Source: Galerina marginata
Taxonomy: Eukaryota > Basidiomycota > Agaricomycetes > Agaricales > Galerinaceae
Assembly (NCBI GenBank): GCA_023014335.1
Contig: JAECYW010000002.1
Coordinates: 3,534,001-3,598,000, forward strand
Length of the DNA stretch: 64,000 bases
Direction of reading: 5' to 3'
Positions 1-64,000 of this stretch are shown in pieces. The notes beneath the pieces are model-generated. The model saw nothing but the letters and a program-made list of their open reading frames with translations, was not told the DNA's origin and made no database searches. The translations under genes and the position numbers were made by a program. Position 1 is the stretch's first letter. Each line of letters opens with the position of its first letter.

Positions 1-3000
1 TCGCTTAGTTTTTATCAGATTGCCTTGAAACAAAGTGTGTAATTATCAGAAAAATTAGGGCTAAAAGATGGTGTCACATAGGTATTGTCACATTTCTATG
101 TGACTTACCAAATGCGGAATATTGTTCAAAATACACTATATTGGAAGATTTAAAGGCATTAAAATAAAATAAAAATACAGATGATGTTTTTGTTACCTAA
201 GGGATGGTCTGTGCACACATATCACATGACATACCCCTGAGAATATATTGGTCTAACTTGGTGCCTCAACTGATTTCAAGGGATTTGCACAAAGTCCTGC
301 TGTGAGTTTGATTATGTAAGCTTCTAGAACATTATTTTCATGTTATTTGGTTATGTTTTGCAATGTTTGGTGTGCCTTGTATGGGTTATCCAGTCAGTTT
401 AACATCAATTTTCGGATTTTCACCAAGTTGAGCTGACTGTTTGCCTGATTTGGACACCATGACATCATTGCAAAACATATGTAAATATTTGTACATTATT
501 CTAGATTTGTCTGGGCAACACATTTTAGTATATCTAGCTCACTGAAATCTGTTTTAAGTGTAAATTCACACAAATTTCCGCTTTTTGGGTTGTGTGAACA
601 AGTCACATGACCTAATCGACCCTGGATACACTTGCCACATGAAAGCCCTGATTTTTACGAATTTTTTGATACCAAAATCATCAAAATTGGCCCAGTAATG
701 GCTGAGATACAGAAACCATGCAGGGTCACTATAGCAGTGGGAGAATTTCCAACCATTGCGTTAGAAACCATTTCTGCCTGCTATGCAGGCCGGAAAACAA
801 GTTCTTTTACTACGTAAGAACTTGTAACAAGATTAATTCATACGTCGCTTAGTTTTTATCAGATTGCCTTGAAACAAAGTGTGTAATTATCAGAAAAATT
901 AGGGCTAAAAGATGGTGTCACATAGGTATTGTCACATTTCTATGTGACTTACCAAATGCGGAATATTGTTCAAAATACACTATATTGGAAGATTTAAAGG
1001 CATTAAAATAAAATAAAAATACAGATGATGTTTTTGTTACCTAAGGGATGGTCTGTGCACACATATCACATGACATACCCCTGAGAATATATTGGTCTAA
1101 CTTGGTGCCTCAACTGATTTCAAGGGATTTGCACAAAGTCCTGCTGTGAGTTTGATTATGTAAGCTTCTAGAACATTATTTTCATGTTATTTGGTTATGT
1201 TTTGCAATGTTTGGTGTGCCTTGTATGGGTTATCCAGTCAGTTTAACATCAATTTTCGGATTTTCACCAAGTTGAGCTGACTGTTTGCCTGATTTGGACA
1301 CCATGACATCATTGCAAAACATATGTAAATATTTGTACATTATTCTAGATTTGTCTGGGCAACACATTTTAGTATATCTAGCTCACTGAAATCTGTTTTA
1401 AGTGTAAATTCACACAAATTTCCGCTTTTTGGGTTGTGTGAACAAGTCACATGACCTAATCGACCCTGGATACACTTGCCACATGAAAGCCCTGATTTTT
1501 ACGAATTTTTTGATACCAAAATCATCAAAATTGGCCCAGTAATGGCTGAGATACAGAAACCATGCAGGGTCACTATAGCAGTGGGAGAATTTCCAACCAT
1601 TGCGTTAGAAACCATTTCTGCCTGCTATGCAGGCCGGAAAACAAGTTCTTTTACTACGTAAGAACTTGTAACAAGATTAATTCATACGTCGCTTAGTTTT
1701 TATCAGATTGCCTTGAAACAAAGTGTGTAATTATCAGAAAAATTAGGGCTAAAAGATGGTGTCACATAGGTATTGTCACATTTCTATGTGACTTACCAAA
1801 TGCGGAATATTGTTCAAAATACACTATATTGGAAGATTTAAAGGCATTAAAATAAAATAAAAATACAGATGATGTTTTTGTTACCTAAGGGATGGTCTGT
1901 GCACACATATCACATGACATACCCCTGAGAATATATTGGTCTAACTTGGTGCCTCAACTGATTTCAAGGGATTTGCACAAAGTCCTGCTGTGAGTTTGAT
2001 TATGTAAGCTTCTAGAACATTATTTTCATGTTATTTGGTTATGTTTTGCAATGTTTGGTGTGCCTTGTATGGGTTATCCAGTCAGTTTAACATCAATTTT
2101 CGGATTTTCACCAAGTTGAGCTGACTGTTTGCCTGATTTGGACACCATGACATCATTGCAAAACATATGTAAATATTTGTACATTATTCTAGATTTGTCT
2201 GGGCAACACATTTTAGTATATCTAGCTCACTGAAATCTGTTTTAAGTGTAAATTCACACAAATTTCCGCTTTTTGGGTTGTGTGAACAAGTCACATGACC
2301 TAATCGACCCTGGATACACTTGCCACATGAAAGCCCTGATTTTTACGAATTTTTTGATACCAAAATCATCAAAATTGGCCCAGTAATGGCTGAGATACAG
2401 AAACCATGCAGGGTCACTATAGCAGTGGGAGAATTTCCAACCATTGCGTTAGAAACCATTTCTGCCTGCTATGCAGGCCGGAAAACAAGTTCTTTTACTA
2501 CGTAAGAACTTGTAACAAGATTAATTCATACGTCGCTTAGTTTTTATCAGATTGCCTTGAAACAAAGTGTGTAATTATCAGAAAAATTAGGGCTAAAAGA
2601 TGGTGTCACATAGGTATTGTCACATTTCTATGTGACTTACCAAATGCGGAATATTGTTCAAAATACACTATATTGGAAGATTTAAAGGCATTAAAATAAA
2701 ATAAAAATACAGATGATGTTTTTGTTACCTAAGGGATGGTCTGTGCACACATATCACATGACATACCCCTGAGAATATATTGGTCTAACTTGGTGCCTCA
2801 ACTGATTTCAAGGGATTTGCACAAAGTCCTGCTGTGAGTTTGATTATGTAAGCTTCTAGAACATTATTTTCATGTTATTTGGTTATGTTTTGCAATGTTT
2901 GGTGTGCCTTGTATGGGTTATCCAGTCAGTTTAACATCAATTTTCGGATTTTCACCAAGTTGAGCTGACTGTTTGCCTGATTTGGACACCATGACATCAT

Positions 3001-5891
3001 TGCAAAACATATGTAAATATTTGTACATTATTCTAGATTTGTCTGGGCAACACATTTTAGTATATCTAGCTCACTGAAATCTGTTTTAAGTGTAAATTCA
3101 CACAAATTTCCGCTTTTTGGGTTGTGTGAACAAGTCACATGACCTAATCGACCCTGGATACACTTGCCACATGAAAGCCCTGATTTTTACGAATTTTTTG
3201 ATACCAAAATCATCAAAATTGGCCCAGTAATGGCTGAGATACAGAAACCATGCAGGGTCACTATAGCAGTGGGAGAATTTCCAACCATTGCGTTAGAAAC
3301 CATTTCTGCCTGCTATGCAGGCCGGAAAACAAGTTCTTTTACTACGTAAGAACTTGTAACAAGATTAATTCATACGTCGCTTAGTTTTTATCAGATTGCC
3401 TTGAAACAAAGTGTGTAATTATCAGAAAAATTAGGGCTAAAAGATGGTGTCACATAGGTATTGTCACATTTCTATGTGACTTACCAAATGCGGAATATTG
3501 TTCAAAATACACTATATTGGAAGATTTAAAGGCATTAAAATAAAATAAAAATACAGATGATGTTTTTGTTACCTAAGGGATGGTCTGTGCACACATATCA
3601 CATGACATACCCCTGAGAATATATTGGTCTAACTTGGTGCCTCAACTGATTTCAAGGGATTTGCACAAAGTCCTGCTGTGAGTTTGATTATGTAAGCTTC
3701 TAGAACATTATTTTCATGTTATTTGGTTATGTTTTGCAATGTTTGGTGTGCCTTGTATGGGTTATCCAGTCAGTTTAACATCAATTTTCGGATTTTCACC
3801 AAGTTGAGCTGACTGTTTGCCTGATTTGGACACCATGACATCATTGCAAAACATATGTAAATATTTGTACATTATTCTAGATTTGTCTGGGCAACACATT
3901 TTAGTATATCTAGCTCACTGAAATCTGTTTTAAGTGTAAATTCACACAAATTTCCGCTTTTTGGGTTGTGTGAACAAGTCACATGACCTAATCGACCCTG
4001 GATACACTTGCCACATGAAAGCCCTGATTTTTACGAATTTTTTGATACCAAAATCATCAAAATTGGCCCAGTAATGGCTGAGATACAGAAACCATGCAGG
4101 GTCACTATAGCAGTGGGAGAATTTCCAACCATTGCGTTAGAAACCATTTCTGCCTGCTATGCAGGCCGGAAAACAAGTTCTTTTACTACGTAAGAACTTG
4201 TAACAAGATTAATTCATACGTCGCTTAGTTTTTATCAGATTGCCTTGAAACAAAGTGTGTAATTATCAGAAAAATTAGGGCTAAAAGATGGTGTCACATA
4301 GGTATTGTCACATTTCTATGTGACTTACCAAATGCGGAATATTGTTCAAAATACACTATATTGGAAGATTTAAAGGCATTAAAATAAAATAAAAATACAG
4401 ATGATGTTTTTGTTACCTAAGGGATGGTCTGTGCACACATATCACATGACATACCCCTGAGAATATATTGGTCTAACTTGGTGCCTCAACTGATTTCAAG
4501 GGATTTGCACAAAGTCCTGCTGTGAGTTTGATTATGTAAGCTTCTAGAACATTATTTTCATGTTATTTGGTTATGTTTTGCAATGTTTGGTGTGCCTTGT
4601 ATGGGTTATCCAGTCAGTTTAACATCAATTTTCGGATTTTCACCAAGTTGAGCTGACTGTTTGCCTGATTTGGACACCATGACATCATTGCAAAACATAT
4701 GTAAATATTTGTACATTATTCTAGATTTGTCTGGGCAACACATTTTAGTATATCTAGCTCACTGAAATCTGTTTTAAGTGTAAATTCACACAAATTTCCG
4801 CTTTTTGGGTTGTGTGAACAAGTCACATGACCTAATCGACCCTGGATACACTTGCCACATGAAAGCCCTGATTTTTACGAATTTTTTGATACCAAAATCA
4901 TCAAAATTGGCCCAGTAATGGCTGAGATACAGAAACCATGCAGGGTCACTATAGCAGTGGGAGAATTTCCAACCATTGCGTTAGAAACCATTTCTGCCTG
5001 CTATGCAGGCCGGAAAACAAGTTCTTTTACTACGTAAGAACTTGTAACAAGATTAATTCATACGTCGCTTAGTTTTTATCAGATTGCCTTGAAACAAAGT
5101 GTGTAATTATCAGAAAAATTAGGGCTAAAAGATGGTGTCACATAGGTATTGTCACATTTCTATGTGACTTACCAAATGCGGAATATTGTTCAAAATACAC
5201 TATATTGGAAGATTTAAAGGCATTAAAATAAAATAAAAATACAGATGATGTTTTTGTTACCTAAGGGATGGTCTGTGCACACATATCACATGACATACCC
5301 CTGAGAATATATTGGTCTAACTTGGTGCCTCAACTGATTTCAAGGGATTTGCACAAAGTCCTGCTGTGAGTTTGATTATGTAAGCTTCTAGAACATTATT
5401 TTCATGTTATTTGGTTATGTTTTGCAATGTTTGGTGTGCCTTGTATGGGTTATCCAGTCAGTTTAACATCAATTTTCGGATTTTCACCAAGTTGAGCTGA
5501 CTGTTTGCCTGATTTGGACACCATGACATCATTGCAAAACATATGTAAATATTTGTACATTATTCTAGATTTGTCTGGGCAACACATTTTAGTATATCTA
5601 GCTCACTGAAATCTGTTTTAAGTGTAAATTCACACAAATTTCCGCTTTTTGGGTTGTGTGAACAAGTCACATGACCTAATCGACCCTGGATACACTTGCC
5701 ACATGAAAGCCCTGATTTTTACGAATTTTTTGATACCAAAATCATCAAAATTGGCCCAGTAATGGCTGAGATACAGAAACCATGCAGGGTCACTATAGCA
5801 GTGGGAGAATTTCCAACCATTGCGTTAGAAACCATTTCTGCCTGCTATGCAGGCCGGAAAACAAGTTCTTTTACTACGTAAGAACTTGTAA
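1..5891 (+). repeat. 844-bp tandem array of Helitron-like 3' domains
   Basis: Almost seven head-to-tail copies of an 844-bp unit, with no difference seen between copies; the array continues past the left edge. Each unit ends in the terminal hairpin of the small Helitron-like elements (arms AAGTTCTT and AAGAACTT around a TTACTACGT loop) followed by AA. The last ~200 bp of the unit match the 3' end of the short elements at 48100 and 60021. A single diverged unit occurs at about 60425-61282 and an inverted one at about 53459-54302. The array ends at 5891, three bases before a 3' splice site of the TET-like gene copy A, so it lies in an intron. The 61-codon reading frame repeated in each unit has no sign of being a gene. 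Perfect identity suggests recent amplification, gene conversion or an assembly effect. Confidence 0.93.
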
Positions 5892-5894
5892 TAG

Positions 5895-6764
5895 TTGGAC
5901 TTTTGGGTTTATAATCCTTTTCCAAGTGATATCTTTGAGCGTCTATTAAAGTATCACCGAGGTCTTCAAGAGCTCAATCTCAAAAGCCTGAAGCGCGGTT
6001 CACAGTTTGAGTTTTTTTCTCAAGGGCCTTCCTGGGGATGCATATGTTATGTATCCAGGAATGGAGGGTTTGGATCCTGAAGGAATTAACCTGCTATTCA
6101 ACGATGCCGAGGTTTTTCTCATATTTTAATTTGAAGTATTTGGCTCTGATTATATATCCTTTCTTTTAGACCTCTATGATACTTTCAGAAGCAGCCAGAT
6201 TATTTTCTTTTGATCATTTTACAGCTCTTGATAAGTCAAGCAAGGAGGGTGACAGACTGGGCACTTCAGGTGCCACCACATATCACTGCAACAACTATAC
6301 TGCACCCCTCCATAAGGACAACGACACTGTTCCCGGAATTTGCTCTCAATATCAGCTTCAAGCTCGCAAAGACCTCAAGGAATACTCTTTTATTTATGGT
6401 GACTATCGGAAATATGTGGTGGCTAGGACAAACTCTTTATGGTATTTATTTTTAAGCTGATTAGATCCTCTGACTAATATTTGTTTTTTTAGGTCATTCA
6501 GTGGATCCACTATGCATGGAACTATGCTACCTTCTACACTGCCTTTAATTAAGGCCAGAAGATATTACGATCAAAAGACGTCAAGATAGTGATCAACAGA
6601 AGCTTAGACAAAGAGATCAAGGTGGTGATAGTGGAGGTGATAGGCCACCCAGAGTCTCCAATGGCGACCATAGAACGGAAACCAAGAAAAACAATATAGC
6701 TGCTCGAAAGTATCAGAAAGTTCGGGTCTGTCATCAAGAAATCTATAACTACTGGAATGAGTAG
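5895..6764 (+). pseudogene. TET/JBP-like dioxygenase, copy A, 3' exons only, frameshifted
   Basis: Corresponds to the last three exons of the intact gene at 33558-36669. The 5' exons lie left of the 844-bp array. A 38-bp stretch present in copy B (about 35899-35936) is missing near 6029, which shifts the frame after residues matching QFEF.SQG. A 4-bp duplication (TTAATTAAGG against TTAAGG in copy B, near 6548) shifts it again in the last exon. The predicted iron-site region (LHKDND) is still readable in the middle exon. Introns at about 6112-6170 and 6441-6492 are retained at the same places as in copy B. Probably non-functional unless the upstream part, outside the window, compensates. Confidence 0.8.
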
Positions 6765-6884
6765 AATTACCTGATTGAATACTGCGATTAAACTGTTAGG
6801 TATTTGCTTACAATATAAAAAATGTTATTCAATTTATAGTTGCAAGCAAAATGAACATATAGCTTGGACAGTACTTTTAAAGCT

Positions 6885-6990
6885 AACCCTAAGAGGACCG
6901 AAGGTTGCACAGCCACCAAAAAATATAAAGTTACTTTTTACCGCTTGGTGAGTGGCTGTGCTAGGTTGCACAGCCACTCAAAAATTGTAA
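6885..6990 (+). repeat. Remnants of the 38-bp palindrome sites (copy A)
   Basis: Element B has two perfect 38-bp palindromes downstream of its TET-like gene (36790-36827, 36891-36928). Here the first is reduced to its left arm (AACCCTAAGAGGACCGA, 6885-6901) and the second is absent without trace (TGTGCT joined directly to AGGTTGC near 6960). The flanks are otherwise nearly identical. Confidence 0.85.
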
Positions 6991-6999
6991 AGTCTTAGA

Positions 7000-7520
7000 A
7001 ACACGTCTGTTACTATAAAAAACATAAAAAGCTATAGACATGTGGCTGTATAAGAATACAATTCATTAACCTTCTCTGTCTTCTTTCTCTTATAATAGGC
7101 AAGCCATTCATCTGTGAGATAACTAAGTTACAAAAACCCAGACTATATATTTATTCTACCCTATCTCCTTCGCCCGATGATAGGCAAGGGATTCATCTGT
7201 GGGGGAGACCCCCTAGTTTTGACCTTGTGTCAAAACTTCCAAAGGTTTCTATGAAAACAATCAGACAAGTGATATAATAGATGATAGTGGATTTACTTAC
7301 TTTGGACTTTTAACCTATGAAAACCAGGTGTGGAAAATGTTGTTCACCCTGTTGCATGGAAGGTCATTAAGACCATTCTGTGTGATAGAGAAAGGAGGTA
7401 GGCAATGAGATATAGAATATAGTTTGATCTAAGCAGATGTGGAGAGTCTTGCAGAAATTGCTACTGATCCACACCCAGGTCAGTCGCTTATAAAGATGTT
7501 GAAAGACAAAAATAGTACAA
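7000..7520 (+). other. Intergenic region between TET-like copy A and the SET minisatellite
   Basis: No reading frame of note. It aligns with 36960-37560 of element B. Copy B has about 110 bp extra (around 37290-37400, containing a second CAAGGTTTTCTGATAAAGGAATCAGACAAG-like block related to the first), and copy A has a small extra piece near 7215-7235. Both copies contain short CTCC..CGCCCGATGATAGGCAAGGGATTC-type duplications of a GGCAAGCCATTCATCTGTG motif. Confidence 0.5.
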
Positions 7521-7529
7521 TAAATGATG

Positions 7530-7955
7530 GATAGTGCTGTGCTGCGCAGCCATTAAAGCCATGTACATAGCATTGCGCAGTCATTAAAACCATATACATA
7601 GCATTGCGCAGTCATTAAACCTACGCATATAGCACTGCGCAGTCATCAAAGCTATGTACATAGCATTGCGCAGTCATTAAAGCCATATACATAGCATTGC
7701 ACAGTCATTAAAGCTATGCATATAGCACTGCACAGTCATTAAAGCTATCTAAGTATCATCACACTGTCTTAAAGCTATGCATGTAGTGCTGCACAGCCTA
7801 TAAAGCCATGAAAGTAGTATTGCACAGCATTAAAACTATGAGATTAGTATGGCGCAGCCTTTAAAGCTATGAAAGTAATATCGCGCAGCCTTTAAAGCTA
7901 TGAAATTAGTATCGCGCAGCCTTTAAAGCTATGAAATTTGTATCGCGCAGCCCTA
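7530..7955 (+). repeat. Minisatellite upstream of SET gene copy A (GCGCAG units)
   Basis: About twelve degenerate units of ~33 bp. The left part has the form CATTGCGCAGTCATTAAAGC..TACATAG, and the right part TATCGCGCAGCCTTTAAAGC.ATGAAATT. The array ends ~20 bp before the TATA box of the SET gene. The same array, with a slightly different number and order of units, lies upstream of the other SET copy (37580-38065). Its position suggests a promoter-proximal regulatory repeat; this is inference. Confidence 0.85.
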
Positions 7956-7973
7956 AACCTATGAGAGTATGTC

Positions 7974-7981
7974 TATATAAG
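7974..7981 (+). promoter_or_regulatory. TATA box of SET gene copy A
   Basis: TATATAAG, 46 bp before the ATG at 8027, conserved in copy B (38087-38094). Position and sequence fit an RNA polymerase II core promoter. Confidence 0.6.
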
Positions 7982-8026
7982 ATTCCAGGATACTACAATG
8001 AGCTTTAATTTCTTTCACTCACTCCA

Positions 8027-8936
8027 ATGGCAGACTCTGCAGTTGCTTCTACCTCTCATCCTGCTATTACCTGGAATCCAGCAAATTCCATTCAATTCTC
8101 TCTTGTAAATGACTTGTCCCTTTCTGTTCTTCCTTCCCAGGCTATACTACATATCGACCCTCTTATCGTCAATGCTCTTTTTGCTCAACAGAAGCAAAAA
8201 TCCCAGAACAGAAGTCATAATATCCAAACCATCTCTTTTGATACAAATATGGAACCTTTCGGTCACACTATGATCTGGTCTATGTTTGAAAAGGTCAAGC
8301 ACAACCTTAATTTTCAAGATCCACACGGATATATAGCCACTGTGAAAAAGCTTGCAACTAGTATTCTTCATCATTATCCTGCACTTGTCTGGGAAAACAA
8401 GAAAAAAGAAAGTTTGGAAACTCTATTTTGGTGGGTTTTAAGATATCTATCTATCTATATACTATTAATATTGCCTCACAGGTGCATCACCGCCTACAGT
8501 TTGATTATTAATCCAGCAGCCATAGTGCGTCTTAAGGTCAAACCTCTTGGCCATGCTAAACAAAAAGGTTTTGCAATCTATGCCAACAAGGACATCATAC
8601 AAGGAGAATACATCCAAGAACTCCTTGGTTTAATGCCAGAGGATCGAGCTGAAAAGTACACTGATCTGTCTACTATCACACCTCATGACGACAATCGCAA
8701 TGATGGCTCTTTTGAAGAAAAACTTTTGATTGGACCTATTAGGTTCATTAACCATCGCTGTGTTTCTTATAATGTTGAGGTGAGTTTCAATTCTTGTCTA
8801 CAGGTATTTAATATTAATAAATCTGGATAGTTTATTGCTATTCGAAACACATATGCTTTTACCATTATGGCAACCAAGAATATCAAAGCCAAGAAAGAAA
8901 TCTTGCTTTGCTATGGGGTTGACTACTTCAAGGAGA
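8027..8936 (+). pseudogene. SET-domain methyltransferase, copy A, 5' part; cut by giant element B
   Basis: Nearly identical to the intact copy at 38140-39216. Exons 8027-8430, 8482-8779 and 8831-8936; introns 8431-8481 and 8780-8830 (GTGGGT..CACAG, GTGAGT..GATAG). The first intron is a multiple of three and has no stop, so retention would also read through. The SET core is present (FAIYANKDI near the start, RFINHRC, then LLCYGVDYFKE). The gene stops at ...TTCAAGGAGA, where the 5' terminus of element B begins (CTTGTTTAGAGGCC). The missing end, including the post-SET cysteines, is found 38.8 kb away at 47723-47889. As it stands the frame runs a further ~20 codons into the element. Confidence 0.9.
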
Positions 8937-8978
8937 CTTGTTTAGAGGCCATTGCTTCGCATGGCAAAAACGAGTTCT
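8937..8978 (+). other. 5' terminus of giant element B
   Basis: CTTGTTTAGAGG, then a stem-loop (GCCAT..ATGGC), then AAAAACGAGTTCTT. ACGAGTTCTT is the reverse complement of the 3' hairpin arm at the other end (AAGAACTCGT). Short elements have the same layout with ACAAGTTCTT. Confidence 0.8.
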
Positions 8979-9139
8979 TTTTCTTTGCTGCTTCTTATCT
9001 ATAATAGTACACTTGTTACAAATATCCTTTTAACTGTTTGAATTAAACTACATTAGTTAGAAAAAAGCTAATTAGCAATTAAACTAAATTACTCTACAAA
9101 CTACCAGTATATTATCAGCTCTGTATAATTATTATCAAT

Positions 9140-12100
9140 TCATACTCCATATATAACAACCACTGCTTCTTTCTTTTTGCACTTAAATAATAAATCTCCT
9201 TCAAAATCATCTAACTGTCCTTGTTTTATACATTGAGCACCAGTAAGAATACCATCATGGTACCAGATTTCATTATTAACTATAAATCTTGATGTAAAAT
9301 GATTGCTTCCACTATATATAATACCTTTCAATGATAATCTAGTTATACTCTTGTCTTGGTTTTCAATTTTAATATATTTACTTATAATCTTTTTAACCTC
9401 CAAACTAAAACATATAAAACTTGGTGAAATAGTAAAATATCTTGTGATACAAACTTTTTTAGTACATAGTCCACAATATTTCTTTTGGTTTTGCCAGTGT
9501 TTAAAGTTTGACTGAGTAGATTTATGTGAAGAACATGTAATAAATATCAAAGATTGAGATTGAATTTGAGAACTTGCTTCATAATTACAATCACTGCACT
9601 TTTCATAACTGATATCTTTCTGATTAGGTTTTTGGAACATTGATTGTAAAAGATCACGGATATCAGTTCCTGTATGCCCTATAGGGAATTTATCTGGTTG
9701 AGATGTTTTTAATTCATGTCTAACCAAATCTCTAACTGCAGATAATGTTTGAGATCCAGTTTGAACATTTTTATATCCCTTTACCAAAGTTTGTGTAAAT
9801 TCTCCATATTGACTAAGCTCTTTGGTCCATTGTTTTTTGTTTTGAGACCATAAATTGAACAATATTGTAAATAATGAGTCATAAGAACAGCTATAATTGA
9901 CTGAATCCCATTTTAAGCCTTGAAGTTCAATATCATAAGTAATTTTGGGTTTTTTGATCTTAATTATTTTCTTAGCCTCTAATGGAACTATAGGTATTTC
10001 AGTATCCTCTATTTTTCTCTTTAAATTGTTTACTTTAACTGGGATTGAACCTTTGGCAGGCTGAAAATGTTGTGCAACAAAAGTTTTAGCTTTTGAGACC
10101 ACAGGCTTCTTATTGATAATAGTCCATGGACTATCTTTAACAGCTGCTGTATTTTCCATTGGCTTTTCTTTAGACCATTGTAGTGCTTTATCTATACAAG
10201 GTGGACAATAACCTGTGCCTTTGATTTGTTGATACTGTCTTATTATAATATTTCTAAGATTTCCAGTAATTGAAGTAGGAAGTTGATCAAGATATTTGAG
10301 TCTAGTAATCTCATCTAATAACTCAAGTTCTCTGAATTCTTGTCTTAGATAACCAGATATACCACATGTAATTTTATGATCATCAAAGCCTTGAAGAATA
10401 ATTGTGCCTTCTGCAGTTGAACCTCTAGATAATGCAGTGTAATAAGCCATATGACTGCGACAACTATTCAAATTTACAACATTGTATTCTCTTGTTTTTC
10501 CTTGTGAAGCATAATCAGTCATTGCAAAATTTGGAAGCACAGAAACTTGAGATCTATTAATTGAAATAGGGGATTTTAAACCTGAACAAAGAACACTCTT
10601 ACTAGAGCGAGTTAAAGGAACAACATTTTGAGGAAGACCTTTGAGTTGAATTGTCTTAGCTGGTGAATCAAGTTTGACAAATAAAACATCAAGAACCAAA
10701 TGATTTTCAGCACCTTTTGAAGCTTGCCAGCCTACAACATGAGCTTCTTGACCACGTGTGATACATAATTCTGTAGCATCATTATTGCGGATCATAACTG
10801 GCATTCCAAAACATAAAGACAATTTTCCAGGAACAGTTTCAGTCATTGAATATCTCATATTCCATAGAATATTTTGAAGTTTTGAAGGAAGAGAGACTTG
10901 TTTTTTTCTGATTGTTTTAGCCTGAGGATTTTTTCTCTTTAAAAGTCTAAGTGTTTCAGGTGGAACACTTTCACCAATAGTATCCACAGAATAAAAATCA
11001 GTTAGAGTCTGACCAGTGTCTTTTGCAAACCTCTGACATCCCAGATCATTGATTTTATCCTTTTCAGAATTTAAACCTAGAATGATTGAGACATTGCGGA
11101 ATAATGAACTAGCAATATTGGGCTGATCCTTTCTTTTTCCAGCTATTCTTGTTCTGAGAAACTGAATATCAGAAGCTGTACAGGCTGCGTAGCGCATATT
11201 TTCTAAAGCAGTGCGAAGTTTAGTATCTGCAGGAGATTGAAATCTTTGTCTCATGTTTTGTCGCAAAATCACAACTGTAGTTATCTGATGCCATAAAGCT
11301 TTGCCTATTGCAGTTTGCTGGCCAGGTTCTGTCATAGCAGCATTAATTGTAGTACCAACTCCTCCACTGTAAAGAGAAGCACCTTTAACAGGTGCTAATT
11401 GAGCAAAATCTCCAGCAAAAATCATATTCATACCACCAAATGGATTATCAACAACATTTTTAAGTTTAGCAAGCTGAGCACTGATTTTATAAAGATCAAG
11501 ACATGATAACATTGAAACTTCATCAAGAAAAATATATTCAACACCTTCAAGTCTAGTATAAACCTGAGCTAAATTGGTTTGTTCATTTTTTTTCATTGCC
11601 TCAGTTTGAATACCTAGAGCTGAATGATATGTAGATCCTTTGAGTAAAGCAGCTGCTGAACCAGTAGGAGCCAGAATCATGATGCGATGTTTTTCTTTTC
11701 TTAGTTCAAAAAAAGCAATTAAAGCCTTAATAACCTGAGATTTACCAGTTCCACCCATTCCACCTAGATACATTTTAAGAGGTTCAGTTTTATGAAGGGT
11801 TGCATGATTAGCCACAATGCGGAATGCACGCTCTTGTTCTGTATTTAAACTAAATTTACTAACAGTATCATCAATGAATTTCTGTTCATTCAATTTTTCA
11901 GCCTGGAAATCCTTATTAATATATGATATATCTGATACTACAACTTCATCATGAGACTCATGGTTATCAGTAGATTTATTAATACCTGATGGCAGATCCT
12001 TCATTCTTTGAGCAATGACATCTTTTTTAGCAGCATCAACTATAGAATTCCATTCACTGCTATTGAAATTCTCAGTAGGTTTAAAAGTGCTATCAGGTTT

Positions 12101-12352
12101 TATAGTATTGTCTTTGGAGCTATCCAGCCAGCCTATATTTTGAACTACTTTTTCAATCTGAGCCATTTCTTCAGTTTTAGCTGCATCATTTATAAGAAGT
12201 TCAGACATGTCTTGTTCATTATCAAAAGATGCTAGTGGACCATCATCAGTATAGTCCAATGCTGTCTGATCTAGTTCATTAAGAGTTTGTTCACTATCAA
12301 TCCAAGATCCAAATATACTATTCTTTTGAGCTGCACCTTTTTTCAATTTAGC
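9140..12352 (-). CDS. Helitron RepHel, C-terminal half: PIF1-like helicase plus USP-like peptidase (split gene)
   Basis: About 1070 codons on the minus strand. PIF1/RecD-like superfamily 1B helicase: Walker A GGMGGTGKSQ near residue 193, Walker B YIFLDEVSM, an arginine motif QNMRQR, and the late motif TDYASQGKTRE with YYTALSRG. Such helicases unwind the element during rolling-circle transposition. From about residue 800 comes a second domain with a cysteine-box motif (NYSCSYDSLFTIL), two CxxC pairs (KCSDC, CGLC) and a histidine-box motif (GSNHFTSRF..WYHDG); this pattern fits a USP-type ubiquitin hydrolase fold with zinc finger. The open frame starts at TTG, not ATG, and reads continuously up to the target-site copy beside the inverted-repeat element at 12361. 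It is therefore the 3' half of a larger gene whose 5' half is at 16437-21058. The joined protein would be ~2600 residues with no intron seen. Confidence 0.9.
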   Translation of the reverse strand, partial: AKLKKGAAQKNSIFGSWIDSEQTLNELDQTALDYTDDGPLASFDNEQDMSELLINDAAKTEEMAQIEKVVQNIGWLDSSKDNTIKPDSTFKPTENFNSSEWNSIVDAAKKDVIAQRMKDLPSGINKSTDNHESHDEVVVSDISYINKDFQAEKLNEQKFIDDTVSKFSLNTEQERAFRIVANHATLHKTEPLKMYLGGMGGTGKSQVIKALIAFFELRKEKHRIMILAPTGSAAALLKGSTYHSALGIQTEAMKKNEQTNLAQVYTRLEGVEYIFLDEVSMLSCLDLYKISAQLAKLKNVVDNPFGGMNMIFAGDFAQLAPVKGASLYSGGVGTTINAAMTEPGQQTAIGKALWHQITTVVILRQNMRQRFQSPADTKLRTALENMRYAACTASDIQFLRTRIAGKRKDQPNIASSLFRNVSIILGLNSEKDKINDLGCQRFAKDTGQTLTDFYSVDTIGESVPPETLRLLKRKNPQAKTIRKKQVSLPSKLQNILWNMRYSMTETVPGKLSLCFGMPVMIRNNDATELCITRGQEAHVVGWQASKGAENHLVLDVLFVKLDSPAKTIQLKGLPQNVVPLTRSSKSVLCSGLKSPISINRSQVSVLPNFAMTDYASQGKTREYNVVNLNSCRSHMAYYTALSRGSTAEGTIILQGFDDHKITCGISGYLRQEFRELELLDEITRLKYLDQLPTSITGNLRNIIIRQYQQIKGTGYCPPCIDKALQWSKEKPMENTAAVKDSPWTIINKKPVVSKAKTFVAQHFQPAKGSIPVKVNNLKRKIEDTEIPIVPLEAKKIIKIKKPKITYDIELQGLKWDSVNYSCSYDSLFTILFNLWSQNKKQWTKELSQYGEFTQTLVKGYKNVQTGSQTLSAVRDLVRHELKTSQPDKFPIGHTGTDIRDLLQSMFQKPNQKDISYEKCSDCNYEASSQIQSQSLIFITCSSHKSTQSNFKHWQNQKKYCGLCTKKVCITRYFTISPSFICFSLEVKKIISKYIKIENQDKSITRLSLKGIIYSGSNHFTSRFIVNNEIWYHDGILTGAQCIKQGQLDDFEGDLLFKCKKKEAVVVIYGV

Positions 12353-13739
12353 AGAGTAATCACTTCAGTGACCCCCCAGACCTAACCTCTTAGGTTGATT
12401 AATTCCTGATAGGAAATACAATCTAAAGGAAGGCTGAAAACATTTCTGAAAACAATTTTTTCCAAGAATAATCTTCAGATTTTTAAAATGTTTTTTAGGG
12501 TTTAGTATAATGTTTCTTTGACAGGTGGTGGCAAGGGTCTCTTGTGGAAAATTTTTTCTAATAATAAACATTTTTCAAAAAATAATTTTTATAGAAAACA
12601 AAAATCAAATGTTTTCTGTGACGGCTTGGCAAAGTTTTGTATTTCAGAAATATATTCTGGTGGCAGGGGTCCTCCAAATTTAAAAAATTCCTGTGGCTTT
12701 TCCAGGATAGCTATAAATATACTGTAATGACCTTTCTTTAGGCACAGGTCTACCTGACCTAACACACAAGAAGCAATCTAAATCAAAGCAAATAATATAT
12801 ATATTTCTATATATAAAAGCTATAGAATTTTTTGTGATTATAGTCTATACTAGCATTTATATCAATAAATACCATCTTGTAGATCTGAATTTTTTGGATT
12901 TTCCAATATTTAAATAATTGCAAGCAAGTAAAAACTAAGCTCATTATAATCTAATAACATTTTCAAAGACTTGTATTGAGAAATAGATTTTTTCTTATAA
13001 ATAAGCATTAAATTATAATACAGATAAGTATTAAAAGAAACAATAGCTTATACCTATTATATTTAGATCTAAACTTCAAAATCTTATTTTAGAAGTATTC
13101 TATTTTTAGACATTGAAAATATTTTTGATGTTTCTATTTTTAGAGCAGGTCTATTTTTAGAAGTGTGTCTATTTTTACACTATAGCCTTAAAACATTTTG
13201 GAATCATTTCTATTTTTAGCTGACCCTGAATTTCCCAATTAGGAACTATTTCCATTTATGGTCATATCAGCTATTTTTAGAACCAATCTTGTTTTGCTTA
13301 TATCTCAGTCAGAAAAGTGAATATTGATATGATTTAAATTGTAAAAAGGTTTAAAAATATATTACTTTCTTTTGAGATACTCTTTCCTTTTTGGGAAAAT
13401 TTCCCATCTGCCAAATCTGATTTCAAGAAGCCTGATAACGATTTTGATGCAGCTTATATCTCAATAAGGAAAGAAGATATAGTTATGATTTAAACAGATT
13501 TAGAATCGCTCTGATGAGTAGTACAACTTTTGTTACTAGCACAGCCACATCTGATCACTTTTGGAAATTACTTCTATTTAAAGCATTGATTGATCAATTT
13601 AACATCTAAAGCTTTAATATAGCTGTTCAAACACTATAAAGTCTAATTATGTCACATGTCACATGACTATCTATTTTTAGATATGACTGTGTATTTAAAA
13701 CTTGAATTACAGCTATATTTAGAATAATGAGCATGGTAG

Positions 13740-15027
13740 ATCAGTGTCTGAGTGGCACTTCACAATATTGCAGCACAGAGCAAGCCGCATATGCTGCCAA
13801 GATTAGGATATTTGCATGCAGAAGTAAAACACTCAGAAAATCTTGTTGGGAAAGAATCCTCTCCTTGGTTCACTCACAAACTCAAAGTTCTCTTAATAAG
13901 TTGGAGGATTGGCGATCTTTAAAAAGCCAAAAGACTTTGCTGCTCGTTACATGAGACCAAGTCCTCTGACAAGCAGCACGTAAAAAAACCGCCAAAGCTC
14001 CTCAAAACACAGATGTAGAAGTAACCTGCAACCCCACTGGCCATTAACTGAAGAATACCAAAAACTCAGAAACATTAATGAGTACAATAGGCAGCTGAAG
14101 CCACTGGTTTTGTTCATGTCAAGACATGCCTCTTGTGGTACTAGCATCACTCAACTTACAGTAGAAACAAGGCTGCTACAAGCTGCAACTTGGCTACAAC
14201 AAAAAATGTGAGACTGTTCATTCTGCTATCCAGTATGCAATCTAACTTTTGAACCTCTCATAACTGATCCACTATGTTGCAATATGCCAGTTGTCTAGTT
14301 ATACTCAATAACATGTCATGCACCACAAAATAAGTAATCGTTCTATTGACTATGTCTTGTCTGAACACAGTCACACAGTACTTCAGCAGCTACATTTATT
14401 AGATTAGCTTTAGCTGTTTTCACAGATTTAATTTCACTTTACTCTTTGGTAATGGTCAAACAACCCAGAGGCAGCTCTAGCTGACTTGGTATATTGACAG
14501 TCAGCTGTCTGGCATGTGGACTTACACAGCTTGTCCTAGGTCTTCCAGGTCCCATCCTGACATGATGCCCTTTTCAGATGCCAAGAAGGACAATGTGACC
14601 ATAACTTTATAATGTGAGAGCACAGGGGTAGTGTTATCCAAGCCCTTCGGCTGGCTTTTCGGCAGGGACATAGTCTACCTTCCTATTACAACAGCTTATA
14701 CAGTGACTTTGAGGGGCATTAAATAAATCACATAGTGTCTAAAGTATTTTAACTATGTAACTGGCTGGATTCAAACTCATGTTTTTATCTGCCTAAGGCT
14801 TTAGAGTGATGGTGCCACCTAAGCCACCACAGCTCCTATCTGACATAAGTTTGTTATACATGTGTCAAACTTGGGTGGTCTAACATTTGCTTTCAGTTGT
14901 AATATAGATTACATGATCTAGATACTCACTATTGATAATGTCAGCTGAGTCTAAATCTGCATAGATCTATGTGACATGTGACATAGTTAGACTTTGAGAG
15001 TGAGCTTTGCCAGATATTGACCTTACC
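13740..15027. other. Unique centre of the foldback element
   Basis: No convincing gene; only short frames. It holds a tRNA-like segment on the minus strand (14763-14836) and fragments I could not identify. Confidence 0.5.
14763..14836 (-). repeat. tRNA-derived (SINE-like) head
   Basis: On the minus strand, a box A-like TGGCTTAGGTGG (14815-14826) and a box B-like GAGTTTGAATCC (14767-14778) lie ~40 bp apart, as in RNA polymerase III promoters of tRNA genes and SINEs. The segment starts GGAGCTGTGG. A full tRNA cloverleaf is not evident, so a SINE head is more likely than a tRNA gene. The body would continue to about 14560. Confidence 0.45.
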
Positions 15028-16436
15028 ATGCTTATTGTTCTAAATATAGCTGTAATTCAAGTTTTAAATACACAGTCATATCTAAAAATAGATAATCATG
15101 TGACATGTGATATAATTAGACTTTTAAGTATTTGAACGGCTATATCAAAGCATATTCAATATGTTTGAAGTGCTTTAGATGCTAAATTGATCAATTGATG
15201 CTTTAAATAAAAGCAATTTCCAAAAGTGATCAGATGTGGCTGTGCTAGTAACAAAAGTTGTACTACTCATCAGGGCAATTCTAAATCTGTTTAAATTATA
15301 ACTGTATCTTTTTTTCTTGTTAAGATATAAGCTCCATCAAAATCATTATCAGGCTTCTTGAAATCAGATTTGGCAGATGGGAAAATTTCCCAAAAAGGAA
15401 AGAGTATCTCAAAAGAAAGTAATATATTTTTAAACCTTTTTACAATTTAAATCATATCAATATTTGCTTTCCTGACTGAGATATAAGCAAAACAAGATTG
15501 GTTCTAAAAATAGCTGATATGACCATAAATGGAAATAGTTCCTAATTGGGAAATTCAGGGTCAGCTAAAAATAGAAATGATTCCAAAATGTTTTAAAGCT
15601 ATAGTGTAAAAATAGACACACTTCTAAAAATAGACCTGCTCTAAAAATAGAAACATCAAAAATATTTTCAGTCTAAAAATAGAAATACTTCTAAAATAAG
15701 ATCTCAGGGTTTAGATTTAAATATAGTAGGTATAAGCTTAATACAATAGATATAAGCTATTGTTTCTTTTAATACTTATCTGTATTATAATTTAATGCTT
15801 ATTTACAAGAAAAAATCTATTTCTCAATACAAGTCTTTGAAAATGTTATTAGATTATAATGAGCTTAGTTTTTACTTGCTTGCAATTATTTAGATATTAG
15901 AAAATGCAAAAAATTCAAATCTACAAGATGGTATTTATTGATATAAATGCTAGTATAGGCTATAATCAAAAAAATGCTATAGCTTTTATATATAAATATA
16001 TATTATTTGCTTTGATTTAGATTGCTTCTTGTGTGTTGGGTCAGGTAGACCTGTGCCTAAAGAAATGTCATTACAGCATATTTATAGCTATTCTAGAAAA
16101 GCCACAGGAATTTTTTTAATTTGGAGGACCCCTGCCACCAGAATATATTTCTGAAATACAAAACTTTGCCAAGACGTCACAAAAAACATTTGATTTTGTT
16201 TTCTATAAAATTTATTTTTTGAAGAATATTTATTATTAGAAAACGTTTTCCATAAAAGACCCCTGCCACCACCTGTCAAAGAAACATTATACTAAACCCT
16301 AAAAAACATTTTAAAAATCTGAAGATTATTCTTGGAAAAAATTGTTTTCAGAAATGTTTTCAGCCTTCCTTTAGATTGTATTTCCTATCAGGAATTAATC
16401 AACCTAAGAGGTTAGATCCGGGGGGTCACTGAAGTG

Positions 16437-19400
16437 GAGTAATCATCTCTGGCATCATTGCATTCATATCTTAAATTGAAATTCTTCATCAACTGGTTTT
16501 GATGTTTAGCAAATTTGAAAGCATTAAAAGCTTCATCCCAGGTTTGATTTTCAAGCTTAAGATCTCTTCCAGTTCTCCATGGTTTAAAAAGTGTTAACAT
16601 TGTTGAACAATAATATTCTCTATCACCTTGATCACTTCTAGGAAGAATGCCACCTAAAAACACTGGAACTACTAAGGGATCATTGGTTTTATAAACTACC
16701 TCATGTGTTCTATACAAAGGATGACCAGGTAAGAAGTTATACTTTATATTAAGACTTGTTTCAGCAGGTTTATTGATAGTACTATTTTGAATATTTAATT
16801 CATCATCTGACTGGCTGGATTTGCCACCACCAACTTGTGAAATAATATCTAGCTCATCATTTGAATCCAGTTCCTCATTTAATTCTTCTTCTTCAATATT
16901 ATCAAGCTGTCCATTAAGAATATCTTGCAAGGAGTCAAATTTTTTCAAGTTCTTTTTTGAGCGTCTTGTAGTTTCTGATCTTCGAATCCATTCATATAAA
17001 GTGATATTTTTGTGTATGTTTGGGCGATAAATATAATCATCAACTTTAGAAAGACCAACATAGTCTCCAAGATTCTTATCAAGAACAACTTTTTCTGGAC
17101 TTTCTTCTTTATCATTATCACCCCATGCATCTCTGACTTTGCGGACATAGAGTCTCCAGTAAAACTTTATAAATTTGTGCTGAGTATAATGATCTGGATT
17201 TCCTAATAGATATAAAGATGCCATTGGACTTCCTATTTCCATTTTAGATGTAAGTGAGTTGACCATTTTAGTCATTAAAGCTCTAGCAGTTTCTTGGCGA
17301 CTACTGCTACCACCTAGTAACTCTGAATTTTTAGAGAATATTTGGCGCACTGTATCAAAAATTGAATAAGTTGTAAGACCTGGTTTAGTAACATAATCTG
17401 TAACATAAGCAACAACAGCTTTGACTGAAGTTCCAGACAAAAGACTTGTTACATCTGTATTTGCTCTAATAAGATAAGACAGAGCTGGTGTAAATGTATT
17501 CATCCAACTTTCACCTTTTTTCAATTTTAGAGCACCTGTAAGAGGTTCAACCATTGTATTCTCAACAATATCTCTAGGAAATCTTGCTTTACATTCACCT
17601 TTGCTATTTTTGCAGCCTTTTCTTACAGATCTACCATCTTTGGTTTCAATATCAGTTCTACAGTCATGTCTATTAGATCTTGCAAGTATATCATTGGTCT
17701 CTTCTTCAAATTTAACCCACCATTCATTTAATTCCTTGCATTTGGAACAATCTGTACAATTTTTTGATTTACATAATTCAGGTGGAGGTTTTGGCATTGT
17801 TTTTGTTGGATCTGAGTAACCAGTCTGTTCTTGCTTAGATTTGAAAGATGCAAGGATATCAGCTAATGGCTTTTCATTTAACAATTCACCTTGATGAACA
17901 CTTTCCAGATATTCTACCATTTGTTTTTGAAAGTCAGAAGTAGTATCCATAATGCGATCTCTGATCTCCTGAGGTGAAAGTGAATTTTTAATCCATAATA
18001 GCAGATGTAGATGCAAAGTTAGACGACCTTGTTGTTCAACTGTTCCATAATAAGCATTTGTTTTACCATACAAGCCTGGAGAGTTATTGCCAACACCCAA
18101 TACATGTTTAATAAAGGTTTCACACATAAAATGAAAGAATCTTGCAGCTGCCACAGGATTTTGAGCAACAAGGCGGTAAGCTTCATCAGGCAGGCAAATC
18201 TCAGGTTTGAACTCAATATCCTTATCAGCAAAATAAAGACAGATTGGATGTTTACTATCTGCAGGAGAAAGTGTAATAAACCAAGAAGGAGCACCTATAT
18301 AGGAAATCAAAGACCATATTTCATTGCGCATAGACTTTTTACCTGCTAAAGAACCTTCAACATGACCTCCAATTGTATCCAAGTCTTGTATGACTTTATA
18401 GCATAGTTTTTCCTCTTCAGTTTCAGGTTTTACACGCTCACCAAGAGAAAGGCGCTTGCTAATATTAGATAGCACTGAATGATTAAGGTTTAATAGGCGA
18501 TTAGCCATTTCTGAAAAATAAGATCTTTGTACTACTAATCTTCCTCGACTTGTACTTTGAGAAATCTGTTCATGATTAAATGCAATCAAAGGAAAATTGG
18601 GATCAGTTTGAAACCTTTTATCATGATACATTAACAGATGTCTTTTCTGGACCAAAGGTGAATGGATTTTGTTCATTATTGATTGACCTATACCACCATG
18701 ACCATATGGAAAAAGCCATGGAAGCATAGAAGGAAACAACTGAGGATTTTTAAATATTGAGCAAGGTTTTTCAGAATGGCCAGCAAATAAAATTTTTCCA
18801 TTGCTCATAAGATGTTCCAAAGCTTTAGCCTTTATAGTATCAATAGAAAGCTCTGAAAACTCTTGTCCTGTAAGACCTTGAACAGTAAATGAGCAAGGAC
18901 CTGATTCTACACCATCTTCTTCTTCATTATCATGTACACTAGTGGCTTCTGGATCTTTATTTATAATAGACTCTCTATAATCAATAACAACAGGACAGTC
19001 ACTTTCAGGATATTGCATTAAGTTGTCTTTTGAGATACCAACATCAGAATAATCAGCATGATTTAATTTAAGCCAGTTTAAAGCATTAGCTACATGGTTG
19101 CGACGGACAAGTAAAGGAGTGCGTTTAATATCATCTTTGGTGGGTCTGCAAGGTCCAGTAAATATAAATGCAAGAACTTCATCAAGCTCTTTTACTGGAG
19201 GTGGTAAAACATCATATATTTTTGGGACTGGATTTTGAAAGGTAATAGCATTGGCTCTCATTTTATATCTGCCTGATGCTACTTTGACTATGCATCTATT
19301 GTGTCTTACACGTGCAATTAAAAGCTTTTCAACATAAGTCAGATTTTTAAGCACATCTGGTACTTCACCAATCCAAAAACCTGAAGCTAAAGCAAATAAG

Positions 19401-21058
19401 GGTATTTTGTTTTTCTTCAAACTAGCACAACAGGTTTTACATGCATGAGTACATTTTGAATCAATAATTGGACCAGTAATATCAGAAATAGGATCTTCAG
19501 GAGTTTTTCTTTCTTTGCGAGTAATACCTGGGTTTATTAATACCTTTAGTCTATTTTTTATTTCACTTAAGGGTATTAGATTTCTAAATGGTGTTAATCT
19601 TCCACAAACTGCACAGCCTGCTTCTACAAATTGAGAAGGACTTGTATCTTGTATAAAGCCTGAAATTATTTTATAAAGTAGACTTTTAGATGGTGGCTGA
19701 GGAGGAAAAGTTTTATTTCTTTCTTCAGACTCAGATATATCTTTTTGTTTCTTTAGGTTATTTTGGGCCGCTTTATTGTGGATATGATTTGCTTTTTTAA
19801 CTTTATTAAGCTTGTTATACCAAGTAGTTTGACGTTCAGCAGGTGTTGCAGGTGTTAATATAGCTGGTGCAAGGGAAAAAATAGTACAAAAGCCAGCACA
19901 GTTACCAACACACTGATGAGAAGATAGTACATTCATTAAAGCTGGTAAAGAATGTGTACTTATTTTACAAATATCATGACATTTTGCAATAGTGCGGGCT
20001 TGTTTTAGAGTAATCTTATCACATAATAGCTCCAAAGGTACACGCACTAAAAGAATGTCATTCTTATTCCTATATTTGTCCAAAGCTTCCTTAAATACCA
20101 TATGACCACTATATTTTAAATTTGTATTATCTATGCAGATTGAGGAATTTTGAAAAAGAATATATTTTGAAATAGAAGCATATGTTAGAGTTTTTTTAGG
20201 ACCAGCCCCAAAGAAAGAAGAGTTATCAGGTTGAAGAATACAATTACTTCCATCCCACTTATGTGCTATTGAACATTTTAATTGGTTTATAAAGTGTTTA
20301 GAACAAGAATTAGTGATACAAAAATTAGATAAAGGCTGCTGATAATTATACCACCACTGCATAGATACTTTCTCTTCATGTAGATAAGGCATGGGAATTC
20401 TAGCCAAAACAAAAGTCTGAATAGCAGAAGATACTAATATTGGAGATACATCGTAAGTAAACAAAGCCAGCTGATGCAGGGCCAACTGAGAAGATTTAAT
20501 GTTAAGCCTCATAAAATTTGAATATTCATGTTTCAATAGAAGGTTTCTGATAAGTTGTAAATACACTCTATGCACCTGATAAAAGATATCAGTGTCTAAT
20601 GAAGCCATATATACATAGTAAAACAGCTTGTTTAAAGAACAGCTAGTTAAATAAATATATTCTACAAAAGCCTCAAACATATGTTGAGTGCATGGTTTAA
20701 ATTTGCTAACTAAGTCATGACTATTGATGCTAGATATAGTCCTATGAAAGGTCTTAGTGGTAAATATATCAGATATATATTGAAGTCTAGTGCCAGAGAT
20801 ATGGGGTGTAGGTTGAATACTAATGTCAGAGGTATCAAAAGTATGCTGAATGCTAATGCCAATGCCAAGAATGCCAGATAAGTTTTGAATATCATAAGTG
20901 TCAGCTTTGAAGGTCAAAAAAGTCAGATTTGAGGCTTCAAAGTGTATTAAAGGTATACCTAAAGCAAAGCTTTGAAAGGATTGAGATAGAGAGCTGAATT
21001 GATTGAGCTTTCTTGGTATAAGTATAAAGAAGACTAGGAAGACAAGAAGCAATCTCAT
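16437..21058 (-). CDS. Helitron RepHel, N-terminal half: HUH replication initiator (split gene)
   Basis: About 1541 residues of genuine gene sequence on the minus strand; the frame then runs seven codons into the foldback element before a stop. N-terminal ~480 residues not recognised. Then come cysteine-rich segments (AGCAVCG; CTHACKTCC) and the region LPPPVKELDEVLAFIFTG, typical of fungal Helitron proteins. Next is a Helitron N-terminal type region (LPWLFPYGHGG, LLMYHDKRF). The HUH motif is seen as LHLHLLLWI near residue 1016, and the two-tyrosine motif as AYVTDYVTK near residue 1217. These catalytic residues nick and rejoin the element ends. ATG at 21058 opens a hydrophobic N-terminus; I see no better start. 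The gene end lies at the target duplication (..DDYS), and the helicase half resumes at 12352. Confidence 0.9.
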
Positions 21059-21228
21059 TGGAGCTGAAGATAGAGAGAGTAGATGGTGGTAAGTAGGAAG
21101 AAAGAGCGCTCTTCAAAAGTTGAACTTTCAACATTAGTTGATGTTTGTTTGGTTACTGATGTCAGACTGAGGGTATAAACATAGAGCAAACAAAGATAAT
21201 TATAAGCGTAATAATACAAATGAAGTAA
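21059..21228. other. Short gap between RepHel start and JmjC gene end
   Basis: Only ~170 bp separate the two minus-strand genes, so any RepHel promoter must lie here or inside the JmjC gene. No TATA box is evident. Confidence 0.4.
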
Positions 21229-24192
21229 TCATACTTCAGAAGATACAGGAGGTGAGGCAGAAGGAGAAGGTATGACCTGTGTTTTACGGCGTTTTGAAGG
21301 CCTTACAGCTACCTCTGGCTCTTCCTCTTCCTCTTCCTCTTCCTCTTGCTCTTGAACAACCGGCACAACAGGCTCTTCCTCCTCAGGTTCCAGATCACGA
21401 GCAGTCAAGTAGGCTTCTTCAATATCTTCAGATGAAAGTGCCCACCCTTGGGCGTTACCCGTGTGAAACTTTTTATCCGCTGCAGTTTCACCCCAGTCAA
21501 AAGGTTCACGACGGACTAGAAATGCAACAAATCAATATAATGAAATATAAAATAGATAATATGAACTCACGTAAAGGAGCTTTCAAAGCAGTTAGGCGTA
21601 TCACATCATACCTAAGTGGCTCCAAGAAGGTGAAAACTTCATGTTCGGATTCCATAGCCTCATTGACGGGGTCTTCAAGAAAAGTGCCCTCAAAGCAGAG
21701 CAAGATTTGACGGTTAAGGGTTGCTGCTGTACTTCCTGGGGCGCCTTTAAATTTAGCCTTGTCCGCTTTCTTCCTGTAAAGGAGAAGAGCAGAAGCCTGC
21801 TGAGCAATGTAAGGAACCCAAAGAGAAGTACGAGGATTCTTGACGGTCCGTTTGGTCTTTTTATCGATGATATCAACTGACTTAAAAAGCCAGTCAATAA
21901 GAGCGTAAGCCTGTCCTCTGGCGTGTTGGTACCGCAAGCGATCCTTTGGATGAACTGCGTTGAAGTCGAAAGCTTCGATAGCTGCGAGACGTTCTGCAGA
22001 GAGTTCCTTGACGTTGTTGACCGTGATATCCTGGTTGTACATGTAGGTTTTGAAGTCGAGGACGTTGATCAATATGATGAGATTGCAAAATGACATCAAG
22101 TCGACGACGGAGGAGAAGTTTTCAAGATCAAAAACATGGGCATGTGCGATTTCTGTAATTAAGATAATATTAGGCAGAGAAAAGAATAAAAGCAAAAAGA
22201 CCAACCATATTTGTTATACCTCTGCTTTACGAGACCTTCATAATATAAGGAGGCGAGGCGGCAAAGCAGGATGCGAGTGGGAGTATGGTTGGTGTTGGAA
22301 ATGAAGTTATCGAGCATGAAAGCGTGAATGAGACCAATCATTGTATCGTGGATAGTTGAGGAAGCTATATAGTGACCACCCGAGCAGATAGTGTGAAATG
22401 GGGTATAAACCCAGTGAGGGCAGTCAGGACCCATTACCCTAGAAATCTGGGGTCAATAAACAAGTTATAGCTAAATAGAGAAAAACTTACAGCCGAGTTT
22501 TGTGGGTTAGGAGTATACCTTCCAAGATCCAATGATCCAAATTGGGAACCTCCAAAGAAAACTGAAGAAATATGTTAATGTTTGCCAGTTCCAACATAGC
22601 GGCAGCTCGATCCACTTCTGGGTCAGGGTTTTTCTTCAAAAGTTCTTTCCGGGTGGCCTTCATCCAAAACTTGGCGCCGTCTTGGTTCCTAACCTCAATG
22701 ACAGTACCCTGGCCATCACTATCAATGTGGCCGAGATGTAAGGCGCCGCTAAGCCCGATGAGATACCATGACATATCCGAGTAGGGATAGTGCTCGGTTT
22801 GACGGTGGCAGAAGAGGTCAGCACCAGTAGCATTCCAAGCTATAAGCTCAGAAGAGTACCCAGTGGTCGGAAGAGGACAAGTGGAGTTAGGAATGTCCAA
22901 GACGTTCAAGATTTTGCCTTTATCACCCTGGTCGATGCAATCCAGGATCTGCTGAAGGTTTCCGGTGTGATGACAATCGTTAGGGTTCTTGCTAATGACT
23001 GAGTGATCTAATAAATAGTTAGTACTTGTTCAACCAGAGAGATTGTTAAGCTTACCGTGGATACAAAGAGCGGAGGTGAGAGAGCAGATATTGCTGAGAG
23101 AGCGCTGGGTAAATTCGATGCTGGACATTTCGCAATCAGTCAGAACAAGCTGTTTGTGGCGAACTAGATCCTGGACAGCTTCGGGCTCTAATTCCTTGTA
23201 CGCCTTTTCATCCATGATAAGGAAATTACTATAAACTCCTTTCTGTGTATGACGCGGCTTTCCATTGACGTAACAAGACTCCACGGCTTTGAGAAGCCCA
23301 TAAAAGTTCTGAGCGTCAGATTTTTTCTGAAGTGATAATTCCATAGTCAGATATCTTCGGTTATATTACCAGAAATGAGACTTACGTGAAAGGTTGGATG
23401 GACAACAGTGGGCCGGCCAAAAGCATCATAAAGAACCGCGTCATTGACTTCGGCAGCCTTCACTTCATCATACATCTTGACTCTCTATCTCAGAGGATTT
23501 AGTAAAAGTAGCTTAAATGTAAATATATTCTTACCTCAGGTGGATTTGTAACCACATCCAATTTAGCGTCTGGAAAGGACATTTCAATGTCCTGCTGAGG
23601 AACGTAGGTTTTCTGGTCTTCTTCCACGTTGAAGAGAGGAAGCGGCGAGTACGTGAGGAGTTTTGGGTTGGCTTTTCCTTTTCCCTTTGACTGAGTATTG
23701 CGCTTGGGGTTCTTCTTGACGATGGGCTCTGGAACTGGGAGAGGGCGTTTTTCACCGCGCTCACGCAATTTCCTCCCCAGGTCTAAATAAGATTAGAATT
23801 AGAATCAATACGCTTAAAAAGAAATTTAAATTCACCTTCGGTATTCGTCACAGGTGGATCAGCTGGAGCTGCAGGCTCATTAGCATCAGTTTCCTGCTCT
23901 TCCAGAGGATCTATAGAAACTAAAGTTAAAGCTAGCAACATATAAATGAATATTGGTTTACTTACCTTGAGTTCCAGGAGCTGACTGGTCAGCAGGCGCA
24001 GCAGGCGCATCTCCAGTAGTATCTATATAAACTATCAGGTTAAATCTAGAGAAAGGACATTTAGATAGATATTAATTTACCTTCTGGTTCAGGAGCTGGT
24101 GCGCCTGAGCCTGAACCTGAGGCTGTGCCTGAGCCTGAGGCTTCCCCTGAGCCTGAGGCTTCCCCTGAGGCTTCCCCTGAGCCTGAGGCTTC

Positions 24193-24225
<33 letters not shown>

Positions 24226-25922
24226 AGCGCCTGAGCCTAAACCTGCGCCTGCGCCTGCAGAATCACCTGCGCCTGCAGAATCACCTTCACCATCAGGGTT
24301 TCCACTAGGCCCTTGCTGAGATGAGCTAGCAATCAAGCCTGGAAGTAGAGGGCGCAGAACTGAAGCCATAGGCCAACTTTCCGAAATTGGCCCTACAATC
24401 GTAACATCACTAGTAGAAGGCAAAGCAGTCTTCAGATTCTGATCTAAAGGTGAAGAAGTGTTAGTATATCACAGAAGATCAATCAAGTACATCAATAATA
24501 CCTGGCTTGAACCATTCAATCTCAGAGTCAGTCATGTTTTCGATATCACTCCAAGGTAGCTCAGTAGCCAGATATTGCATGGCTAGATATGGCTGAGTAG
24601 ATCCTTCAGCTATACCAAATAAAGTCAACCAGATCAGCCTTTCGATGCGCTTGATGATTTCAGGCTTTTGATTGCCCAAAGCCTTGGAAAACTTGAAATT
24701 TCTAGTAAGGATATTGCTTCAAAAGTTAAATTGAAAATAAAGACTTACACCAATCATCTCCGCTTTGTCCCAGGAAAGGGAACATAGCTTAAGGTCGCTA
24801 AGCAACATAATCGGAGAAACCAGTAAAGCTATCTGAAGAGAAAGCCGGAAGCCAGCATGTTTATAGTCCTCAGCAAGCTTGGTGAATATGGCCTTTTCTG
24901 CCGGTGTTAAGGAACTACTGACTCTATAAAGGTAAAGTTGATGATTAAAGATAAAGGATATATATAATATAAATCTGCTTACTCCTCGGAAGGGAAAAAC
25001 AAGTCATTTAGATCATTTGGAACATCCGGTATACTATAGCTGTCCGGAGTGTATTCCATCGTCAACAAATGCCTAAGATGCATGGCGGCAAGTTGCAAAT
25101 TCCATAGAGTTTGCAAGGAGCCGCTATTGGCCTCAACGTTGCATAAAAACTTGAGCGTGCTCAGGTGTATATTGTTAGTGGCGTAAGGCGTTTGCAGGGT
25201 ATCTTGGCTCCTGAAATTTTCCCGTGCGTCTAGCAGTATAGACCGACAATCATTCACCAGTGATAACCTCTGCAAATATTCAGAATAAAAGACTTAAATA
25301 ATATAAAAAGAAACATACGCGAAAGCTCAATTTAGGAAGAGGGAGTTTGGGATGCTGTGGAACCAGTATCGTGGATTGCCTGCCAAGTAACCAGGCAGCA
25401 ACATCCAAAACGCGATATGAACAGACCAAAATGGCAAGGTCGTTGTTGACTTTGACAGGTTTCTTGCCTTTTTTGTAGGCTACCACGGTATTGCTGGGGG
25501 CAGGCTCGCCAGTTTCCATGTCTGGACCCTCAATACGCAGGAGCTGGCGAAGTCCACTATCCCCTGTGATGCGGTGTGCTCCAAAGCGCTTTTCAAACAT
25601 ATCCATGGAGTTACCAAAGTGCTTCAGATTGAAACCCCAGATAAGAATAGCGTTTTAAAACCCTTAAATTGAACCGTACCTTCAGCAACTTGTCTAAAGT
25701 ACTGGAACCCTGGAAAACATCTGCAAGAACTGGCTCAGTTAAGCTATCAGTATCCCATGGGAATGCTGCAAGCAGCAAAGAGTTTGCTCTGGGAGAATAA
25801 GCCGCTGTGGCTGGAGCTGGAGCTAAGAAACAACTGAATCAACAAGGCTTTTAGTTCAGTAAATGGTTTGAAATAATACCCTGAGAGAGGGGCTGAGAAG
25901 AAGAAGAAGCATTGGTAGACAT
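21229..25922 (-). CDS. JmjC-like 2-oxoglutarate oxygenase, multi-exon
   Basis: Minus-strand gene of about fifteen exons starting [10 protein letters not shown] at 25922 and ending ..PPVSSEV at 21229. The C-terminal third has a JmjC-type core. HIDSDGQGT (near 22710-22735) supplies the HxD iron ligands after a [13 protein letters not shown] strand, and [10 protein letters not shown] with SGGHY (near 22370-22425) supplies the distal His. An intron (GTAAGT..TTCTAG) between THKTRL and VMGPDCPHW keeps this pattern in frame. The middle contains a Gly/Ser/Glu/Ala low-complexity exon (about 24080-24420), a Pro/Ala-rich stretch, and a basic stretch ([16 protein letters not shown]). The C-terminus is acidic, then basic ([16 protein letters not shown]), like a nuclear signal. 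JmjC proteins usually demethylate histone lysines; here the substrate is unknown. Exon limits are approximate and one or two small exons are uncertain. Confidence 0.75.
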
Positions 25923-26040
25923 TTTCAAGAAAAGAAGCAAGAGTTGTAAAGGGAAGTTGAGGTTGAGGTTGAGATTGACAGTAGGAGACTAAAAGAAATC
26001 AACTTCAACATGCGTCTTAGGTCAGGCATGTGGCTGTGCT

Positions 26041-26078
26041 AACCCTACGAGGACCGACGCGTCGGTCCTCTTAGGGTT
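26041..26078. repeat. 38-bp palindrome (one mismatch) upstream of the JmjC gene
   Basis: AACCCTACGAGGACCGACG followed by its inverse with one difference. It is preceded by GTGGCTGTGCT, the same left flank as at 36891. It lies ~120 bp upstream of the JmjC start codon. Related TTAGGGTTAGGG text follows at 26088-26102. Confidence 0.9.
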
Positions 26079-26299
26079 AGACGCTACTCTTAGGGTTAGG
26101 GCTCAGTCTTGACTGTGCTCAAGCGCAGGCAACTAGGGCATATAATTATAAGCACATATATTTTAAACATTTTATCATACTTCTAGTTGTCTAAGTTAAT
26201 CCTATATCATATTTCCATATGCCAGTACCTATTGCAGTCTTATATTAATAAAGTACACTACAACTGTACTTATTGTATTCTAATAACTACATTAATTGA

Positions 26300-29200
26300 T
26301 GACATTGAATTCATGGTGGGGAACTCAATGCACGGGTGGTGGATTCCCAAACGCGGGTGAGCGGGCATCGAGTCTGGCGGCGCGGGAGGCTAAACGCACG
26401 GGTGGCGGGTCGCGAATGCGAGTAGGTGGGCGTTGGATCTCGGCGACGCGGGTGCCAAACCATCGGATGGGGGAGACCAATGGCCGCGGGAGGCTAGACG
26501 CACAAGCCCCCGAATCCCCGAATACGAGTACGGGGGCCTGGGTCGAGCGGGGCGACTAGCCGGCAGCTCTGTTGCAAGCAAATGGGCGGGGCCGCAAGAG
26601 GCTCGATGCACAGGCGTCGAGTCCCTAGATGCGAGTGCGTGGGCCGGCGGCCGCGAATGGGATTCACGGGCACGATAGGATGAGGGGCGAGTTGGGGGGG
26701 GGGGTTCAATGCATCGGCGTCGGGCCCCCGCTTGCTAGTGCGTGGGCGTTGGGTCAACCTGCGAGAAGGCAGTGACGGCGCTGCGAATGCCCGTGTTTGT
26801 CGTAGAGTGGCAGGCGAGATGGGGGGGTGGGGGGGTACCGCGTCACAAACGGCGGGTGTTTGGGCTAATCGTTGCCCGTCGTCGTGGGCGTGGCCGGAAC
26901 GGGCTGCTGCGCAACCTGTTGGTGGGTTAGCGCAGTGGGGAGGGGAATGTGGTGGGTGTGCTTACGGCGGCATTGCTTCCGCTGCCGTTGCTCGCCAACG
27001 CACATAACAGCAGCAGCAGTTGTCAGGCTGCTGCTCGCGGTCGGGCGTTTCGAGAGGCGGGGATGGTGGGAGGGTGTAGCCGACGGAGCCGCTCGCACGT
27101 CGAAGGTGATCGAGTGCCTGTGCAGAGGGTAAGGAGTGGGCGGGTGTATGCACCCTCTACGAGGTAAGGGGTTGGCCTGGAGGCAGTTGGTGAGGTGTGG
27201 GGTGAGGGCAGAAAAAGAACAGCAAAACGAGCCTTGCGACTCGTTTCACGACACACCTGGTGGGTCTCCCATTTCACGGGTCTCCCCTTCGTATTCGTCA
27301 CCCCGCTAACCCAGTCCACCGTCCAGAGGTCGGCCCACAGCCCTCGGGTTGGAGGGGGGCTCGCAACGTGGCGACGCGATATGTCGTGTTGGTTCGTGCC
27401 TTGCAAGTGGCGAGCGGACGAGCGAGGGAGGCGACGGGGTGGTGGTTGATGTTGATGTGACACGGAGGAAGTGGCGGACGCGGAGGCAAACGCAGAGAGA
27501 GACGCGGAGGTAGGAGCAGACGCAGACGCGGAGGCAGAGGCAGAGGCAGAGGCAGAGGCAGAGGCAGAGGCAGAGGTGCCCTCCACGCTCAATGTCATAC
27601 GATATGGCAGAGCGGAGGGGTATTCCTAGGCGATGACGAGGGCGGTTAGTACCAATCTCGCATGGGGGCTAGCCACGTACCTGGTGCGTTCGTGGTGTGG
27701 TCGCAGTTCCCGGCGCTGCTGGCGGTCTTCGTTGGCTGGGGTGCTGAGCCTGTACGGTGGTGGGTGTGGGTCAAGGTAAGGTGGCGAACTTGAACGTTTG
27801 AAGTTCAAATTCGGACTTCACGTGATCCACGGACCGATTCGCCGTGTCACGCCACCGTGGAGAATCATGGAAATCGTTTCCATGAGTTTCCATGATTCCT
27901 TGGCTCTCTCCCCGCCCATCTCCCCTCCCATCTCTCCCACTTTACCGCGCCGGACTCAAAAGAACGTCATCGCCACCCCCCATCTCGACGACGGCAACGT
28001 CGAGCAGCAACACTGGAGTCGTGTGCCCCTCGCCTCGTTGGGTATGTGGGCCGACTCGCCGCTTGAGAACTGGGCGGCCTCCGCCGCTGCTCCTACCACC
28101 CAATCGCCATCGTTGGGCTCGAAACCGGACGACACAACACGAACCGGCGTCAGATCGCATCCAAGGTCACCACAGGCATAGGAAGTAGGGACAGGAAAAG
28201 CAGGAAACAAGTCAAAAAGCGGCAGGTAAGCACCCCCCGCTGCATCGTCCCCATAGGTAACCCACTCGCTAACCACTCATGGCCCAACCAATACACGATG
28301 ACGTCGCCAACTCCCGCAACTTTCACGACGACGGGCAGCAACTGGCCCGAACCCCCGTCTTTTCGCAATACGGCGCCGCTCACCTCTCAACGAGACATGC
28401 GAACTCTACCAGGCGCAGCTTCACGACCCCGGGACCTAATGCCCACACCCTCGCATTCGCGGTCACTACGTCCCATCGCATCACGCGTGTAGCACCCATT
28501 CACGACAGCTAGGCCATGCATTCGCATCTAGGACCCGACGCCAGTGCATCAAGCTCCCGCGACCCCGTCCACCTTTTGTTGCACACCTGCGGCGCTGATT
28601 TGCGAATGCCAGGTCCACATACTCACTTTGGAACCCGACGCTCCTGCATGCAGCCTCCCTCCACCTCATCAGCCCGTTGTTTATCACCGGCGGCGCTGAT
28701 TCGAGACCTTCACGCACACCTACTGGCATTCTGGAACCCGGCGCCCATGCCTAAATCCTCCCGCGATCTCGCTCGGCGGGCTCTGTATTCATCCCCCTCC
28801 CCGTGTCTTGACCTCCGCCTTCGAAGTTCACCTCCCGCGGGTCATTTGTTTATACCCCTTATTTATTTATCATGAGAGCCTATGTAGTATAGTTCTAGAA
28901 TTAATTACAAATAAAATTTATTTTCTACAATGAAGGGTTGAGAGGGAGGGCTAAGTTGAACGGGAAAAGAGCAAGGGAAGTCCCGAGAGAAACAAAAACG
29001 TACGACTTTGAAAGTCAGGTGCGTGTTGAACGTCACCTGATGTTACGTGACGAGTGACAATTTGCGTTGGCTTAAAGTCATCGCCTCCCTCCTTCTCTCC
29101 CTCCTTGAGCGCGTTGGCTAAAAACCTTCGCCTCCGTTTTTCTCTCCTGCGAATCCGCCCGGATAGGCCGATAGCGCATTCCCCACCTAGGGGGGGTGCC

Positions 29201-30021
29201 ACGCTGTTTCTTTTTCTTCTTTTTTTCCTTCTTTTTCATCTTCTGGGCTTTTCTTTCTGCGAAGGCAACTCAGAGGCGTAAGGCTCTGGCTGTGACGGCC
29301 ATCCGATGTCGCCTCTGCTGCTCTTCGCGGTTCCTGCGCCTCAACTGTTCAACAAGTAAGTTTATATTCATTTTTTACTTACTTTTTGAGTTGATTTAAC
29401 AACCCCAGAGACCCCTCTCGCGTCACGCCTCGGCTCCGTCACCCTTGACGCAGACATGGTGCTTGACTATTGCCCGACCATCACCTCACCTCGCCTCGAA
29501 CTGCTCCCTCACCATCGCACCACTTGGCCGGCTCACAGCACCAACGTTTCGCCTCGCCTCGGGCCCCGTCGCCATCCAGCCGCGATTCGCACTCCAGCGG
29601 GCCCCGTCGCCATCCAGCCACAATTCGCACTCCAGCTGGGGATTTGGACGTCGATGTTGTCACCTCGCGAAGGCCTTCCCCCACCGCAATACCCTTCCCG
29701 CGGCGTGTATGACGCCCTCGCTCTTTTCATGCAACCTTCGACTTCGAGGAATCTCCTCCCGCGGCGGTTGGACGCTCCCTCAAAAAAGCCATACACGTCC
29801 ATGACACCAGGCGCGAAGGCCAAGGGTTTATGAGGTGCTACGAGTAAGTAAATACCGGTTTGAGCTGCGATAAATTGCTTACTTGATAGATAGTAGGTTC
29901 TCCCTCCGCTCCCCGAAGCCAGCAACAATCTCGACGTCCGCGTTCAGTGTTCGGCAGGCCGCGCCGTCCAGTCCAGTGGACTGGCATCGCGCTCACCAAG
30001 AAACGAGCAGCCCGCACGAAA
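26300..30021. other. GC-rich block, left part
   Basis: Base composition changes abruptly from AT-rich to GC-rich near 26300. G-rich text (GCGGG, GGCG, GGGTG) dominates to about 27600, and C-rich text follows. No protein family was recognised. The many long open frames in several registers are expected from the low stop density. Short AT-rich islands (28860-28930, 29350-29400, 29835-29890) begin with GTAAGT-like and end with AG-like words and could be introns of an unrecognised transcript. Origin unknown: captured DNA or an old repeat. Confidence 0.6.
27525..27577 (+). repeat. GCAGAG hexanucleotide microsatellite
   Basis: About eight units of AGGCAG, flanked by a degenerate GCGGAG/GCAGAC extension from about 27475. 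In other frames it reads as an Ala-Ser run, which explains the apparent 191-codon frame here. Confidence 0.9.
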
Positions 30022-31834
30022 CTTGCATAGCAGCCATTGCTGCGCATGGCAAAAACAAGTCCTTACGTACTTTATGTCAGGTAAATGATTAATAACGCAG
30101 TCAGATCTTATCCGATTGGGCTGATCTTGGATGCGTTGGAAAGGGAATAAAAAGGCGCATTTTTAGGTACTAAAACGGCCTGGTCACGTGACCAGGTTGG
30201 CCCTGAATTGTGTGATTTTTCTGATACCAAAATCATTGTAAATGGTCAAGAAATGGCCAAGATATCACAATTTTAGTGAAGTTTGACAGCGTGAGAGAAA
30301 ATGAACGAAATCTGTGGTCGCACTGCAAGCAATTTGGCTTGTTCTCTGGATAAGAACAAGTCCTTTTACTACGTAAGGACTTGTAACAAGTTATTGGGCT
30401 AGCAAGCTGAATTCTTAACGGATTTCCTTGAAATAAGTTGTGTAATTAGCAGAAAATTTAGCCCTTTAATATGGTGGTCCGTGCATAAAAGTCAGGTGAC
30501 CGGAAAGTTGCCAAATTTGGAAATACTTGAACTGGATTGATTTAAATTGGAAGAATTTGGTAATTTGACCAAGTTAAACATTTCAGTGGGTTTCCAAACA
30601 CTTCAAAATAATAATCTCAGGGTCCAGGTCCATCAAAAGTGTTTTTTATTGGGGTATTTACCTTCTATTTTATGTGACTTGTGCAATTTCAGCCGTGTTT
30701 ATCATAAAACACAAGATTTGGAGGCTGTGGGAAATAATTTAAAACTCAGGGACACCAAATATTTGGGTCCTAAGTGAAAAAGCTTAATTTTGTGATTCCA
30801 ACAGTATCATTATCTTCAAATTTGGCTTGTGGATGGTGGAAATCTGTGCTGTTTTGCTCAAAAAGACAAAATTTCGGAATGTGGGAAATAGAATTCAGGG
30901 TCCGCTACATGCACCATGTTATAGCCCTGAATTGTGTGATTTTTCTGATACCAAAATCATTGTAAATGGTCAAGAAATGGCCAAGATATCACAATTTTAG
31001 TGAAGTTTGACAGCGTGAGAGAAAATGAACGAAATCTGTGGTCGCACTGCAAGCAATTTGGCTTGTTCTCTGGATAAGAACAAGTCCTTTTACTACGTAA
31101 GGACTTGTAACAAGTTATTGGGCTAGCAAGCTGAATTCTTAACGGATTTCCTTGAAATAAGTTGTGTAATTAGCAGAAAATTTAGCCCTTTAATATGGTG
31201 GTCCGTGCATAAAAGTCAGGTGACCGGAAAGTTGCCAAATTTGGAAATACTTGAACTGGATTGATTTAAATTGGAAGAATTTGGTAATTTGACCAAGTTA
31301 AACATTTCAGTGGGTTTCCAAACACTTCAAAATAATAATCTCAGGGTCCAGGTCCATCAAAAGTGTTTTTTATTGGGGTATTTACCTTCTATTTTATGTG
31401 ACTTGTGCAATTTCAGCCGTGTTTATCATAAAACACAAGATTTGGAGGCTGTGGGAAATAATTTAAAACTCAGGGACACCAAATATTTGGGTCCTAAGTG
31501 AAAAAGCTTAATTTTGTGATTCCAACAGTATCATTATCTTCAAATTTGGCTTGTGGATGGTGGAAATCTGTGCTGTTTTGCTCAAAAAGACAAAATTTCG
31601 GAATGTGGGAAATAGAATTCAGGGTCCGCTACATGCACCATGTTATAGCCCTGAATTGTGTGATTTTTCTGATACCAAAATCATTGTAAATGGTCAAGAA
31701 ATGGCCAAGATATCACAATTTTAGTGAAGTTTGACAGCGTGAGAGAAAATGAACGAAATCTGTGGTCGCACTGCAAGCAATTTGGCTTGTTCTCTGGATA
31801 AGAACAAGTCCTTTTACTACGTAAGGACTTGTAA
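30022..31834 (+). mobile_element. Helitron-like element, ACAAGTCC subfamily, with 724-bp tandem 3' domains
   Basis: 5' end CTTGCATAGCAGCC then the GCCATTGCTGCGCATGGC hairpin and ACAAGTCCTTAC; 3' end a hairpin with arms AAGTCCTT/AAGGACTT closing GTAA at 31834. Preceded by A and followed by C. Internally, hairpin 3' ends occur near 30391, 31115 and 31834, giving a 5' part plus two near-identical ~724-bp units. The unit is recognisably related to the 844-bp unit (CCTTGAAA.AA.GTGTGTAATTA). It also contains the 18-bp palindrome CCTGGTCACGTGACCAGG at 30179-30196. AT-rich within the GC-rich block. No coding capacity. Confidence 0.88.
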
Positions 31835-33350
31835 CACAGGGCTGTTGAAACCAGCCGCGGGAGTTGGGAAGCCGGAGGCGAGAGCTGGGAGGTGGGAAGT
31901 TGGCGAAGTTAGGCACTAGAACACTGAGTCTGCTGCCATTGCATGGACGGCGGCCTCGACTATTCCAGTCGCAGCTGTGGTTTGTACATGATGACTAGGG
32001 CATACTCGCAGCCCTGGTCAGACGAGCGCCGTCGCAAGACCCCTCTGCCTTGCCTTGCGTCGCCTCACTTCGCGTCGCCTTGCCTCCCCTTGTCTCTTGC
32101 TTCACCTCGCCTCTCGCCTCTCATCTCCATCTCGCGTCGCCTCTGACCATCGCCTCTCATCTACATCTACACGTCGCATCGCCTCGCGTCGCCTCTCATA
32201 TCGCGTCACCTCACCTCGCGTTGGCGCATCAGGAGACTCCTCACATCTCCCATCCCGTAAGCTCTTTGGCTTTCATTTGTTGTTTGAACTCTTTTTGATG
32301 TAATTTTTGTTTTGCAGTCAAGCCTCTGGAAGATATCCCGCCTGCATATTCGTTTGCCACCGCCGTTACCGGTGCCTCTACCCTGCCAGCACCAGACGAA
32401 ATTGAACGCGTCATCAGCCCAAGTGAAGACGGGTTATTTGCAGGGGGACAGATATGGCCTCAAGGCGTGCCCGACGCCTTCGACGATTCTTCACCCCACC
32501 GCCCCCCTTCTCCCACCTCCTTCCACCTCCCTCGCGTCCGTCGATGACGCCCAAGGCCGTCGATGGTTTTTGTAGCCACCAAGCCACCATGCCCGTGAAC
32601 AAACACGTTGCCCTGGGACCTGCTCCCACCTCCACGCCTCTCAAACGGCGTTGAGCACCGTCGACGTCAAGATGTCGACCACCACGAAGCAAGGACGAGG
32701 AGGAGAGGGCGAGTGTCAGGTATGTGGCCAACCACCACCCATGCACACAACTAACCACCACTGTCTTCACCCCTCTCCCCCCACAGAACCCGTCTCCTCA
32801 CAGACAACTGCCCTCCTCTGCATCGCATTTGAATAACGGCATGCCTCCGCTCTGCCCTATCCAACGGCATCGAGCTTGGACAACGGTTCCCGCGCCTTGT
32901 TCGCTCTGCCACATCGACTGGCGGCGAGTGCTGGGAATGCCGCCCCGCTCCTCTCCTCTGCCATGTCGCTGACGTCTGTCCCTCTGCTCTGCAATGTCGT
33001 CTGACATTTGCCGTAACCCCTCTGCTCTTCTTCACGGCATGGCATTCGCCCCGGCTCTGGCGTTCACCCGGCCTCTGGCATTCACCCGCCCGCCTCTACC
33101 TCCTCCTCATACGCTGTGGTCATCACTTCCGCCACCAATTCTGCCTCTCACCTCATCCCTCATCTCGCGTTGTGTCGCCTCTCACCTCCACCTTGCCTCA
33201 CCTTGCCTACCTTGCCTCTCACCTTCATCTCACCTCACCTTGCTTACCTCACCTCCACCTTGCCTCACCTTCCCTCTTACCTCACGTCGACTCACGCGTC
33301 GCTATCATGTCGCCTCTCACCTGAGCTCACCTCTCATCTTGTGTTTAACA
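31835..33350. other. GC-rich block, right part, with CCTCGC/CCTCACC-rich low complexity
   Basis: C-rich pyrimidine text with irregular CCTCGC, CGTCGCCT and CCTCACCTT repeats (densest at 32050-32225 and 33160-33330). A plausible intron GTAAGC..TTTTGCAG lies at about 32259-32317 and another GTATGT..CCACAG at about 32719-32786. Translated exons between them were not recognised. Composition returns to AT-rich at about 33350. Confidence 0.5.
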
Positions 33351-33411
33351 TTTTAGCTGGACTTTAGTACTTTATTATCTTATCACATCTTGTATTGTTT
33401 GATTGGTAAAT

Positions 33412-33420
33412 TATATATAA
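33412..33420 (+). promoter_or_regulatory. TATA-like box of the TET-like gene
   Basis: TATATATAAGG, about 138 bp before the ATG at 33558. Spacing to the start codon is plausible for a fungal promoter. Confidence 0.4.
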
Positions 33421-33557
33421 GGTCCTTCCTTATGTTACTAAGGTTTGAAGCTGTAAGTTTAATTTTTACCGCCTTCAAGTGAGATCTAACAACTTGTGAC
33501 GGTATGGTCCTGTCTTGTCACATCTAGCTATTAATCTTCTTGTTATCAACCTTCATC

Positions 33558-36500
33558 ATGTCCAGCCACACCCCTGTTCTTCTCCCTATTTCTTCTTTAG
33601 AACTGGGTAACCTTTTGACAGCCTCTTTTGCAGAGCTAGAGGGGAAACCAATTGATAAGGTTACCAGTGTCTTGTGGGAGCAGAAAATGCTGTCCAAGAT
33701 TGTGGCTGATCAAGCCAAATTTGTAAGTACCCTGCTGAACTCTATATAGGCCCAAGACAAGATTCTAAATGATCTAAGATTCCATCTATTAAAACCTGGC
33801 TCAGGAGGAGCATTTCTATGGAAGTAAAGAACCTCTCAGACTCTGAACTCTTGCAATTTTTTGTTGGAAACCAGTTTTTGCAGAAGTACCATCCAGAGGT
33901 TGCTATAGAATATCTAGACCAACTTCAACACATCTTGGATAAGAGGCAGGTAAGGATTTTTACAGTCCACTTAAGGTATCATCTTTAAATTCTGCTAGTT
34001 TGGAACAAACAATCCTCAACACCATCAGCTGAACTTCTTGGAAGACATCACACGGCATGACTTTGTAGACTCCAAGGAATTTATTTCCGACTCTGGAGAG
34101 GAAGAGAATGAGGATTCCGACTATGAAGATATTGAATCTGGGTCTGTTCCTTTTGATCCTCAGTCACCGCCTCGAAAGCGTCAAAAACAGCCCCGAAAAT
34201 CTATAAATAAAGCTCAAATCCCTACTTCTGTCAACCCCTCCGTATCTTCTACTACTTTTGAGGCTTTTGACAAGATGCCTATTCTTTCCAACAACCTATC
34301 GCAATGGAATCAAATCCTAGAAGCCAATCCAAGCTTTTGGGAAATGAAAGGTCGAAGCTGGAAGACTTTACTGGATGAAGCATACTCTCTTAGAAAGGTA
34401 AGTATTAATTTAAAATTTTCCTGTATGTTATTGATCTTATAAAACCCCAGGACCTTACTTTATCTAAAGAATCCAATGAAGAACAATATCAGAAGGTTCT
34501 TGGAGTCTTAAGAGAGATACGGAAAGTCAAGCGTAGCATCTATTCCCTTCCAGGATGGCAGAAGGCTATTAAGGTAAAATATCTTCCTTAATTTAATAAC
34601 TGATTAACTGGTATCTTTAGGACTCAGAATTACCCAAAAGTGTTGAACTTTGGAGCAGCCGTTATATGCTTTTCCACTGCAAGGCTCCTTTCGCAGTCTC
34701 TCTTATAAGGAAAAACAAGATTATTGAGTCATTAAGTTTGATTCTATATTCTTGGATACCTAAAGAAGAAACCCTCACTTGGACACCTATGGATAAAATT
34801 CCGGAGTTTACCGTTAGTCATGTTGTTCTCTATAAAAATATAACATCTAACAAATCGTAGATGAAGGGCTCCAGAAAGTTAACAGCAAGCGAGGTACTAC
34901 AATTTCTCAAAAAAAATCCCGACGTGATTCCTCGACAAAGTTATCCCTCTTCTATCTATTTTCTTTTGAATCGGGACAACTTCTTGATAGCCTACAAACA
35001 GTGGCTAGCCTTTGCCATAAATGAAGCAAACCAATCAGAAACCAAGGCCAAGTATATCTATGATGTGCGTCTTTATTTATTTTATTTAATTCTTAAACCG
35101 GTTTAAACTTTTCATAGCTTAACGGATTGAAAGAAGACCAAATGATCCATTGGCTATATTCTGATCTTATGCGTGAACTCAAACAACAGATCAAGAGTGG
35201 AGCTATTGATTATTATAACAATCCTGCTCTAGAAACCATATTGCGTAGGAGTGATATCTTTCGGGATATTAAGAAAGAACTAGGCAATAAAATACTTCAA
35301 GGACGTCCGGTAGGTTTAATTTTCAAAATTTTAATATGATACTGATATTATTCCAGACTGCCAAAGCTACTTGTCTAAAATGTAAAGATTTGGATGTCGA
35401 CAAAAAGTGCCGAAGAAATATATATGTCTCTACAGATAACAAGTTGGACCTTTCTCTGGCTGGCATTGGGGTTTCTTTTGCAGATAAAAAGGATCAGATT
35501 GAAGCCATTCCAGTCTGCTTTATTACTTTAATTGTCTTGAAATCTTACTGATTATTCTGGTAGGGCAATAACCTTAAAAGTGGCCAGAAACCCACTATTC
35601 TGCATCCTTCTGATAGCAGGTTACAACTGGAAGAGATTATGTACGATGAAGAAGTCATTCAAAGATGCGGCTCTCAAGTTTTCAGGTTTTATGACCAGAA
35701 AAATCCTACAAAAATGGTATAACATCTTTTTTAATCAAATAATTATCTATCTTATTTGATTACAGCTGGATTTTTGGGTCTATAACCCCTTTCCAGCAGA
35801 GATCTTCAAGATTCTTTTATCTAATCATGAAGGTCTTCGAGAGCTCAATCTTAAAAGCGTCAAGCGTGGATCTCAGTTTGAATTCTATTCTCAAGGAACT
35901 ATGGTTCCAAGAGGTTCTCGAATTCCTATGGGAGGGCTTCCTGGAGATGCATATGTTATGTATCCAGGAATGGAGGCTTTGGATTGTGAAGGAATTAATA
36001 TACTATTCAACGATGCCGAGGTTTTGCTCTTATTTTAATTTAAAGTATTTGGCTCTGATCATATATCCTTTCTTTTAGACCTCTATGATTCTTTCAGAAG
36101 CTGCTAGAATATTTTCTTTTGATCATTTCAAAGCTCTTGATAAGGCAAGCAATGAAGGGGACAGACTAGGCACTTCAGGGGCCACCACATATCACTGCAA
36201 CAACTATACTGCACCCCTCCATAAGGACAATGACACTGTTCCTGGAATTTGTTCTCAATATCAGCTTCAAGCTCGAAAAGACCTTAAGGAATACTCTTTT
36301 ATTTACGGCGACTATCGGAAATATGTGGTGGCTAGGACAAACTCTTTATGGTATTGATTTTTAAGCTAATTAGATCCTCTGACTAATATTTGTTTTTTTA
36401 GGTCATTCAGTGGATCCACTATGCATGGAACTATGCTACCTTCTACACTGCCTTTAAGGCCAGAAGATATTACAATTAAAAGACATCAAGATAGTGGTCA

Positions 36501-36669
36501 ACAGAAGCTTAGACAAAGAGATCAAGGTGGTGATGGTGGAGGTGATAGGCCACCCAGAGTCTCCAACGGCGACCATAGAACGGAAACCAAGAAAAACAAT
36601 ATAGCTGCTCGAAAGTATCAGAAAGTTCGGGTCTGTCATCAAGAAATCTATAACTACTGGAATGAGTAG
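33558..36669 (+). CDS. TET/JBP-like 2-oxoglutarate/Fe(II) oxygenase, 12 exons, intact copy B
   Basis: Start ATG at 33558 (MSSHTPVLLP). Exons: 33558-33722, 33779-33949, 33999-34397, 34451-34573, 34621-34812, 34861-35064, 35118-35309, 35357-35512, 35564-35716, 35766-36020, 36079-36350, 36402-36669. All joins are in frame and give ~849 residues. Exon 3 holds an acidic stretch and a basic nuclear-type signal (PPRKRQKQPRK). The C-terminal third has the double-stranded beta-helix signature of the oxygenase family expanded in mushrooms: NNYTAPLHKDND (HxD iron ligands), then about fifty residues later GSTMHGTMLP (distal His), with an Arg soon after. Family members of TET/JBP type oxidise methylated bases; here the assignment rests on motifs only. 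A generic 2OG oxygenase is the alternative. The C-terminal tail is basic and glycine-rich. Confidence 0.65.
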
Positions 36670-36789
36670 AATTACCTGATTGAATACTGCGATTAAACTG
36701 TTAGGTATTTGCTTACAATATAAAAAATGTTATTCAATTTATAGTTGCAAGCAAAATGAACATATAGCTTGGACAGTACTTTTAAAGCT

Positions 36790-36928
36790 AACCCTAAGAG
36801 GACCGACGCGTCGGTCCTCTTAGGGTTAGGTTGCACAGCCACCAAAAAATATATAAAGTTACTTTTTACCGCTTGGTGAGTGGCTGTGCTAACCCTAAGA
36901 GGACCGACGCGTCGGTCCTCTTAGGGTT
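36790..36928. repeat. Two perfect 38-bp palindromes downstream of the TET-like gene
   Basis: Positions 36790-36827 and 36891-36928. Arms AACCCTAAGAGGACCGACG and inverse, centred on ACGCGT. Flanks repeat GGCTGTGCT / AGGTTGCACAGCCAC. Copy A at 6885-6990 lacks most of the first and all of the second. Confidence 0.95.
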
Positions 36929-36959
36929 AGGTTGCACAGCCACTCAAAAATTGTAAAGT

Positions 36960-37560
36960 CTTAGAAACACGTCTGTTACTATAAAAAACATAAAAAGCTA
37001 TAGACATGTGGCTGTATAAGAATACAATTCATTAACCTTCTCTGTCTTCTTTCTCTTATAATAGGCAAGCCATTCATCTGTGAGATAACTAAGTTACAAA
37101 AACCCAGACTATATATTTATTCTACCCTATCTCCTTCGCCCGATGATAGGCAAGGGATTCATCTGTGGGGGAGACCCCCTTCCAAAGGTTTCTATGAAAA
37201 CAATCAGACAAGTGATATAATAGATGATAGTGGATTTACTTACTTTGGACTTTTAACCTATGAAAACCAGGTGTGGAAAATGCTGTTCATCCTGTTTCCA
37301 AGGTTTTCTGATAAAGGAATCAGACAAGTAACAAATAACTGCCAATTTACTTACAAAGTTGCATCCTCAGCCTTTAAACTCTGGAAACCAGGTGCATGGA
37401 AGGTCATTAAGACCATTCTGTGTGATAGAGAAAGGAAGTAGGCAAAGAAATATAGAATATAGGTTGATATAAGCAGATGTGGAGAGTCTTGCGGAAATCG
37501 CTACTGATCCACACCCAGGTCAGTCGCTTATAAAGATGTTGAAAGACAAAAATAGTACAA
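36960..37560 (+). other. Intergenic region upstream of the SET minisatellite
   Basis: Homologous to 7000-7520. No gene seen. It includes a tandem-like duplication of a TTTCTATGAAAACAATCAGACAAG / TTTTCTGATAAAGGAATCAGACAAG type block (about 37187-37335). Confidence 0.5.
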
Positions 37561-37574
37561 TAAATGATGGATAG

Positions 37575-38065
37575 TGCTGTGCTGCGCAGCCATTAAAGCC
37601 ATGTACATAGCATTGCGCAGTCATTAAAACCATATACATAGCATTGCGCAGTCATTCACAGTCATTAAAGTCATATACATAGCATTGCGCAGTCATTAAA
37701 CCTATGCATATAGCATTGCGCAGTCATTAAAGCTATGTACATAGCATTGCACAGTCATTAAGGCTATTTATATAGCATTGCGCAGTCATTAAAGCTATGT
37801 AAGTATCATCACACTGTCCTAAAGCTATGCATGTAGTGTCGCATAGCCTGTAAAGCCATGAAAGTAGTATTGCACAGCTATTAAAGCTATGAGATTAGTA
37901 TCGCGCAGCCTTTAAAGCTATGAAATTAGTATTGCGCAGCCTTTAAAGCTATGAGATTAGTATGGCGCAGCCTTTAAAGCTATGAAAGTAATATTGCGCA
38001 GCCTTTAAAGCTATGAAATTAGTATCGCGCAGCCTTTAAAGCTATGAAATTTGTATCGCGCAGCC
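37575..38065 (+). repeat. Minisatellite upstream of SET gene copy B
   Basis: About fourteen ~33-bp units carrying GCGCAG, as upstream of copy A but with different unit number. Two block types: CATTGCGCAGTCATTAAAG (left) and TATCGCGCAGCCTTTAAAG (right). Confidence 0.85.
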
Positions 38066-38086
38066 CTAAACCTATGAGAGTATGTC

Positions 38087-38094
38087 TATATAAG
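38087..38094 (+). promoter_or_regulatory. TATA box of SET gene copy B
   Basis: TATATAAG 46 bp before the ATG, identical in position to copy A. Confidence 0.6.
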
Positions 38095-38139
38095 ATTCCA
38101 GGATACTACAATGAGCTTTAATTTCTTTCACTCACTCCA

Positions 38140-39216
38140 ATGGCAGACTCTGCAGTTGCTTCTACCTCTCATCCTGCTATTACCTGGAATCCAGCAAATT
38201 CCATTCAATTCTCTCTTGTAAATGACTTGTCCCTTTCTGTTCTTCCTTCCCAGGCTATACTACATATCGACCCTCTTATCGTCAATGCTCTTTTTGGTCA
38301 ACAGAAGCAAAAATCCCAGAACAGAAGTCATAATATCCAAACCATCTCTTTTGATACAAATATGGAACCTTTCGGTCACACTATGATCTGGTCTATGTTT
38401 GAAAAGGTCAAGCACAACCTTAAATTTCAAGATCCACACGGATATATAGCCACTGTGAAAAAGCTTGCAACTAGTATTCTTCATCATTATCCTGCACTTG
38501 TCTGGGAAAACAAGAAAAAAGAAAGTTTGGAAACTCTATTTTGGTGGGTTTTAAGATATCTATCTATCTATATACTATTAATATTGCCTCACAGGTGCAT
38601 CACCGCCTACAGTTTGATTATTAATCCAGCAGCCATAGTGCATCTTAAGGTCAAACCTCTTGGCCATGCTAAACAAAAAGGTTTTGCAATTTATGCCAAC
38701 AAGGACATTGTACAAGGAGAATACATCGAAGAACTTCTTGGTTTAATGCCAGAGGATCGTGCTGAAAAATACACTGATCTCTCCACAATCACTCCTCATG
38801 AAAACAACCGCAATGATGGCTCCTTTGAAGAAAAACTCTTGATTGGACCTATTAGGTTCATTAACCATCGCTGTGTTTCTTATAATGTTGAGGTGAGTTT
38901 CAATTCTTGTTTACAGGTATTTAATATTAATAAATCTGGATAGTTTATTGCTATTCGAAACACATATGCTTTTACCATTATGGCAACAAAGAATATCAAA
39001 GCCAAGGAAGAAATCTTGCTTTGCTATGGGGTTGACTACTTCAAGGAGAATGGAGCTGAATGCTTATGTGAAGATTGCAGGGAAATACCAGATGAGGAGG
39101 AGGAGGCAGAAGTATCTAAGAAGGGAGAAGGTCAGATTAACATTGAGGAGAGAGACAAAGCCAAAAAGAACAAAAGAGCAAAACAAAAAGAGAATCGCAA
39201 GCTGGGACCAAATTAA
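38140..39216 (+). CDS. SET-domain protein methyltransferase, intact copy B
   Basis: Exons 38140-38543, 38595-38892 and 38944-39216 give ~324 residues. The N-terminal ~165 residues are not recognised. The SET domain follows: KQKGFAIYANKDI (start of SET), RFINHRCVSYNVE (variant of the canonical RFxNHSCxPN, with Arg for Ser), and KEEILLCYGVDYF (E..YG). A post-SET cysteine cluster CLCEDC follows, then a highly charged Lys/Glu tail likely to act as a nuclear signal. SET enzymes transfer methyl groups from S-adenosylmethionine to lysine, usually in histones; the target here is unknown. It lies between the TET-like gene and the divergent acidic-protein gene, in the cargo of element B. Intron 1 (51 nt, stop-free) could be retained. 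Confidence 0.88.
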
Positions 39217-39475
39217 CATAACATCTGCTGTATTTCCTCTTTGTATGTTTTTATAACCCTGAATTTCAGTCAAAATTTGCCATTCTGATATTGAGAGAAA
39301 AGAACAAATAATATATTGATTCGAAAAATTTTTACAGCCATTCAATGAGATATATACAAGAGAGTATGGCATGGTGTGTGACGTCGAGATGCAGAGAGAA
39401 TACCAGATTATGAGAAGAGGGCTTTGAACATTGTTAGTTGAATAACAATGAAGACATCCATATGACTACAAAAAC
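39217..39475. other. Convergent 3' region between SET and acidic-protein genes
   Basis: About 260 bp between two convergent gene ends; no gene or repeat seen. Confidence 0.5.
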
Positions 39476-41999
39476 TCAATGAAGCTCTGATAACCTTTGT
39501 CTCAACATATCAAACAAGGGATCATCATGCCACATAGATCGAGGGAAGTCATAGATCCTTCTACCTGATAAAACCCTATTAATTAATATGTTTTTTAAAA
39601 GTATAAAGGTCATTGCACTTACGCCTTTGGTGTTGCCAAAACCACAGCCCAACAGATGTTGGTTCCAATCGTAAGCTCATCCGGGGACTTCTGCGAGTTA
39701 TAACCCAAAGTGGTGTATCCAACAAGAGTCAAAGATCCAGTTGGAATATCTCCTGGAAAGACAGGAAGAGTTTCGGCAACCTTGCGTAGACCTTTTGGAA
39801 GATCAATCTGAAGAGATCTCCCATCCAAGATAGGAACTGGTTATAAAAAAGTTAATATCTTTAAAAACAAGATATCAATGAAAAACTCACTGGTCTCATC
39901 ACAGGTATATCCCAGCTTCCACTTTGAATTTTTGAATTGAGCCTGCTGTGCATTGGCAGGACTCAACTTCTTGGTGCCCATAGGACGAGAAGGACCGGCG
40001 CGGCCATATGAATCTATTAGCAACATTATTGAGATGAATAAATGATTAAAGTCAAATAAACATACTTTGAGCTTTATTATTGGAGCTTCCGGGGCGGGAT
40101 GAAAAAGACCAGCGATTGTTGGACATCAGGGTTTTGATACCAGGTACCTTGTAAACCAAGCAGAGAGTGGCAACCAATCTTTCATATTCCATAGTCTGAA
40201 TTACGCCCGTTAGAATCTTGTACGATGAACCGTTAATATCCTTGGCATGACGAGTGTAGTCTTCATCAACACATATAAGACTGAGACAGAGAGCCGGAGT
40301 TTTCTGGTTTCGTAAAGTGATCAAAGGATAGATGGATCCAGTGTCCGGTTTTTTGGCGATAAGGTCACAAGGTTCAATCCTGGACAAGTTGACGGTGCTC
40401 GTGCCTGTGTCCGAAACAAAAGTGAACAAATCCAGCAAGTACCTATCAGAATAAAGTTAAAACAGAATATCAAAATAGAATAGAACGGTTTACTTCTTGC
40501 TAGTCTTTGTCAAATTTGGCAGCAGTTCTGAGACATACATCATAGGCTCCGGTGCTTCACCTGCAGGAAGATATCGATTGTTGGTGTATCCACTGAAATA
40601 TTGTTAGTCAATTAGCTATAGGCAGTAAATAAATAGATAGATACCTAGGCAATTTGGGAAGATCCTTGTAAGTTTTGGCGAGGAAGACATCAACCAAGTC
40701 TTTATCATAAATCTGGCATTTCCGTAACTTGGGACGACTGTATATATATAGTATCAGGCAATAAAATTGATTAATCGACAGAAATGCATACCTTTCAAGA
40801 GGATCTTTAGTGATCAAATCCTCCAGATAAACACCAGTATCTTTCAAATCATCTTTTCTCTTAGCAAAAGATTTTTCTTCTTTTGATTTAGCCTCCTTTG
40901 CCTTTTTTCTATAAGCCAGAAAAAGTCAATAAAGTAAACATATTAAAAATAAGGAACATACATGGCAGTGTTGAGAATTTTTTGACGTTGAGGATTGTTA
41001 CTAAAAAAACTGGATTAAATAATATTCTGAAGAAAATACACCATACACACCTAGTCTTAGCCTTTCCTTTGGACTTACTCAAAGGAAGCTCATCATCCTC
41101 TGAGCTATTATCCTCCTCCCTAAGAAAAGGAAAACAGAAAAGGGAAATTAGCTTAAAGTCAAAAAGAAAAAAAAAAAAAAACATACGCTTCATCATCTAT
41201 GAAATTAGCATCAGAATCTTGTTCGTCATCTTCCTCCTCTTCATCTTCTGCCTCTTCTTCATCTTCTGCTTCCTCTTCATCTTCCTCTGCAACTTCAGCA
41301 TCATCACTATCAAAAACCTCCTCTTCACTGATGATATCAGATTCTGATTCAGTCTCTTCCTTAATCGCCTTGGTAGTCTTTTTCTTTGTTTGAATCAAAA
41401 CAATAGGCGATTTGAGTTTCAAATTTTTGGCAGAAGACTTCATTGTAGGAGTGTTGGGAGGCTTTGACTGTGAAGTATGACGAGGTTTTTTTGGTGACTT
41501 CTGTTCAGGACTAAAATAGCCTTTAATATAAAGGTTCATAAAAATGAAAACCAAAATACCTTGGAGTAAATGCAGCAGTGTCGATGTTTTTCTTCTTAGA
41601 CTTGGAGCTGATTAATAAAGTAATTAATAAAAGAGGCAAAATATGTGAACTAACTACTCACAGGCTTCCTGCAGTTGCTTGAGGAGGCCCTACTCTCTGA
41701 GACCTTCTCGGAGTAACCCTAGAAAACGGTATTAGTGTCATAATATCTTAACATGGATAAAGAAGCAAAAAAGCACGGAGGTGGGGGCTGATCCGATCTG
41801 CAATGAAAGTTTAGCTTCAAAAAAGTAAAATACAACAAGCAGAACATACAAAGAGGCAGCATCAGAGGTTTCATTTTCACTCGCACTATAATAATACCAA
41901 TAACTTTCAGCATATATCAAAGAAGAACAGATAATTCAATATCTACCTGTGATTTTCCTCTGAAGAGGAGTCTTGTTTGACTTTTCTTTTAGGTGGCAT
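39476..41999 (-). CDS. Acidic, lysine-rich nuclear-type protein, multi-exon, copy B
   Basis: Minus-strand gene starting MPPKRKVKQDSSSEENH and ending RRIYDFPRSMWHDDPLFDML..LSELH. The first third is disordered: a basic start, a proline stretch (SDQPPPPVTPRRSQR), SKSKKKN, then a long Glu/Asp run (EEDEEEAEDEEEAEDEEEE). A structured part follows, with exons reading SIYPLITLRNQKTPALCLSL, YERLVATLCLVYKVPGIKTL and TLVGYTTLGYNSQKSPDELT. I do not recognise this domain. The charge pattern resembles chromatin proteins or histone chaperones, which is only an impression. It is divergent from the gene at 42659 across ~660 bp. A second copy of high identity is at 48558-51093. About ten introns of 45-60 nt; exon limits were not all fixed. 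Confidence 0.7.
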
Positions 42000-42658
42000 A
42001 ATGGGTGTAGTGTGTATGAGAGTAAAGATTTGAGGGAAGACGACTGGATAGACAGAAAGAAATCTGTGGCTTCTTATACCTCTCAGACTTCCCCAAAGGA
42101 TTTCGGATCACACAAAAGATCCGATTTTTTAGGAGTAGAATGAATTTACATTTCAGATCAATTCTGGCAGGTTACGTACAAATATATATTGAGCCCCTAT
42201 AAAAAAAAGCTTCTGAATGACATAGAAATTAAGAACCGCCAAATTCTAACTGTGGGGACCCTGACAGGTTAGCTGGAAACCAGATCACCGTCTATTTAGT
42301 TATAGAAAAGAAGATCCGATTTGATAATGCCAAGATGTAAAAACAGGGTTCTAGATTCTTGTCTGGTCAGCAGACCTAACACATTTCCGGTCCGACTCCA
42401 AAGTTCCTAGCAACTGAATGGGAAAATTTCAAGTCTATATTGAAATAAAAAAGAATATAGCGCCATTTCTAAAGGTACACCGTCAAGGGTCCACAAGACT
42501 AGATTGATCCTACACCTAAAAAGGAAGTGACAAAGCTTTTTTTTTTTCGAGCATAGGAGAATTTGATTGATCGATCATAGAAGTGGAATATGCTTTAAAA
42601 GCGAGCAAAAAAATTTGTGAAAGTATTCCTTCTTTCTCCAACTTATTGACAAAGCACT
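42000..42658. promoter_or_regulatory. Divergent promoter region (acidic-protein gene / conserved hypothetical gene)
   Basis: About 660 bp between two divergent start codons, with no gene. Contains AAGATCCGATTT twice (about 42116 and 42311) and a CGGATCACAC word. The core is the inverse of the CGGATCTT word repeated upstream of the F-box-type gene. Conserved in copy A (51094-51751). Confidence 0.45.
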
Positions 42659-43845
42659 ATGGATCAATTCTATGATATGAAAGCTACCGGTTAGTCAAAC
42701 TTTCATAGTTTTTTCTCTTATTAACGAGATTTTAGAAAGTAAAGTGGAAAGACTTGCGGAAAGCCAGGTACATAAAAGGAAGCAGTTATGTCATTTTAAT
42801 GCGGTATGTAACCATGTATGTCTTTTAAAATGACAAATGTGACTGAAACAATACTAGACAGACGGCATTAAGAATCAGGTCCAAGTCACTCCAGTGGAGC
42901 AAAATAGAAGCTGGAAACTTATCCGTAATATGACCACTGAAGACGCTGAAGAAGTGGTATTGCGTGTTCAAGGTGTATTAAGCCAGAAGTCACTTCCACC
43001 TATATCGCAGCCATTTAATATGTAAGTCAGAAAAGTTGTCAAAAACACTAAAGAGCCACCCAATGTTAAATATAATATACACACAGTGAACCTAAACAAC
43101 GACATTTTATGCGGCAATCAGTAACACTCACTGGACTGGGCAGCACACTTTTCTATCAGGCTATACAAAATGCTCAAGAAATTCACCAGATATTCTCACG
43201 CACCTTTCCACAAGGCGCTCTTGAGGATTGGAATTCTGCTTCTTTTGAAGGCTATCCGGCTATTGACATGAACAACCGCTTTTTCACACTTCGCAAACAT
43301 GCAATCACGGATGAAATATTACCTTTCTCGAATGAAGTCGATCCACATGGAATCCTTGCTGCTGCTATGGATATTGATGAACAGTTTGTTCATACTACAG
43401 AAAATGAAGTTGAGTACTATGAACTCCTTGAGGATCGTGAACAAGAAACCAAGTAAGTTTCTGTTCTGATTACACCTTTTAAGATCTTTAATAATAATCA
43501 TGCAGGTATCAACAAGTCAATCCTATAAAGTTCCGGTGTGGAGATATTGTTGAAGCCCAACTTTCCTTTATCTGTATCCAAATGAAGAATGGAAAATATA
43601 GGATGTTGACGGTTCTTCGGGCAATTACCATTTTGGACACCTCATCTTTAAGGGTGCGTATTGAGTTATTAAGCTTGTGATGATTAGACTCTGATGTAAC
43701 TTGACTTTAGGAAGCTGCCATAATACGCAATCGAACTAAAAACCAGACAGTCAGGCAGGTTTCTTTAAAAAGAAAGGTTGGATATGCCACAGATGAAGTT
43801 GTAGAAGCACGCGATCGACTGAGCCGTATGAAACTGAAAGATTAG
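42659..43845 (+). CDS. Conserved hypothetical protein, copy B
   Basis: Proposed start ATG 42659 (MDQFYDMKAT), then a short exon ending AESQ, an exon from about 42866 (TDGIKNQVQV..) to 43021, a long exon about 43089-43454 (SEPKQRHFMRQS..DREQETK), then YQQVNPIKFRCGDIVEAQLSF.. and a last exon to 43845. Total about 290 residues. The phrase FRCGDIVEAQLSF..KYRMLTVLRAITILD looks like a small beta-rich domain. My impression, not checked, is that similar text occurs in many mushroom hypothetical proteins near transposon-rich loci. The central part resembles a mobile-element companion rather than a metabolic enzyme. No catalytic motif recognised. Near-identical copy at 51752-52937. Confidence 0.65.
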
Positions 43846-43949
43846 ATATTTCATGATACTCTAATAGCAGTTTCTTTATTCAATATAAATATATTAATAA
43901 AAGATTTAACAAGTTGGATAATCTTATAGCAAATTTGTGACCGGACAGA

Positions 43950-44130
43950 CCGCATACGCTATTAAGCAAGGGTCTTGTCTTGTGTAAGGTTACGGATCTT
44001 GTGTAAACGGATCTTGCATAAGCTTACGGATCTTGTGTATTTAATAGGGCTTACAAATCTTCAGTATTGAATAGAGTTGCGGATCTTATGCACTCAGAAG
44101 AGGTTACGGATCTTGCGGATCTTCTGGAGC
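43950..44130 (+). promoter_or_regulatory. CGGATCTT-repeat promoter of the F-box-type gene, copy B
   Basis: Six or seven copies of (TTA)CGGATCTTG(TGTAA), irregularly spaced within ~170 bp, 150-330 bp upstream of the start codon. A TATA-like CAATATATAA lies at about 44177. Same arrangement upstream of copy A (53040-53215). It may be a cluster of transcription-factor sites or a minisatellite; the function is inferred from position. Confidence 0.55.
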
Positions 44131-44283
44131 TTGCCGCAAAAGAGTCTGTCACTGCTTCAGGGAAGACTAGCCGATACAATATATAATCTGGTTCAACTTC
44201 GTCCAATTTCTTCAGTTCCTTTCCTTTCTCCTCCACTCGTACTCTCTAGCTAAATATTCTCTATTCTTCCTGTTATCGTCACT

Positions 44284-46257
44284 ATGGCCAAAAGTCAAAC
44301 CAAAAAGCAAGCCACTCATGCTGGTGGGTTATATTTGAATTCAAAATTGTTATAAAGCTAATCTTTTAAATAATAGAAACACCTTACCGTCGTCGCTCTG
44401 CTAGAATTCACAAGGCCTCCACAGCTACCAATCAAGTGGATACGGCAAACAACTCTGGTGTTCCGATTATAGGTATGTCTAGAGTCTATGACTATGTCAA
44501 TAATATTGACTCAATACTTTTCATACAGAGGCCAACAACTCTGGTGTTTCGATTATAGGTATGTCTAGAGTTTATGACTATGTTAATAATATTGACTCAA
44601 TACTTTTCATACAGAGGCCAATAATACTGTAATAGAAGATACAAATAGTAAGTAATCAAACTTATATATAACTTTATAACTTACTGATTAAAATTAACCA
44701 TAGTGTCTGAAGAACTTGAGTATCCTCTGGAAGAGGATGCTAGAGAGCTCCATCTAGAACGCTTCATTTCCAATAATCTTCCACTAGGAAAGTTCAATTG
44801 CGATGCTCTCAAGTTGTTGTGGAAAGGCACAGTTCAATCTATTGTCAACCAATCCATGAAAAATGAAGAATCTCGTCGTCATGCCATTTGTGTGGTTCGC
44901 CAAGCTGCAGCTTGTCTCGACATTAACTTGGGCGCAACTATACCAATTCCTGTTGGTGAAGACAGGGCAACCAAGAGACCTAACATCTTCGAGGTCAACA
45001 GTAGTATCCCTCACCTATCAGACGAACTCAAACACGCATCAAAAACTCTCTGGGACAGATGGGGAAACTCCAAAAATCTTGTTGATTTGGTTGCTTTAGC
45101 AGAAGAAGAAATTCTACAAGCAGATGTTCAGGCTTTTATCTTGATTCTCGCCAAATCTGTTGGAATCCTAAGCAGCAATACCAGTAAGCTTGTGTTATTA
45201 TTTATCTGGCTATTGATATCTGATTATATGAACAGTCAACCAAGTAACATATGCTGTTCAGCACAGCAAAACATTCTTTCTTCCAGCTGCCATTCAGAAC
45301 AAAATACTCGACAATCTCTCTGCATATGATCGCCAATCTTTTGCTGAAACCAGCAAAAGTCATCTTTTTTGTTTAAACCGGTATAACTGCAACTTGATTG
45401 GATCCATGCTAGAGGATTTTGGATTCACTCTGGATATTTTCATGTCAGCTCTGGCAGACTGTCAGGCCATCATCACTGGATCCTTTGCTCTTCAGCCCCT
45501 CCTTCCAAAAGACCAGCGCTTCAACTCCAATAATCTCGATATCGTCATGTCTACCCACGCAGTCCGACTCTTCCAAACCAAAATCCTCCATGGCTACACT
45601 CTCTATATCCCTGACACCAGATTCCATTCATATAATCCTGTCATCTGCGACCGCATCATCTTTTCCCACAAGAACACAAGACACACAATCCGGATTCTCA
45701 TCATCAAAAATGGACATTCACCTTTGGAATCAATTTTCTACGAGCCAACCACCGCGATGATGAATGCAATCACTCCAAAAGGTCTATTCTCTGCCTACCC
45801 TGCTCTTCTTCACTTCCGCATCTCTCTAAACAACCCATGGATGGCCTTTGACCAAAACCGCAACAATCCCTACCTTGGAAGGCATGAAGCTGAAGAAATC
45901 TCGACCAACTTGCAAAGGAAATATGCCAATAGGGGATTCATCACTGCTTGCGATCTTCATAATATTGAAATGGGTGGGAATACCATGGCACTTGAGCATC
46001 GATGCCGCATTGATCCAGTCTGTCCACTGACTCCTCGAGTTATTGGAGATCGCGGATGTATTCTTTGGCCTTTCCTCAAATGCCAAATTGTTCCAGCAAC
46101 AGGTGATATGGGTTATGTTATGCCTGGCATCAATTTCAACCACATACGACCGCGACTCGATACTATATACTGGACAGTTGGAGCTGGAGTATGTGGAGCA
46201 CCACAAGCAGGGAGGCCATCTGGATTTGTAAGTTATCAGCGTAATTTTTATAACTAA
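44284..46257 (+). CDS. F-box-like protein with nucleotidyltransferase-like segment, intact copy B
   Basis: Starts MAKSQTKKQATHA (44284-44323), followed by small exons at about 44377-44472, 44529-44558, 44614-44649 and then 44702-45181 and 45236-46257; about 560 residues. Exons two to four encode near-repeats (ANNSGVPII / ANNSGVSII / ANNTVIE) from duplication of an exon plus its intron. The middle has an F-box-like motif (LPAAIQNKILDNLSAYDRQSFAETSKSH). It then has ITGSFALQPLLP..NSNNLDIVMS, which resembles the G-S and D-x-x motifs of nucleotidyltransferase folds, with only one clear acidic residue. The C-terminus (HRCRIDPVCPLTPRVIGDRGCI..; YWTVGAGVCG) is unrecognised but strongly conserved in copy C. 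F-box proteins usually link substrates to an SCF ubiquitin ligase. It is the last gene before the element's 3' end. Confidence 0.65.
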
Positions 46258-46438
46258 ATTTGAGTAAACTTGCTATTGATAGATATTTGCTGCAGCTGAC
46301 GATTAATCTTATCATGTATGTAAATAGAGCTGACATCTGTATAGATATGTATATAGAAATGTACTGTATATAAAAGAATGCACTTTTTATTTATTATATC
46401 CACAGAGATTTTCCCCTAAGTTTATGAGTATACACTTT

Positions 46439-46790
46439 CTTCACTGAGCTACAACAGTTGAAATACATTTCTAATAGATTTAAGTTAAGTTTAACATGAC
46501 GTTGTACTGTATTAAGCATCCTATGTATTTTATTCATCAAGAGTCAATAATATATCACTCTTACACCTATAACTTTGTAACCAACATAGCCACCCCACCT
46601 TCGCTAAAGCTCAGGGGGGCCCCCAAGAGGCTATATTGGTTAAAAAGATATAGGTGTAAGAGTGATATAATATTAGCTCTTGATGAATAAAATACATAGG
46701 ACTTTAGGTACAGTACGATGTTCAAGCAAAGCAGAACTTTAATCTATTAGAAATGTATTTCAACTGTTGTAGCTCAGAGAAGTTTTGAAT
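46439..46790. mobile_element. Foldback MITE downstream of the F-box-type gene
   Basis: Long inverted repeat: CTGAGCTACAACAGTTGAAA and its inverse at the outer ends, TCCTATGTATTTTATTCATC and its inverse inside, around a GC-rich loop (CCCCACCTTCG..GGGGGGCCCCC). No transposase. In the paralogous region (57360 onward) the left arm and loop are missing and only the right arm remains. Confidence 0.85.
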
Positions 46791-46818
46791 AGAAATCTGA
46801 GGTATAATTGTCTGTGCT

Positions 46819-47086
46819 AACCCTAAGAGGACCGACGCGTCGGTCCTCTTAGGGTTAGCACAGCCACAATCAAAAAAAAAAAAATTGGCTTGTGATGCTA
46901 ACCCTAAGAGGACCGACGCGTCGGTCCTCTTAGGGTTAGCACAGCCACAATAAAAAAAAAAAATTTGGCTTGTTATCAATATTCAACCTCAGACTTATAC
47001 TTAAAAAGCATTTCTGAGGTTTAAAAATTTAGGTGTGTTTTTGGTTCTAACCCTAAGAGGACCGACGCGTCGGTCCTCTTAGGGTT
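46819..47086. repeat. Three perfect 38-bp palindromes before the 3' end of element B
   Basis: At 46819-46856, 46900-46937 and 47049-47086. Same core as at 36790. Each is followed by AGCACAGCCACAA and an A-rich tract. At 46819 the flanks extend the palindrome to ~52 bp. Confidence 0.95.
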
Positions 47087-47089
47087 AGC

Positions 47090-47590
47090 ACAGCCACAAC
47101 ACAAAAAAAATTTATTTGGCTTGTTATCAATATTCAACCTCAGACTTGTATTTAAAAGGCATTTTCAATGCTTAAAGTTTTTGATGTGTTCATTTTTAGC
47201 ATGTCAATTCTCCTGAGATTGATTTCAAACCAACGGTAAACAGAAGTATTACATTGAAGGATATAGAAAGTACTAGGAGAAGTTGAACAAGACTTACAAC
47301 GAGTATTATTTATTACTGGAATGCATCTAGAAGTATATAAATAGATATACAACTGACATGAACCATGTTTGGTGACTGTTTAGTCATATAAGCTATATAT
47401 AAACCTTAGCAACCAGAGCAAGAGCCTGTAAAGGACTGCAAAGTAAAAGAAGTGATATTTAATCACGTTACTGACAAAACCTAACCTTAGTTTAGGTGTC
47501 CAGGAACAAAAGCTAAAAATAGACCATAGCAACGGACATCAGACAACCATTTCCATGGTCAATAATGATTTTGACACTATTAGAAAAGTT
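47090..47590 (+). other. Non-coding tail of element B
   Basis: No gene recognised. Collinear with 57860-58380 in element A at high identity. It contains a duplicated TTGGCTTGTTATCAATATTC block with 46967 onward. Confidence 0.5.
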
Positions 47591-47722
47591 TGTAGACTTT
47601 TAATTCAGGGTCGCTCACAAAAAATGAAGCAGTGGGAGAATTTCGAACCATCGCGTTAGGAATCAAATCCTTCTGCTATCGAGTGTAGAAAACGAGTTCT
47701 TTTACTACGTAAGAACTCGTAA
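47591..47722 (+). other. 3' terminus of giant element B
   Basis: Ends in GCAGTGGGAGAATTTC.. then a hairpin with arms ACGAGTTCTT/AAGAACTCGT and final AA. The same ~130 bp closes element A (to 58504). The next base, 47723, is the A of the interrupted SET codon. Confidence 0.85.
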
Positions 47723-47889
47723 ATGGAGCTGAATGCTTATGTGAAGATTGCAGGGAAATACCAGATGAGGAGGAGGAGGCAGAAGCATCTAAGAAGGATG
47801 AAGGTCAGATTAACATTGAGGAGAGAGACCAAGCCAAAAAGAACAAAAGAGCAAAACAAAAAGAGAATCGCAAGCTGGGACCAAATTAA
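47723..47889 (+). pseudogene. SET-domain gene copy A, 3' part
   Basis: Continues the gene broken at 8936: codons for NGAECLCEDCREIPDEEEEA..KLGPN, then TAA at 47887-47889. Contains the post-SET cysteines and charged tail. A few differences from copy B (for example EASKKDEG for EVSKKGEG). Confidence 0.9.
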
Positions 47890-48099
47890 CATATCATCTG
47901 CTGTATTGACATTTTTATGACCTCTTTGTATGTTTTTATAACCCTGAAATTCAGTCAAATTTTGCCATTCTGATACTGAGAGCAAATAACACAAAATATA
48001 TTGACATGCAGACATTTTACAAGCGGTGATTCAAGAGCCATTTGATGAGATATATACAAGCAAGTATTGCGTGGCGTGTGATGAGATGCAGAGAGGATA

Positions 48100-48484
48100 C
48101 TTGGTCAGAGGCCATTGCTGCGCATGGCAAAAACAAGTTCTTACTTTCAAGGTGAGTCTGACTATAAATAAAGGTGAAATAAGTAAATAATGCATAGTCC
48201 GCTCAAATCTGAACCGATTAAGATGGTCTTATACTCAAAAAAAGCAGAAAAATGAGGCCGTTCTGGTAAACCTAAAATCGCCTGGTCACGTGACCAGGAA
48301 GGCCCTGATTTTTACGAATTTTTTGATACCAAAATCATCAAAATTGGCCCAGTAATGGCTGAGATACAGAAACCATGCAGGGTCACTATAGCAGTGGGAG
48401 AATTTCCAACCATTGCGTTAGAAACCATTTCTGCCTGCTATGCAGGCCGGAAAACAAGTTCTTTTACTACGTAAGAACTTGTAA
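48100..48484 (+). mobile_element. Short Helitron-like element (385 bp)
   Basis: 5' CTTGGTCAGAGGCC.. after A; 3' hairpin closing GTAA at 48484. Contains CCTGGTCACGTGACCAGG at 48281-48298. It sits in the convergent 3' region of the SET and acidic-protein genes of element A; copy B (about 39395) has no insertion. Non-coding. Confidence 0.9.
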
Positions 48485-48557
48485 CAAGTATGTGACAAGA
48501 TTGAGTTGAACATTGTTAGTTGAATAACAATGAAAACATCCGAATGACAAGAAAGAC

Positions 48558-51093
48558 TCAATGAAGCTCTGATAACCTTTGTCTCAACATATCAAACAAG
48601 GGATCATCATGCCACATAGATCGAGGGAAGTCATAGATCCTTCTACCTGATAAAACCCTATTAATCAATATGTTTTTTAATAGGATAAAAGGTCATTGCA
48701 CTTACGCCTTGGGTGTTGCCAAAACCACAGCCCAACAGATGTTGGTTCCAATCGTAAGCTCATCCGGGGACTTCTGCGAGTTATAACCCAAAGTGGTGTA
48801 TCCAACAAGAGTCAAAGATCCAGTTGGAATATCTCCTGGAAAGACAGGAAGAGTTTCGGCAACCTTGCGTAGACCTTTTGGAAGATCAATCTGAAGAGAT
48901 TGCCCATCCAAAATAGGAACTGGTTATAAACAAGTTAATATCTTTAAAAACAAGATATCAATGAGAAACTCACTGGTCTCATCACAGGTATATCCCAGCT
49001 TCCACTTTGAATTTTTGAATTGAGCCTGCTGTGCATTGGCAGGACTCAATTTCTTGGTGCCCATAGGACGAGAAGGACCGGCGCGGCCATATGAATCTAT
49101 TAGCAACAATATTGAGATGAATAAATGATTAAAGTCAAATAAACATACTTTGAGCTTTATTATTGGAGCTTCCGGGGCGGGATGAAAAAGACCAGCGATT
49201 GTTGGACATCAGGGTTTTGATACCAGGTACCTTGTAAACCAAGCAGAGAGTGGCAACCAATCTTTCATATTCCATAGTCTGAATTACGCCTGTCAGAATC
49301 TTGTATGATGAACCATTAATATCCTTGGCATGACGAGTGTAGTCTTCATCAACACATATGAGGCTGAGACAGAGAGCCGGAGTTTTCTGGTTTCGTAAAG
49401 TGATCAAAGGATAGATGGATCCAGTGTCCGGTTTTTTGGCGATAAGGTCACAAGGTTCAATCCTGGACAAGTTAACAGTGCTGGTGCCTGTGTCCGAAAC
49501 AAAAGTGAACAAATCCAACAAATACCTATCAGAATAAAGTTAAAGCAGAGTATCAAAGTAGAATAGAATGGTTTACTTCTTGCTGGTCTTTGTCAAATTT
49601 GGCAACAGTTCTGAGACATACATCATAGGCTCCGGTGCTTCACCTGCAGGAAGATATCGATTGTTGGTGTATCCACTGAAATATTGTTAGTCAATTAGCT
49701 ATAGGCAGTAAATAAGTAGATACCTAGGCAATTTGGGAAGATCCTTGTAAGTTTTGGCGAGGAAGACATCAACCAAGTCTTTATCAAAGATCTGGCATTT
49801 CCGTAACTTGGGACGACTATATATATATATAGTATCAGGCAATAAAATTGATTAATCAACAGAAATGCATACCTTTCAAGAGGATCTTTAGTGATCAAAT
49901 CCTCCAGATAAACACCAGTATCTTTCAAATCATCTTTTCTTTTAGCAAAAGATTTTTCTTCTTTCAATTTAGCCTCCTTTGCCTTTTTTCTATAAGCCAG
50001 AAAAAGTCAATAAAGTAAACATATTATAGAAACCAAAAATAATGAACATACATGGCAGTGTTGAGGATTTTCTGACGTTGAGGATTGTTACTAAAAAAAC
50101 TGGATTAAATAATATTCTGAAGAAAATACACCATACACACCTAGTCTTAGTCTTTCCTTTGGACTTACTCAAAGGAAGCTCGTCATCCTCTGAGCTGTTA
50201 TCCTCCTCCCTAAGAAAAGGAACACAGAAAAGGGAAATTAGCTTAAAGTCAAAAAGAAAAAAAAAAAAAAAAAACATACGCTTCATCATCTATGAAATTA
50301 GCATCAGAATCTTGTTCATCATCTTCCTCCTCTTCATCTTCTGCCTCTTCTTCATCTTTTGCTTCCTCTTCATCTTCCTCTGCAACTTCAGCATCATCAC
50401 TATCAAAAACCTCCTCTTCACTGATGATATCAGATTCTGATTCAGTCTCTTCCTTAATTGCCTTGGTAGTCTTTCTCTTTGTTTGAATCAAAACAATAGG
50501 TGATTTGAGTTTCAAATTTTTGGCAGAAGACTTCGTCGTAGGAGTGTTGGGAGGCTTTGACTGAGAAGTATGACGAGGTTTTTTTGGTGACTTCTGTTCA
50601 GGACTAAAATAGCCTTTAATATATAAAGTTCATAAAAATGAAAACCAAAATACCTTGGAGTAAATGCAGCAGTGTCGATGTTTTTCTTCTTAGACTTGGA
50701 GCTGATTAATAAAATAATTAATAAAAGAGGCAAAATATCTGAACTAACTACTCACAGGCTTCCTGCAGTTGCTTGAGGAGGCCCTACTCTCTGAGACCTT
50801 CTTGGAGTAACCCTAGAAAACTGTATTAGTGTCATAATATCTTAACATGGATAAAGAAGCAAAAAAGCACGGAGGTGGGGGCTGATCTGATCTGCAATGA
50901 AAGTTTAGCTTCAAAAAAGTAAAATACAACAAGCAGAACATACAAAGAGGCAGCATCAGAGGTTTCATTTTCACTCGCACTATAATAATAGCAATAACTT
51001 TCAGCATATATCAAAGAAGAACAGATAATTCAATATCTACCTGTGATTTTCCTCTGAAGAGGAGTCTTGTTTGACTTTTCTTTTAGGTGGCAT
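48558..51093 (-). CDS. Acidic nuclear-type protein, copy A
   Basis: High-identity duplicate of 39476-41999 with the same start (MPPKRKVKQD), acidic run and ending. No disabling change was noticed in the long exons; one acidic residue differs to Lys (EEEAKDEEE). Intron lengths differ slightly (for example the A-run near 50260 and the TA-repeat near 49818). Confidence 0.68.
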
Positions 51094-51751
51094 AATGGGT
51101 GTAGTGTGTATGAGAGTAAAGATTTGAGGGAGACGACTGGATAGACAGAAAGAAATCTGTGGCTTCTTATACCTCTCAGACTTCCCCAAAGGATTTCGGA
51201 TCACACAAAAGATCCGATTTTTTAGGAGTAGAATGGATTTACATTTCAGATCAATTCTGGCAGGTTACGTACAAATATATATTGAGCCCCTATAAAAAAA
51301 AGCTTCTGAATGACATAGAAATTAAGAACCGCCAAATTCTAACTGTGGGGACCCTGACAGGTTAGCTGGAAACCAGATCACCGTCTATTTAGTTATAGAA
51401 AAGAAGATCCGATTTGATAATGCCAAGATGTAAAAACAGGGTTCTAGATTCTTGTCTGGTCAGCAGACCTAACACATTTCCGGTCCGACTCCAAAGTTCC
51501 TAGCAACTGAATGGGAAAATTTCAAGTCTATATTGAAATAAAAAAGAATATAGCGCCATTTCTAAAGGTACACCGTCAAGGGTCCACAAGACTAGATTGA
51601 TCCAACACCTAAAAAGGAAGTGACAAAGCTTTTTTTTTTACAAGCATAGGAGAATTTGATTGATCGATCATAGAAGTGGAATATGCTTTAAAAGCGAGCA
51701 AAAAAATTTGTGAAAGTATTCCTTCTTTCTCCAACCTATTGACAAAGCACT

Positions 51752-52937
51752 ATGGATCAATTCTATGATATGAAAGCTACCGGTTAGTCAAACTTTCATA
51801 GTTTTTTCTCTTATTAACGAGATTTTAGAAAGTAAAGTGGAAAGACTTGCGGAAAGCCAGGTACATAAAAGGAAGCAGTTATGTCATTTTAATGCGGTAT
51901 GTAACCATGTATGTCTTTTAAAATGACAAACGTGACTGAAACAATACTAGACAGACGGCATTAAGAATCAGGTCCAAGTCACTCCAGTGGAGCAAAATAG
52001 AAGCTGGAAACTTATCCGTAATATGACCACTGAAGACGCTGAAGAAGTGGTATTGCGTGTTCAAGGTGTATTAAGCCAGAAGTCACTTCCACCTATATCG
52101 CAGCCATTTAATATGTAAGTCAGAACAGTTGTCAAAAATACTAAAAAGCCAACCAATATTAAATATAATATTCACAGCGAACCTAAACAACGACATTTTA
52201 TGCGGCAATCAGTAACACTCACTGGACTGGGCAGCACACTTTTCTATCAGGCCATACAAAATGCTCAAGAAATTCACCAGATATTCTCACGCACCTTTCC
52301 ACAAGGCGCTCTTGAGGATTGGAATTCTGCTTCTTTTGAAGGCTATCCGGCTATTGACATGAACAACCGCTTTTTCACACTTCGCAAACATGCAATCACA
52401 GATGAAATATTACCTTTCTCGAATGAAGTCGATCCACATGGAATCCTTGCTGCTGCTATGGATATTGATGAACAGTTTGTTCATACTACAGAAAATGAAG
52501 TTGAGTACTATGAACTCCTTGATGATCGTGAACAAGAAACCAAGTAAGTTTCTGTTCTGATTACACCTTTTAAGATCTTTAATAATAATCATGCAGGTAT
52601 CAACAAGTCAATCCTATAAAGTTCCGGTGTGGAGATATTGTTGAAGCCCAACTTTCCTTTATCTGTATCCAAATGAAGAATGCAAAATATAGGATGTTGA
52701 CGGTTCTTCGGGCAATTACCATTTTGGACACCTCATCTTTAAGGGTGAGTATTGAGTTATTAAGCTTGTGATGATTAGACTCTGATGTAACTTAACTTTT
52801 AGGAAGCTGCTATAATACGCAATCGAACTAAAAACCAGACAGTGAGGCAGGTTTCTTTAAAAAGAAAGGTTGGATATGCCACAGATGAAGTTGTAGAAGC
52901 ACGCGATAGACTGAGCCGTATGAAACTGAAAGATTAG
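51752..52937 (+). CDS. Conserved hypothetical protein, copy A
   Basis: Duplicate of 42659-43845. The long exon is almost identical (one E to D change near its end), as is the FRCGDIVEAQLSF exon. The intron before the long exon is a few bases shorter, and the acceptor reads CACAG before the codons for EPKQRHF. Appears intact. Shares the divergent region 51094-51751 with the acidic-protein gene. Confidence 0.63.
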
Positions 52938-53039
52938 ATATTTCATAATACTCTAATAGCAGTTTCTTTATTCAATATCAATATATCAATAAAAGATTTA
53001 ACAAGTTGGATAATCTTATAGCAAATTTGTGACCCGACA

Positions 53040-53215
53040 GACCGCATACGCTATTAAGCAAGGGTCTTGGCTTGTGTAAGGTTACGGATCTTGTGTAAAC
53101 GGATCTTGCATAAGCTTACGGATCTTGTGTATTTAATAGGGCTTACAAATCTTCAGTATTGAATAGAGTTGCGGATCTTATGCACTCAAAAGAGGTTACG
53201 GATCTTGCGGATCTT
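53040..53215 (+). promoter_or_regulatory. CGGATCTT-repeat promoter of the F-box-type gene, copy A
   Basis: Same irregular cluster of CGGATCTT words as at 43950-44130, one or two bases changed. Confidence 0.5.
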
Positions 53216-53458
53216 CTGGAGCTTGCCGCAAAAGAGTCTGTCACTGCTTCAGGGAAGACTAGCCGATACAATATATAATCTGGTTCAACTTCGTCCAATT
53301 TCTTCAGTTCCTTTCCTTTCTCCTCCACTCGTACTCTCTAGCTAAATATTCTCTATTCTTCCTGTTATTGTCACTATGGCCAAAAGTCAAACTAAAAAGC
53401 AAGCCACTCATGCTGGTGGGTTATATTTGAATTCAAAGTTGTTATAAAGCTAATCTTT

Positions 53459-54880
53459 TTACAAGTTCTTACGTAGTAAAAGAACTTGTTTTCCGGCCTG
53501 CATAGCAGGCAGAAATGGTTTCTAACGCAATGGTTGGAAATTCTCCCACTCATACAGTGACCCTGCATGGTTTCTGTATCTCAGCCATTACTGGGCCAAT
53601 TTTTATGATCTTGGTATCAAAAAATTCGTAAAAATCAGGGCTTTCATGTGGCATGTGTATCCAGGGTTGATTAGGTCATGTGACCTGTTCACACAAGCCA
53701 AAAAGCGCAAATTTGTGTGAATTCACACTTGATACAGATTTCAGTGAGCTAGATATGCTAAAATATGTTGCCCAGACAAATCTAGAATAATGTACAAATA
53801 TTTACATATGTTTTGCAATGATGTCATGGTGTCCAAATCAGGCAAACAGTCAGTTCAACTTGGTGAAAATCCGAAAATTGGTGTTAAACTGACTGGATAA
53901 CCCATAAAAGGCACACCAAACATTGCAAAACATGACCAAATAACATGGAAATAATGTTCTAGAAGCTTACATAATCAAACTCACAGCAGGACTTTGTGCA
54001 AATCCCTTGAAATCAATTGAGGCACCAAGTTAGACCAAAATATTCTCAGGGATATGTCATGTGATATGTGTGCACAGACCATCCCTTAGGTAAAAAAAAC
54101 ATCATCTGTATTTTTATTTTATTTTAATGCCTTTAAATCTCCCAATATAGTGTATTTCAAACAATATTCCGCATTTGGTAAGTCACATAAAGGTGTGACA
54201 ATACATATGTGACACCATCTTTTAGCCCTGATTTTTCTGATAATTACACACTTTGTTTCAAGGCAATCCAATAAAAACTAAGCGACGTAAGAATTAATCT
54301 TATTACAAGTTCTTATTGTAGTCTAATAATTAATCTTGTTACAAGTTCTTACGTAGTAAAAGAACTTGTTTTCCGGCCTGCATAGCAGGCAGAAATGGTT
54401 TCTAATGCAATGGTTGGAAATTCTCCCACTCATACAGTGACCCTGCATGGTTTCTGTATCTCAGCCATTACTGGGCCAATTTTGATGATCTTGGTATCAA
54501 AAAATTCGTAAAAATCAGGGCTTTCATGTGGCATGTGTATCCAGGGTTGAAATGGTTTCTAATGCAATGGTTGGAAATTCTCCCACTCATACAGTGACCC
54601 TGCATGGTTTCTGTATCTCAGCCATTACTGGGCCAATTTTTATGATCTTGGTATCAAAAAATTCGTAAAAATCAGGGCCTTCCTGGTCACGTGACCAGGC
54701 CGTTTTAGGCTTGTTAGAACCGCCTCATTTTTCTGCTTTTTTTGAGTATATGATCATCCAAATCCGTTCAGATTTGAGCGGACTACATATTATTTACTTA
54801 TTTAACCTTGATTTATAGTCGGACTCACCTTAAAAGTAAGAACTTGTTTTTGCCATGCGCAGCAATGGCCTCTGACCAAG
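53459..54880 (-). mobile_element. Composite Helitron-like element in intron 1 of F-box copy A
   Basis: Reads from 54880 (CTTGGTCAGAGGCC) to 53459 (..GTAA) on the minus strand. Contains a full diverged 844-bp type unit (about 53459-54302), a short remnant hairpin (about 54303-54338), another 3' domain (about 54339-54549), a partial 3' domain (about 54550-54675), and the usual 5' part with CCTGGTCACGTGACCAGG. Copy B shows the empty site (four T then AAATAATAG). Confidence 0.88.
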
Positions 54881-55994
54881 TAAATAATAGAAACTCCTTA
54901 CCGTCGTCGCTCTGCTAGAATTCACAAGGCTTCTACAGCTACTAATCAAGTGGATATGGAAAACAACTCTGGTGTTCCGATTATAGGTATGTCTAGAGTC
55001 TATGACTATGTTAATAATATTGACTCAATACTTTTCATACAGAGGCCAACAACTCTGGTGTTTCGATGATAGGTATGTTTAGAGTTTATGACTATGTTAA
55101 TAATATTGACTCAATACTTTTCATACAGAGGCTAATAATACTGTAATAGAAGATACAAATAGTAAGTAATCAAACATGTATTTAACTTTATAACTTACTG
55201 ATTAAAATTAACTATAGTGTCTGAAGAACTTCAGTATCCTGCAGAAGAGCATACTGGAGATCTTCATTTAGAACGCTTCATTTCTGAAAACCTTCCACTG
55301 GAAACTTACAATCTTGAAGCCTTAAAATATTTGTGGAAAGGCACAGTTCAATCTATTGTCAATCAATCCATGAAAAATGAAGAATCTCGTCGTCATGCCA
55401 TCTGTGTGGTTCGCCAAGCTGCAGCTTGTCTCGACATTAACTTGGGCGCAACTATACCAATTCCTGTTGGTGAAGACAGGGCAACCAGAAGACCTAACAT
55501 CTTCGAGGTCAACAGTAGTATCCCTCATCTATCAGACAAACTCAAACACGCATCAAAAACTCTCTGGGACAGATGGGGAAACTCCAAAAATCTTGTTGAT
55601 TTGGTTGCTTTAGCAGAAGAAGAAATTCTACAAGCAGATGTTCAGGCTTTTATTCTGATTCTTGCGAAGTCTGTTGGAATCCTAAGCGGTAATATCAGTA
55701 AGCCTGTGTTACTATTTATCTGGCTATTGATATCTGATTATATGAACAGTCAACCAAGTAACATATGCTGTTCAGCACAGCAAAACATTCTTTCTTCCAG
55801 CTGCCATTCAGAACAAAATACTCGATAATCTCTCTGCATATGATCGCCAATCTTTTGCTGAAACCAGCAAAAGTCATCTTTTTTGTTTAAACCGGTATAA
55901 CTGCAACTTGATTGGATCCATGCTAGAGGATTTTGGATTCACTCTGGATATTTTCATGTCAGCTCTGGCAGACTGTCAGGCCATCATCACTGGA

Positions 55995-56401
55995 TTACAA
56001 GTTCTTACGTAGTAAAAGAACTTGTTTTCCGGCCTGCATAGCAGGCAGAAATGGTTTCTAACGCAATGGTTGGAAATTCTCCCACTGCTATAGTGACCCT
56101 GCATGGTTTCTGTATCTCAGCCATTACTGGGCCAATTTTTATGATCTTGGTATCAAAAAATTCGTAAAAATCAGGGCCTTCCTGGTCACGTGACCAGGCC
56201 GTTTTAGTTTTGTTAGATCCGCCTCATGTTTCTGCTTTTTTTGAGTATAAGATCATCCCAATTGGTTCACATTTGAGCGGACTACATATTATTTACATAT
56301 TTAATATATATTTATTGAATAACACTGTAAGTCTTCACACACTGCCTCACCCCAAAGTAAGAACTTGTTTTTGCCATGCGCAGCAATGGCCTCTGACCAA
56401 G
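55995..56401 (-). mobile_element. Short Helitron-like element (407 bp) in F-box coding exon
   Basis: Minus-strand copy: 5' end at 56401 (CTTGGTCAGAGG), 3' hairpin at 55995. The empty site in copy B is GGA^TCC (near 45480). No target duplication. Contains CCTGGTCACGTGACCAGG. Confidence 0.92.
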
Positions 56402-57555
56402 TCCTTTGCTCTTCAGCCCCTCCTTCCAAAAGACCAGCGCTTCAACTCCAATAATCTCGATATCGTCATGTCTACCCATGCAGTCCAACTCTTCCAAACC
56501 AAAATCCTCCATGGCTACACTCTCTATATCCCTGACACCAGATTCCATTCTTATAATCCTGTCATCTGCGACCGCATCATCTTTTCCCACAAGGACACAA
56601 GACACACAATCCGGATTCTCATTATCAAGAATGGACATTCACCTTTGGAATCAATTTTCTACGAGCCAACCACCGCGATGATGAATGCAATCACTCCAAA
56701 AGGTCTATTCTCTGCCTACCCTGCTCTTCTTCACTTCCGCATCTCTCTAAACAACCCATGGATGGCCTTTGACCAAAACCGCAACAATCCCTACCTTGGA
56801 AGGCATGAAGCTGAAGAAATCTCGACCAACTTGCAAAGGAAATATGCCAATAGAGGATTCATCACTACTTGCGATCTTCATAATATTGAAATGGGTGGGA
56901 ATACCATGGCACTTGAGCATCGATGCCGCATTGATCCAGTCTGTCCACTGACTCCTCGAGTTATTGGAGATCGCGGATGTATTCTTTGGCCTTTCCTCAA
57001 ATGCCAAATTGTTCCAGCAGCAGGTGATATGGGTTATGTTATGCCTGGCATCAATTTCAACCACATACGACCACGACTCGATAATATATACTGGACAGTT
57101 GGAGCTGGAGTATGTGGAGCACCACAAGCAGGGAGGCCATCTGGATTTGTAAGTTATCAGCGTAATTTTTATAACTAAATTTGAGTAAACTTGCTATTGA
57201 TAGATATTTGCTGCAGCTGACGATTAATCTTATCATGTATGTAAATAGAGCTGACATATGTATAGATATGTATATAGAAATGAAATGTATATAGAAGAAT
57301 CCACTTTTTATTTATTATATCCACAGAGATTTTCCCCTAAGTTTATGAGTATACACTTTCTTCACGGCTATATTGGTTAAAAAGATATAGGTATAAGAGT
57401 GATATAATATTAGCTCTTGACGAATAAAATACATAGGACTTTAGGTACAGTACGATGTTCAAGCAAAGCAGAACTTTAATCTATTAGAAATGTATTTCAA
57501 CTGTTGTAGCTCAGAGAAGTTTTGAATAGAAATCTGAGGTATAGTTGTCTGTGCT

Positions 57556-57858
57556 AACCCTAAGAGGACCGACGCGGGTTAGCACAGCCACAATCAAAAA
57601 AAAAATTTGGGTTGGGTTGTGATGCTAACTCTAAGAGGACCGACGCGTCGGTCCTCTTAGGGTTAGCACAGCCACAATCAAAAAAAAAAAATATTTGGCT
57701 TGTCATCAATATTCAATGTCAGACTTATACTTAAAAGGCATTTCTGAGGTTTAAAAATTTAGGTGTGTTTTTGGTTCTAACCCTAAGAGGACCGATTCTA
57801 ACCCTAAGAGGACCGATTCTAACCCTAAGAGGACCGACGCGTTGGTCCTCTTAGGGTT
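57556..57858. repeat. Rearranged palindrome cluster near the 3' end of element A
   Basis: Three sites paralogous to 46819-47086. The first is truncated to one arm plus GGTT (57556-57580). The second is full length with one mismatch (57627-57664). In the third the left arm AACCCTAAGAGGACCGATTCT is repeated in tandem before a mismatched full palindrome (57779-57858). Confidence 0.9.
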
Positions 57859-57864
57859 AGCACA

Positions 57865-58504
57865 GCCACAACACAAAAAAAAATTATTTGGCTTGTTATC
57901 AATATTCAACCTCAGACTTCTATTTAAAAGGCATTTTCAATGCTTAAAGTTTTTGATGTGTTCATTTTTAGCATGTCAATTCTCCTGAGTTTGATTTCAA
58001 ACCAACGGTAAACAGAAGTATTACATTGAAGGATATAGAAAGTACTAGGAGAAGTTGAACAAGACTTACAACGAGTATTATTTATTACTGGAATGCAGTG
58101 GAAGTGATCTAGAAGTATATAAATAGATATACAACTGACATGAACCATGTTTGGTGACTGTTTAGTCATATAAGCTATATATAAACCATAGCAACCAGAG
58201 CAAGAGCCTGTAAAGGACTGCAAAGTAAAAGAAGTGATATTTAATCACGTTACTGACAAAACCTAACCTTAGTTTAGGTGTCCAGGAACAAAAGCTAAAA
58301 ATAGACCATAGCAACGGACATCAGACAACCATTTCCATGGTCAATAATGATTTTGACACTATTAGAAAAGTTTGTAGACTTTTAATTCAGGGTCACTCAC
58401 AAAAAATGAAGCAGTGGGAGAATTTCCAACCATCGCGTTAGGAATCATTTTCTTCTGCTATCGAGTGTAGAAAACGAGTTCTTTTACTACGTAAGAACTC
58501 GTAA
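57865..58504 (+). other. Non-coding tail and 3' terminus of giant element A
   Basis: Collinear with 47090-47722, ending in the same hairpin (arms ACGAGTTCTT/AAGAACTCGT) and AA at 58504. Followed by TAGTAATAG, the 3' splice site of intron 1 of F-box-type gene C. Confidence 0.8.
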
Positions 58505-58656
58505 TAGTAATAGATGTTTCTTACCGTCGTCGGTCTGCAAGACTTCAGACAAACAGTCAAGTGGATGATATACAGGATGATATACAGGATGATATCAGTA
58601 TGTTGATCAAAGGTATGTTGGGCTTTTGTTTATTATATGATTCTAATTCAAATACT

Positions 58657-59059
58657 TTACAAGTTCTTACGTAGTAAAAGAACTTGTTTTCCGGCCTGCA
58701 TAGCAGGCAGAAATGGTTTCTAACGCAATGGTTGGAAATTCTCCTACTGCTATAGTGACCCTGCATGGTTTCTGTATCTCAGCCATTACTGGGCCAATTT
58801 TGATGATTTTGGTATCAAAAAATTCGTAAAAATCAGGGCCTTCCTGGTCACGTGACCAGGCCGTTTTAGTTTTGTTAGATCCGCCTCATTTTTCTGCTTT
58901 TTTTGAGTATAAGATCATCCCAATTGGTTCACATTTGAGCGGACTACATATTATTTACTTATTTAACCACTATTTATGTAATAACATTTCTCAAGGTACT
59001 GCCTTACTCCCAAAGTAAGAACTTGTTTTTGCCATGCGCAGCAATGGCCTCTGACCAAG
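58657..59059 (-). mobile_element. Short Helitron-like element (403 bp) in an intron of F-box gene C
   Basis: Minus strand, 5' end CTTGGTCAGAGG at 59059, 3' hairpin and GTAA at 58657. Contains CCTGGTCACGTGACCAGG near 58843. Preceded by A in its own orientation. Confidence 0.9.
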
Positions 59060-60020
59060 TTCTTTAAGATGATATTGAAGACCAAAACGACAAAATTGAA
59101 GAAGAAAGTAATCCAGATGGTAAGCACTTCAACTAAAAATCACATTTTTAACCAATAATTTGACGCTTTTTGTACCTACAAAAGATACAATTCTGCGAAA
59201 CTATCTTTCCAATAACATCAAAACTGGCCAATATGACAATCAATTCCTTCTATCATTATGGAAGGGGAACATTCAAACAATTATTGATAAATCTCTGGAT
59301 GAAAATGAAGAAACCCGTCGTCATGCTCTTTGCGATGTCCGTCAAATAGCCAGTTGCCTTAATATGGACTTAGGAGCAACTGTACCACTACCTGTGGGCA
59401 TAAAAAAAGCACTGGCCAAACCTAGCTACCAGGAGATTCAAAAGAGCACTCCACTTCTGTCCAAAGATCTTGCTTGTCTATCCAAAGAACTCTGGGACAT
59501 ATGGGGCACTAGCAAAAGCCTTTTCGAACTTCTTTATCTTGCAGAAGAAGAAGCCAACAAAGAAAATGTTCAGGCTTTTGTTCGGATTCTTGCTAAATCT
59601 GTAGGTATATTGAATTCTGATATCAGTAAGCTTTTTTCTTTCCTTCTCATTTATAAATCTTCTAACTAAGTAAAATTATAGTCAATAATGTGACATATGC
59701 AGTTCAGAGCACTGCTATATTTGCCCTTCCAACCAGTATTCAAGCAAAGATCTTTGATCACCTCTCTGGTCTTGATCATCAGTCTTTTGCAGAGACCTGC
59801 AAAAGCCATTTTTTGGCTATGAATCAATACCATTGTGACCGCATCATTTTCAAACCGCAGAATGTAAAGGCTTCTGTGTGTATTCTTCTTGTCAAAGAGG
59901 AACACACTCCTCTGGAGTCAATATTCTATCAGCCAACAACTGCTATGATGAACGCAATTACTGCTGGTGGTCTATTTTCGGCTTATCCTTCACTCCTTTC
60001 CTATCAAATCACTCTACACA

Positions 60021-61282
60021 CTTGGTCAGAGGCCATTGCTGCGCATGGCAAAAACAAGTTCTTACTTTGGGGTGAGGCAGTGCCTGAAGACTTACACTGT
60101 TATTAAATAAATATATATTAAATACATAAATAATATGTAGTACGCTCAAATCTGAACCGATTGGGATGATCTTATACTCAAAAAAAGCAGAAAAATGAGG
60201 CGGATCTAACAAGCCTAAAACGGCCTGGTCACGTGACCAGGAAGGCCCTGATTTTTACGAATTTTTTGATACCAAGATCATAAAAATTGGCCCAGTAATG
60301 GCTGAGATACAGAAACCATGCAGGGTCACTATAGCAGTGGGAGAATTTCCAACCATTGCGTTAGAAACCATTTCTTTCTGCTATCAAGTGTAGAAAACAA
60401 GTTCTTTTACTACGTAAGAACTTGTAACAAGATTAATTCATACGTCGCTTAGTTCTTATCAGATTGCCTTGAAATAAAGTGTGTAATTATCAGAAAAATC
60501 AGGGCTAAAAAATGGTGTCACATATGTATTGTCACATCTCTATGTGACTTACCAAATTCGGAATATTGTTTGAAATACATAGTAAATAAGCCATTTTAAG
60601 AGATTTTAAAAGGCATTGAAATAAAATAAAAATACTAATGATGTTTTTTTACCTAAGAGATGGTCTGTGCACACATATCACATGACATATCCCTGAAAAT
60701 ATTTTGGTCTAACTTGGTGCATGAACTGATTCCAAGGCAATTGCACAAAGTTCTGCTGTGAGTTTGATTATGCAAACATCTAGAACATTATATTCAAGTC
60801 ATTTGGTCATGTTTTGCAATGTTTGGTGTGTCTTTCATGGGTTATCCAGTCAGTTTAACACCAATTTTGCGATTTTTACTGAGTTAAGCTGGCTGTTTGC
60901 CAGATTTGACACCATGACATCATTGCAAAACATATGTAAATATTTGTACATTATTTTAGATTGGTCTGGGCCACACATTTTAGCCTATCTAGCTCACTGA
61001 AATCTGTTTTAAGTGTAAATTCACACAAATTTGTGCTTTTTGGGTCGTGTGAACAGGTCACATGACCTAATCAACCCTGGATACACATTCCACAGGAAAG
61101 CCCTGATTTTTACAATTTTTTTGATACCAAGATCATAAAAATTGGCCCAGTAATGGCTGAGATATGAAAACCATGCAGGGTCACTATAGCAGTGGGAGAA
61201 TTTCCATTGGTTTTGTTAGGAACCATTTCTGCCTGCTATGCAGGCCGGAAAACAAGTTCTTTTACTACGTAAGAACTTGTAA
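60021..61282 (+). mobile_element. Helitron-like element with one extra 3' unit, in F-box gene C exon
   Basis: A standard ~404-bp short element (60021 to about 60424, first hairpin) followed directly by one ~858-bp unit homologous to the 844-bp array, ending in a second hairpin at 61282. Empty site inferred as CTACACA^ACCCATGG, codons T-L-H-N-P-W. It shows the step between a single element and the long array. CCTGGTCACGTGACCAGG at 60224-60241. Confidence 0.9.
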
Positions 61283-61822
61283 ACCCATGGATAGCCTTCG
61301 AGACCAACAGAAACAGTTCATCTCTTGGAAGATACGAAGCCAGTCAAATTTCTTCACATATCTATGACAAATACATCCGAAGAGGGTTTCTCGCCACATC
61401 CGATTTACACAATGTCAAAACAAGCATGGACTCAATGACACTTAGGCATCAATGCCGTGTTGATCCAGTCTGTCCTATGACTCCACGCGTAGTTGGTGAT
61501 TCTGGCTGCATCAATCTGCCACTTCTTAACGTCAAATGCATTGCTACTGAAAATATGCAATATCTGATGCCTGGAGTCAATTTCAACCATATTCAACCAC
61601 CACTTGACAGTATTTATTGGACTATTGGAGCAAGTACATGTGGAAATCCTGGTATTGGAAGGCCATCTGCATTGGTAAGTTATCAGAAAAACTTTGTTAA
61701 TTAGAAAATCGTAAATCATGTTTGAATAGATATTTCTGGCAAAGTAGAATCATATTTTTGTTATATTCATGTATATATGTAGATTTATAGTTATAATCAG
61801 TCAACTGCCATGTTAATTATAA

Positions 61823-61946
61823 CTTGTTAAGAGGCCATTGCTCTGCATGGCAAATACGAGTTCTTTTTCTTCTTAATTCTCTTTATCAAAGATTTTTCAA
61901 TATATTATTGGGTTGTATATCAAAGATAGATTTTATTATATTTTTA
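61823..61946 (+). mobile_element. 5' terminus of a further ACGAGTTC-type element
   Basis: CTTGTTAAGAGGCCATTGCTCTGCATGGCAAATACGAGTTCTTTTTCTT resembles position 8937 onward of element B over ~60 bp and is preceded by A. The rest is replaced by another insertion at about 61947, so this may be a relic. Confidence 0.6.
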
Positions 61947-62750
61947 CCTGCATAGAGTAGCAGCACATGGCAAAAACAAGTCCTCATGTACTATGTCTCA
62001 GTAATTGATTAATAACAAAGTGAGATGTTATCTGATTGGACTAGTGTTTTGAAGTCTGGTCCAGTCTGGTTTTTTCACATTTTTGGCAAGGACGGGGACT
62101 TTAACTGGTCCTAAAAATTTATAAATGTTCAGAAAACTGGACTGGACTGATGAGGACCAGTCCTCATTGGTTTTTTGCAGTCCTGGACCAGTTTTGGTTT
62201 TAACCGGTTGCCAGCTGGTCTCAACTGGTTTTTTGATACATTAACATCAAGATTTAGTGTAGATATATGAACATAATTTGTAGAGATTATATATACCTTT
62301 AAAACGAGTCCAAGAACATTAAATTCTATTGAGAATTGGCAATTATACGGAAATATTCACCATTTCCTACTCTTTTGGGAGTTTCAAAATGTTTTTTTTT
62401 ATTTTTCAGTGTGAACTTTGTCTAAAATTATGATACATAGTGCGTTTTAAAGGAAAAAATAAGGGCTACAAAACTACTGGTTTGGACTGGTCCTAGGACC
62501 GAAAACTGGTCCTAGGACCGAAAACTGGTCCTCAAAGACTGGTTTTTTTCCAGTTTTTCATTCTCAAATATCAAAAGACCAGACTGCTGGTCCAGTATTT
62601 TTGCAGTCTGGTCTGGTCTTTTTGCAGTCTTTTCCAGTCTTAGGACCGGACTTCAAAACACTAGATTGGGCTGATCCTGAACTCATTGGAAAGGTAATAA
62701 AAAGATGCAGTTTATGGTATAAACCAGAAAATCACTAGTTTAGCTTGTAC
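61947..62750 (+). mobile_element. Degraded ACAAGTCC-type Helitron-like 5' part, split by a MITE
   Basis: CCTGCATAGAGTAGCAGC..ATGGCAAAAACAAGTCC matches the element at 30022 through GATTAATAACAAAGTGAGATGTTATCTGATTGG. It resumes after the MITE with ATTGGGCTGATCC..GGAAAGGTAATAAAAAG. No 3' hairpin found within the window. Confidence 0.65.
62041..62664. mobile_element. MITE, 624 bp, 16-bp perfect TIRs
   Basis: TIR CTAGTGTTTTGAAGTC and inverse; apparent short duplication ATTGG on both sides. The interior is built from CTGGTC/GACCAG words in both orientations (for example CTGGTCCTAGGACCG twice), so it folds extensively. TIR style resembles hAT-type MITEs, but the short target repeat makes the class uncertain. 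Confidence 0.8.
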
Positions 62751-62754
62751 ACAG

Positions 62755-63370
62755 TACTTATGCTTGCTATGCATTTGTAAAAGTAGTCTAAAGATATAAA
62801 TCTAGTAAGTTATTGCTTTATATCAAGTTTTAATCCACACAGAAAGCAAAAAAAAAGGATACAAAAGCGCCAGCAAAGCACTTTTCTAGCCTATACACAA
62901 TCAACTGACATGACCTGTGCTAGGAAGAAAGCTATCTACAGATAAAAGTGCCCTAAAAACATATATCTAGCTATTTACTACTGTCTATCAAGGTTTACTT
63001 GACACAAAAAGGTAAAAAAAAGGTAAAAAAAAGCGCCAGCAAAGCACTTTTCTAGCCCACACACAGTCAACTGACATGACCTGTGCTAGAAAAGAAAGCT
63101 ATCTACAAATAAAAGTGCCCTAAAAACATATATCTAGCTATATACTACTGTCTATCAAGTTTTACTCTACACAAAAAGATAAAAAAGAGGTAAAAAAGCG
63201 CCAGCAAAGCACTCTTCCAGCCTCAGAATCTATACTAGGGACTATCTACTAATGAAAGTACATTAAAGACTCATTTTTTGCTAGTTAGTATTGAGTCTAT
63301 TAAGTTTTAAACTACATAAAAAGCACAGAAAAAAAGGGGGAAAAGTGCCAGCAAAGCACCTTTCTGCTTT
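62755..63370 (+). repeat. ~165-bp tandem repeat (about four units)
   Basis: Units share AAAGCGCCAGCAAAGCAC (near 62865, 63031, 63196; last variant near 63343), GACCTGTGCTAG, and TATATCTAGCTAT.TACTACTGTCTATCAAG. Units diverge outwards. No coding potential. Confidence 0.85.
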
Positions 63371-63423
63371 ATACAAACTTATAATGAATCTAAAAAGAAA
63401 GAGACAACAGTTAGTAAGCTTTG

Positions 63424-63494
63424 ACCAGCATGTCATGGTATCCCTCCAGTGAGGGGTACACTATCGACCTATCCGGGTGGACTGACATGCTGGT
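63424..63494. other. Structured hairpin with internal stem (possible RNA or terminator-like structure)
   Basis: Outer stem ACCAGCATGTCA with its exact inverse 47 bp later (12 bp). Inner stem GTATCCCTC/GAGGGGTAC closed by CAGT, with a weaker third stem possible (ACC..GGT). Does not match hammerhead, HDV or tRNA consensus as far as I can tell. Confidence 0.6.
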
Positions 63495-64000
63495 AAAGAA
63501 GAAAGAAAGAAGTGATGAGCTGGCAGTTTATAACTATGTGACATATGTTACAAGTCACACAGATTTATCTAATCCAATAAGATAAGATAAGATAAGATAA
63601 GATAAGACAAGATAAGACAAGATAAAAAGATAACCCTAGTGTATTATATACTGGATCCTTCATACTTATAAATAATTGTATTGAATGTGGCCAAAGACAG
63701 AACTGCTTATATAAATTCCTATTTGGATATTATTTCTGTTAGCACAAGATCATGTTTAATAGGGTAGTTCTTGAAACCTTTTCAAAGCTGGTTTTATAAA
63801 TAATAGTACATTTAAAAGGCTTGAATTTTACAATTTTTTTGATATTATTTTTGTCAGAATTGATCCAGCAACAATTGAAAAAGACCAAAGGCAATATTTA
63901 ATGTGGCTCTGCAGAGTATCCTGTGGCTGTGCAAAATACCCATAGAAAGGCCTGAATTTTACAATTTTTTTGATATAAGTTTTGCAAGAATTGACCAAGT
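63495..64000. other. Right-edge non-coding sequence
   Basis: Contains a GATAA/GACAA microsatellite (63581-63626). It also has two diverged copies of a TGAATTTTACAATTTTTTTGATAT block (about 63822 and 63953), like the GATTTTTACGAATTTTTTGATACC segment in the 3' domain of the Helitron-like elements. No gene seen. Confidence 0.6.

Follow-up and report, generated by a model that had tools for sequence, protein, structure and literature searches.

A giant Helitron-like family with a recurrent multi-gene cargo in Galerina marginata

In the available portions of its report (PMC4067079), proto-Helentron-Pi of Phytophthora infestans is described as beginning with TT at its 5' end, encoding a Rep/helicase without an endonuclease, carrying a SET-domain gene together with genes for hypothetical proteins, and inserting without target duplication, for which a paralogous empty site served as proof. 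The family described here, from Galerina marginata, resembles it in all of these respects but differs in size and ends: proto-Helentron-Pi is about 14 kb long, ends in 3' CTAG and inserts between A and T, whereas the Galerina copies span 31-57 kb, end in 3' CAAG before a T, hold at least five cargo regions and occur as near-identical copies in a fungus. An asymmetric terminal inverted repeat with its 3' copy about 20-40 bp inside the end, and hairpins at both ends, are also features of the Helitron2 elements FoHeli1 and FoHeli2 of Fusarium oxysporum, but these measure only about 6 and 5 kb, and the accessible text of their report gives gene capture no important role (PMC5148889). The TET+ Helitron2 of Agaricus bisporus is likewise an agaric Helitron2-type element with a gene for a putative DNA-modifying enzyme, as far as the excerpted report describes it (PMC12730594); it differs in that the Galerina cargo gene T was not recognised as TET/JBP by Pfam, by a Tet_JBP search or by profile comparison. 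HELPO1 and HELPO2 of Pleurotus ostreatus are basidiomycete Helitrons with one RepHel ORF, HELPO1 having extra genes, but in the part of the report available they reach at most 13.7 kb, have mostly canonical ends, insert at AT and hold 1-4 captured genes of other kinds (PMC4289320). A 2019 review, in the sections available, puts fungal Helitrons at 6-7 to 14 kb and those of maize at up to 39 kb, and terms full-length gene capture exceptionally rare (PMC6431247). No giant Helitron of the present kind appeared among the titles and abstracts listed by related searches, which covered subscription journals and preprints thinly. Giant cargo-carrying units are represented in fungi by the Starships of the Ascomycota. 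Starships are tyrosine-recombinase elements, whereas the Galerina element encodes an HUH/PIF1 RepHel and makes no target duplication.

The locus was analysed within a window of 64,000 nucleotides (assembly GCA_023014335.1, contig JAECYW010000002.1, positions 3,534,001 to 3,598,000). According to the preliminary description, a SET gene breaks off at 8936 and resumes at 47723, and removal of the intervening DNA restores it exactly. The insertion site comprises the following features:

8937..47722, minus strand: giant Helitron-like element, delimited by the exact rejoining of SET and by other copies with the same ends and different flanks
8027..8936, plus strand: SET copy A (the target), 5' part
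47723..47889, plus strand: SET copy A, 3' part
8936..8936, plus strand: target base A adjoining the 3' end of the element, read as T on its own strand; all 28 copies read have this A
47723..58504, plus strand: remainder of the host copy, which belongs to this family too and closes with the shared terminal sequence at 58504; corresponds to 39050-47722 plus extra short elements

Excision of the 38,786-bp element gains and loses no bases. The joined flanks align, as had been claimed, to the uninterrupted SET copy B with no base gained or lost: the 300 bp at 38900-39199 contain 7 mismatches and 0 gaps. Five more uninterrupted copies in the same genome are 97.7-98.3% identical, and for two of these, on C6, the alignment has 3 gap bases. 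Copy B is indeed uninterrupted, but it sits inside the element as cargo; since it is the element's own cargo, the window element has landed in another copy of its own family. The ends had been labelled the wrong way round: the 5' end lies at 47722 and the 3' hairpin end at 8937. Related ends were found on short Helitron-like elements in the window, in agreement with the initial account.

The element reads 5' TTACGAG ... AACAAG 3' and has structured termini:

8948..8965, minus strand: 3' hairpin GCCATGCGAAGCAATGGC, 11 nt from the 3' terminus (...CTCTAAACAAG), from sequence and fold
8970..8979, plus strand: asymmetric inverted repeat ACGAGTTCTT, 3' copy, located 33 nt in from the 3' terminus
47692..47720, minus strand: 5' hairpin; its 5' arm ACGAGTTCTT, located 2 nt in from the 5' terminus, forms the 5' copy of this repeat

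The terminal 35 bp at 47722 has 65 exact copies in the genome (0 for the same sequence read backward), and the 8937-end has at least 28 among the matches listed. At the 8937-end the preceding host base is A in 28/28 copies read, with different flanks, and all 26 of the 47722-ends read finish in GTAA before the sequences diverge; the host base on the element's 5' side (element strand) is A in 13, T in 9 and G in 4 of these 26. A RepHel with an HUH/Y2 Rep and a PIF1-type helicase places the element in the Helitron superfamily, as does the lack of target site duplication, the joins having no gap or no net gap in the window, C12a, C1, C4, C39 and C23. The Helitron1 pattern of 5'-TC...CTRR-3' ends inserted between A and T was not found, the 3' host base being T in 28/28 and the 5' base mixed. 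The asymmetric terminal inverted repeat and the hairpins at both ends are those of Helitron2. The C-terminal AP-type endonuclease of Helentrons was absent from Pfam scans of both RepHel halves and of the last 474 aa, and their insertion within TT was not seen, the 3' base being T in 28/28 but the 5' host base mixed. A Rep/helicase without endonuclease, a 5' TT and a SET gene are shared with the P. infestans proto-Helentron, but its 3' CTAG and A/T insertion are replaced here by 3' CAAG and N/T insertion. Because the 5' inverted repeat recurs 33 nt from the 3' end, the element would be of Helitron2/proto-Helentron type, and the ends, judged by sequence, fit that type and not Helitron1.

Other insertions with the same ends, which had been proposed as a check, were found in number. 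At least 15 copies are complete from end to end and share their gene order: within 60 kb of 15 of the 28 8937-ends come Rep, T, SET and then a 47722-end on the same strand (each locus entered once, using 26 of 46 Rep, 24 of 149 T and 26 of 77 SET rows). A strand-flip control with a 130-kb limit gave 9/14 in order against 19/22 in the real data; this control was too loose, so distances of 25-60 kb were used instead. A same-strand 47722-end lay 25-60 kb downstream of 17 of the 28 8937-ends, compared with 6, 4 and 9 in three reversed controls. This count omitted 12 of the 65 47722-ends, namely those on C21 and C41 (which lack 8937-ends) and five distant ones on C40, none of them within 60 kb of an 8937-end. 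Thirteen of the 28 8937-ends have no complete unit under 60 kb: six have no exact 47722-end within 130 kb, three lack T and SET, and in the remaining four the span is 72-101 kb, with ends that also belong to other pairs or with extra material inside. The copies found occupy one interval on each contig that holds them, with nested repeats there. Sizes range from 30.7 to 57 kb, and copies free of large later insertions measure about 33 kb. One such copy, C12a (C12:3447087-3479975; 32,889 bp), is 99.86-99.94% identical to the window copy in three blocks of shared sequence, and a pair on C6 (33,332 and 33,330 bp) differs by 0 mismatches and 2 gap bases while lying in different flanks. Five whole copies were read, and none shows either half inserted recurrently by itself with an internal end. 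The proposed refutation, that the interior is ordinary chromosomal genes without these termini, is not borne out within this genome: other copies have the same interior and the same ends in different flanks, and uninterrupted target sites exist.

For 10 of 14 joined flanks an uninterrupted counterpart was identified, six of them at 96-100%. The window join has counterparts at 6 places, the C12a join 7 over all 360 bp (95-98%), the C1 join 12 over 359-360 bp (91-100%), the C4:1220823 join 6 (99-100%), the C39 join 3 (100% over 300 bp) and the C23 join one (96% over 249 bp, no gap). Weaker counterparts were found for C6e (in satellite), the 57-kb copy on C42 (88%, one gap), C42c (80% over query positions 17-331, with a net gap) and C42b (75%). 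The C34:2450533-2485488 join has no uninterrupted counterpart genome-wide; its left half matches only itself, and from 2 bases ahead of the junction onward the right half matches numerous repeats. The C6d join and two on C14 had no counterpart among the loci compared, a narrower set than the genome. With several exact sites and many copies, the description of a complete giant element of rolling-circle type, defined by both ends and a filled-site comparison, is supported; rolling-circle movement itself is likely, judging by the protein family and the ends.

The Rep/HUH protein and PIF1-type helicase reported inside the element are both present, but as halves of one RepHel rather than as two genes, the window copy being split by an insertion:

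16437..21058, minus strand: RepHel N-terminal half; DUF6570 and Helitron_like_N by Pfam, HUH motif HLH and Y2 motif YVTDYVTK as read in C12a
9140..12362, minus strand: RepHel C-terminal half; PIF1 helicase by Pfam, Walker A GGMGGTGKS as read in C12a
12363..16436, unstranded: 4.07-kb insertion with terminal inverted repeats of about 1.4 kb and the 9-bp flanking repeat GAGTAATCA; splits the window RepHel

The Pfam matches are PF14214 (E 8e-35) and PF05970 (E 1.1e-25). The insertion is absent at this position in C12a, C6d, C6e, C42b and C42c, and the ORF is uninterrupted in 3 of the 5 other copies read; in C12a and the C6 pair RepHel is a single ORF of 2,626-2,629 codons from stop to stop (2,611 aa in C12a). 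Its dN/dS is 0.14-0.21, against 0.75-2.14 in shifted frames. A cysteine-protease-like C-terminus, an idea that came with the available part of PMC9741609, was suspected and dropped after Pfam and PDB searches gave no significant match. Sister RepHels at 70-71% nucleotide identity occur at 8 places, with no SET or T within about 10 kb among the matches listed. Two that were fetched are ORFs of 2,663 and 2,564 aa with related 3' ends; a search for their 5' ends was unsuccessful.

The number of six cargo genes given in the preliminary description is about right, with provisional gene models:

21506..26000 (approximate), minus strand: multi-exon cargo region J; exons 22490-23029 and 23033-23365; dN/dS 0.06-0.09; homologues in Galerina
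26081..33430, unstranded: variable GC-rich module (0.576 without the tandem array); most of it differs in the C6 and C42 copies
30022..31836, unstranded: tandem array of a short non-autonomous element, 724-bp period, CTTG...GTAA ends, inserted after A; absent in C12a
33500..36700 (approximate), plus strand: multi-exon cargo gene T; exon stretches 33999-34404, 35763-36017 and 36079-36345
38140..39216, plus strand: cargo SET gene (copy B); 3 exons, 318-aa program model
41162..41554, minus strand: acidic/lysine-rich cargo ORF; dN/dS 0.15-0.19, limits 0.02-0.59
44703..46257, plus strand: two cargo ORFs (208 and 287 aa); pooled dN/dS 0.13-0.25; no Pfam match

The SET identity of the cargo gene is certain (PF00856, E 7e-10, hand-spliced model). 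Gene T has homologues in Galerina and Laccaria and a dN/dS of 0-0.08. A TET/JBP reading of T, taken from an HxD...H pattern seen by eye, was not supported: Pfam returned nothing relevant for exons, a hand-spliced piece and 7 of 11 homologues, neither one homologue nor a profile had a significant match in the PDB, 0 of 18 Tet_JBP matches in the genome coincide with a T gene, and profile comparison (hhalign) gave probabilities of 0.04-0.4%. The AlphaFold2 model of T (pLDDT 38.5) was too poor for use. A JmjC reading of J, from a motif HID..G.GT... seen by eye, fared no better, with no Pfam match for 4 homologues, four PDB profile matches that were all KDM2A/JHDM1A but not significant (E 0.53-1.3), and a poor predicted structure (pLDDT 33.1). 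Elsewhere in the genome, a gene J holds an inserted giant copy.

Pooled dN/dS of the cargo is 0.12-0.18 (bootstrap limits 0.07-0.25; shifted frames 1.24-2.98), computed on exon stretches open in the reference copy only and leaving out the low-complexity ORF 24064-24423 (0.46-0.68). SET alone gives 0.47, 0.34 and 0.11, with intervals that include 1 in the first two, and one T exon carries a stop in C42b. SET and T are found together even where SET identity is only 63-79%. The pooled values show the cargo, in the copies compared, to be under apparent selection against change, like RepHel.

The sequence at 8937-47722 very probably belongs to a giant Helitron-like family as one of its copies; taking it out restores the SET sequence of a sister copy, and the family has likely spread by RepHel-driven rolling-circle copying. 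In such copying, the HUH/Y2 nuclease would nick at the TTACGAG 5' end and the helicase would displace a single strand, the end would be signalled by the 3' hairpin, which lies 11 nt before the ...AACAAG terminus, and the strand would be joined in front of a T without target duplication. The window copy, its RepHel broken, would need protein from another copy. We counted against this explanation that the host base on the 5' side differs from the T expected of Helentrons. Segmental duplication or ectopic recombination within repeat-rich DNA could instead account for the dispersal of the 33-kb block, with Helitron-like ends merely at its borders, as the narrow intervals, one per contig, and their nested repeats make plausible; the C34 join without counterpart points the same way. 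However, the sequences agree up to one fixed base at each end (all of the 28 and 26 ends read) and have different flanks beyond it, and the exact empty sites of several insertions, with no base gained or lost, speak strongly against duplication, which we regard as extremely improbable. Only slightly more credible is that the ends belong to two mobile units side by side, a RepHel element and a cargo-carrying non-autonomous one. The excess of exact 47722-type ends (65) over the 8937-ends found (at least 28 listed), three 8937-ends that are followed by a 47722-end without an intervening T or SET, and again the C34 join would fit two units, but 15 of 28 8937-ends show the full order under 60 kb and several copies have exact joins across the whole unit.

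The cargo itself would be kept for its benefit to the element, perhaps through altered chromatin, because it evolves like RepHel; it comprises SET and at least four other gene regions. That it is instead passively captured host DNA heading for decay, as in most gene-capturing Helitrons, we consider improbable: full-length acquisition is termed exceptionally rare in the sections of the review available (PMC6431247), SET alone is not clearly constrained in 2 of 3 comparisons and T has its stop in C42b, but the pooled ratios lie far below the shifted frames (>1.2) and SET and T stay together in the divergent copies. A broader reading of the cargo, which we advance tentatively and think rather doubtful, is that the family is a rolling-circle, basidiomycete counterpart of Starships, with a stable and selected set of chromatin genes over 30-57 kb by which it remains active in centromere-like heterochromatin, and that its repeated landing in its own copies forms one self-nested cluster per chromosome.

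A 33-kb unit thus recurs almost unchanged at different sites with a multi-gene cargo under constraint, and this makes two questions directly testable: how long a stretch of DNA can be mobilised in one event by a rolling-circle transposase, and whether chromatin genes carried by a transposon help the transposon. With near-identical copies, exact empty sites and an uninterrupted RepHel, the family offers a natural system for both.

When the sequences flanking the giant Helitron-like element at 8937–47722 (the window copy, 38,786 bp) were joined, they matched SET B, the SET gene carried as cargo at 38140–39216, over 300 bp with 0 gaps, bearing out the preliminary description's claim that the interrupted SET gene (copy A) stops at 8936 and resumes at 47723. 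The joined flanks also match five other SET copies, two of them on C6 with 3 gap bases. Other insertions with the same ends, and uninterrupted sites for them, were likewise found when sought in the genome (69.3 Mb, 43 contigs), of which the window is C12:3534001–3598000: among 14 joined flank pairs (a fifteenth complete copy, C4:1141335–1178552, was left out), 10 had an empty-site counterpart, six strong and four weaker.

Empty-site counterparts of joined flanks, by giant-element copy
Window copy: strong; 6 places
C12a: strong; Copia-like by eye; 7 matches at 95–98%, each spanning the full 360 bp
C1: strong; 12 matches, 91–100%, one of 100% over 360 bp
C4:1220823–1262358: strong; within gene J of other copies; 2 of 6 matches 100% over 300 bp
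C39: strong; 3 matches, 100% over 300 bp
C23: strong; 96% over 249 bp, no gap
C6e: weaker; inside satellite
C42, 57-kb copy: weaker; 88%, one gap
C42c: weaker; 80% over query 17–331, net gap
C42b: weaker; 75% over 359 bp

The window copy and the C4:1220823 copy are inserted in cargo genes of other family members. For the C34:2450533–2485488 join, no uninterrupted counterpart was found genome-wide among the 40 of 114 candidates scored. In its right half, similarity to many repeats sets in 2 bases before the junction; its left half matches only itself. The C6d join and two C14 joins had no counterpart among the loci compared, a narrower set than the whole genome.

The terminal sequence at 8937 was found in at least 28 places (40 of 549 candidates scored), at all of which a host A stands immediately before the element start CTTGTTTAGAGG, and the 40-bp outer flanks all differ from one another. 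The exact 35-bp end at 47722 occurs 65 times, against 0 for a backward-read control, and all 26 ends of this type that were read (exact or near-exact) finish in ...CTCGTAA, beyond which the sequences differ; in one case the same end follows in inverted orientation. Each 8937 end was then paired with the nearest exact 47722 end on the same strand within 130 kb, which succeeded for 22 of 28. Rep, cargo gene T and SET lie between the ends in that order in 19 pairs, 15 of them under 60 kb (30.7–57.2 kb) and four at 72–101 kb, each of the latter sharing an end with another pair or holding extra material; the other three pairs have no T and SET between the ends. Opposite-strand pairing within 130 kb also gave this order in 9 of 14 cases because long spans take in neighbouring copies, and distance is therefore the better control. 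A same-strand 47722 end lies 25–60 kb downstream of 17 of the 28 ends, compared with 6 upstream on the same strand, 4 downstream on the opposite strand and 9 upstream on the opposite strand. Besides the window copy, five whole copies were read.

Other whole copies of the giant element
C12a: 32,889 bp
C6d: 33,332 bp
C6e: 33,330 bp
C42b: 37,509 bp
C42c: 39,401 bp

C6d and C6e differ by 0 mismatches and two gap bases over 33.3 kb and have different flanks. The window copy is 99.86–99.94% identical to C12a in three blocks and has in addition a 4.07-kb insertion (12363–16436) and a short tandem array (30022–31836). This array, of a short non-autonomous element with a 724-bp period and CTTG...GTAA ends, is inserted after an A and was probably acquired once the window copy and C12a had diverged, because C12a has a clean empty site. 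Inverted pairs of giant copies lie on C6 (1792274–1825609 and 1851243–1884573) and C42 (1711289–1750698 and 1770063–1807572), their 3' ends facing each other 19–26 kb apart.

The Rep and PIF1 helicase, previously listed as separate proteins, are both present in the element, but in C12a and in C6d and C6e they form a single ORF, RepHel, of 2,629 and 2,626 codons between stops; translated from the chosen ATG, that of C12a gives 2,611 aa. RepHel contains the domains DUF6570, Helitron_like_N and PIF1 and the motifs HLH, YVTDYVTK and Walker A. In the window copy RepHel is broken by the 12363–16436 insertion, which has inverted ends of ~1.4 kb, is flanked by a 9-bp repeat and is putatively Mutator-like; in C42b and C42c it is interrupted by other large insertions. 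RepHel lies on the minus strand, terminating ~200 bp from 8937. Read in its direction, the element begins with TTACGAGTTCTTACGTAGTAAAAGAACTCGT, a 5' hairpin, and near its other end (...CTCTAAACAAG) carries a 3' hairpin, GCCATGCGAAGCAATGGC, separated from the terminus by 11 nt; ACGAGTTCTT occurs 2 nt in from the 5' end, with an inverted copy 33 nt from the 3' end. This placement of the inverted repeats corresponds to the asymmetric terminal layout of Helitron2 and Helentrons, as outlined in PMC5148889 and PMC4067079. A T adjoins the 3' end at the insertion site, and at the 5' end the adjoining host base varies, being C on the element strand in 0 of 26. Palindromic repeats CTAACCCTAAGAGGACCGACGCGTCGGTCCTCTTAGGGTTAG, including telomere-like CCCTAA, occupy 46815–47190, ~0.5–0.9 kb inside the 5' end.

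Cargo of the window copy
SET: 318-aa model; PF00856, E 7e-10 on the hand-spliced version
J: gene region, 21.5–26 kb
T: gene region, 33.5–36.7 kb
Acidic ORF: 41.2–41.6 kb
Cargo ORFs: 44.7–46.3 kb

Protein matches to T are from Galerina marginata (9 of 11, up to 92% identity) and Laccaria bicolor (2 of 11), and those to J from G. marginata (4 of 4), so the host is probably a Galerina-like agaric. A TET reading of T failed, and a JmjC reading of J is not supported. Among C12a, C6d and C42b, dN/dS was 0.14–0.21 for RepHel (shifted frames 0.75–2.14) and 0.12–0.18 for pooled cargo (1,878–1,883 codons; bootstrap limits 0.07–0.25; shifted frames 1.24–2.98), the pool being limited to exon stretches whose frame is open in the reference copy and excluding a low-complexity ORF (0.46–0.68). 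Values were 0.06–0.09 for J, 0–0.08 for T, 0.10–0.46 with wide limits for a short ORF at 25.3 kb, and 0.47, 0.34 and 0.11 for SET alone, the intervals for the first two including 1. One T exon of C42b has a stop codon, and the acidic and low-complexity ORFs contain indels. In three copies carrying both SET and T (C4:1249 kb, C34:2475 kb, C23:2291 kb), SET is 63–79% identical and RepHel 97–98%; divergence or exchange thus appears to be faster in the SET module than in RepHel. A lone SET relative on C13 (30–39% identity) is a candidate host-side origin of the cargo SET. A 31-bp minisatellite (TGCGCAGCCATTAAAGCTATG...), immediately upstream of both SET copies (37583–38082 and 7542–7969), could be promoter-proximal.

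The 28 ends at 8937 are spread over 13 contigs; the seven contigs bearing two or more each hold them within 251 kb, a closeness seen in 0 of 20,000 random placements. The 65 exact 47722 ends are confined to 15 of the 43 contigs, where they occupy intervals no longer than 413 kb (2.39 Mb in total), and one interval per copy-holding contig suggests candidate pericentromeres. At C40:2737861–2818555, four 47722-type ends (2737861, 2758023, 2798391, 2818555) lie ~20.17 kb or twice that apart, which suggests tandem repetition of a 20-kb unit. At C23:2791967–2870203, outside the giant-element interval, five Tet_JBP matches ~19.5 kb apart, each exceeding the family cut-off only together with its in-frame neighbours, suggest that a different unit, containing a Tet_JBP-domain gene, is tandemly repeated there. 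Window positions 1–5891 hold a head-to-tail array (844-bp period, ~7 copies, 100% identical in self-comparison) whose units end ...ACTTGTAA, similar to the giant element's end, and which resembles a concatemer produced by rolling-circle copying or recombination.

Taken from sequence comparison, the window copy very probably belongs to a giant Helitron-like family, likely driven by RepHel through rolling-circle copying, whose movement we infer; the C34 join without a counterpart slightly lowers our confidence. On the standard Helitron reading, adopted here, RepHel would copy the element from its 5' end, copying would stop at the 3' hairpin, and the copied strand would be joined before a T. The nearest element in the literature consulted is the P. 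infestans proto-Helentron, given in PMC4067079 as about 14 kb, with 5' TT and a SET gene and without an endonuclease; reported sizes reach 13.7 kb for HELPO1 of Pleurotus (PMC4289320) and, in a 2019 review, 14 kb for fungal and 39 kb for maize Helitrons (PMC6431247). Given the sizes of ~14 kb, 13.7 kb and, for fungi, 14 kb in these accounts, the family is a giant form of an already known element type, with recurrent cargo. Because the cargo is constrained, its genes may serve the element itself, and the presence of SET hints at a role in chromatin.
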